Source: a virus. Taken from it: a stretch of 32,816 nt of DNA. Made by a program: the position numbers and the translations under genes. The first letter of the stretch is position 1. Every line of letters begins with the position of its first letter. Below the pieces are notes generated by a model. It saw only the letters and a program-made list of their open reading frames with translations, had not been told where the DNA came from and did not search any database. This document shows, piece by piece, positions 1 through 32,816 of the stretch. The stretch covers positions 1-32,816 of the IMG/VR virus record IMGVR_UViG_3300029922_000210; one strand, written 5' to 3'.

Positions 1-105
1 AAGATCGTTATCTCCTTTGCTCAAGACTGGCAGGACATGGAGAAAGAGAATTTCTTAAAAGATATGCGTGCCAAGGTTATAACGAAGGCGAGTAAAGATG
101 CCTAA
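1..105 (+). CDS. 3' end of an upstream virion gene (partial)
   Basis: An open frame runs from the first base to a TAA at 103-105 and encodes 34 residues ending in KVITKASKDA. It is charged and helical in character. Its last 8 nt overlap the ATG at 98 of the next gene, the tight coupling seen through this cluster, which supports real coding. The fragment is too short to assign. By position it should be a head-tail connector or neck protein, but that is inference only. Confidence 0.6.
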   Translation, partial: KIVISFAQDWQDMEKENFLKDMRAKVITKASKDA

Positions 106-739
106 TATCTTCTTCGAACTCGACAAGCTTAGAGTAACTCTTAGAAATAAGGGATTAGATTCTAGCATTGTTGAGAATATAGTAAACAAAGCTTCTCACG
201 ATATCAACATGGCATTCCAACGTCAGGTTGATGCTGCTATGCAATTAGCTATTGAAGCCGGTGTTCAAAAGCGCTCTGCAGATTTTATCAATGAGCTCCA
301 ATACGACAACATCAACATGCAGCTTATCACAGATTCAGGAAACATGGAGTTCTCAGATCCTCCGTATCCAATGCTATCTAACTTGTTGAAGAATGCTAAG
401 CCTATCAAAGATGGTTCAGGTGTTTATAAGGTTATTCCAATCGGTTCACCTAGCACCACAGAGAGACCAAAGGTATCTACCAACATATACGATGCCTATA
501 AGCAAGTAAGCGCTCAACGTGTTGAGAATGCAAGAACGCAGGCACAGAAGATTACGCCAGGCGGATCTAAGGGTCAATTTAGAACAGCTACCAGCAAGCA
601 AGATGCCAATACTAAATGGGTCAAGCCTGCCACAGAGAAAGACTTCACTCAAGAGATTCAATCTGTTAACAAAGATTTAGAGTCCACAATGGAAGATATA
701 GTGTTTCAAATAATTAGGTCTTACGAGGAGGGTTTCTAA
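98..739 (+). CDS. Probable neck / tail-completion protein (HK97 gp10-like candidate)
   Basis: The 213-aa soluble protein has no signal peptide or membrane segment. Its N-terminal half (about residues 1-65) looks helical. Near residues 160-178 is a segment reading QFRTATSKQDANTKWVKPA, which resembles the 'FRTVS...WxHPG' signature common in phage tail-completion and minor head-tail joining proteins. That resemblance plus its place upstream of the sheath is the basis for the call. Such proteins sit at the head-tail interface and help close the neck. Its start overlaps the upstream gene by 8 nt, and its TAA shares one base with the ATG of the next gene at 739, so the three are probably translated together. 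A different structural role cannot be excluded. Confidence 0.5.
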   Translation: MPNIFFELDKLRVTLRNKGLDSSIVENIVNKASHDINMAFQRQVDAAMQLAIEAGVQKRSADFINELQYDNINMQLITDSGNMEFSDPPYPMLSNLLKNAKPIKDGSGVYKVIPIGSPSTTERPKVSTNIYDAYKQVSAQRVENARTQAQKITPGGSKGQFRTATSKQDANTKWVKPATEKDFTQEIQSVNKDLESTMEDIVFQIIRSYEEGF

Positions 740-1500
740 TGCCATTCGTAATGCCGGAGATTATTGTAAGAAAGTTAATAGACCACGGTATCAAGGAGCT
801 TCGTAAGAACAAACCTGCCTTTGATGACCTATTCTCTAACCTAGTTTTAGATGAGCTTAATGAAGACTATGGTTCAGACTATAGAGAGAAGATATGGCAA
901 TGGTTCAGTACGACTAAGATTCCTGTAGTTCAAGCTTGGTCATTCAATGCTCAAAAGATACCCTGCATTAGTATCCATCTCGCCAGCGAGACAGAGGACG
1001 AATCTAAGGCCGCATTAGATGATCTAGGAGCCGTAGAGGAAGACTTTGAGCTAGGCACTGCTGTCTTTACCACCATGATAGATGTTGGCATCCACACGGC
1101 ACAGGGCGGCGATTACGTGCTATGGATGTACTACATAGTTTCTTATATCCTATTCAAGCATAAGCAGATGGCTCACAGACTTGGTCTTAAATTACAAACA
1201 TATAGCGCCTCAGATTATAGCAAAGATGCTGATAAGGGCGTAAACAACGTTTGGACTAGATGGGTACGCTTTAGATGTACAACTCAAAACTTCTGGCATG
1301 GCGAACCGCTTCGTGAGTTTGAGCATGTTAACACTTACCCTAAGATTGGGCAACCTTATTCTGAGGACTTAGCTACCAGCTTAGATGTGCCTCATCATAA
1401 GGTCGATAGACGTACCAATAAGGGTATCGTAGGTGAACAAATTGATGCAGACGAGGATTATCACAGGTTCATTGACCCTGATGACGAGGACCTCACTTAA
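739..1500 (+). CDS. Probable tail terminator / neck protein
   Basis: The 253-aa protein is soluble and acidic at the C-terminus (IDPDDEDLT). The central part (about residues 60-200) alternates predicted strands and helices with many aromatic residues (WQWF, VLWMYYIVSYILF, NFWHGEPL). This fits a tail-terminator or sheath-terminator subunit such as T4 gp15 or gp3 analogues, but I see no decisive motif. The ATG shares its A with the TAA of the preceding gene, so expression is coupled. Its place directly before the sheath region is typical for neck and tail-terminator genes in myoviruses. The function is mainly an inference from position. Confidence 0.45.
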   Translation: MPFVMPEIIVRKLIDHGIKELRKNKPAFDDLFSNLVLDELNEDYGSDYREKIWQWFSTTKIPVVQAWSFNAQKIPCISIHLASETEDESKAALDDLGAVEEDFELGTAVFTTMIDVGIHTAQGGDYVLWMYYIVSYILFKHKQMAHRLGLKLQTYSASDYSKDADKGVNNVWTRWVRFRCTTQNFWHGEPLREFEHVNTYPKIGQPYSEDLATSLDVPHHKVDRRTNKGIVGEQIDADEDYHRFIDPDDEDLT

Positions 1501-1536
1501 GCGTCCAGATACGTTAATATTATATAAGGAGCAATT

Positions 1537-1752
1537 ATGGCTAAAACCAATTTAAAAGAACAAGCCGCTGAAGCGCCAAAGCCATCAAAGGTAGATTTTG
1601 ATGCTTGGTGGGCAATGAGAGAGAAGAAAGTTCCTACTCAACATCTTAAAGAGATTGTTTTGGCGGATTTTCAAGCTAGACAACTTTCCCTAAAGGAAAC
1701 TCTGCAAACATACGACGAAGCACTTAGGAAGTACGGCGTAAAACTGAAGTAA
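1537..1752 (+). CDS. Small conserved-looking protein before the sheath gene
   Basis: The 71-aa protein has a clear Shine-Dalgarno sequence (AAGGAG, 1526-1531) placed well before the ATG. After a short disordered N-terminus it carries a compact helical stretch with VDFDAWW, KVPTQHLKEIVLADF and TYDEALRKYG. The regular aromatic and charged pattern and the good ribosome-binding site make it a real gene rather than chance. I do not recognise a named family. It lies between the neck genes and the sheath and is probably a small virion or assembly factor. A TATTAT sequence at 1518-1523 might be a weak promoter element. Confidence 0.6.
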   Translation: MAKTNLKEQAAEAPKPSKVDFDAWWAMREKKVPTQHLKEIVLADFQARQLSLKETLQTYDEALRKYGVKLK

Positions 1753-1769
1753 CTAACTATAGCACTATG

Positions 1770-1776
1770 TTATAAT
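1770..1776 (+). promoter_or_regulatory. TTATAAT promoter-like box of the sheath gene
   Basis: A TTATAAT sequence lies in the gap between the 71-aa gene and the sheath. No TTGACA-like -35 element is visible at the usual distance. A transcript starting about 7 nt downstream would have a leader of roughly 28 nt carrying the strong SD AGGAGG at 1799-1804, seven bases before the ATG at 1811. The same box recurs before other genes in the window. Confidence 0.5.
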
Positions 1777-1810
1777 TAGTTTTGACTTTAACTGACTTAG
1801 GAGGATTGCT

Positions 1811-4651
1811 ATGGCAATCAACGTACAATTTAACGGCGCTACAATTTACAAGCCAGGAGCTTACTCTAAGGAATTAATAGACCTTGGCGGCGGTTTCCCG
1901 GTAGGACCAACAGGCTTAGTTGCCATCTTCGGTGAATCAACCGCGGGTGCACCAGGTTCTGCAGTTCCTGACATTTCACAAAACGTTTTCCAAGCTGATC
2001 AGCTTCCAATGATTCGTAGTATCTACGGATCTGGACCGCTTGTCGACGCTTGTACGTTCTTGTTTGCACCTGGTGCAGACGGAGCGATCCCAGGTGGAGC
2101 ACAATCTGTTTACATCTACAAGACAAACGCTTCTACACGAGCAACACTTGCGCTAGCTAACAGCTACGGAAGTTTGCAGTCAAGTGTTTATGGAACTAAT
2201 GGAAATCAAATCACTTACGCAGATGTTGCTGTTCCAGCTCAATTTGCTCAAACAACTTCTTCAGCTCCATTCGATTTAACTGGTGCTCCATTTGACGCAA
2301 TCGTCAGCGGATCTCCACACTTGAATGACGCACTTGCTCAAGAAGCTCAATCTGATGCATCAACTGCTTTCACTACCTTAGGTACTGAAACTGCAACTCC
2401 TATCTCTGCAACCTTAGATGGTCAAACTCTTACTCCTGGTGTTTATAGCACTGGCGCAGCAACCTTAGCGGCTTCTGGAACTGGAACCCTTACCTTCAAC
2501 GGTGCAGGTACTTACGTAATCCAAACTGCTTCTACCTTAACTACTGGTGCTGGTGGAGTTCCTGTAATGACGCTTACTGGCGGAGCTACAGCAGCTAACA
2601 TCTACTGGATCGTAGGTTCTTCTGCAACTATCAACTCTGGTTTCTCAGGCACCTTCCAAGGTAACATCCTCGCTGAAACAAGTATTACAGATACATTAGG
2701 TGGCACAGTAAACGGTAGCTTGATCGCCCTCAACGGCGCAGTTACTATGAGTGCAGCAGCTAACGTATTTGCTCAATCTTCAAACGAACTTGGCGCAGCA
2801 GGTAGTTTCTCAGTATTAGGTGGTTCAGCAGCTACTAACACCGGCGCAAGCGTATTCCACGGTAACGTGGGCGTAAGTCCTGGTACTTCTGCAACCGGCT
2901 TTGGTTCTCCAGCAACTATCGTCGCAAGCGGCAGCTTATCATTTACTCTTCGTATCAACGGAGCATCATCTGCGCTTGACAACGTGTTCACAATGCCTAG
3001 CGGTACTGTTACAAGAGCATTGTTTCAAACTGCTCTTACTACTTCAGGAAACTGGTCATTAGGTCTTCCTTCTGGAATGACTTTCACAGTATCCGGCGGC
3101 TCAGACATGGCAGCGTTTTTAAACATTGCTCAATCGTTGGGAACTAACCCTCAGCGCAATGGACACGGTTTAAACTTTCAGCTTGTTAGCGGAAGCTTAC
3201 TTGCTCCAGTAAATATTCAACCTGGTTTATACGTTTCTGAAACCGAAGATATGGCTGTTATTACTATCAATAACAACGGCACTAATATCAAGGAATCAGC
3301 GACAGTCGGTGGTAACATCGTATTTGAACTTGGTCGTAACGGTGGAGTTGCTCCAGTAGTTACAGTGAATGCTACAAACATGTTGTTAATTAACAACAGT
3401 GCCATTGAGTACACAATCGCTCTCGCAAACTTCCCAACCCTCAATGCTATTGCTAATTACATTAACAGCAGCACTGGCGGAAACTGGAGTGCAGCAGTAC
3501 CAAGCGCATTGTACGGTCAATTAAACCCAAGTGTAATGGATGAAGTTACTAACTTAAGTGCTAACGGTTCTAGCGGGTCTATGCCTGCTCAAATCAAAGA
3601 TGATGCTTACTCTGTACAGCAATTCTTTGGATCGTCAGTAAACGTAAGCTTGTTAACTCCTGCTTCTATCGGTTTACCTGATCCATCTGCAACTACTTAC
3701 TTAGCTGGCGGATTACTCGGTGGAACACAAACCTCTGATATCACCAACGCGTTGACTGCTTTACAAGCCGTTCACGTTAACTCAGTGATTCCGTTGTTCT
3801 CTCGTAACGCTACTCAAGATATTCAGGACATGATCACTGATCCAAGCTCTAACTACACTATCCTTGGTATTCAACAAGCTACAGTGACCTACTTAAGCTT
3901 GATGGCTTCTACTAAGAATCGTTCAGAGAGCCAAGGTTACTTGTCATTGAAAGACACATATTCTAACTGCGTAAACCAAGCTCAAAACTTGGCTAACAGC
4001 CGTGTGCAATTGGTCATTCAAGATATTAACCAAGTTAACTCTCAGGGCGTTGTTCAATGGTTCCTACCTTGGGCAGGAGCTTGCTTACTAGCAGGTGCTC
4101 GCGGTGGTTCACCAATCGGTTTACCGATGACTCACAAGTATTTCAACATGTCAGGCATTCGTCAGACTGCTCAATTGTTGTCAACTCCTGAAGCGAACAT
4201 CGTTCAAGGTTTCAACCCACTTACTCAGTATGATAACGCGATCCAAAACGGTATCACTTTCTGGGAACATCCTAACACTGGCGGATTCCGCTTAGTAGTA
4301 GATAACACTACTTACGGTCAGGATGCAAACTGGGTTCTCAACCGTGGTAACGTTCAATACGCAGCAGACGTTCTTGCTTACGACTTCCGCAACCAATTAG
4401 AGAATATCTATGTTGGTGTTAAGAACACTGTTTCTGCGGCAGAAGTTAAGTCAACCTGCGATGCCATCTTGACCTCTTACTTGGCACAAGGTATCACCGT
4501 TTCAACAACTGATGCTACTAACGGATACAAGCTACTAGTTGTTCAAATCGTTGGTAACACTATCAACATCTCTGTTGTAGTGAAACTTGTCGAAGGTATC
4601 GACTTCGTATTAGCAACTATCACGTTGCAACGTGCTTCTTCAAGCGCTTAA
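1811..4651 (+). CDS. Tail sheath protein with an inserted, circularly permuted DUF3494-like domain
   Basis: The 946-aa protein is the contractile sheath subunit. The N-terminus (residues 1-110) has sheath features: PGAYS, GPTGLVAIFGESTAGAPG and a QSVYIYKTN strand. The C-terminal part (about 690-946) has the conserved sheath core, including WFLPWAGACLLAGARG, SPIGLPMTHKYFN, a WVLNRGNVQYAADV segment and a final beta-rich linking arm. It is much longer than typical sheaths (about 400-660 aa). Residues about 165-365 are a foreign domain resembling ice-binding DUF3494: LDGQTLTPGVY at 202, IYWIVGSSATINSG, then the motif TNTGASVFHGNVGVSPGTS at 342-360. That last motif is normally N-terminal in the family, so the domain looks permuted. 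A strong SD (AGGAGG) sets the start. The gene has its own promoter-like box and terminator, in keeping with high-level expression. Confidence 0.93.
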   Translation: MAINVQFNGATIYKPGAYSKELIDLGGGFPVGPTGLVAIFGESTAGAPGSAVPDISQNVFQADQLPMIRSIYGSGPLVDACTFLFAPGADGAIPGGAQSVYIYKTNASTRATLALANSYGSLQSSVYGTNGNQITYADVAVPAQFAQTTSSAPFDLTGAPFDAIVSGSPHLNDALAQEAQSDASTAFTTLGTETATPISATLDGQTLTPGVYSTGAATLAASGTGTLTFNGAGTYVIQTASTLTTGAGGVPVMTLTGGATAANIYWIVGSSATINSGFSGTFQGNILAETSITDTLGGTVNGSLIALNGAVTMSAAANVFAQSSNELGAAGSFSVLGGSAATNTGASVFHGNVGVSPGTSATGFGSPATIVASGSLSFTLRINGASSALDNVFTMPSGTVTRALFQTALTTSGNWSLGLPSGMTFTVSGGSDMAAFLNIAQSLGTNPQRNGHGLNFQLVSGSLLAPVNIQPGLYVSETEDMAVITINNNGTNIKESATVGGNIVFELGRNGGVAPVVTVNATNMLLINNSAIEYTIALANFPTLNAIANYINSSTGGNWSAAVPSALYGQLNPSVMDEVTNLSANGSSGSMPAQIKDDAYSVQQFFGSSVNVSLLTPASIGLPDPSATTYLAGGLLGGTQTSDITNALTALQAVHVNSVIPLFSRNATQDIQDMITDPSSNYTILGIQQATVTYLSLMASTKNRSESQGYLSLKDTYSNCVNQAQNLANSRVQLVIQDINQVNSQGVVQWFLPWAGACLLAGARGGSPIGLPMTHKYFNMSGIRQTAQLLSTPEANIVQGFNPLTQYDNAIQNGITFWEHPNTGGFRLVVDNTTYGQDANWVLNRGNVQYAADVLAYDFRNQLENIYVGVKNTVSAAEVKSTCDAILTSYLAQGITVSTTDATNGYKLLVVQIVGNTINISVVVKLVEGIDFVLATITLQRASSSA
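2312..2905 (+). repeat. DUF3494-like (ice-binding type) domain, copy 1, circularly permuted, within the sheath
   Basis: This in-frame segment has the order: helix HLNDALAQEAQSDASTAF (residue 170 on), solenoid core from LDGQTLTPGVY to the AANVFAQ at residue 322, then the cap motif from residue 329 to TGF at 364 (2795-2902). In copies 2 and 3 the cap motif comes first, before the helix and core. The 26 bases at 2522-2547 are identical to 30374-30399 in copy 3, which shows recent common descent. The most likely function is surface display on the sheath. Actual ice binding cannot be judged from sequence alone. Confidence 0.85.
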
Positions 4652-4674
4652 TAAGCCTTGACAAATTAGATCTT

Positions 4675-4710
4675 AAGGGCCTCATACGAAAGTGTGGGGC
4701 CTTTTAGTTT
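4675..4710 (+). terminator. Intrinsic terminator after the sheath gene
   Basis: A 13-bp stem (4675-4687 with 4692-4704, some G-T pairs) closes a GAAA tetraloop at 4688-4691 and ends in a T-rich tail. It lies 24 nt after the sheath stop. The terminator after the tube gene has the same build: a 13-bp stem with a GAAA loop. Confidence 0.85.
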
Positions 4711-4714
4711 CTAG

Positions 4715-4725
4715 TATGATAGAAT
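4715..4725 (+). promoter_or_regulatory. TATGAT/TAGAAT promoter-like box abutting the start at 4732
   Basis: Two overlapping -10-like hexamers, TATGAT (4715-4720) and TAGAAT (4720-4725), follow the sheath terminator directly. The second is exactly 6 nt from the ATG at 4732, the same spacing as at 6854, 14788 and 17399. No SD lies between, so the mRNA is predicted to be leaderless or nearly so. Confidence 0.45.
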
Positions 4726-4731
4726 TGATAT

Positions 4732-5502
4732 ATGGACCAGCTACAAGAACTTTGCATAGCTATTAAAGAAGAGCTGCAAAAGTCTATTACCAATAATCCT
4801 GAGAACAGCGATTACATATATAAAAAGGTTAGAGGTTGGATATCCCCTGCTGGCAAACATCATTTAATAGGTAGAGATGACCATTCGCCTTGGCTCGCTA
4901 ATCATATTAAGTTACCAGAAGGTGAAGACTTCTCTGAAGCATATCGCAAGGGATGGATTGGTATAGGCCACGAAGGCGAGCAATATGCTTCAGTTCATAA
5001 CGATGTATTAAATAACAGTAAGCATCCTGCTACTATAAAACTAAGACAGCTCATGAATGAACACTTTGATCCTAAGTTGCCCATAGATATAGGACCAAAT
5101 CATCACGATGAGGCTACGCAGCAGAAAATATGGAAGGCTCCTATGCCTGATCCACATAATTTTATGCAAACTGGTAAGGTTACACCTATTACTACACCTA
5201 AGTTAAAAAAGAATGACGAACTAGTAAAAAGAAAGTGGACGACTCCAGAGGCTCGTGCTATTAGGATACATGAGCAGAAAGTTGCTGATCGCAAGGTTGA
5301 GCACACTAATACTGGTCAGCGTGGTATAAAAGCCTATACTAGTTCTCCTCATGGTACAGCAGAAGAACAGGCCTACAGAGATTTCAGACCACCTGCTCCT
5401 ATTAAGCATTTTAAGGCTGGATCACCAGAAGTAAAAGCTCATGCTGAAAAATATAAACAGCCAGTTAAAATTGCTAAAAATGGACAGTGGAGCCTTGACT
5501 AA
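4732..5502 (+). CDS. Unknown 256-aa protein, probable accessory insertion between sheath and tube
   Basis: I do not recognise this protein with confidence. The N-terminal part (residues 1-30) is a short helix. Residues about 32-110 contain VRGWISPAGKHHLIGRDDHS, GEDFSEAYRKGWIGIGHEGEQYASVH and a helix ending in LMNEHF; this W/H/D-rich pattern recalls small phage domains of unknown function. From about residue 130 the protein is lysine- and proline-rich and likely disordered. It has no SD and starts 6 nt after a TAGAAT box. Its 3' end overlaps the following HNH gene, and the pair lies between the sheath terminator and the tube promoter, a place where sheath and tube are normally adjacent. The pair probably arrived together. 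A virion accessory or host-interaction role is possible but unsupported. Confidence 0.6.
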   Translation: MDQLQELCIAIKEELQKSITNNPENSDYIYKKVRGWISPAGKHHLIGRDDHSPWLANHIKLPEGEDFSEAYRKGWIGIGHEGEQYASVHNDVLNNSKHPATIKLRQLMNEHFDPKLPIDIGPNHHDEATQQKIWKAPMPDPHNFMQTGKVTPITTPKLKKNDELVKRKWTTPEARAIRIHEQKVADRKVEHTNTGQRGIKAYTSSPHGTAEEQAYRDFRPPAPIKHFKAGSPEVKAHAEKYKQPVKIAKNGQWSLD

Positions 5503-5932
5503 AACTTGTATTAGTTGCAGCACTGCAGAGACTGATAAATGGTACTCAGGACCTACTTGTCGTAGGTGTTATAGATATGCTAGAGATAGTAAGAGACGAG
5601 ACATCTGTAATCAAGAACGAAAAGCTTATCTTAAAGCTAATCCAGGCAAAAGAAAAGAATACGAGCAGCGACATCAAGTAGTTAATAGAGAAACATGGTT
5701 AGCGTCTCAAAAACATAGAGAAGCAAAACATAGGGCCAAGAAGCTTATGGCTACTCCTGAGTGGGTAGATAATGAGGCTTTAAAGCTTATTTATAACAAC
5801 TGTCCACCTGGTCATCACGTTGATCACATTATCCCTTTAAAGAACTCAATAGTGTCTGGGCTACATGTACCCTGGAATCTTCAGTATTTGCCTGCTCTTG
5901 AGAACATAGCCAAGTCTAATAAGTTAACCTAA
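5480..5932 (+). CDS. HNH homing-type endonuclease (first copy)
   Basis: The 150-aa protein has an N-terminal zinc-ribbon-like pair (CISC and CRRC about 15 residues apart), a basic helical middle (KRKEYEQRHQ to HRAKKLMATPEW), and a C-terminal HNH core with GHHVDHIIPL followed by GLHVPWNLQYLP and a final EN-x-x-K-x-NK. This is the usual layout of free-standing phage HNH nucleases that cut DNA and spread by homing. The ATG at 5480 is chosen because the zinc motif follows it closely; an in-frame ATG at 5441 would lengthen the protein by 13 residues. The start lies inside the 3' end of the preceding gene (23-nt overlap). The HNH region matches the second copy at 17399 and shares a 20-nt identical DNA run (5861-5880 with 17840-17859). 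Confidence 0.88.
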   Translation: MDSGALTKTCISCSTAETDKWYSGPTCRRCYRYARDSKRRDICNQERKAYLKANPGKRKEYEQRHQVVNRETWLASQKHREAKHRAKKLMATPEWVDNEALKLIYNNCPPGHHVDHIIPLKNSIVSGLHVPWNLQYLPALENIAKSNKLT

Positions 5933-5939
5933 GTTGTGA

Positions 5940-5947
5940 TATATTAT
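5940..5947 (+). promoter_or_regulatory. TATATTAT promoter-like box of the tube gene
   Basis: The AT-rich sequence TATATTAT lies just after the HNH stop and 72 nt before the tube ATG. A start about 7-12 nt downstream would put the 5' end of the mRNA at or next to the hairpin at 5954-5975. No clear -35 element is visible. Confidence 0.4.
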
Positions 5948-5953
5948 ATCTAA

Positions 5954-6013
5954 TTCGTAATAATTAGGTTACGAAGTTAAATTCAAGGTAGCTAGAACCG
6001 AACTAGCAAGGAT
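5954..6013 (+). promoter_or_regulatory. Structured leader of the tail tube mRNA
   Basis: The leader contains a perfect 7-bp stem-loop (TTCGTAA 5954-5960, 8-nt loop, TTACGAA 5969-5975) and a 5-bp stem-loop (GCTAG 5991-5995 with CTAGC 6003-6007). The second ends directly against the SD AAGGAT at 6008-6013. A 5'-terminal hairpin commonly stabilises abundant mRNAs, and the second could tune ribosome access. Both roles are inferred. Confidence 0.45.
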
Positions 6014-6019
6014 ATTCAA

Positions 6020-6595
6020 ATGGCAGGCAAATTACCAAGTTTTATCACAGGCGCCAACGCCAAAATTACCGCAGGCGGTGTTACGTTTGCATACGCAGCA
6101 GACGTTTCTTATAACGTCTCAGTTGACACAGTACCGATCGAGACAATGGGTCGTTACGAAGCGGTGTCAAACGAACCGGTTAACTACTCAGTAGCTGGCG
6201 AACTTTCAGTAGTTCGTTACACTGGTATCGCTAACAAGAACAACATGGCTGGAGCCGCAGTAAACGGTAACGGTCTTGGTAACGTAAATTACAAAACTGG
6301 TGGTAATGCATCAGATGAGATCAATCCAGGAAATATCCTTGTGTCTCAAACTTGGGATTTAAACGTGTATCAAAAAATTCAATCTGGTAACCCAGCAACG
6401 ACCTCACCTGCTGAGACCAATTCAGGAGCTCCTACAAGTGGTGCAGTAATCACCATCACTGATTGCCGTTTCAATCGTAAATCAGCTGGTATTAACAAGC
6501 GAGGTATCCTCGTTGATCGTTTATCATTCGTAGGAATTCTAGCATACGATGATTCATTCCAAGCAGGAACATCTGGAGACGTCGATCTTAGCTAA
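6020..6595 (+). CDS. Tail tube protein
   Basis: The 191-aa protein has the size and beta-rich pattern of a myovirus tail tube subunit, which stacks as hexameric rings inside the sheath. Key segments are FITGANAKITAGG near the N-terminus, GRYEAVSNEPVNYSVAGELSVVRY (about residues 43-68) and WDLNVYQK (about 112-119), followed by a DCRFNRKSAGINKRG strand pair. The first 70 residues align by eye with those of the next gene at 6854, which looks like a paralogue. The SD (AAGGAT) and structured leader precede it and a strong terminator follows it, so it is probably transcribed as a highly expressed single-gene unit. In most myoviruses the tube follows the sheath directly; here two accessory genes separate them. 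Confidence 0.85.
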   Translation: MAGKLPSFITGANAKITAGGVTFAYAADVSYNVSVDTVPIETMGRYEAVSNEPVNYSVAGELSVVRYTGIANKNNMAGAAVNGNGLGNVNYKTGGNASDEINPGNILVSQTWDLNVYQKIQSGNPATTSPAETNSGAPTSGAVITITDCRFNRKSAGINKRGILVDRLSFVGILAYDDSFQAGTSGDVDLS

Positions 6596-6618
6596 TCTCT
6601 AAATTCAGTACAAAGTCA

Positions 6619-6655
6619 AAAAGGGCTGGCAGAAATGCTGGCCCTTTTATTTAGA
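6619..6655 (+). terminator. Intrinsic terminator after the tube gene
   Basis: A 13-bp stem (6619-6631 with 6636-6648) closes a GAAA loop at 6632-6635; the A-rich and T-rich flanks make it a typical rho-independent terminator. It matches the sheath terminator in stem length and loop. Confidence 0.9.
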
Positions 6656-6818
6656 ATAAGTGTACTTCAGCAGTTTGGCCAGCTTCTGTTAATATATAAA
6701 CGCCAGCAATTATTCTCAAGCTTATTAACAGTAAAAGCACCTTTTGAATAGGTGTATCTCTAAGTGTCACTATCTCACCAAGTTGTAAATCAGTGACTTT
6801 CATGGTAATTTTTCTCAT
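6651..6818 (-). CDS. Doubtful small minus-strand ORF (55 aa)
   Basis: The only minus-strand reading frame that does not lie over a confident gene encodes 55 aa, with a second in-frame Met at residue 6. It starts MRKITMKVTDLQLGEIVTL, has a hydrophobic middle (VLLLLISLRIIAGVYIL) and ends in a polar strand, AGQTAEVHLF. The first and last parts read like real protein; the middle could be a membrane segment or the product of small frame errors, since another frame gives FTVNKLENN there. There is no clear SD. It is convergent with the tube terminator. It may be a small gene, a decayed remnant or chance. Confidence 0.3.
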   Translation of the reverse strand: MRKITMKVTDLQLGEIVTLRDTPIQKVLLLLISLRIIAGVYILTEAGQTAEVHLF

Positions 6819-6840
6819 ATTATTCTTAAGCCCTTATACC

Positions 6841-6847
6841 TTATAAT
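6841..6847 (+). promoter_or_regulatory. TTATAAT box abutting the start at 6854
   Basis: TATAAT (6842-6847) lies exactly 6 nt before the ATG at 6854, and there is no SD in between. Transcription from it would start at or next to the A of the ATG, giving a leaderless mRNA. No -35 element is visible. Confidence 0.5.
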
Positions 6848-6853
6848 TAACCC

Positions 6854-7465
6854 ATGGCCGGTGTAAGACCTTTTTTTGTAACAGGAGCAAATGCTAAGTT
6901 AAAGCTTAATGGCAAGACTATGGCGTTCCTAACTGACTTCCAATGTTCTGTGCAGATAGCACACCAAACTCCCCACGTGCTGGGCGTATACGAAGGTGTC
7001 TCTGTAGAACCTTTGTCCTACAATGTAAACGGCATGTTTAGCATCATCAGATATGTTCACAATGCCCATGAGAATATCGGTGGAGTTGCGCCTCCAGGTA
7101 TTGCTGCTAATGATGCAGGTAATGGAGTCGGTAACTGGGGCTCAGTATGGGGTGGCGGAGTTTTAGGTAACCTACCATCTACTCTTGGAAATCCTTTCGC
7201 AGGTGGTGCTGACGGTAGAGCTAACGAAGCTCTTGACCCAAGTACATACTCTCAAGGAACTACATTTGACATTGAAGTTTATCAGAAGAATCCAAATGGC
7301 GATCCACTTGGAGTTATGAAAGTTAGACAAGTTAGAATTACTAGAGCAGATTTTGCTCTCAGCAAACGAGGTCCTGGTCAAGACAAGTTTGAGTTCACTG
7401 CTCTATACGTAGACGGTGATGCTTATCAAGCTAGACCATCCGGTACAGGACAACAGAATAGTTAA
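6854..7465 (+). CDS. Tail tube-like paralogue (203 aa)
   Basis: The protein aligns with the tube protein along its N-terminal third: FFVTGANAK against FITGANAK, GVYEGVSVEPLSYNVNG against GRYEAVSNEPVNYSVAG, and FSIIRY against LSVVRY. The FDIEVYQKN segment matches WDLNVYQK. It differs in a glycine-rich loop at about residues 75-115. By analogy with T4, where gp48 and gp54 share the gp19 tube fold, it may form the first or last ring of the tube, or decorate it. Its start has no SD and follows a TATAAT box by 6 nt. The next gene begins 2 nt after its stop. Confidence 0.72.
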   Translation: MAGVRPFFVTGANAKLKLNGKTMAFLTDFQCSVQIAHQTPHVLGVYEGVSVEPLSYNVNGMFSIIRYVHNAHENIGGVAPPGIAANDAGNGVGNWGSVWGGGVLGNLPSTLGNPFAGGADGRANEALDPSTYSQGTTFDIEVYQKNPNGDPLGVMKVRQVRITRADFALSKRGPGQDKFEFTALYVDGDAYQARPSGTGQQNS

Positions 7466-7467
7466 TT

Positions 7468-8127
7468 ATGCCAAATACAGGTTTTGATAACAGCCCAGGC
7501 TTTGCAGAGAATTTAGTAAATAACGCCGCTAGTAACGTAGCTGGTATCTTCTCTCTTCGTCCTAATGCAAAATTTTTAAGTGGACCTAGAATCACTCTTA
7601 AAGTAAACGGTAAATTAGTTGGCTTCGCTTTCGGCATCAGTTGGACTATCAACACTACAGTGACTGAAATTAATACTATCGATGACTATCTTCCACATGA
7701 ACTTGCTCCTCAACGTGTAACTGTAGAGGGAACTATATCTGCACTTCACATTCCAGGAGTTAGTGCCTCAACTGAAGGATGGCAAGCAGACGTTCTATCA
7801 TTCTTATTCGCTCCATATATCTCTATTCAAGCTATTGATTCTGCAACGCAACAAGTTGTATTTGCTACAGATAAGGCAATGATTACTTCACGTACCGAAG
7901 ATTTAAGAGTAGACTCTCTCGCTAATGTAACTCTAAGATGGAGAGCCATTGGATTTATGGATGAGAAGCAACCTACTATTCCACCTGCTAATAACTACAA
8001 TAACACTGTGCAAGCTGCCGCAATTGCTAATAATGGTATAAGTAATGCGGGTCCGCTTCCCGCTAACAATTTAAACCCTCTTCCAACGAATTTAAGCAAT
8101 GTTAGTTCTGGCACTTTGGGTGCGTAG
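7468..8127 (+). CDS. Second tube-like / tube-initiator candidate (219 aa)
   Basis: Residues 30-165 are beta-rich and resemble a tail-tube fold: ITLKVNGKLVGFAFGISWTINTT, then VTVEGTISALHIPG, and a final strand pair ending TLRWRAIGF. The order of segments parallels the two preceding proteins, but identity is low. The C-terminal 50 residues are rich in Asn, Pro and Ala and likely disordered. It starts 2 nt after the stop of the 203-aa paralogue, so the two are co-translated. It may be a tube initiator, a tube cap or a neck-side ring. No enzyme motif is visible. Confidence 0.55.
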   Translation: MPNTGFDNSPGFAENLVNNAASNVAGIFSLRPNAKFLSGPRITLKVNGKLVGFAFGISWTINTTVTEINTIDDYLPHELAPQRVTVEGTISALHIPGVSASTEGWQADVLSFLFAPYISIQAIDSATQQVVFATDKAMITSRTEDLRVDSLANVTLRWRAIGFMDEKQPTIPPANNYNNTVQAAAIANNGISNAGPLPANNLNPLPTNLSNVSSGTLGA

Positions 8128-8133
8128 TATAAT
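8127..8133 (+). promoter_or_regulatory. TATAAT box before the chaperone-position genes
   Basis: TATAAT (8128-8133) touches the stop codon of the previous gene. The ATG at 8154 is 20 nt further on, with GAGG (8142-8145) as a plausible SD. This is the leadered form of the recurrent box. Confidence 0.4.
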
Positions 8134-8153
8134 GCTAGTACGAGGTTTAGTAC

Positions 8154-8555
8154 ATGGAATTACCAAATAATGAAGCAGTCTTCAGCGTTGACGTTGAAGG
8201 CGAAACCACATTCAAAAGATACGACGGTCAGTTCACAGTTCGCTGCGTTTTGAACATGGGTCAAAAGCACGCTATGGAGCTTGAAAAGACTAGACTTCTT
8301 GGGAACTATTCAAGTCCTACAGAAGGTCTAGCGGGTATTGCTGTTATCTTTGCAAATCTTAGAGCAAAAATAACAGATGGACCTGAATGGTGGAAACAAA
8401 GTGCCGGCGGTTCCAATATCAAAGATGAAAATATCCTAGTTGAACTCTACACTAATCTTCAAAGGACAGAGACAGAATGGCGACAGAAGGTAAGGGATCT
8501 AGCGAATCCACCAGTACCGGTGGAGAACAGCTCTTCAGCACCGCAGACGACATAA
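8154..8555 (+). CDS. Probable tail assembly chaperone, upstream partner
   Basis: The 133-aa protein has an N-terminal beta hairpin (FSVDVEGETTFKRYDGQFTVRCVL), then a helical part (MGQKHAMELEKTRLLG, LAGIAVIFANLRAKI) with TDGPEWWK, and a Pro/Ser-rich tail. This layout and its place between tube and tape measure fit the chaperone that coats the tape measure during tail assembly (lambda gpG-like role). Its last 79 nt are shared with the next gene in the -1 frame. Many phages make a gpG-T fusion by -1 slippage at such overlaps, but I found no clear X-XXY-YYZ heptamer here, so the second protein is probably started separately. Confidence 0.58.
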   Translation: MELPNNEAVFSVDVEGETTFKRYDGQFTVRCVLNMGQKHAMELEKTRLLGNYSSPTEGLAGIAVIFANLRAKITDGPEWWKQSAGGSNIKDENILVELYTNLQRTETEWRQKVRDLANPPVPVENSSSAPQTT

Positions 8556-8989
8556 GACGGATTGCTGCCAGAAACGCTAGAGCAGAATTAAACAACGACG
8601 AGCAGCTAACGCTTTTCTTAAAGAGTTGGTGGTCTAAAACATACAATAGACCACTCAAAGATCCTCTTTTACTATCATACACATTAGAAGATTTACTGTA
8701 CGAATTCTACGATAAAGTTGAACGAAGACTTGCTGAAGAAGAACGCAATGATCAGGGTGAGATTAACCAAGAGATTGCTAAAGAACAGGCTGACCTTGAT
8801 TGGGCTGAACAGATGGAGCAAGAAGACCTAGCTAACATGAAGGCTAAGGCCGCCAATCTAGAGACAGCTAAGGTAGAAGATCCTACGAAGGATCCCGACA
8901 ATATCAAATGGATGGAAGAGCAGATGAAACTCGCTAAGCAGCAGTTTGGTGAGACATTTGGCAACGACATTGAAGAAGACTTTGAATGA
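8477..8989 (+). CDS. Probable tail assembly chaperone, downstream partner
   Basis: The 170-aa protein starts inside the previous gene in the -1 frame, with AAGGA (8462-8466) about 10 nt upstream as a possible SD. The first 25 residues, which lie in the overlap, are Ser/Thr/Gly-rich. Residues 25-85 are helical with SWWSKTYNRPLKDPLLLSYT and LEDLLYEFYDKVERRL. The rest is a strongly acidic and Gln-rich coiled-coil-like helix (RRLAEEERN to DIEEDFE). The pairing with the upstream overlapping gene and the tape measure downstream suggests the second chaperone component. Its TGA overlaps the ATG of the next gene (ATGA). Confidence 0.55.
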   Translation: MATEGKGSSESTSTGGEQLFSTADDIRRIAARNARAELNNDEQLTLFLKSWWSKTYNRPLKDPLLLSYTLEDLLYEFYDKVERRLAEEERNDQGEINQEIAKEQADLDWAEQMEQEDLANMKAKAANLETAKVEDPTKDPDNIKWMEEQMKLAKQQFGETFGNDIEEDFE

Positions 8990-9276
8990 ATAAACTACCA
9001 GACAACCCATATTCTAAATTTCGATATGACAACAACTTTAACATTAAGTTCAGAGTTGAGAACGGCCACATTAGTATGTATGGGGTAGAGTGCCGCTCTT
9101 TTCAGGACAATATTAGAGATCAGATGTCTGAGGTACCCAGCACTTGGGTCAATAATGGCGCCACTTGGGTAGTCAACAATGTCTATAAATGCAATCAGAT
9201 AAACAAGGTTGACCAACCCGTGGTTAATGATAAGAACGCTTCGAAGTTAACTTTCTTTAAGCTTTTTAAGTTATAA
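8986..9276 (+). CDS. Unknown 96-aa protein
   Basis: The start is set by the ATGA overlap with the preceding stop, which implies translational coupling. The protein contains NPYSKFRYDNNFNIKFRVENG, a tryptophan pair in TWVNNGATWVVNN, and a basic hydrophobic C-terminus (KLTFFKLFKL). I recognise no family. The asparagine-rich, beta-like character would suit a small structural or assembly protein. The promoter-like box of the tape measure gene overlaps its last codons. Confidence 0.55.
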   Translation: MNKLPDNPYSKFRYDNNFNIKFRVENGHISMYGVECRSFQDNIRDQMSEVPSTWVNNGATWVVNNVYKCNQINKVDQPVVNDKNASKLTFFKLFKL

Positions 9277-9277
9277 T
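9271..9277 (+). promoter_or_regulatory. TTATAAT box before the tape measure gene
   Basis: TATAAT (9272-9277) overlaps the stop codon of the 96-aa gene and is 8 nt from the ATG at 9286; no SD lies between. The 12-nt sequence TAAGTTATAATA (9267-9278) recurs identically at 14771-14782. Confidence 0.5.
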
Positions 9278-9285
9278 AGCCTTAT

Positions 9286-12003
9286 ATGGCTAAGGATCCC
9301 AATAATAGCAACAATCAGAATAATCCTAATGAAATTGGGACTAGTCTGTCCGACCGTATTGCCGACATAGGTCGCGCTGCATATAATGTTCCTGCCGAAG
9401 AGCGTGAGCTTAGAAGAAAAGCTAAGGTTGCTAACAAGGGTATCAGCATCTACGATAGTATTCCTGTAGAGTCACGCGGCTATGGCCCGATTGAAAAATT
9501 ACATAAAGATAACCTCCAAACCATATCTAGGACAGAACCTAGGATCAGAGTTAGTACGGAAGCCCGCATTGACCGTTTCACTCAACAGGCCATAAACGAA
9601 GTTGGACGCACATTCAACGAGACATCTATAAATGGTCAGGTTAGAGATATTGCGTCTACTCAATCAGGCCAGCTTGCATCAGCAGCTCACCTTAACGCTC
9701 CTTATACAGATCTGCAAAGTAGAAGTCAAACAATCCAAGATAGCATAAATTCTCTTCGTGGACGAGCGACTACAGCCGCCGGAAGTATTTTTTCTAAAAG
9801 AGGTGTAAACACTAGTGCGCAGAATGAACTTAGAGATGTAGATGCTCAACTTCAAAATAAATTAAAAGAATTAGCACCTATAAATGCCGCAATGAGAATT
9901 CAAAAGCAGCAAGGGCTAGATCCTGAGTCACAGATGTCAAGACTTGCACTTAAGAGTCATGAAGCTCAAGGAATGGATGGGCAAGAAGCCAAAGAATTAG
10001 TTAACGCAATGAAGGAACTTAAGGAGGCAGCGCGCGCAGGAGCCACAAACCTAGATGATTTGCAGAAGAAGGCATTAGAAGCAGCAGAAAATTTAGACAA
10101 AGCTCAAAAAGCTGGCACTACTAATAAAGGATTTAGCAACGCAACGATGACTGGTTTAGCTGTCGCTAGTACTGCATTTAGTGCGTTTAGTGGTGCAGCA
10201 ATGCAAGTAGGCGTAAATCAACATTTAGCGCAAGTTAATAACGCTACAGGTTATGCAAATTTTGAGAATCAAAAGTATCAAACTTATAAAGCAGCTGTAG
10301 GTGGAGACATAGCATCATTGATGCAGCTATCGCATTTTGCAGGAGCCGATAAATTTGGAACAGGTTTAGGGGATAGTGCGGAAAATGCTTTGTTAGCCCA
10401 AACAGGCGGTGGAGCTGTAAACCTAATTTCTGGTATTAGTACAGCAATGAGCGGTAAAGTAGGCGAAGGTTTATCTAACGTTATTGGCGGGGGAACAAAT
10501 GCCTATATTGCTACCTCCGATGTTTTAAGGCACGTCACACAAGAACAATCAGATGTAGCGGGTAGGAATGCAGCTATTGAATTATCCCGAGTAGTTAATG
10601 AAACAAACGCAGAGCAGATTCAAGGTTTTAGAGATTTTTCAGTAGGAGCTGGAGTAGCTGCTATAGGCATGGGTGGAGCTGGTGAAGGTTTCTTAAAGAA
10701 CTCTATCACGCGTGGAAACCTAGATAAAATGACTGGAGCTAGAATTAGTCCAGAGCAATACAATCAGATGGCTCAAATGGGCGTTGCCAACATGGGCTCA
10801 ATGTTCAATCAAGATCAAATTTTTGCTGCACGTGGAGCGGAATCGCGTGGACTCGGAACAATGCAAGAGAACATGCAGCGCATGTCTTCACTTGCGTCTG
10901 CCGGATCTAATAATCCTCAAGCATCATTAGCTGGAGTAATGGAAGTTGCTCTTACAAAAGGATTAGACTCATCTAAGGCGCTCAACGCCGTAGTTGACCA
11001 TACTGCTCAGATGGCAGCGTCGTCTGCTGGTCGCTCTTTAGGTATCGATACGACTGCTGCTGCTGCAACATTGCTCACTACGGGTATTACAAAAGATACG
11101 CCTAATAAGGAAGCAACATTAGAAAGAAACGCCTCTTTACAGGATGCGGCACGCGGCATTGGTACTAACATTAGCACAAGTTACGCAGGCATGGTTTCAA
11201 TCGCAAGAGCCCAACGCACCCTTGGTGTAGGTGGAGCACAAGCAGTAGCGGCAGAAACAATTGATACAGAAACTTTGATGTCCATTAGTCAGATGGGGAC
11301 TGACAAGGAAAAAAGGGGAGCAATGAGAAACTTAGGAGTAAACTCTCCTAATAAAGACATTAGTGGCACATTAACGCAATACTTAAACGATAGACAGATG
11401 AAGATGATAGAAGCCGCTGGAACAGGTCTCGCTATTGGAAACGCTGGTAACTTATTAAAGAGCGTTAACAGCACCAAATCATTCGCCGAACTCACTGACG
11501 AAGAACAAACAAACCTTGCAGATATAGGAAGATTGTCGCCGACTAGAGCCACTGGAGAACAACAGTACAACATTCTTAAGGGCGTTAAGGCACAAATTGA
11601 TCCCAACAGCGCAACGGGTAATAAAGCATTGACCATGACAGATGATAAATCTATGCTTTCTGGTCTAGACAAGATGCGCACAGAAGGATTCGGAAGATTG
11701 TCGACTAGCGCAAATACTGCAGCAGATGCTTTAGATAAAGTCAGTGGCGCTAGTGGAGCTATTAAAAGATTAGAAGTTGCCTTTGATCAATTGGCGAAAC
11801 AAATACCTAACATTGAGAAAAGTGCTGGAGATGCCGCTGGTCATGCCGCCGCCCAAGATAAAAATAGAGGTGGTATAGATTTAGGAAATTTAAACGTTAC
11901 GATCGGCAGATTAGATAGCGTTTTAAATAAAGTTTTAGATAGAGCAAACGTACCTAGAGGCACTGTCGATAACAGAGAAAAAACAAAGGCACCTGGACCT
12001 TAA
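9286..12003 (+). CDS. Tape measure protein
   Basis: The 905-aa protein is Ala/Gly/Gln/Ser-rich and mostly helical, and it follows the chaperone pair, as expected for the protein that sets tail length. Residues 1-20 are Asn-rich and disordered. Long helical or coiled-coil stretches cover about 90-290 (NELRDVDAQLQNKLKEL, LVNAMKELKEAARAG). Hydrophobic Ala/Gly segments at about 285-310 (TMTGLAVASTAFSAFSGAAM) and 450-470 (VGAGVAAIGMGGAGEG) resemble the membrane-active parts of tape measures. If 0.15 nm per residue holds, the tail would be about 135 nm long; this is an estimate. No lytic transglycosylase or peptidase motif is visible. The start has no SD and lies 8 nt after a TATAAT box. Confidence 0.82.
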   Translation: MAKDPNNSNNQNNPNEIGTSLSDRIADIGRAAYNVPAEERELRRKAKVANKGISIYDSIPVESRGYGPIEKLHKDNLQTISRTEPRIRVSTEARIDRFTQQAINEVGRTFNETSINGQVRDIASTQSGQLASAAHLNAPYTDLQSRSQTIQDSINSLRGRATTAAGSIFSKRGVNTSAQNELRDVDAQLQNKLKELAPINAAMRIQKQQGLDPESQMSRLALKSHEAQGMDGQEAKELVNAMKELKEAARAGATNLDDLQKKALEAAENLDKAQKAGTTNKGFSNATMTGLAVASTAFSAFSGAAMQVGVNQHLAQVNNATGYANFENQKYQTYKAAVGGDIASLMQLSHFAGADKFGTGLGDSAENALLAQTGGGAVNLISGISTAMSGKVGEGLSNVIGGGTNAYIATSDVLRHVTQEQSDVAGRNAAIELSRVVNETNAEQIQGFRDFSVGAGVAAIGMGGAGEGFLKNSITRGNLDKMTGARISPEQYNQMAQMGVANMGSMFNQDQIFAARGAESRGLGTMQENMQRMSSLASAGSNNPQASLAGVMEVALTKGLDSSKALNAVVDHTAQMAASSAGRSLGIDTTAAAATLLTTGITKDTPNKEATLERNASLQDAARGIGTNISTSYAGMVSIARAQRTLGVGGAQAVAAETIDTETLMSISQMGTDKEKRGAMRNLGVNSPNKDISGTLTQYLNDRQMKMIEAAGTGLAIGNAGNLLKSVNSTKSFAELTDEEQTNLADIGRLSPTRATGEQQYNILKGVKAQIDPNSATGNKALTMTDDKSMLSGLDKMRTEGFGRLSTSANTAADALDKVSGASGAIKRLEVAFDQLAKQIPNIEKSAGDAAGHAAAQDKNRGGIDLGNLNVTIGRLDSVLNKVLDRANVPRGTVDNREKTKAPGP

Positions 12004-12006
12004 TCT

Positions 12007-13761
12007 ATGGCGCTAAATCAAACAAATAATTTTAGGATTGTAACTCCGCATGCGGCTATAATCATATGGAACTACGACAATAGACTTGGTTCAGATCCAA
12101 CGAATGCTGGGACTATCAATGATATCAATGAAACTATATTGAGCACATTGTCTCTTCAATCTATTCAAACATCTAAAAGTAAGAGTTCACCAGCCGGTTC
12201 ATTCACTGTAAACTTAGCACCTACCAGAGATTGGGTTTCCCAAATTACTGCAGGTAGTTGGTGTGCTATCTTAATGTCTAATAACCCAATCTCTCCAACT
12301 CAACTAGCTAAAGCTGATCCTAAGTTTGTTAAAATGATAGGCAAGATTGAAAGCGTTAGAGCAGATATTCAAATTGATGAAGAAGGCGCAAGACATACCA
12401 CTTACACAATGACGGGAACTGATTGGGGTTATATATTTAATAATGTTCTATACATTGACAATCTAATCTCAGCTGCTAACACTCCTACCAATCAAGGTAA
12501 TGCAATAGCTATTGCATTACAGAAACAACTGTTTGGCGATGGCAACACTCCTCAAAGTTTTAAAGTAGTCGATAATTTAGTAGCTTTATTAGGTATATTT
12601 GGAAGTTCTTCTCCAGAGTTAGATAAAGCTAGTGGTGCCATCAATCGAATAAATAAATCTATATACGATTTCCTTATCCCTACCAAGATGGCACAATATT
12701 TTAACTTTGTAGATGGAGATGGAAATATAAATCCCTCTACCAAACTCTCTGACCTATTAACTCTTCAAGTAGGTAAGTTAGTTGCTCAGGATCAGTATGC
12801 AGATACTAATGAGGCTTACGGCTTCATAGATCCATTCTCACTTCAAGGAACTAATACATTTTGGCAGATCATGATGGATAATAGCAATCCAGCTCTGAAT
12901 GAAATGTACAACGAGATTGACTGGGAAACTAATAACAGTGGTACAGTAGGGCCCTCATTAACTATATTCAATAGAATAAAACCTTTCTCTTACCGCACGG
13001 ACCTGCAGAGTTCTGCTGCTGCTAATAAGCTTAAATCTCCTTTCACTTTATTAAAGACCCACGTTATAGATAACGTTAAAGTGACTTCTGTTAACATTGG
13101 AACTAACTGGAGAGACAAATATAACTTTGTTGAAATTAGACCTTTGTTTCAAGACTTCGAGATATTGAACGGTTGGACAGCACAGAAATCACAGGGATCA
13201 GACACAGCAGCGTTCAATAGAGAAGGCTTCAGACCCATGATCGTGGGAACAAAACAATTTCCTGTCGATATCTCTACGACTTCATCAGCGTCCTCTGCAC
13301 AGTACAACGCTGACATGTTAACTAGCTGGGTAGAGCTTTTAAAAGAATGGTTCTTTGATACGCATAGGCTTTTAAATGGAACCCTCGTAATGAGAGGCAC
13401 TACTGAGTACATTGGCGTAGGGAATAACATTTTATTTGAAGCAGGTTTAATTAATCCCACAATGAACTTGAACCAGGGCGCAAACACTAATACTAACACT
13501 AACTACGTATTAGCGCACGTAGAAAATGTAAACCATACTTTTACTGTGAGCGGCGATGGTGGACGAACCTATATAACTACAATTCAGTTTGTAAGAGGCT
13601 TAGTAGTCAACAAGGCAAATGGTAACTATACACTAGTAGGAAGTGGTTCATTAGATGAACTTGCATCCGATCTACAGAATCAAAAATATAAAAACACAGT
13701 TAACACGGTTAGCACATCGGATCCTAGCGACCCAGATCCTAACAAGGTACGTGGACAATGA
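12007..13761 (+). CDS. Baseplate hub protein (gp27 / gpD-like)
   Basis: The 584-aa protein has a hub-like N-terminal region, with SFTVNLAPTRDWVSQITAGSWCAILMS (about residues 65-92) and a following MIGKIESVRADIQIDEEG strand pair, then YTMTGTDWGYIF. This pattern is typical of late-control-D/gp27-type hubs, in which the early domains copy the tube fold and form the trimeric ring that holds the spike. The C-terminal region (about 440-550) includes LVMRGTTEYIGVGNNILF and VENVNHTF, which also occur in hubs. It starts 3 nt after the tape measure stop, and its TGA overlaps the ATG of the spike gene by four bases. The assignment rests on segment order and context. Confidence 0.72.
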   Translation: MALNQTNNFRIVTPHAAIIIWNYDNRLGSDPTNAGTINDINETILSTLSLQSIQTSKSKSSPAGSFTVNLAPTRDWVSQITAGSWCAILMSNNPISPTQLAKADPKFVKMIGKIESVRADIQIDEEGARHTTYTMTGTDWGYIFNNVLYIDNLISAANTPTNQGNAIAIALQKQLFGDGNTPQSFKVVDNLVALLGIFGSSSPELDKASGAINRINKSIYDFLIPTKMAQYFNFVDGDGNINPSTKLSDLLTLQVGKLVAQDQYADTNEAYGFIDPFSLQGTNTFWQIMMDNSNPALNEMYNEIDWETNNSGTVGPSLTIFNRIKPFSYRTDLQSSAAANKLKSPFTLLKTHVIDNVKVTSVNIGTNWRDKYNFVEIRPLFQDFEILNGWTAQKSQGSDTAAFNREGFRPMIVGTKQFPVDISTTSSASSAQYNADMLTSWVELLKEWFFDTHRLLNGTLVMRGTTEYIGVGNNILFEAGLINPTMNLNQGANTNTNTNYVLAHVENVNHTFTVSGDGGRTYITTIQFVRGLVVNKANGNYTLVGSGSLDELASDLQNQKYKNTVNTVSTSDPSDPDPNKVRGQ

Positions 13762-14759
13762 GCGATAGTATAGTTAAAGATAGCTCAATTTGGACTGATC
13801 CAAGCAATACTGCAACCTTAAATAAGTTGGACGGTTTGATTCGTATTGGTATTGTCAAAAGCGCATTCAATGACGCTGATACCGGCGAACTTAGATATCT
13901 AGTAGAGATTCAAAGTAACGCCAAGAAGATCAATATGAACTGTCGCCTTATGAGGCGTTTTGGTGGAGTTTATAACTACGAAGATTACATCTATCAAGGA
14001 TATAAGACTACTGATGCTCCAGATCCTGTAACCTCCTTTGAGGCTAAAGCTGGAGATGCAGTATTAGTTGGTCAATTGAATGGTCAAGGAAGAGAAGGAG
14101 TTATATTAGGTGGTTTAACACACGCCGCTCGTCAAACATCTATTCAAGCATCCGATGGGCCTCAATATGATTCAGAGTTTAATGGTATTCACACCAACAT
14201 CAATAACGCCGGCGAATGGACGCTAACCTTTAAAGCCCTACCTACAAACATCAGCGTACTGAGCAGCACCCCTTCTAGTCGTATACCGGCGCCTCAATAC
14301 AACACCACCGTAGGTAGTTCGTACATGAAATTCGATAAGACTGGTGGCTTCATAGTGAGCGACAATGCTACTAGCGATCCACAGTTTTTACACATCGATA
14401 AGGCCGCAGGAACTGTGACTGTGAATTCTGGCCAAATATCCTTGGTAATGACCAAGAGTAGTCAAGCTGTTATTTTAACCAGTAAAGCGCTCACTATTAA
14501 TTCGTCTGACTCCATAGATGAAAACACTACAAATTACCACCTGATTGCTAGCGCTACGGCAAAATTCGACTCTCCAAAGATTGCTATTGGACATGCAGAC
14601 ATAGAATTACTAGATCAGATAACTCAACTGATAGATGCCATAGGAAAAATACTACCTATATCTCCAGTAGGTCCCTGCACTGCCCTAAACACAGTGGAAG
14701 ACTGGCCGGATGTCGAAAAGATCAAGGCAAAGATTAATCAGATCAAGGGCGGCCTGTAA
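13758..14759 (+). CDS. Baseplate spike protein with N-terminal OB fold (gpV/gp5-like)
   Basis: Residues about 25-125 fit the OB-fold of phage spikes: LIRIGIVKSAFNDADTGEL, YLVEIQ, then a GDAVLVGQLNGQGREGVILGGL segment (about 98-119). A beta-rich C-terminal part (about 165-280) contains YMKFDKTGGFIVSD and short Ser/Thr strands that suit a triple-stranded beta-helix needle. The last 50 residues are helical (LLDQITQLIDAIGKIL). There is no lysozyme domain as in T4 gp5, so this is a gpV-type spike. The ATG overlaps the hub stop (ATGA), as expected for subunits of one complex. Confidence 0.78.
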   Translation: MSDSIVKDSSIWTDPSNTATLNKLDGLIRIGIVKSAFNDADTGELRYLVEIQSNAKKINMNCRLMRRFGGVYNYEDYIYQGYKTTDAPDPVTSFEAKAGDAVLVGQLNGQGREGVILGGLTHAARQTSIQASDGPQYDSEFNGIHTNINNAGEWTLTFKALPTNISVLSSTPSSRIPAPQYNTTVGSSYMKFDKTGGFIVSDNATSDPQFLHIDKAAGTVTVNSGQISLVMTKSSQAVILTSKALTINSSDSIDENTTNYHLIASATAKFDSPKIAIGHADIELLDQITQLIDAIGKILPISPVGPCTALNTVEDWPDVEKIKAKINQIKGGL

Positions 14760-14774
14760 TTAAGTCCTAATAAG

Positions 14775-14781
14775 TTATAAT
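14775..14781 (+). promoter_or_regulatory. TTATAAT box abutting the start at 14788
   Basis: TATAAT (14776-14781) lies 6 nt from the ATG, with no SD, predicting a leaderless mRNA. The surrounding 12 nt match the box at 9267-9278. A short inverted repeat (TAAGTT 14771-14776 with AACTTA 14783-14788) flanks it. Confidence 0.5.
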
Positions 14782-14787
14782 AAACTT

Positions 14788-15777
14788 ATGTCAATCTTCT
14801 CTTCGATATCAGATGCGTTAAGCTCACCGAACCCTAAGCAAACGGCGCAAAGTCCATCAAACAGCTTAATAACTGGCAGCGATGATTTAGGAACTAAGAC
14901 GTATGAAGTCAATCCCGCAAATTGGTTTTCATCTAAACCTTATGGATTTAGGGTCTATAAGAGAAACGGTAAAAAATTTACTATGTTTCTTCCTATCAAT
15001 CCAAGTAATATTAACATTGTTACAAATTTTGCCACCAATGTAATTCCTACTTTATATGGAACGGTTGAAGAGCACTCTGACATTAGGTATTACGATATCA
15101 CAATTGAAGGCACCACGGGTATGGCGCCTAAGTTTGTATCTCCCATAAATTCTGATGATGCAGATGTAGCTTATCAAGCTCTTAAACAACCAGGTAGAGC
15201 TCAATATCCTATTAGAGCAAACATAGCAGGTGGATTCTTCTCTAACACAATCGGTCAAGTAACAAACATTTTAAACCAAGCGCAAAAGGCTATTGGCGGT
15301 GTGTCACAACTATTCGGCGGAACTGGACCAAAACCACTAGAAACAGCTTTATATACAGACCAAACCGGATATATGGCGTTTCATAATCTTTATAGATTCT
15401 TAAAACAGTATAAGCGCGATGCAGCAGGTCTACAACTAAATAGCAATCAACCTAACAATACTCCATTCACACACCATCCTTTAACTTTCTTTAACTACAA
15501 AGATCAAAATGAATATGATGTAGCTATTAGAAGCTTTACACTAAGAAAGTCAGCTGAGAATCCAATGTTATATTACTACTCTATAACTATGAGAGGGTAT
15601 AACCTTAGAACATCGGGTAGCTTAACAGCCTCTGAAGATTTACAGGCGCGCATGGCGGATCTCGGGCTCGACGGAGTTAAATCGTCCTCTTTACTCTCTA
15701 GCATCAAGAGTGTATCTAGCAGCGCAAAAGCGGTCGTTGGATCTGTACTGAACGGTTCCAGTTTACTAGGTAGATAA
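14788..15777 (+). CDS. Baseplate hub-associated / Dit-like protein (329 aa)
   Basis: Residues about 52-115 contain YGFRVYKRNGKKFTMFLP, INPSNINIVTNFATNVIPTL, YGTVEEHSDIRYYDITIEG and TTGMAPKF. This series recurs in phage baseplate proteins that bind the tube end. The central part has an Ala/Gly/Gln helix (IGQVTNILNQAQKAIGGVSQLFGG). Residues about 190-275 form a second beta domain ending in YYYSITMRGYNLRT. The C-terminus is Ser-rich and may be disordered. It lies between the spike and the LysM-gp25 fusion, the usual place for a hub connector. Four bases (TAATATGG context) separate it from the next start. Confidence 0.6.
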   Translation: MSIFSSISDALSSPNPKQTAQSPSNSLITGSDDLGTKTYEVNPANWFSSKPYGFRVYKRNGKKFTMFLPINPSNINIVTNFATNVIPTLYGTVEEHSDIRYYDITIEGTTGMAPKFVSPINSDDADVAYQALKQPGRAQYPIRANIAGGFFSNTIGQVTNILNQAQKAIGGVSQLFGGTGPKPLETALYTDQTGYMAFHNLYRFLKQYKRDAAGLQLNSNQPNNTPFTHHPLTFFNYKDQNEYDVAIRSFTLRKSAENPMLYYYSITMRGYNLRTSGSLTASEDLQARMADLGLDGVKSSSLLSSIKSVSSSAKAVVGSVLNGSSLLGR

Positions 15778-15778
15778 T

Positions 15779-17374
15779 ATGGCAACTGCAGCACAAGCTT
15801 ATCAGAGTATTGCAAACGTTAATTTGTGGTTTAAACTACAATCCGGCGACCAACTACTTTTGACAGATGTGCCTGCTATTATTGCGCTTAGATGGCCTTA
15901 TTTTAGAGATACCTGGAATCAACTACTTCCTAACTTAATAAACCAGATAACTAGTTATACCTTCCCGGATTTATTTAAGCAGCAGCTAGCAGATTTCACA
16001 AACTTCATCAACATCGAAAGAAATAACTCAGCAGTCCTCAATCCGTTAGCGGACTTAAGCACGCTGTACAGATTTTACACAGTATTCGACAATATCACTA
16101 TTAAGTCTATTAACTTAAGTAATCAAGAAAACTTATTGTTAACTAATACAATCAACACTGTACAAAACTATACTAAGAACGATTTCTTACAACTTCAAAA
16201 TAACATTATTAGTTACAGAGATACTCAAGCAGATGTTTTAGGGTTAACTGATCCTACTTACAATAGCACTATGAATAGAAGTGCAGCTGCAGCTCAAAAG
16301 AAGCCAGCAATCTCAGATATACAATACTTATTAACATTAGAGAGTTCAATACAATCCATTGACTTCATACTAGCAAACCTATTTGCGGTGGATACCGCAG
16401 TAGATCCATTTGCCCTTGCAATCGCTAACGCTAATAACCCAGACGTAGCTATTGGTAGCTATTCATCAGGACAATTGGTTAGATTCAACTATGGCGACAC
16501 GTTAGAGTCTCTTGCTTATAGATACCTTGGTGATCCAAACAGATGGTTAGATATAGCTATCGCTAACGGTCTACAACCTCCCTACATCGATGAAGTGGGG
16601 CAAGCTGTGCCGCTAGAAGCTAACGGCTCTGGTCTTCAAATTAACATCGCGGGCACAGATAGTAACGGAAATGATAATAGTGAAAAGTTCTATGTAAACC
16701 AAACTATCTTCCTACAATCTACCTCATCGCCCTTTCCTGATCAACGCAGCATTACAAACATTCATCAAATACCCGTATCTGGTGACTTAGTTATAACCTT
16801 AAATGGCAGCAGTAATCTTAGCATATACACTATTGCAGATAATGCATATGTTAGGGTTTATGCGCCTCACACTGTTAACAGTAGCTTATTCATATTGATC
16901 CCCTCTACTCAACCTCTTCCTAACAACCGCCAAGAGACCATTCCTTGGTTTTTGGCAAAAAGCCCAGAAGACGAAAAGAGAGCTGGAATCGACCTTCTCC
17001 TCTCTGAGACAGATGACCTAGTTTTTACTTCTAACCACGATTTGAGTTTAAGCTATGGGCTTCAAAACGACGTTCAAGCGATTCGCCTAAAGATTGTCAC
17101 AGAGCTCGGTGAGTTAATAAGGCACCAAGGATTTGGTTTAGTAAACGTAATAGGTAGTAAAAACAATGATATAGATGGAGTGAAGACCTCTATCATCAGC
17201 TCGTTGACCAACCAGATCAGCCAGGATTCAAGGTTCGACCGTATTGAAACCTTGAATGTTGACTACGTGGCCAATCTTAATGCTGCTCCTGCGTTTGTTG
17301 TAAATATGGAAGTAAGGTTAGCTGGAGGCAGTAATCAAGTGATCCCTATTAGTTTTGATGTCAACTACACATAA
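15779..17374 (+). CDS. Baseplate wedge fusion: LysM (gp53-like) plus gp25-like domain
   Basis: The 531-aa protein appears to fuse two wedge components. The first 200 residues are helical. At about 232-272 is a LysM-like segment, LVRFNYGDTLESLAYRYLG followed by DPNRWLDIAIANGL, as in T4 gp53-type wedge proteins. Residues about 405-531 resemble gp25/gpW: NHDLSLSYGLQNDVQAIRLK, then a helix ELGELIRHQGFG, a helix with SSLTNQISQDSRFDRIETL and a closing MEVRLAGGSNQVIPISFDV hairpin. SRFDRI stands where gp25 proteins usually have an EPR motif. gp25 and gp53 meet in the T4 wedge, so the fusion makes structural sense. The gene starts 1 nt after the preceding stop. Confidence 0.72.
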   Translation: MATAAQAYQSIANVNLWFKLQSGDQLLLTDVPAIIALRWPYFRDTWNQLLPNLINQITSYTFPDLFKQQLADFTNFINIERNNSAVLNPLADLSTLYRFYTVFDNITIKSINLSNQENLLLTNTINTVQNYTKNDFLQLQNNIISYRDTQADVLGLTDPTYNSTMNRSAAAAQKKPAISDIQYLLTLESSIQSIDFILANLFAVDTAVDPFALAIANANNPDVAIGSYSSGQLVRFNYGDTLESLAYRYLGDPNRWLDIAIANGLQPPYIDEVGQAVPLEANGSGLQINIAGTDSNGNDNSEKFYVNQTIFLQSTSSPFPDQRSITNIHQIPVSGDLVITLNGSSNLSIYTIADNAYVRVYAPHTVNSSLFILIPSTQPLPNNRQETIPWFLAKSPEDEKRAGIDLLLSETDDLVFTSNHDLSLSYGLQNDVQAIRLKIVTELGELIRHQGFGLVNVIGSKNNDIDGVKTSIISSLTNQISQDSRFDRIETLNVDYVANLNAAPAFVVNMEVRLAGGSNQVIPISFDVNYT

Positions 17375-17386
17375 CGTAGTTCATAG

Positions 17387-17392
17387 TAGAAT
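17387..17392 (+). promoter_or_regulatory. TAGAAT box abutting the HNH start at 17399
   Basis: TAGAAT lies exactly 6 nt before the ATG at 17399 and no SD is visible. It repeats both sequence and spacing of the box at 4720-4725 before the other accessory unit. Confidence 0.4.
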
Positions 17393-17398
17393 AAAAGT

Positions 17399-17911
17399 AT
17401 GGAAAAGTCTTGCTTAAATTGTGGTGTTATATTCGAAAAACATTACAATGCTAAATTCTGTTCTAGCAAGTGTAAGGATGCTAAGTGGCAATCCGAACAC
17501 TGGGACCAAGTGCTAAAAGCAGGCGAAAAATATAGAAAAAGTGATAAAGGTCAAAAGAATATCTTAAGTCGTAGAGAAGATGACCTGGAGCGCTTTAAAG
17601 AATGGAAAAAAGCTAATCCAAACAACGACAAAGAATATTACGAAACTCACAAGAATACAGAAAAGTTTAAAAAGAGACATAATTTTCATGAGGCCAATAG
17701 AAGGGCCGCAAAGCTAAATGCAACCCCTAAATGGTTAACTACAGAACAAAAACAACAGATTAAAAATATTTACAATGATTGTCCTACTGGTTTTCACGTA
17801 GATCACATAGTTCCACTTCAAGGTCAAGAGGTGAAAGGTCTACATGTACCCTGGAATCTACAAGCGCTTCCTGAGAAGTTAAATCTAATAAAAGGCAATA
17901 AGGTCATATAA
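17399..17911 (+). CDS. HNH homing-type endonuclease (second copy)
   Basis: The 170-aa protein begins with a zinc-finger-like motif (CLNC ... FCSSKC), followed by a highly basic helical region (about 35-105, with KKANPNNDKEYYETHKN) and an ANRRAAKLNATPKWL helix. The HNH core is TGFHVDHIVPL then GLHVPWNLQALPEKLNLIKGNK. Only the C-terminal third is close to the first copy; the N-terminal parts differ, as in modular homing nucleases with swapped DNA-binding parts. It sits between two baseplate wedge genes, and its TAA shares one base with the ATG of the giant baseplate J gene. No intron or split gene surrounds it, so it is a free-standing endonuclease. Confidence 0.9.
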   Translation: MEKSCLNCGVIFEKHYNAKFCSSKCKDAKWQSEHWDQVLKAGEKYRKSDKGQKNILSRREDDLERFKEWKKANPNNDKEYYETHKNTEKFKKRHNFHEANRRAAKLNATPKWLTTEQKQQIKNIYNDCPTGFHVDHIVPLQGQEVKGLHVPWNLQALPEKLNLIKGNKVI

Positions 17912-20900
17912 TGGCGTCTCAAATAAATATTCAGAGTTACAATCAGTTTCTCGGAAGTATGATTAGGTCAATCATAGCTAATACGCCTCTGAATGATATC
18001 AACCAAGGTTCCGTACTTCTCACTATTCTTGAAGCGGCGGCATCCAACGATTTCGAAAACAACACCGCAATCTTAAGCCTGTTAAACCTTCTTGATATTC
18101 AAACTGTTTCTGACAGCGACCTTGACAACAGAGCAGCTGATTACGGCCTAACTCGTCTTGCAGCAATGCAGGCGTCAGGTAACGTTAGTTTTTTCAATAA
18201 TAGTATTACCAAACAAAGCACCAGTCTATACGTTATTAAACCTGCCCCGATCGCCGGACAGACAGTTATTTACGTAAACAATACTACGGGGTGGGCTAAC
18301 AGCGGAACGCTCTACGTCGGCAGGGGGACAGCAAACTTTGAAGGTCCTATAGCTTATAGCTCAATCACAACCTTTGCAACCTACTCTCAGGTTAATCTAT
18401 CTTCCGCTTTGCAGAATAACCACTTAATCTCTGACAGCGTAGTTAATGCTCAAGGCCAACCAGACAGACTAATCGCAGCAGGTACCACTATCAGTATCCC
18501 TGCCAACAATCAAACTCCTGAGATTGACTACATTACACTAAGAGATGCAGTTCTTCCAGCAGGAGAAACAGTAGTTAGTAACGTAGCAGTAATAGCTCTA
18601 ATCGCTGGTTCAATCGGCAATGCCCCTATCAACACTATCACCCAGTTCCAAACCGCTCCTTTTACAGGAGCAGCAGTATCTAATACGTCTGCTTTGACTG
18701 GCGGTACAGACGTTGAAACAGACCAAGACCTAAGAGACAGAATTCAGTCTTACACCAACACGCTAGCAAGAGGTACAGAGGCAGCAATCCTAGCTGCTGT
18801 TATCAACGTATCTGATTCTAGCGATAACAACACTGTAGTTTCAGCGGTTATGACTGAACCACCAAGTATCGGTCAACCATCCATTTTATATATCGACAAT
18901 GGCTCAGGATTTCAACCTTCGTATGCGGGACAATCAGTCGACACGTTGTTGACAAATGCTACAGGTAAAGAACAGTTCTTACAACTAGCGAATTACCCAG
19001 TAACTAGACCTCAAGTAGTAAACACTGGAATAGGTCCATTCACCTTAATCGACGGGTCCTTCCTCGGCGTCTCTGTAGACGGCATAGAAGAGATCGTATA
19101 TTTCCATTCAACAGATTTCGTTAATATTTCTGCAGCTCAGGTTGCTGAAATCGTAGTCGCTATCAATAATCAAGCAAAGTTATTTAGCGCTAGATTAACA
19201 AACAATTCAGCGAACATCTTAATATACCCAGATGCATTCAATGCAGAGACAATACAAGTAACAGCAGAACTTACTACAGATGACCCATCACTGTACGCAA
19301 ACTCATTACTTCAATTCCCTACATCTCAATTTTCATTCATTGAATTGTTTCAAAACAATACTAGACTTAGAGAGCGTACCATATCCGCTCAATTAGAGAC
19401 TGCACCATTTGGATCATGGAACGTAAGTGCTCCAGGAGATCTTACAATCTCTGTGGACAACACTCCTCAACAAGACAGAACCTTTAGCTTAAATCTTTTC
19501 CCTGGAGCATCTAGCTTCACTACATTAACGCTCAATGAATGGGTTGCGGCATTCAACAACCAGTTCGCAGGATTGACAGCTACGGCTACAGCCGCACAAA
19601 CAATGCAGTTAAGTTCAAATCAAAGTGGAGCTAACTCGTCATTAAACGTAGCAGGCGGAACATTGTTAGCAAGTTTATTCCCTACTCAACCAACTACCTC
19701 AGTTGGTCAAAGTAGTGGTTTTATCTTAAACAGACAGACAGGAAACTTGGAGATCTTAACTACTATTAAACCCGGTGACAACATCACTGCGGGAATCGTA
19801 GATGCAAGAGGCTTCGTTAATTCAACTGTAACAACAAGCGGAACATACGATGTTTCTACAGATTCTTTTGGTCGTGCAGCTCAATTAGTTGTAGTCGCTG
19901 ACTCTACTTTTTGTACTCAGCGCGCTGAAAACATTCCAATTGGATCTACTATTACGATTAGTAATCCTAGCGGCAACGTAATGAGAATCATGTCAAGTAC
20001 CTTGACTGCTTTTCCTTTCTTAATGCCTGGTGATTTCATATACATTACACAAAGAACCTCAGCATGGTTGAGTTCTAACAACACCGGTTTATTTAAGGTT
20101 ATCGATAAAGGTTTCCACACAACAGCAGGCACAGATACATACGTTGACGTGCTTAATGCTGGTAACTTAGCAACTCCTAGTATTACTCCTCAAACTGTAA
20201 CTGTAGTAGATCCAGCAGATATACAATCATTTACAACCGATGGATACCCACAAGTATGGCTCGGTACATTCACCACGAACCCACCGATTGCTACTTTAAC
20301 TAATATCGTAGATTCATTGAATAATAACCTCATCAATGTAGTTGCTTCTATATATCAATCTAATTCAGTCAAGTTGACTTCAACTACTGAAAATGGAGGA
20401 TCTATAGCGATACCTGTAGTTATGGGTACCTCCGCTGTTGCCCTATTCACATCTACATCGACTGCTCAATTTGGTAACCCACCACTCATTGCAGCAATAG
20501 TATCTAGCAAAAGTTTATTAACGCACTTTAAGATTGATCCACCAACCAATAAAAATACTTGGTTGAACAGACAAGTATTTGATGACTCAAAGGGATCTCT
20601 CACTGCGAACGCTATTCCTAGCGCACCTCCTTACTCAGATCCTTATAGTGAGACACTACAATCTACCGGTGAACTTAATACTACTCACGTTGATTACAGC
20701 AGCATCATCTCTTTCACTGATGGTAACAACAGGAAGCAATTAAGAAGTATTGCTGCCTTCTTACCTAGTGATAGCGTAGGTACTCAAGAAGCTTTAGCAA
20801 GAACTAGTCTTGACAATATTACAGGCGATCAGTTTGAGATTGTTAGACCATTGCAACTCTCTGCATCTGATTCAGTTGCCGTAGTAATAGACCAAAATCC

Positions 20901-23900
20901 ACAAACTAATACTATCAACATTCCACTAGCTAGAACAGGTCAAATCAATTCAGGTGATCCAGGTGGCGGTGGTTCATTCATACCTACTACTACAGAATTT
21001 TCTGCTAATGACTACGACAATCAACCAGGTATCGATTTCTCAAATCAAAACACTTGGAGCACAACCTTAAACAAGACTAACTTCAATGACTATGCAGTAT
21101 GGTTCACAGCTAGAAACTGGTACTCTTCTGGTGGAGTTGGATCTGGCAACGGGGCAATGATTGTTAGAGCGGCTGACTTCGGTCCTAACGGTAACTTCTT
21201 GCGTTTCAACATGCAGTATCCGACAATACCAAATCAAGCTGCAACTACATCGTTTGTGAACACTCCATCGTTTACAACCTTCTCCTACTTTTTCGGTTCA
21301 GGAGCAGCAAGACCTACAGCCTTGATTGCAACAGACACAATCACCGTTAAAGGCCCTTATCCTAATGCAGCTACTAACTTTCCTAACGGTACTGTTTCTA
21401 GCGGCAATTACTACGACTATACATTCAGTGCTGGTAATTTCAGCTCTGTTGTAGTAGGTGATGTAATCAGTGTTACATCTTCATCTGGCGTATCTAACGC
21501 TAACAGCGGTCAATTCAGCGTACAGAATGTTAGTGGAAACACTATTCGTGTAATGAATTCTATCGCCTCTGTTACAGGAGTTGGAAATCCAGAAGTAGAT
21601 ACAATTACAACTGTAGGCGACATACTTGGTACTCCTACATCTTACGGCTTTACTGCTGTAGCTGATACCTCAGGTTCACTCAACGGAACATACTTCTTAA
21701 TTTACAATACAGCAGGTTCTGTCGCTGTATGGATCAATGAAAATGGTACAGCGGGACCTCCAAGTGTAGGAGCTAATGCTTACTTAATGGTTGGCACTAT
21801 CTTACCTAATGACACCGCTACAACTGTGGCCGGTAAGATCGCAGTAGCCATCAATCAAAATAGTTCATTCGTAGCTACAGTTAGTGGATCTGGTCTACTA
21901 ATCACAAACGTTCAAAATGGTGTACTACCTATCGCTGACGTAGGTACATCTGGATTTTCAATTACACCACCAGGCGGCGGACCTCTAGCTACAGCATCTA
22001 CTTATGCTATCTTAGGTGCATCAACTGTAACCAATACTGGCTTTAGCGTTCTTACTGGAGACCTCGGCTTATCTCCTGGAACTTCTATTACTGGTTTCCC
22101 ACCTGGAACTTATTCTGGTACAGAAAACATCGCGAACACTGCAGCATCTACGGCACAAGCGCAAGCGCTTTCAGCATATAACACTTTTGCAGCAATGTCA
22201 GCTACTTCTATCAGTTCAGTCTTAGATGGTCAAACCCTTACTCCTGGCGTATACAAGGAGACAATAGGAACATTTAACTTGGCGACGTCTGGACCAGGTA
22301 CGCTTACATTAAATGGCGCAGGAACCTACGTGTTTCAATGCGCTAGTACGCTTGTTACCGGTGCCGGTGGAATACCTACAATCACCTTAACTGGCGGAGC
22401 TACAGCAGCAAATGTATACTGGATCGTTGGCTCTTCAGCCACCATCAATTCAGGTAGTGCTGGTACCTTCCAAGGTAACATTATAGCTCAAGCCTCTATT
22501 ACCGACACAATCGGCGGAACAGTGAACGGTAGCTTGATTGCTCTTACGGGTGCTGTAACATTAAGTGCAGCAGCTAACGTAGTAGCTCAACCTGGCAACA
22601 GTGGTCCTGTAGGCCAAACTGGAACAAACAACGATTCATTGACTGGTAAATATTTCATCATATACGACAATGGTGGTCCAGTATCAATCTGGTTCGATAT
22701 TGGTAACCAAGGAATATCGGAGCCATACGATGGAGCATACAGATCAATCAGAGTATCTACTTTAACTGCAGGAGCTAGTGCAAACACAGTAGCTTTAGCA
22801 ATTCAAGCAGCAGTAACAGGTGACGCTTCATTTGGAACTCCAGCAGTTTCAACTAATGTAGTTACTATTACAAATACTTTCAACGGCAATGTTCCTGCTG
22901 GAAACGCTGGAACCTCTGGCTTTACAGTTTCATCTGTTGCTGGTTCATCAGCTACTCCAGAAGTTATAAACAATCCTGTTGGTCTAAGCATATTCCCACT
23001 TACAGGTGTTTCAACTTTAAACATCTCTACCACGATCAACAACAGTACCTTAATGTCTGCTACCCCAGTAGGCAATAGTGCTCTCACTATCTCGCTTGCT
23101 ACACAAGAAGAGACTGCGGCCACATTAGCTTATGGATACACTCCAGGAAATAGTTACATTGGAATGTACGACGGCGTTAATTGGGTTAAGACATTTGAAA
23201 ATCCAAACCCTAACTTTACAATGAAGATGCCGTTCGTTCTACAAGGCGCACAACCATCTATATATTCAATGGATACAGCACCTAACTACAATGTAGCGAC
23301 TAACGGTGAATTATTCAAACTCATTCCAGTAACTGTACAAAACTTATACCATCAGTTTACACAGCCAGCTCTTTCACAATTACCTATCGTTGCCACAGTT
23401 GACATTGCTGATGATAGAAAAAATGTTCAGATACAATCAAAGCAACTTGGTTCTGCTGGTGCAGTAGAAGTTCTTGGTGGTACAGGTAACCAATCAAAGA
23501 TGTACATTCAAACTCCAGCTATCGTTGAAACAGACGGAAGTGGAAGTTACTTAACAGTTCAGGTGCCAGCCTTCCCAGATACATTCAGCGTGGGTGACAC
23601 AGTTCTATTAGAAAACACTGCAGGAGTAGCAAGACTTAACCGTCTACAGTCATCAGACACTATTACCACAGTAAACTTAAACCCTGTTACAAATGCCATT
23701 GAATACGAGTACAACCCTAAGAGCGTAGGTATAGTTTCTGGAACTGCATTCACTATAACTGATGTAGGATCAACATACTCTCCAGCTTGGCCTGCTGGTT
23801 TCGTTTGGAGATGGACAGCTACCGGCTCAGGAATTAATTTCTCTACAGTGAATCCAGGCGACCTTCTTTATGCATTCGGTACAACCGGTTGGTCTCAGCA

Positions 23901-25653
23901 GAATTTAGCTAAACCATCTGGCGATGGAGTAGTTTCAGGTCTTCCAATCGTTGCCGTAAACATTGGTTCTAACTATGTTGATGTTATAAATCCTTTTGGC
24001 GTTGCTATGTCTTCAACAACTGTTGGAGCCGGAACAGTTCAAATCTGTCCAACACCGATCATCCAATGGACATTAGCGCACGCAGCTTACGTCCCAGTAG
24101 CTACATTAAGCCGTACATCTAACGTTGTGACAGTGTTTACATCAACTCCGCACTTCCTAAATAGTGGAGATACTATTGACCTACGTGATAGCACTAACAT
24201 ACCAGATGGAGTTTACACAGTTACAGTCGTAGGACCTACTCAGTTAACGTTCTCTCTATCAGGATCAAATTTCACTGAAACTCCTACATACGCTTCATTG
24301 ATTCAGTCTACATTGACTCAGAGTCGTTATAGAATCCAATCTCTTGGCTTCAACAACTTAATGAGATTGAATTGTCAAAATGGACAATCACCGAGCTTCG
24401 TGGATTGCGGCGTTGCTGTAGATGACTACATATCTTTAAGTGGAACTACATTTGCTTCTAACAATAACGGACTATTCAGAGTATTAGCTGTTGATAACAA
24501 CTCTATTATCTTCTTGAATTCATCTGGTACAGATCAATTGAACACATTGAGACCAATGAATAACCAAGGTGTGGATGTAGTATTTACTACAAACACTAAT
24601 ACCATCACTGGTGTTACTGGTGCATTCAAGTATATACAAGTTGGAGATTGGGTAAAGAAACTAGCTGACCCTGAAACATATTTCTTACAAGTTTTAAGTT
24701 TAAATAACTCTAATCCTGCTCTAGCTACTCAAATCACTTTAGGTGGTAACTATGCAGGAACAAGTGAAACAACAGTGGGCGTGATCTATAGAGAATCAAC
24801 AGATTACGATCAAGGTGTGTTCTTAAATAGTGCTAACGATATTGCTATTTACGAAGGTGACTCCGTAACAGTTGGCGACACACTATTCGTACAGAATATA
24901 GTTGAAGCAGGTTGGTTTAATATTAACAATACAGGTAACTTTAATATCGTTGAATACGGTACAGAATCTAACTACAGACCGTTCTTAAGAGTTATTAACT
25001 CTGCTGCAGTAGTTTCAAACACTGGTGACCTATCTGTTAGTTCAGATGGTTTCTACATAATAGAAAGTCTTGCTAATAAGTTCTATACTATAAGAGAAGT
25101 GAAGTATGCAGCATTAGATGGCGTCAACAGCAATCTAAGAGACATATTCATAACTCCGTATAGCAGAGACTATAAATTCACTCCTGCAAATAACTCTAGC
25201 ATAACTCACTTAGGTAAGTTAGGTTACAGTAACAACGTTGTAATAGGTACAGATGGATACACATACTATACAGGGTTGCTACAAAAAGTTCAACGCATAG
25301 TTGACGGCTTTGAGCCAGATGCTGCAGATTTCCCAGGACAAAGAGCTGTAGGAAGTGCGATTGAAACATTGCCTCCATTGCCGTTCCAAGTTAATCTTGC
25401 CCTCACTGTGATCACAAATGCCGGTGTTAACTTAGGCGATGTTTCAAACAGCATTCAATCTACTATCATTAACTACATTGATGGCTTAGCTGTTGGAGCT
25501 CCTATTGTTATGTCACAGATCATAGCTGACATTCAGCCTATCACTGGAGTTGCTTCGGTTGTGTTCACTAATCCTGTACCAAGTACACAAAGTATAACCT
25601 TAGCAAGTAACGAGAAAGCAATAATAAGCCCTAACAACATAAGCTTGTCATAA
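17911..25653 (+). CDS. Giant baseplate J / gp6-like wedge protein with a DUF3494-like domain
   Basis: The 2580-aa protein has baseplate J features at both ends. At about 260-310 are LTGGTDVETDQDLRDRIQSY and an ARGTEAAILAAVINVSD segment, the signature of the family. The final 120 residues (LGDVSNSIQSTIINYIDGLA, GAPIVMSQIIADIQPITGV) form the usual C-terminal domain. Between them lie about 1900 residues of beta-rich modules, against 300-660 aa for normal members. These include a STDFVNISAAQVAEIVVAIN module (about 395), two copies of a ~100-residue module (1257-1357 and 1577-1678) and a DUF3494-like domain between them (1360-1560). gp6-type proteins form the baseplate iris, so the inserted parts probably stick out. 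Translation is likely coupled to the HNH gene through the TAATG overlap. Confidence 0.85.
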   Translation: MASQINIQSYNQFLGSMIRSIIANTPLNDINQGSVLLTILEAAASNDFENNTAILSLLNLLDIQTVSDSDLDNRAADYGLTRLAAMQASGNVSFFNNSITKQSTSLYVIKPAPIAGQTVIYVNNTTGWANSGTLYVGRGTANFEGPIAYSSITTFATYSQVNLSSALQNNHLISDSVVNAQGQPDRLIAAGTTISIPANNQTPEIDYITLRDAVLPAGETVVSNVAVIALIAGSIGNAPINTITQFQTAPFTGAAVSNTSALTGGTDVETDQDLRDRIQSYTNTLARGTEAAILAAVINVSDSSDNNTVVSAVMTEPPSIGQPSILYIDNGSGFQPSYAGQSVDTLLTNATGKEQFLQLANYPVTRPQVVNTGIGPFTLIDGSFLGVSVDGIEEIVYFHSTDFVNISAAQVAEIVVAINNQAKLFSARLTNNSANILIYPDAFNAETIQVTAELTTDDPSLYANSLLQFPTSQFSFIELFQNNTRLRERTISAQLETAPFGSWNVSAPGDLTISVDNTPQQDRTFSLNLFPGASSFTTLTLNEWVAAFNNQFAGLTATATAAQTMQLSSNQSGANSSLNVAGGTLLASLFPTQPTTSVGQSSGFILNRQTGNLEILTTIKPGDNITAGIVDARGFVNSTVTTSGTYDVSTDSFGRAAQLVVVADSTFCTQRAENIPIGSTITISNPSGNVMRIMSSTLTAFPFLMPGDFIYITQRTSAWLSSNNTGLFKVIDKGFHTTAGTDTYVDVLNAGNLATPSITPQTVTVVDPADIQSFTTDGYPQVWLGTFTTNPPIATLTNIVDSLNNNLINVVASIYQSNSVKLTSTTENGGSIAIPVVMGTSAVALFTSTSTAQFGNPPLIAAIVSSKSLLTHFKIDPPTNKNTWLNRQVFDDSKGSLTANAIPSAPPYSDPYSETLQSTGELNTTHVDYSSIISFTDGNNRKQLRSIAAFLPSDSVGTQEALARTSLDNITGDQFEIVRPLQLSASDSVAVVIDQNPQTNTINIPLARTGQINSGDPGGGGSFIPTTTEFSANDYDNQPGIDFSNQNTWSTTLNKTNFNDYAVWFTARNWYSSGGVGSGNGAMIVRAADFGPNGNFLRFNMQYPTIPNQAATTSFVNTPSFTTFSYFFGSGAARPTALIATDTITVKGPYPNAATNFPNGTVSSGNYYDYTFSAGNFSSVVVGDVISVTSSSGVSNANSGQFSVQNVSGNTIRVMNSIASVTGVGNPEVDTITTVGDILGTPTSYGFTAVADTSGSLNGTYFLIYNTAGSVAVWINENGTAGPPSVGANAYLMVGTILPNDTATTVAGKIAVAINQNSSFVATVSGSGLLITNVQNGVLPIADVGTSGFSITPPGGGPLATASTYAILGASTVTNTGFSVLTGDLGLSPGTSITGFPPGTYSGTENIANTAASTAQAQALSAYNTFAAMSATSISSVLDGQTLTPGVYKETIGTFNLATSGPGTLTLNGAGTYVFQCASTLVTGAGGIPTITLTGGATAANVYWIVGSSATINSGSAGTFQGNIIAQASITDTIGGTVNGSLIALTGAVTLSAAANVVAQPGNSGPVGQTGTNNDSLTGKYFIIYDNGGPVSIWFDIGNQGISEPYDGAYRSIRVSTLTAGASANTVALAIQAAVTGDASFGTPAVSTNVVTITNTFNGNVPAGNAGTSGFTVSSVAGSSATPEVINNPVGLSIFPLTGVSTLNISTTINNSTLMSATPVGNSALTISLATQEETAATLAYGYTPGNSYIGMYDGVNWVKTFENPNPNFTMKMPFVLQGAQPSIYSMDTAPNYNVATNGELFKLIPVTVQNLYHQFTQPALSQLPIVATVDIADDRKNVQIQSKQLGSAGAVEVLGGTGNQSKMYIQTPAIVETDGSGSYLTVQVPAFPDTFSVGDTVLLENTAGVARLNRLQSSDTITTVNLNPVTNAIEYEYNPKSVGIVSGTAFTITDVGSTYSPAWPAGFVWRWTATGSGINFSTVNPGDLLYAFGTTGWSQQNLAKPSGDGVVSGLPIVAVNIGSNYVDVINPFGVAMSSTTVGAGTVQICPTPIIQWTLAHAAYVPVATLSRTSNVVTVFTSTPHFLNSGDTIDLRDSTNIPDGVYTVTVVGPTQLTFSLSGSNFTETPTYASLIQSTLTQSRYRIQSLGFNNLMRLNCQNGQSPSFVDCGVAVDDYISLSGTTFASNNNGLFRVLAVDNNSIIFLNSSGTDQLNTLRPMNNQGVDVVFTTNTNTITGVTGAFKYIQVGDWVKKLADPETYFLQVLSLNNSNPALATQITLGGNYAGTSETTVGVIYRESTDYDQGVFLNSANDIAIYEGDSVTVGDTLFVQNIVEAGWFNINNTGNFNIVEYGTESNYRPFLRVINSAAVVSNTGDLSVSSDGFYIIESLANKFYTIREVKYAALDGVNSNLRDIFITPYSRDYKFTPANNSSITHLGKLGYSNNVVIGTDGYTYYTGLLQKVQRIVDGFEPDAADFPGQRAVGSAIETLPPLPFQVNLALTVITNAGVNLGDVSNSIQSTIINYIDGLAVGAPIVMSQIIADIQPITGVASVVFTNPVPSTQSITLASNEKAIISPNNISLS
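21679..21981 (+). repeat. Baseplate J internal module, copy 1
   Basis: About 100 residues starting LNGTYFLIYNTAGSVAVWIN and ending VGTSGFSITPPGG. It matches copy 2 at 22639-22944: L-x-G-x-YF-x-IY, a short V-x-x-W strand, a TA-x-x-VA-x-x-I helix and an A-x-x-GTSGF end. The DUF3494-like domain lies directly after it. Confidence 0.75.
21988..22590 (+). repeat. DUF3494-like (ice-binding type) domain, copy 2, normal order
   Basis: About 200 residues in the usual order: cap motif ASTYAILGASTVTNTG and GDLGLSPGTSITGFPPG, then a helix (STAQAQALSAYNTFAAM), then the solenoid core from LDGQTLTPGVY through VYWIVGSSATINSG and TVNGSLIALTGAVTLSAAANV. The core is nearly the same as in the sheath copy. The 22 bases at 22525-22546 are identical to 30560-30581 in copy 3. 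Confidence 0.9.
22639..22944 (+). repeat. Baseplate J internal module, copy 2
   Basis: It starts LTGKYFIIYDNGGPVSIWFD and ends AGTSGFTVSSVAG, aligning with copy 1 at 21679-21981. The two modules bracket the DUF3494-like domain, so that domain was inserted between tandem repeats or carried one copy with it. Confidence 0.75.
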
Positions 25654-25654
25654 T

Positions 25655-28156
25655 ATGAATAACCAAGATAAAATCGATCAACTTCATGATCTGATGCCAG
25701 CGCACTATAACACTAGGACTAATCCTAACTGGTTGGCGCTAATTACCGCTCTTGGCGCATCTGATAATAATATAGTTGACCTGTTGGTAGAAGTAAAGAA
25801 GCAGTTTTTTCTTAAAACAGCTTACGCACCATACCTAGACAATCTCGCTGCTAATGACGGAGTTCAAAGACCTGCCGGAGTAGGCATGGATGATACTACG
25901 TTTAAAAAATTCATACCGATAATGGCTTATCAACCTAAGCAAGTTAAGTTGATCGTCGATCAGCTGCTTAATATCTTTTTTGCTAAAGAAACTACTACTG
26001 CCTACGTTGAATCAGGACAACCGTCTCCATATAATTTACAGAGCGGCTGGGAACTTGAATACACTGTTGACGGCATATATGACGAATTAATACATTTCAA
26101 TGCAGCCGACTTTACTGATATAAATGCAGCAACAGCCCAAGAAGTTGCAGCAGTTATCAATAGGCAGGCTCAGCATAGCTTTGCCGAAAACTACTACGAC
26201 AATGGTGCGAAAAACTTCTATGTAAAAATCTTCACCAACACAGTAGGTTCAAAAGGATCTATACAGCTGGTTGGCGGACGAGCGAACATAGCCCTTCAAT
26301 TCAATGGCTTCGTAACTGGTGCCGGCAACGGATCAAATACTCAGTGGACTATTACTAAAGTTGGTGAGAAAGTTACTTATCAAAATACAGGTGGAACTCT
26401 TCCAGGACTAAACATGTTGCAGGTAGGCGATATTTTGATATCTCTTTTACCAGGTAATTCTGGTTATTTTCCTATCACTGGTATCAACTTAGGAAACAAT
26501 TCGTTCACTATTACAAATCTATTTGCAACACCTGGTACATATACTCAGACAGATGACACACAGACTAAGTTCTTTACGCCAAACAAGTATGTAGTATATA
26601 CGCAGAACAATCGCGCAGTAACGTGGGAAGTAACTCCTGGTGAAGTTATTGTTGAGATGCCCGCTACCCCGCCAGTAGTTAAGAGATCCTTGATAGGTGC
26701 TGCTCACATCAACGGTTCAGAGAGTTTAGTTACTACAACCAATTCTCCTACTTCTATTACCGTTGCCGACGCCTCTCAGTTTCCCATGACTGGAACCTTT
26801 TGGCTTCAGGAAGTTGAAGAAATTCAAACTAGATATATAACCCCTACCCAAGACACTTTAGCTTTAACAACCTTTAACACAAGATTTCAAGGTAGACCTA
26901 TCGAGTATACGTACTCTAATAGGTTGGTTTTAGCAACTACCGGTACTACTACCGTAGGCAGTAACCAGATTACAAACGTAGGTTCAACAGTAGGTCTAGA
27001 AGTTGGTAACGGCGTATTTATGCCTGGTGTGCCTTCATATGCCTTAATAACGAACATTTTAGGTAGTACGGTTACAGTTGATTTTCCAGCTACAGCAAGT
27101 AATATTAACGTTGGAGTTCAGTTCGCTGGAAATACCTTAAACAACATAACGCCTGATTTACCGGCATTAGCTACTCTAGATGAAAACACTTTAACCTCTC
27201 TAGTTAGATCTGGCGACGTTGTTACTGCAACAACATCTGCTAATCATGATTATAAAGTGGGCGACATAGTTTCTATATATAATGCAAGCGGCGTCCTTAG
27301 TCAAACCTCTACAGCAACATTGACCACTGGAACTCCTACTCTCACCGGTGTTTCGCCTCTAGGGACTGTTTCTAAAGGTGAAACAATAGTGGGAACAAAT
27401 ATTCCACTTGGAACCTTGGTAGATAGTATAGTTGGAAGTACAGTAACAATGACTCAGAATGCAACAGGTAGTGGCTCTGAAACTATCACGTTCAATGAAG
27501 ATTTAAATGGAAGCTTTGTAATAACCTCTGTAACCGACAACACTTTTACCTACAACAGTATAGGTTTAAGCGGTACAGCGACTGCACCTGGAACAGCTAG
27601 AGTTGATACTATAGGCATGGCACCATCAGGATCGTTGGTTGTAATCACTGCTGCCTTACCTGTTAGCTTCACAAGAATATATGGGCCATACGTATGGGAC
27701 CTAGCAGCTCCATTCGTACTCTCTGACAATACTGCTAAAATCACTGGTAGCATTCAGGCCGGTAAGACCATTCCTCTATTAAACCTAAGTTCAAATACTA
27801 TACCGTCAAGCGGCGGTTTCATAGTCTTTGACTATGGACTTGATACTCAAGAGGGACCCGTAAGATACCTGTACGCCCCTAATAGCACTACTTTGGTCCT
27901 AGATCCGTCGTACATTTTTCTATACAATCACGCAAACGGTTCGGGCGTAGTATCCATTAACAACAAGGGCCCACACATAATGAGTGGAGTTGGCACTGAA
28001 TACCCGCCTTATATCACCAACCCAGGGGACGTTAGAGTTACCCTTGAGAAGCTGATAGAATCAGTAGCAAGTGCTGGTATCTTCATAGATTTCTTGGTAC
28101 GTTACCCAGATCAACTTTATAGTGTGCTTCCAACTTACACAGTAGTGAGTAATTAA
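25655..28156 (+). CDS. Baseplate wedge protein, tail protein I-like, with fibre-type modules
   Basis: The N-terminal 80 residues (LHDLMPAHYNTRTNPNWLAL, DLLVEVKKQFFLKTAYAPYL, DNLAANDGVQRP) resemble tail protein I, the partner of baseplate J in the wedge. The ATG is 2 nt after the J stop, the normal order. Residues about 145-170 hold a HFNAADFTDINAATAQEVAA module also present in the J protein. From about 430 on come beta modules, including two related segments with GSTVTVDFPATAS and GSTVTMTQNATGS, the second nested inside a KVGDIVSIYN-type module. The C-terminus has GDVRVTLEKLIESVASAGIF and a final hydrophobic strand. At 833 aa it is far larger than P2 gpI (about 180 aa), so most of it is probably exposed or linking structure. 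Confidence 0.65.
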   Translation: MNNQDKIDQLHDLMPAHYNTRTNPNWLALITALGASDNNIVDLLVEVKKQFFLKTAYAPYLDNLAANDGVQRPAGVGMDDTTFKKFIPIMAYQPKQVKLIVDQLLNIFFAKETTTAYVESGQPSPYNLQSGWELEYTVDGIYDELIHFNAADFTDINAATAQEVAAVINRQAQHSFAENYYDNGAKNFYVKIFTNTVGSKGSIQLVGGRANIALQFNGFVTGAGNGSNTQWTITKVGEKVTYQNTGGTLPGLNMLQVGDILISLLPGNSGYFPITGINLGNNSFTITNLFATPGTYTQTDDTQTKFFTPNKYVVYTQNNRAVTWEVTPGEVIVEMPATPPVVKRSLIGAAHINGSESLVTTTNSPTSITVADASQFPMTGTFWLQEVEEIQTRYITPTQDTLALTTFNTRFQGRPIEYTYSNRLVLATTGTTTVGSNQITNVGSTVGLEVGNGVFMPGVPSYALITNILGSTVTVDFPATASNINVGVQFAGNTLNNITPDLPALATLDENTLTSLVRSGDVVTATTSANHDYKVGDIVSIYNASGVLSQTSTATLTTGTPTLTGVSPLGTVSKGETIVGTNIPLGTLVDSIVGSTVTMTQNATGSGSETITFNEDLNGSFVITSVTDNTFTYNSIGLSGTATAPGTARVDTIGMAPSGSLVVITAALPVSFTRIYGPYVWDLAAPFVLSDNTAKITGSIQAGKTIPLLNLSSNTIPSSGGFIVFDYGLDTQEGPVRYLYAPNSTTLVLDPSYIFLYNHANGSGVVSINNKGPHIMSGVGTEYPPYITNPGDVRVTLEKLIESVASAGIFIDFLVRYPDQLYSVLPTYTVVSN

Positions 28157-28167
28157 GACATGTTGCA

Positions 28168-28174
28168 GTATAAT
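28168..28174 (+). promoter_or_regulatory. TATAAT box before the fibre gene
   Basis: TATAAT (28169-28174) is followed by the SD AAGGAG (28182-28187) and, after 5 nt, the TTG start at 28193. This is the leadered form of the recurrent box. Confidence 0.5.
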
Positions 28175-28192
28175 TTAAGTTAAGGAGACAAC

Positions 28193-31100
28193 TTGGCTGT
28201 ATTAGGACGCTTACTTATTAGCTCTGCGGAGCGACTAGATCTCCCTGATTTACTAAGTATCGATAGTTACTCAGCAGGGGACTGGAAATACTTCATTGAG
28301 ACCTTGGTAGGTGAGGACACTCCTTACATTATCAAAGGCTTCGATGTTGCTAATCCAGCTAGTGCAATTGGAACTCAAAATTGCGCTATCAATATCGCTG
28401 ACTCCGCAATGTACTACCCAGGCTCTGCTGCGGGATCATTTTACTATGGTCTACCAGTCGGAGATCCTAACGCTCAACCATTAGTTCCTGCATTAATTAA
28501 AAACGCTACAAATTATGTCTACCTTGTTTTTACAACTATAGGTGCTGCAGCGGATACAAGAGCTTTCTGGGATCCAAACGCTAACGGAGATACCGGCGGC
28601 GAGTTCACTCAGGAAGTAAACACTGAATCAGTAATTCAAGTTCAAGTCAACGTATCAACAGGTTCATTCCCAGATAATACAGTTCCAGTCGCAATCATAA
28701 AGGTTGGTCCTTCAGTTATCACAAGTATTGAAGACGCAAGACCGATGATGTTCCGTCTCGGTACCGGCGGTATCGATCCTAATCCTGCTAATAGATTTCA
28801 ATGGCCAGCTTTACCAAGTGCTCAATACGAGCAGATGGAAACCCCAATCACCCTTACTTCCTCATCAGGACCAAATCCATTTCAAGGTGGCGACAAGAAT
28901 CTCACCTCAATGAAAGAGTGGATGGACGCGGTAATGACGCAGCTTGCCAACCTTGGCGGTTCGCAATACTGGTACGAAGATAACTCTACCTTTAGCTTAA
29001 TAAATTTATTCAACGATCTCAATATAACTTTCTACTCTAAAGGAAAGTATAAACACAGTTCTTCTGTTCCAGGTGAATTAACACTCACTGAAAATCTAGT
29101 AATCAAGAGCACAAACTCACCGCAAGATATCACTATTCAAGCAGGAACTATCGACATTCCTGATGAATATGTTGGGTATATCTCATTAGCAAATACACAA
29201 CCTGTTAACTCTCTCAATGAAGCAATTCTATGGACTAACGGATCCACTTATCTCAATACTCCTAACGGATCTATTGGATTCTTTTCAGAGTTAAGTGCCG
29301 GTGATTGGGTTAGTGCAGTAGGCGATCCAAGCAACTATACATTACAGGTTGAACAATTCTATAGTGGTACAAATGGTACTGGCTCTGTTACTACTGCAGC
29401 CAACGCTAAATCAGTATTACTAAGCGGAGCTTATCAAGGATTAACTTCGGTAACATTAGCTACATTTAATCAAGGTATCTATCCAATAAGCGACATACAG
29501 ATTCAAGCTAGATCTAATCCAGCTATCGCTGAAGCCGGTGGAAACTTCCTTTGGTTAGTTCTACGTAGCGATACGATCGAGGGAATCGGAAGCATAAGTG
29601 CTGTTACCGTTTCTGGTACATTAACCGTAACCGATGGTTCAGCTGCTTCTCCAACTGGAACAGTTGCAGAAGTTATTGCAACAGGACATGGTTTAATAGA
29701 TGGAGATCGTATCACTGTAACTGCCCCTGTGGGACAAGCAGGAACATATACAGTTGAAGTCATCGACGCCAACACATTCTTCTTTAATACAACGGACACT
29801 GCTACAGGATCTTTTACTGGTTACTACGGATTATGTACTACAGTGGCTACAGCAACTGAATCTGCTAATAACGGGTTCGAGTCTGGTGAAACCATCATCA
29901 TCGGTGGAACTACAAACTTTAACGGCGAGTACGTAATCAACTATAGATCTCCAACTCAATTTCAATTTCCAATTGCTGGGCTAGTACCTCCTAGTCCACC
30001 AGCAGGAAGTCCAGTTATGGCAACAGCTGCAAGCTATGCAGTTTTAGCTAACTCAACAATCACCAACGTAGGTTCAAGTGTAATCACCGGAAATCTTGGT
30101 TTGTATCCTGGAACCTCTGTTACTGGTTTTCCACCAGGGACAGTTTCCGGCACAGAGAATATTGCAAACCCTGCGGCAATGCAAGCTGAGATTGATGCCA
30201 CAGCAGCTTACACTGATCTATCTACACGTACAGCAACCATAATTCCTTCATCTCTTGACGGTCAAACTCTTAGTGCAGGTGTTTATAAATTTAGTTCTGG
30301 TTCAGCTTCATTAGCGACTTCTACAAACGGTACATTGACCTTCAACGGTAGTGCGACTGATATCTTCGTAATACAAACTGCTTCTACCTTAACTACTGGC
30401 GCCGGTGGAACTCCAACTATTGCGTTTACAGGTGGAGCATTAGCATCAAATCTATATTGGGCTATCGGTTCTTCTGCAACATTAAATGTTAGTGGAACCG
30501 GTACCTTCGAAGGAACTTTGATTGCTCACGCCAGCGTAACAATAGATGGTGGTTCGGTAAACGGTAGCTTGATTGCTCTTAATGGTGCAGTCACTATCAG
30601 TGCAGCATCTGCAATTACATTAGGAACATCTGTTGGACCTCCTGCTCCTGAATCAGCTGGTACAGCAACATTAGCTCGCCTTGACGTTCGTTCTGAAGAA
30701 GGTATCACTAAGGTTGTTCAAGGTGAAACTATCGACATCGGTGAAGGTGACTCTGATAACATTCAAAGATTCATAGGCATGAGCTCTCTTGCAGAGACAT
30801 ATCCTGATTACTTCACTGGTCCATATAACACTCTTTGGAACCTAGCAAATTATAACTCTTCTATAACCGATAATTTAACAATCCGTAGTGCGAAACTCAC
30901 TGCGATGATGGCAGACAAAGCGCAAGATAAAACTGTTAAGTATCTATGTAATGCTTCGACTGCGGTTAATACTACAAGCGGTAGCGCACAGCAACTCACT
31001 TTCTTACCAGCGAGCAGCACATTAACGATCTTACAACCAGGATCTCCTGGTAACTCAGTAATCAGTTTACCTTCTGGTTCACCCGGAATATCACTATTAA

Positions 31101-32428
31101 CAAATCAATCTGCATACGTTGTAATAAACAGAAATGCCGCTAACACACCTTCTATAGTTGTTGCTAATAATGCTAATGTGCCAATTGATGAAAATGTTAT
31201 CATTATCGCAAGTAGACTTGGAGACGATAATGTCTACCTATGGAACGGTGCAGAAGTTATAGGCGCTATACCTCTAGTTCCAGGCGGATCATCTCTAATA
31301 GCAGTTACTTACTATGATCCTATCAGCACCACTCTTCCAACTGGAAATCCAGTAGTAGAAGATGGTTTCGACGTTCAAGCCGGTGATACGGTATTGTTTT
31401 CTAACTTAGGTTCTGGAAACAACGAAATCTACATGGCCAATGGAACTGGTACCCTCATCACAGGATGGACACAACAGTTGCTGTTTAACGGCTTACCTAA
31501 TCCAAGTAAGGCAGATACAGTTATAGTCAAAAATGGTAACAGTTTCGCAGATCAAGTTGGTATATTTAACGGTACAACTTGGGGCTTTAATAGTTTCGTT
31601 AGGTACTTCAATGGAACTGACTATTTTGAACAATCTAGCTTATTGACAAGTACTTTAAATGACAACACTACTAATGGTGTAGTAAGTAGCTTTAACTATA
31701 CCGGCAGCGAGAATATGATCATTGATTTCTCTATCATTAGAGGAACAGCGAGAGATACTGGCACACTATATGTAACTACTGATGGCGTTAACGTTGAAGT
31801 AGCACAGGGCGGTGCCTACATTAACAACAGTGGAACAAGCTTTACTGGTGAGATAGTATCAGGAGTATTTAGTCTTCTTTACACTACAACCTCTACTGGC
31901 TCTTACGCTACAATGAAATTCATGATCCGTAGGTGGTCAAACTCAGCAGGCGGTCCAGGTGGCGTTCCTAGCTACAGTGGAGGCGGCAGCAGTGCTGCAG
32001 CTGGTGGTCCAAATGAATCTATACAATTTAACAATGGCGGCATCTTAGACGGGAACAGCAATTTCCTAATCGATTCTGCAAATGGACTCATTAACTTAAA
32101 TGGACTTCAACAGAGCATATTAAGTGTACCTATAACTATCGTAGACAATACTTCTTCCCCTGCGGCATTGTTCTCATACACTGCTTCAACGAACGCAAAC
32201 GCTGTAATTGAATACTCTATAGTTAGAGATGGCGATAACAGAACAGGTCGTCTACTAGTAGCTAATAACACAACGATAACAAGTGAGAGTGATGACTTTA
32301 CAGAGACCGGTTCTACAAACGTAACACTGGGAGCAGAGATTGTTGGATCAAATGTTGTGATAACATATACATCTGCAAGTACTGGATTTAACGGAACATT
32401 TAAATACTCCATGAGGACTTGGAGTTAA
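28193..32428 (+). CDS. Long tail fibre / baseplate-attached protein with a DUF3494-like domain
   Basis: The 1411-aa protein uses a TTG start supported by a well-spaced AAGGAG; the only nearby upstream in-frame ATG (28160) stops after seven codons. The N-terminus (DWKYFIETLVGEDTPYIIKG, FDVANPASAIGT, NIADSAMYYPG) resembles attachment domains of phage tail fibres that bind the baseplate. A GHGLIDGDRITVTAP module lies at about 495-550, and a DUF3494-like domain at about 610-813, entered and left through Pro-rich linkers (PPSPPAGSP and GPPAPESAG). A fibre shaft-type segment follows. The C-terminal 260 residues hold two copies of a ~100-residue domain ending in RRWS and RTWS, separated by a Gly/Ser linker and a GGPNESIQFNNGGIL element common in phage fibres. 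It probably helps bind the host surface. Confidence 0.78.
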   Translation: MAVLGRLLISSAERLDLPDLLSIDSYSAGDWKYFIETLVGEDTPYIIKGFDVANPASAIGTQNCAINIADSAMYYPGSAAGSFYYGLPVGDPNAQPLVPALIKNATNYVYLVFTTIGAAADTRAFWDPNANGDTGGEFTQEVNTESVIQVQVNVSTGSFPDNTVPVAIIKVGPSVITSIEDARPMMFRLGTGGIDPNPANRFQWPALPSAQYEQMETPITLTSSSGPNPFQGGDKNLTSMKEWMDAVMTQLANLGGSQYWYEDNSTFSLINLFNDLNITFYSKGKYKHSSSVPGELTLTENLVIKSTNSPQDITIQAGTIDIPDEYVGYISLANTQPVNSLNEAILWTNGSTYLNTPNGSIGFFSELSAGDWVSAVGDPSNYTLQVEQFYSGTNGTGSVTTAANAKSVLLSGAYQGLTSVTLATFNQGIYPISDIQIQARSNPAIAEAGGNFLWLVLRSDTIEGIGSISAVTVSGTLTVTDGSAASPTGTVAEVIATGHGLIDGDRITVTAPVGQAGTYTVEVIDANTFFFNTTDTATGSFTGYYGLCTTVATATESANNGFESGETIIIGGTTNFNGEYVINYRSPTQFQFPIAGLVPPSPPAGSPVMATAASYAVLANSTITNVGSSVITGNLGLYPGTSVTGFPPGTVSGTENIANPAAMQAEIDATAAYTDLSTRTATIIPSSLDGQTLSAGVYKFSSGSASLATSTNGTLTFNGSATDIFVIQTASTLTTGAGGTPTIAFTGGALASNLYWAIGSSATLNVSGTGTFEGTLIAHASVTIDGGSVNGSLIALNGAVTISAASAITLGTSVGPPAPESAGTATLARLDVRSEEGITKVVQGETIDIGEGDSDNIQRFIGMSSLAETYPDYFTGPYNTLWNLANYNSSITDNLTIRSAKLTAMMADKAQDKTVKYLCNASTAVNTTSGSAQQLTFLPASSTLTILQPGSPGNSVISLPSGSPGISLLTNQSAYVVINRNAANTPSIVVANNANVPIDENVIIIASRLGDDNVYLWNGAEVIGAIPLVPGGSSLIAVTYYDPISTTLPTGNPVVEDGFDVQAGDTVLFSNLGSGNNEIYMANGTGTLITGWTQQLLFNGLPNPSKADTVIVKNGNSFADQVGIFNGTTWGFNSFVRYFNGTDYFEQSSLLTSTLNDNTTNGVVSSFNYTGSENMIIDFSIIRGTARDTGTLYVTTDGVNVEVAQGGAYINNSGTSFTGEIVSGVFSLLYTTTSTGSYATMKFMIRRWSNSAGGPGGVPSYSGGGSSAAAGGPNESIQFNNGGILDGNSNFLIDSANGLINLNGLQQSILSVPITIVDNTSSPAALFSYTASTNANAVIEYSIVRDGDNRTGRLLVANNTTITSESDDFTETGSTNVTLGAEIVGSNVVITYTSASTGFNGTFKYSMRTWS
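30020..30631 (+). repeat. DUF3494-like (ice-binding type) domain, copy 3, normal order
   Basis: The order is normal: AASYAVLANSTITNVGSS and GNLGLYPGTSVTGFPPG, helix MQAEIDATAAYTDL, then core LDGQTLSAGVYKF, LYWAIGSSATLNVSG and SVNGSLIALNGAVTIS. It shares the identical 26-nt run 30374-30399 with the sheath copy and a 22-nt run with the baseplate J copy. It is somewhat more diverged in protein than copies 1 and 2 are from each other. Confidence 0.9.
31642..32425 (+). repeat. Tandem C-terminal domains of the fibre
   Basis: Repeat A (about 31642-31939) and repeat B (about 32117-32425) share a pattern: DNT, F-x-YT, I-x-x-SI-x-R, R/T-G-x-L-x-V, then EIV, a YT-x-x-STG turn and a closing R-x-WS. A Gly/Ser-rich linker and an SIQFNNGGIL element separate them. 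Such paired domains are likely receptor-binding or trimerising tips. Confidence 0.65.
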
Positions 32429-32430
32429 AT

Positions 32431-32816
32431 ATGGCAGGACCAAATATTTTAAATTTTGCAAGTAAAGTAGCCTTCCTCAACGGGGTCGTATTCGTTAATG
32501 GGACTGCCGTTACTTTACCTAATTCAACTACTGACCCAGTATCGGCTATAGCTGGAGACATGTACTATAACTCAGTATCTAACACAGTTCGTTTCTTTAA
32601 TGGAACTACCTGGGCAGATATGGGGGGCAGTAGTTCATATCTTGTGAATGAGTTCACTCTTTCACCTACTGATATATCTAATGGTTTCGTAACTTTAAGT
32701 TCTGCCCCGGATGTACCGGCTGATACCATTCTAACCGTTATAGGTGGACCTATGCAATCATATGGCGTAGATTACACAATTTCGGGCGCTCAACTTACTT
32801 TTATTAATAGTCTCGC
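32431..32816 (+). CDS. Second tail fibre / fibre-associated protein (5' part)
   Basis: An ATG 2 nt after the preceding stop opens a frame that continues to the window edge (128 codons visible). It begins MAGPNILNFASKVAFLNGVV, includes AGDMYYNSVSNTVRFFNGTTW, a short module widespread in phage fibres, and then NEFTLSPTDISNGFVTLSSA with GGPMQSYGVDYTISG, a beta segment often seen in virion adhesion proteins. It is probably a fibre subunit or a partner of the 1411-aa protein. The 3' end lies outside the window. Confidence 0.75.
   Translation, partial: MAGPNILNFASKVAFLNGVVFVNGTAVTLPNSTTDPVSAIAGDMYYNSVSNTVRFFNGTTWADMGGSSSYLVNEFTLSPTDISNGFVTLSSAPDVPADTILTVIGGPMQSYGVDYTISGAQLTFINSL

Follow-up and report, generated by a model that had tools for sequence, protein, structure and literature searches.

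The DUF3494 or type 1 ice-binding proteins (PF11999), among them the protein of structure 6eio, AnpIBP (7bwx) and TisAFP, are secreted single proteins built as a solenoid with a flat Thr/Ser face. Their canonical chain order is coil 1, a long helix and coils 2 to 6, and in the crystal structure from which our coil names are taken the coils stack in space as 1-6-5-4-3-2, an arrangement described as unusual and unique to the family (PMC7966756). For AnpIBP the positions of the ice-binding face have been named, and mutation of S153 and T156 cuts activity to 17% (PMC7277481). Among phages, the closest parallel is provided by Ig-like and other optional domains, including those of multidomain sheaths, which are exchangeable on sheath, baseplate and fibre and for which weak adhesion has been proposed (PMC9230969). 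Viral members of PF11999 have been reported in three Arctic viral contigs, where they were interpreted as auxiliary genes for host cryoprotection (PMC11515562), and DUF3494 proteins are also present in Hyperionvirus, a giant virus of eukaryotes in which the protein is not part of a tail. Our literature search yielded no description of DUF3494 in phage tails or of a permutation of the fold, an absence that is not proof as most subscription papers lay outside the search.

The window, that is the whole stretch of DNA analyzed here, is a single viral contig of 32,816 bases in which PF11999 domains are inserted into virion proteins, all encoded on the plus strand. The tail sheath protein (946 residues, positions 1811-4651) matches phrog_279 (E 5.7e-26), and Foldseek aligns its AlphaFold2 model with the sheath of phage 812 (E 1e-15). 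The baseplate J protein (2580 residues, 17911-25653) is recognized by PF04865 (E 3.5e-16) and phrog_6 (E 5.7e-30). An earlier reading made from the sequence only had named these two proteins correctly, whereas the "fibre" of that reading, a structural protein of 1411 residues with a TTG start (28193-32428), matches no family and is termed fibre-like here on the basis of its position and of a homologue in Myxococcus phage Mx1. Over its residues 13-261 it shares 31% identity with a hypothetical protein of that phage, and the Mx1 counterpart likewise sits downstream of baseplate J. Mx1 is in fact the nearest isolate both for this N-terminus and for the sheath core (32%), and its gene order is similar; its tail module differs in that PF11999 is found nowhere in the genome (OR576727.2), including the 953-residue sheath. 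The window further contains a tail-tube-initiator-like gene, baseplate genes and a gene for an 833-residue protein. Two free-standing HNH/endonuclease VII-like genes with a common identical run of 20 nt lie behind the gene that follows the sheath (5441-5932) and directly before baseplate J (17399-17911), and are possible homing genes adjoining two of the decorated genes. A link between such genes and the cassette proved too weak to be maintained, as they accompany four of 25 cassette-bearing sheaths and two of 47 others.

All three domains score far above the curated PF11999 cut-off of 28.7 bits, with matches at 30041-30607 (133.7 bits), 22009-22572 (132.9 bits) and 2294-2755 (101.5 bits), and each contains the LDGQTLxxGVY, YWxxGSSAT and VNGSLIAL motifs, in agreement with the sequence-only reading. 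The domains of the fibre-like protein (30020-30625) and of baseplate J (21994-22590) conform to the standard order. As read from the sequence, the latter is flanked by two copies of a module of about 110 residues (window positions 21597-22950, residues about 1229-1680) with the pattern YFxIYxxxGxVxxW ... DTAxTVAxxI. Another small module is common to residues 2206-2304 of baseplate J and 328-420 of the fibre-like protein (BLASTP E 2e-7).

The copy in the sheath is a circularly permuted DUF3494 domain and as such a variant of the PF11999 family. Its chain begins with profile positions 44-204, and positions 1-64 follow as a second match at 2813-3013. The cassette as a whole (205 residues, 2315-2929) consists of a first part with the long helix and coils 2 to 6, i.e. 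the native middle and C-terminus (2315-2788, delimited by alignment and by the secondary structure of the AlphaFold2 model), and a second part in which the native N-terminal coil 1 and the cap loop have been relocated C-terminally behind a linker of about four residues (2789-2929). In L045, the coil-1 segment profile reaches 41 bits at residues 332-370 of the same sheath. The domain had earlier been placed at 2312-2905; its presence is borne out, but it extends to about 2929 and the changed order had been overlooked. Comparison with shorter sheaths of 72-77% core identity, from which the cassette is missing, reveals an insert of about 205 residues between "...SSAPFDLTG" and "SLSFTLRING...", and since these cassette-less sheaths align on both sides of one block, this block represents an entire domain with rearranged parts. 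The stacking order 1-6-5-4-3-2 puts coil 1 beside coil 6, such that the permuted chain, helix-2-3-4-5-6-1, follows the spatial order of the coils, and the prediction is therefore an unbroken solenoid with the fold retained. The permutation would bring both chain ends to one end of the solenoid, and a folded protein could thereby accept the module in one of its loops.

Structure prediction, carried out on the sheath copy, gave the DUF3494 solenoid that had been anticipated. AlphaFold2 modelled the permuted domain with a mean pLDDT of 91.9 and a pTM of 0.90, the coil-1 segment reaching values of about 77-93, and judging from these confidence scores and DSSP, coil 1 is predicted to pack on coil 6. 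In Foldseek, 154 columns of the model superimposed on the ice-binding protein 6eio at 1.9 Å; a span of around 150 columns corresponds roughly to the unpermuted part, as is to be expected when a permuted domain is compared sequentially. For the full sheath (pLDDT 73), the model matched the sheath of phage 812 and gave separate matches to ice-binding proteins. The six-coil triangular solenoid with its long helix is thus assigned to the sheath copy by AlphaFold2 and Foldseek and to the other copies by sequence similarity to solved structures. Alternatively, the sheath might contain two truncated tandem copies, with the core of the first followed by coil 1 from the second, or the arrangement might stem from faulty assembly, and tandem partial copies do exist, for example in the baseplate J protein of L095. 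We consider this reading highly improbable and largely refuted, because 25 sheaths from many assemblies have this order, each time with a single short linker, the core and cassette of the window sheath are 100% identical in three other contigs, and the core and coil-1 pieces are complementary and predicted to fold as one domain. In the L095 protein (5739-12605), a full DUF3494 domain and two partial ones that complement each other stand in tandem (residues 752-1317), possibly a picture of how a permutation arises by duplication.

Among 72 distinct sheaths of the window family, 25 carry the cassette, always permuted and never in standard order, and 47 lack it; the 25 records include a few near-duplicates, about 22 being clearly distinct. 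As the sheath tree requires at least seven gains or losses, the cassette is an optional insert that was repeatedly gained or lost. Order was called for each copy with separate coil-1 and core profiles. All 14 copies in fibre-like proteins are standard. Those in baseplate J comprise 15 standard and two permuted copies (one of them a partial tandem), one that is flanked on both sides and two that are truncated; one of the baseplate copies, that of L107, was at first taken as a standard domain with an extra coil 1 and proved to be permuted. In other proteins 37 standard and two permuted copies were counted, along with four cellular ones lacking a scorable coil 1.

Within the family, two deep sheath lineages carry the cassette, at sites that are adjacent to one another. 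In the second, deeply diverged lineage, which includes contigs of 162 kb and 166 kb, the permuted form lies one strand-pair further on, after "..RLNGG..VITLSS". In L067, a non-sheath protein of 542 residues, a permuted cassette lies within a hairpin of a module, whereas proteins homologous to L067 have a standard copy placed behind this module. The L067 domain clusters with the permuted sheath copies in the domain tree. Location and grouping together indicate that the cassette appears to move between proteins in permuted form. The module that houses the L067 copy is of the same kind as that flanking the baseplate J domain of the window. A single permutation event would be compatible with the AU test, in which a joint clade of permuted copies was not rejected (p 0.27) under earlier, less exact order labels with L107 counted as standard, but the free tree requires five changes, so that the permutation may have arisen more than once. 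Permutation is not a strict rule for all sheaths: L151 (7767-10115) and L147 (7341-10757), which belong to other sheath families, hold DUF3494 in standard order, so that the fold has entered sheaths on separate occasions and insertion into a sheath does not require permutation. A different insert of about 72 residues (YTFTxxxATVNAGAxY...) is present at an earlier site in the sheaths of L052 (1733-4177) and L085, pointing to more than one insertion hotspot.

Taken over whole phages, DUF3494 tends to be present or absent together. None of 18 contigs (40-177 kb) with a cassette-less sheath has any PF11999 copy, whereas nine of ten cassette-bearing contigs encode at least one further copy elsewhere (Fisher 1.4e-6, a nominal value since the contigs are related). 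Several queries gave no match among 50,697 records of isolate phages, although the same method finds 33 plasmids, and no PF11999 match was obtained for Synechococcus phage S-SKS1, which is mentioned in a paper. In a library of viral structures the Hyperionvirus DUF3494 proteins were the only convincing matches. The nearest cellular relatives found (L154-L157, 47-49% identity) stem from ammonia-oxidizing archaea, namely Nitrosotalea and Nitrososphaeraceae bins, and bear an N-terminal stretch resembling a signal peptide.

Two identical DNA runs had led to the proposal that the domains were recently copied within the genome. Both runs are exact, and no longer repeats occur in the window: 26 nt at 2522-2547 recur at 30374-30399, and 22 nt at 22525-22546 recur at 30560-30581. 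The conclusion drawn from them is not borne out. In a tree of 91 domains the fibre copy joins its counterparts in other phages (identities up to 92%), the sheath copy clusters with permuted domains from sheaths, and the baseplate copy falls into a poorly resolved phage group; a single clade of the three was rejected (AU p 1.8e-18), and with it a recent duplication of the whole domain within this genome. At identical residues, codons are shared at a fraction of 0.60 between sheath and fibre copies, 0.49 between sheath and baseplate copies and 0.40 between baseplate and fibre copies. Since the mean of 2241 between-contig control pairs is 0.36 (SD 0.06) and none of them reaches 0.60, local gene conversion between sheath and fibre copies is suggested, with the 26-nt run as a possible tract. 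The sequences are thus best fitted by old copies with some later local conversion.

Taken together, a mobile cassette of the ice-binding fold resides in sheath, baseplate J and fibre-like proteins of several contractile-tailed phages. That one module decorates these three parts of the tail, in a use comparable to that of Ig-like phage domains, had been proposed at the outset and is upheld by the PF11999 matches and the predicted fold. Like Ig-like domains, the module is an optional insert in several structural proteins; it differs in being a solenoid and not an immunoglobulin beta-sandwich, in being permuted and in its nearly all-or-none occurrence per phage. We regard as the best overall explanation, with a probability of roughly 0.6, that the cassette, permuted in the sheath family of the window, forms a multivalent surface-binding coat of the tail. 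In sheaths, extra domains are positioned away from the tube, and a contribution to adhesion or stability has been proposed for them (PMC9230969). On this basis the modules would sit on the tail exterior, each virion probably bearing more than a hundred of them. Through their conserved flat Thr/Ser face they would then attach the virion to ice, to a polysaccharide of the host or its matrix, or to both, in a role similar to that suggested for Ig-like domains of other phages.

When the AnpIBP face positions (PMC7277481) were mapped onto the phage copies through the alignment, about 87% of the residues were Thr, Ser, Ala or Gly and 0.4-1% were charged, and the positions varied less than the remainder of the domain (entropy 0.78 vs 1.43). 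The equivalents of S153 and T156 belong to the SSAT motif, which hardly varies. The alignment hence supports a preserved binding surface, though it does not prove ice as its ligand: a similar flat Thr/Ser face is kept in the ten cellular relatives, and conservation may reflect the family rather than ice binding in the virion. Putatively, ice is the single most likely ligand, albeit at less than even odds. Virions coated with active ice-binding domains would be held at ice-water interfaces or protected during freezing, as would agree with the conserved face and SSAT positions, with ice-binding proteins as the nearest solved structures and with the cryoprotective role assigned to the Arctic PF11999 genes; against it stand the similar face of the cellular relatives and the occurrence of DUF3494 in substrate-binding proteins (PMC12337378).

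Next in rank, and in our view doubtful, is recognition by the face of a regular polysaccharide belonging to the host or its matrix, which would aid adsorption in the manner of phage Ig-like domains. Copies in baseplate and fibre-like proteins besides the sheath would suit such a function, Ig-like extra sheath domains have been proposed to bind cell-surface carbohydrate (PMC9230969), and bacterial DUF3494 domains are sometimes fused to exopolysaccharide-related sorting motifs (PMC9957290). A receptor-binding surface would be expected to vary, however, whereas this face is unusually conserved, and it lacks the charged or aromatic residues that sugar-binding sites typically show. Less probable still is a structural or cementing role, with the domain stiffening the tail or tying adjacent subunits together and having no external ligand; the extra domains of the phage 812 sheath do contact their neighbours and may stabilize the disk (PMC9230969), but the module studied here turns up in proteins that are not related to one another, at positions without correspondence, and close relatives may have or lack it. 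Returning to the surface-binding coat, its most far-reaching form, in which a permuted ice-binding protein that spread as a tail cassette turns the contractile tail into a multivalent ice- or interface-binding rod for capture at ice-water boundaries, is tentative and on balance unlikely.

If the proposed coat is real, phages have adopted an ice-binding fold as a reusable particle decoration and the fold has been permuted in nature, which bears on the odd coil order of DUF3494 and would offer protein engineers an ice-binding scaffold insertable into loops. It would also inform ideas on viral surface attachment, with whole lineages carrying the coat on several parts of the tail or being entirely without it. 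Viral PF11999 genes that are now labelled as serving host cryoprotection may need to be re-read as parts of the virion.

Follow-up and report, generated by a model that had tools for sequence, protein, structure and literature searches.

Sevostyanova et al. in 2007 reportedly found the middle and late transcripts of the Thermus phage phiYS40 to be leaderless. At the late promoters of phage T4 (TATAAATA), which consist of a -10 element with no -35 element, the sigma factor is gp55, a phage protein with homology to sigma region 2. According to PMC3594737, most middle and late mRNAs of phiYS40 are reported as leaderless. For the Deinococcus-Thermus group, PMC12340547 describes a -10 motif that lies about 6-7 bp upstream of the ORF and does not need a -35 element, together with a second class of starts that carries a GGAG-type ribosome binding site; an overly short distance lowers expression. 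In D. radiodurans, about a third of the genes are placed in the category '-10 motif adjacent to ORF', with the motif TANNNT.

The window, that is, the whole stretch of 32,816 nucleotides analyzed here, is a fragment of the tail module of a phage lineage whose contigs reach about 177 kb. Similar to the Deinococcus-Thermus type, this lineage has a -10-like hexamer 6-7 nt before starts, a boxed class without a Shine-Dalgarno sequence (SD) beside an SD class, and no -35 motif; on the other hand, the arrangement described in PMC12340547 is cellular and genome-wide, whereas here it belongs to a phage, concerns roughly 5-9% of the called genes and uses TATAAT. With phiYS40 the lineage shares a large phage genome and a -10-like box (TANNNT in phiYS40) located 6 nt upstream of ATGs, and phiYS40, used as a positive control, gave 34 TANNNT matches at k=6 versus a mean of 16.2, where k is the number of nucleotides separating the end of the box from the start codon. 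In contrast to phiYS40, the box of the present lineage is strictly TATAAT and often preceded by G, the lineage is known from sequence alone, and tblastn found no similarity between the sheaths. The phiYS40-type program is characterized by leaderless middle and late transcripts in infection and by a shift in the levels of host IF2 and IF3; the IF3_C domain was found in none of six phage contigs.

Among named phages, the only record matched by the sheath in tblastn is Myxococcus phage Mx1 (OR576727; 30% identity over 50%), and the sheath and the 14788 product together retrieved only Mx1 and weak Listeria-phage matches; Mx1, with a GC content of 56%, nevertheless contains zero TATAAT-N6-ATG. The likeness to T4 late promoters drawn in the earlier note extends to the -10-only architecture but not to the spacing, since T4 has no peak at k=6 (1 versus a mean of 1.54). 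The k=6 peak was likewise absent from the other negative controls, SPO1, Mx1 and P23-45. The regular use of leaderless mRNAs, which had been called unusual, is indeed unusual among phages as a whole, although phiYS40 provides an already described precedent (PMC3594737). An arrangement known from Thermus and its phage is predicted here for an uncharacterized group of large bacterial viruses; no description of leaderless promoters in this lineage was found in the open-licence literature, an absence that proves little, as most searches demanded all terms.

Box positions and gene starts in the window

All of the features described below are located on the plus strand. A TAGAAT box (4720..4725), immediately preceded by a terminator-like hairpin and a T-run, ends 6 nt before ATG 4732, the start of a 256-aa gene (4732..5502) without a PHROG match or an assigned function. 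A distance of 6 nt is also found between the TATAAT box at 6842..6847 and ATG 6854 of a 203-aa gene (6854..7465), which resembles a paralogue of the 6020 gene and whose position suggests a tail-tube-like product; between the TATAAT box at 14776..14781 and ATG 14788 of a 329-aa, tail tube initiator-like gene (14788..15777; PF23980); and between the TAGAAT box at 17387..17392 and ATG 17399 of a 170-aa, HNH/endonuclease-VII-like gene (17399..17911). These four genes are predicted to be leaderless, and the 905-aa gene at 9286..12003, which has no family match and whose TATAAT box (9272..9277) ends 8 nt before ATG 9286, is predicted to be near-leaderless. The positions and distances are as claimed in the earlier note, and an SD is absent at all five starts; because a box this close to the ATG, at 6-8 nt, fills the position of the SD, this absence is partly forced by geometry. 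The proposed limitation to structural genes does not hold, since the 17399 product is non-structural and other boxed genes in relatives look non-structural as well; judging from their sequences, we take these to be genes for DNA polymerase III alpha subunit-like proteins, nucleotide-kinase-like proteins and others.

In the SD-led class, the box is more distant. The TATAAT box at 1771..1776 ends 34 nt before ATG 1811 of the tail sheath gene (1811-4651), which has the SD AGGAGG at 1799..1804; the box at 8128..8133 ends 20 nt before ATG 8154 (gene 8154-8555), with an SD-like GAGG at 8142..8145; and the box at 28169..28174 ends 18 nt before TTG 28193 (gene 28193-32428), with the SD AAGGAG at 28182..28187. 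The pairing of a distant box with an SD had also been claimed for 6020, where AAGGA is present but no TATAAT, TAGAAT or TACAAT occurs within 45 nt.

Based on these arrangements and on the comparison with relatives, the boxes are very probably -10-only promoters that give leaderless mRNAs, a known kind of promoter in a new phage lineage, with a single box class whose position would decide between SD-led and leaderless starts. A box ending 6 nt (sometimes 7-11 nt) before the ATG would place +1 on the ATG or a few bases from it, and the resulting mRNA would be leaderless, so that the ribosome would have to initiate on a 5'-terminal AUG. A box ending at least 16 nt away would leave a leader long enough for an SD, which is usually present.

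Spacing and conservation of the box

In the window, TA[TG]AAT is located 6-8 nt upstream of 5 of the 21 gene starts and of 1 of the 960 remaining ATGs (P 1.6e-8 in a Fisher test, for a motif picked after inspecting these same sites; P values in this work are too small because related genomes are not independent). Upstream of ATG-ORFs of 60+ codons in the window and seven related phage contigs, TATAAT occurs 66 times at k=6, a count that takes in 2 window sites, versus 5.65 per position, the mean over k=12-59; the counts are 6, 1, 2, 2, 2 and 1 at k=0-5 and 12, 12, 11, 8 and 1 at k=7-11. When no motif was preset, the top-ranked hexamers were the SD (AAGGAG, k=5) and GTATAA/TATAAT (k=7/6). In a held-out set of further loci not used in motif discovery (70 kept from 99), GTATAAT was found 14 times at k=6 versus 1.71, with 14, 9, 7 and 10 sites at k=6, 7, 8 and 10, one at 0-5 and none at 13-15. 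The composition-matched hexamers TAATAT and TTATAA have no k=6 peak, whereas TA[GC]AAT has one in the genomes (30) but only 1 site in the held-out loci, and one genome, G005, shows a weak TATAAT peak only (4 at k=6, with the highest count elsewhere also 4). The boxes are real and beyond chance, which confirms the observation of the earlier note.

The distribution over called starts, obtained with a simple gene caller, is bimodal. GTATAAT 6-11 nt from the start is accompanied by an SD in 1 case and by none in 58 (n=59), whereas at 16-73 nt an SD is present in 64 cases and undetected in 20 (n=84); at 0-5 or 12-15 nt, GTATAAT does not occur before called starts. For any TATAAT, the starts without and with an SD number 80 and 2 at 6-11 nt, 0 and 4 at 12-15 nt, 25 and 76 at 16-40 nt, and 24 and 15 at 41-74 nt, and a single site is found at 0-5 nt. 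This comparison across the lineage strongly supports the core idea of the earlier note, namely, that a box abutting the ATG would give a leaderless mRNA and a box farther away an SD-led one.

Orthologs of the window genes retain these distances. Among nine distinct sequences upstream of 14788 orthologs, eight have the box precisely 6 nt from the ATG, although the linkers between box and ATG are only 38% alike; in the ninth, the box is shifted to 20 nt and an SD is present. For 6854, 8 of 21 distinct upstream sequences have the box at 6-8 nt without an SD, and 12 of the 13 others have an SD; for 9286, the box is 7-8 nt away in 6 of 10. In the SD-led class, the box is 33-34 nt away with an SD in 4 of 5 distinct sequences for 1811, and 15-28 nt away with an SD in 20 of 20 for 8154. 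Three relatives of 28193 have the box at 19-21 nt, an SD and a GTG start, whereas the ortholog in G003 has the box at 6 nt and an ATG start, so that ATG occurs in the sole ortholog boxed at 6 nt and GTG or TTG in the SD-led ones. These comparisons imply that one gene may move between the leaderless and SD-led modes among relatives through a shift of the box.

Promoter-like features and competing explanations

As previously noted for the window, a -35 element is lacking: in both classes, the best TTGACA-like matches are no better than those in shuffled upstream sequences. The box appears to represent a -35-less promoter class, T-R-G-TATAAT (positions -15 to -7), used genome-wide in the lineage; G directly precedes the hexamer in 72% of the pooled leaderless set but in only 3 of the 8 window boxes. 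Boxed starts prefer ATG, because the k=6 excess described above contrasts with 4 versus 1.60 for TATAAT-N6-GTG and 3 versus 2.31 for TATAAT-N6-TTG. A pyrimidine immediately precedes the ATG at 65 of 82 boxed starts versus 332 of 582 SD-led ones, a preference expected of an initiator, and a terminator-like hairpin with a T-run lies directly 5' of the box in 11 of 82 cases (0.9 in shuffled sequences).

It is unlikely, although the best of the alternatives, that the boxes are promoters whose transcripts start elsewhere, or whose genes are mostly read from upstream read-through mRNA, with leaderless translation minor. Sixty-three of the 82 boxed starts are preceded by a same-strand gene, often within 40 nt, and many genes inside operons lack both the box and an SD and need coupling or another means of translation; an SD-less start by itself is consequently not special. 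Read-through mRNA would nevertheless be blocked by the terminators directly 5' of 11 boxes, and this explanation does not account for the ATG preference, for the exact 6-nt spacing retained among relatives despite diverged linkers, or for the near absence of boxes from the 0-5 nt interval, which would put +1 within the gene. We give very little weight to the proposal that the box acts not as a promoter but in translation or in some other way, for example as an A/T-rich ribosome standby element; it occupies the SD site and could stand in for the SD, but the same extended box is found 15-40 nt upstream along with an SD, its conservation at 15-34 nt would then have no reason, and it comes after terminators and fits the -10 consensus. 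Accidental TATAAT in A+T-rich intergenic DNA (58.5% A+T in the window) is hardly credible, being already refuted by the spacing spectrum and contradicted by the composition-matched hexamers, by the window counts and by the A+T-rich T4 and SPO1, which show no peak.

Hosts and candidate recognizers of the box

Three contigs that encode a sheath relative belong to MAGs classified as Bacteroidota, although the bins may be wrong. The Cytophagales MAG has 18 GTATAATN6ATG matches; 11 of them fall on the phage contig, which makes up 146,658 of its roughly 4.0 million bases, and the other 7 fall in the remainder, so that the signal is not shared by the genome with which the contig was binned. If -10-only promoters give leaderless mRNAs as predicted, a phage lineage found in many metagenomes would express conserved structural genes, and apparently genes for replication, from such mRNAs alongside SD-led ones, which suggests that its hosts would translate leaderless mRNAs well; leaderless translation in phages would become testable by comparative means, and start calling in such genomes would be improved.

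The box is most likely recognized by the host's own RNA polymerase and sigma-70-type factor, a reading that we regard as probable rather than firm. The earlier note had likened the boxes to promoters of phage-encoded RNA polymerases; by themselves they are no evidence of such an enzyme, and the multisubunit beta profile (PF00562) matched 0 of 10 phage records, which may be incomplete, and 14 of 14 controls, while the single-subunit profile PF00940 matched 0 of 6 with its controls silent as well. The phages of the lineage encode a conserved protein that contains a sigma-region-2 domain; it is an unproven candidate recognizer, and its assistance in recognition is possible but doubtful. Comparison of its predicted model is supportive: the best Foldseek E value is 0.23, and in VIA, where Z under 8 is weak, Z reaches 7.2 and most of the top rows are sigma factors.

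More speculatively, and in our estimate rather improbably, a split phage sigma might read the -35-less T-R-G-TATAAT; a 500-640 aa protein of the head-neck cluster, ending in a sigma-28-like region 2, would provide -10 recognition and melting, perhaps with a conserved small Cys-rich helix-turn-helix protein replacing region 4, and promoter position alone would then set leaderless versus SD-led expression during infection. For the Cys-rich protein as region 4, the Pfam matches are all below the cut-off, sigma factors appear in the PDB profile search at E 0.27 or worse, and the AlphaFold model has low confidence (pLDDT 67). The best PDB profile match of this protein is a chain named CAP REPEAT, with an E value of 2.4e-5.

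Spacing of the promoter-like box

The 32.8-kb window is part of the genome of a contractile-tailed phage and encodes a tail sheath (1811-4651), a tail tube initiator-like protein (14788-15777) and a baseplate J-like protein (17911-25653). The five close boxes described in the earlier note were all recovered at the claimed distances from the ATG, and 5 of 21 gene starts are boxed, compared to 1 of 960 other ATGs. The pairing of a more distant box with a Shine-Dalgarno sequence (SD) held for three of four starts and failed at 6020, where none of the searched box types lies within 45 nt upstream.

A scan with the sheath C-terminus matched 34 IMG/VR loci, among them contigs of 146-177 kb; the complete sequences of seven relatives were analysed, six within this size range and a seventh of 37 kb. 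The only named phage matching the sheath is Myxococcus phage Mx1, with 30% identity across half the protein. In these relatives pooled with the window, TATAAT reached its maximum exactly 6 nt before ATG-ORFs (66 versus a mean of 5.65), accompanied by weaker signals for TAGAAT (16) and TACAAT (14), while rearranged hexamers were flat, with no peak at 6 nt. When all hexamers at all distances were ranked without a preset motif, the top signals were AAGGAG at 5 nt and GTATAA/TATAAT at 7/6 nt. In the six large contigs, TA[TGC]AAT is separated from an in-frame ATG by exactly 6 nt in 16/201, 16/231, 13/193, 12/226, 8/150 and 11/219 called genes, against a mean of 0.6 to 1.7 at distances of 12-40 nt. 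The same spacing pattern was found in 70 further loci unused in motif discovery; TA[GC]AAT showed no peak there (1 at 6 nt).

Two classes of start and their orthologues

GTATAAT is absent at 0-5 and 12-15 nt from called starts, frequent at 6-11 nt, where the SD is absent in 58/59 cases, and frequent again at 16 nt or more, where the SD is present in 64/84. For any TATAAT, the counts are 1 (0-5 nt), 82 (6-11), 4 (12-15), 101 (16-40) and 39 (41-74). From sequence, such bimodal spacing would be expected of a -10 box whose mRNA has either no leader or one accommodating an SD. Both classes share T at -15, R at -14 and G at -13 (G in 72% of close and 65% of distant boxes), and in neither is TTGACA-like sequence above shuffled upstreams. 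At 6 nt, ATG is favoured (66 versus 4 GTG and 3 TTG). A pyrimidine directly precedes the ATG in 65/82 boxed and 332/582 SD-led starts, and a terminator-like hairpin with a T-run ends right before the box in 11/82 boxed starts.

Orthologue rows with identical upstream sequence were collapsed to one, and every set except that of 28193 takes in one row from a contig of the same phage as the window, nearly identical in sequence. Of 9 distinct sequences upstream of 14788, 8 place the box precisely 6 nt from the start, with a linker identity of just 0.38; in the related contig G004 it is shifted to 20 nt and an SD is present. For 6854, 8 of 21 sequences carry a box at 6-8 nt without SD, and the other 13 comprise one with a 25-nt box and SD, 11 with an SD and no box, and one with neither. 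The box lies 7-8 nt before 9286 in 6/10. It accompanies an SD at 15-28 nt for 8154 (20/20) and at 33-34 nt for 1811 (4/5, the fifth having an SD alone). For 28193, three relatives have a box at 19-21 nt, an SD and a GTG start, and the orthologue in the related contig G003 has an ATG start with the box at 6 nt, its apparent SD being a GGAG upstream of the box. Switching between close-box and SD-led modes also occurs in other gene families of the relatives.

The lineage-wide spacing, the two classes and the orthologues support the main proposal, and the prediction of leaderless mRNAs from starts adjacent to a -10 box is very likely correct. The proposed limitation to structural genes does not stand, because boxed genes in relatives include, judging from their sequences, a protein resembling DNA polymerase III alpha and kinase-like proteins.

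Comparison phages and candidate readers of the box

The suggested likeness to T4 promoters is not supported, as T4 lacks the TATAAT peak at 6 nt (1); SPO1 (2), Mx1 (0) and P23-45 (0) lack it as well. Promoters of a phage-encoded multisubunit RNAP are disfavoured by the absence of such a gene in the 10 records examined. A search for a single-subunit RNAP drew no match in the phage records or in its own controls. Phage phiYS40 is similar in spacing, with TANNNT at 6 nt before 34 starts versus a mean of 16.2, and most of its middle and late mRNAs are described as leaderless (PMC3594737). In Deinococcus, PMC12340547 places a -10 motif ~6-7 bp before ORFs, close to the 6 nt seen here, and reports impaired expression when this distance is too short. 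The mechanism, already known, would here be extended to another lineage.

Two conserved proteins encoded outside the window may be considered, from their sequences, only as candidate readers of the box. The first, of ~500-640 aa (L153-L172), has homologues in 6/6 large contigs and a C-terminal sigma-28-like region 2; in G003 its gene adjoins an adaptor-like gene within a cluster inferred from neighbour genes to be head-neck. Its six-row profile matched FliA/WhiG sigma factors (E 1.7e-12, ~100 residues), and still did so at E 2.5e-6 without L153 and L161, the members from the two genomes where Pfam detected the domain; PF04542 was matched by 2 of 17 single members. Its model aligned with sigma domain 2 (9wsm_F; Z 6.8, rmsd 2.0, 68 residues), and the Foldseek match was weak by itself (E 0.23). 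The second, a Cys-rich helix-turn-helix protein of 119-137 aa (L173-L252), recurs as a conserved gene product across at least 80 viral loci, with C13, C25, C53 and C65 invariant across 30 aligned rows; its likeness to sigma region 4 is sub-threshold, and no named phage matched at E 0.01. The data are accounted for equally well by a host sigma-70 factor acting at promoters that have only a -10 element.

Accessory features of the tail genes and of G003

An Ice_binding-like domain (PF11999) occurs in each of three tail proteins (1811-4651, 17911-25653 and 28193-32428), with 59-68% identity among the three copies. The sheath homologues of several other genomes measure only 734-740 aa, a difference of ~200 aa that is consistent with insertion of a domain. 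Two HNH/endonuclease-VII-like genes inside the tail operon (5441-5932 and 17399-17911) are possibly homing endonucleases, and the latter has a boxed start of its own. In G003, TAG is the rarest stop codon (22/201 called genes), and a tRNA-like gene with a CTA anticodon (L049, 13386-13460), called as tRNA-Pyl, is a possible amber suppressor.
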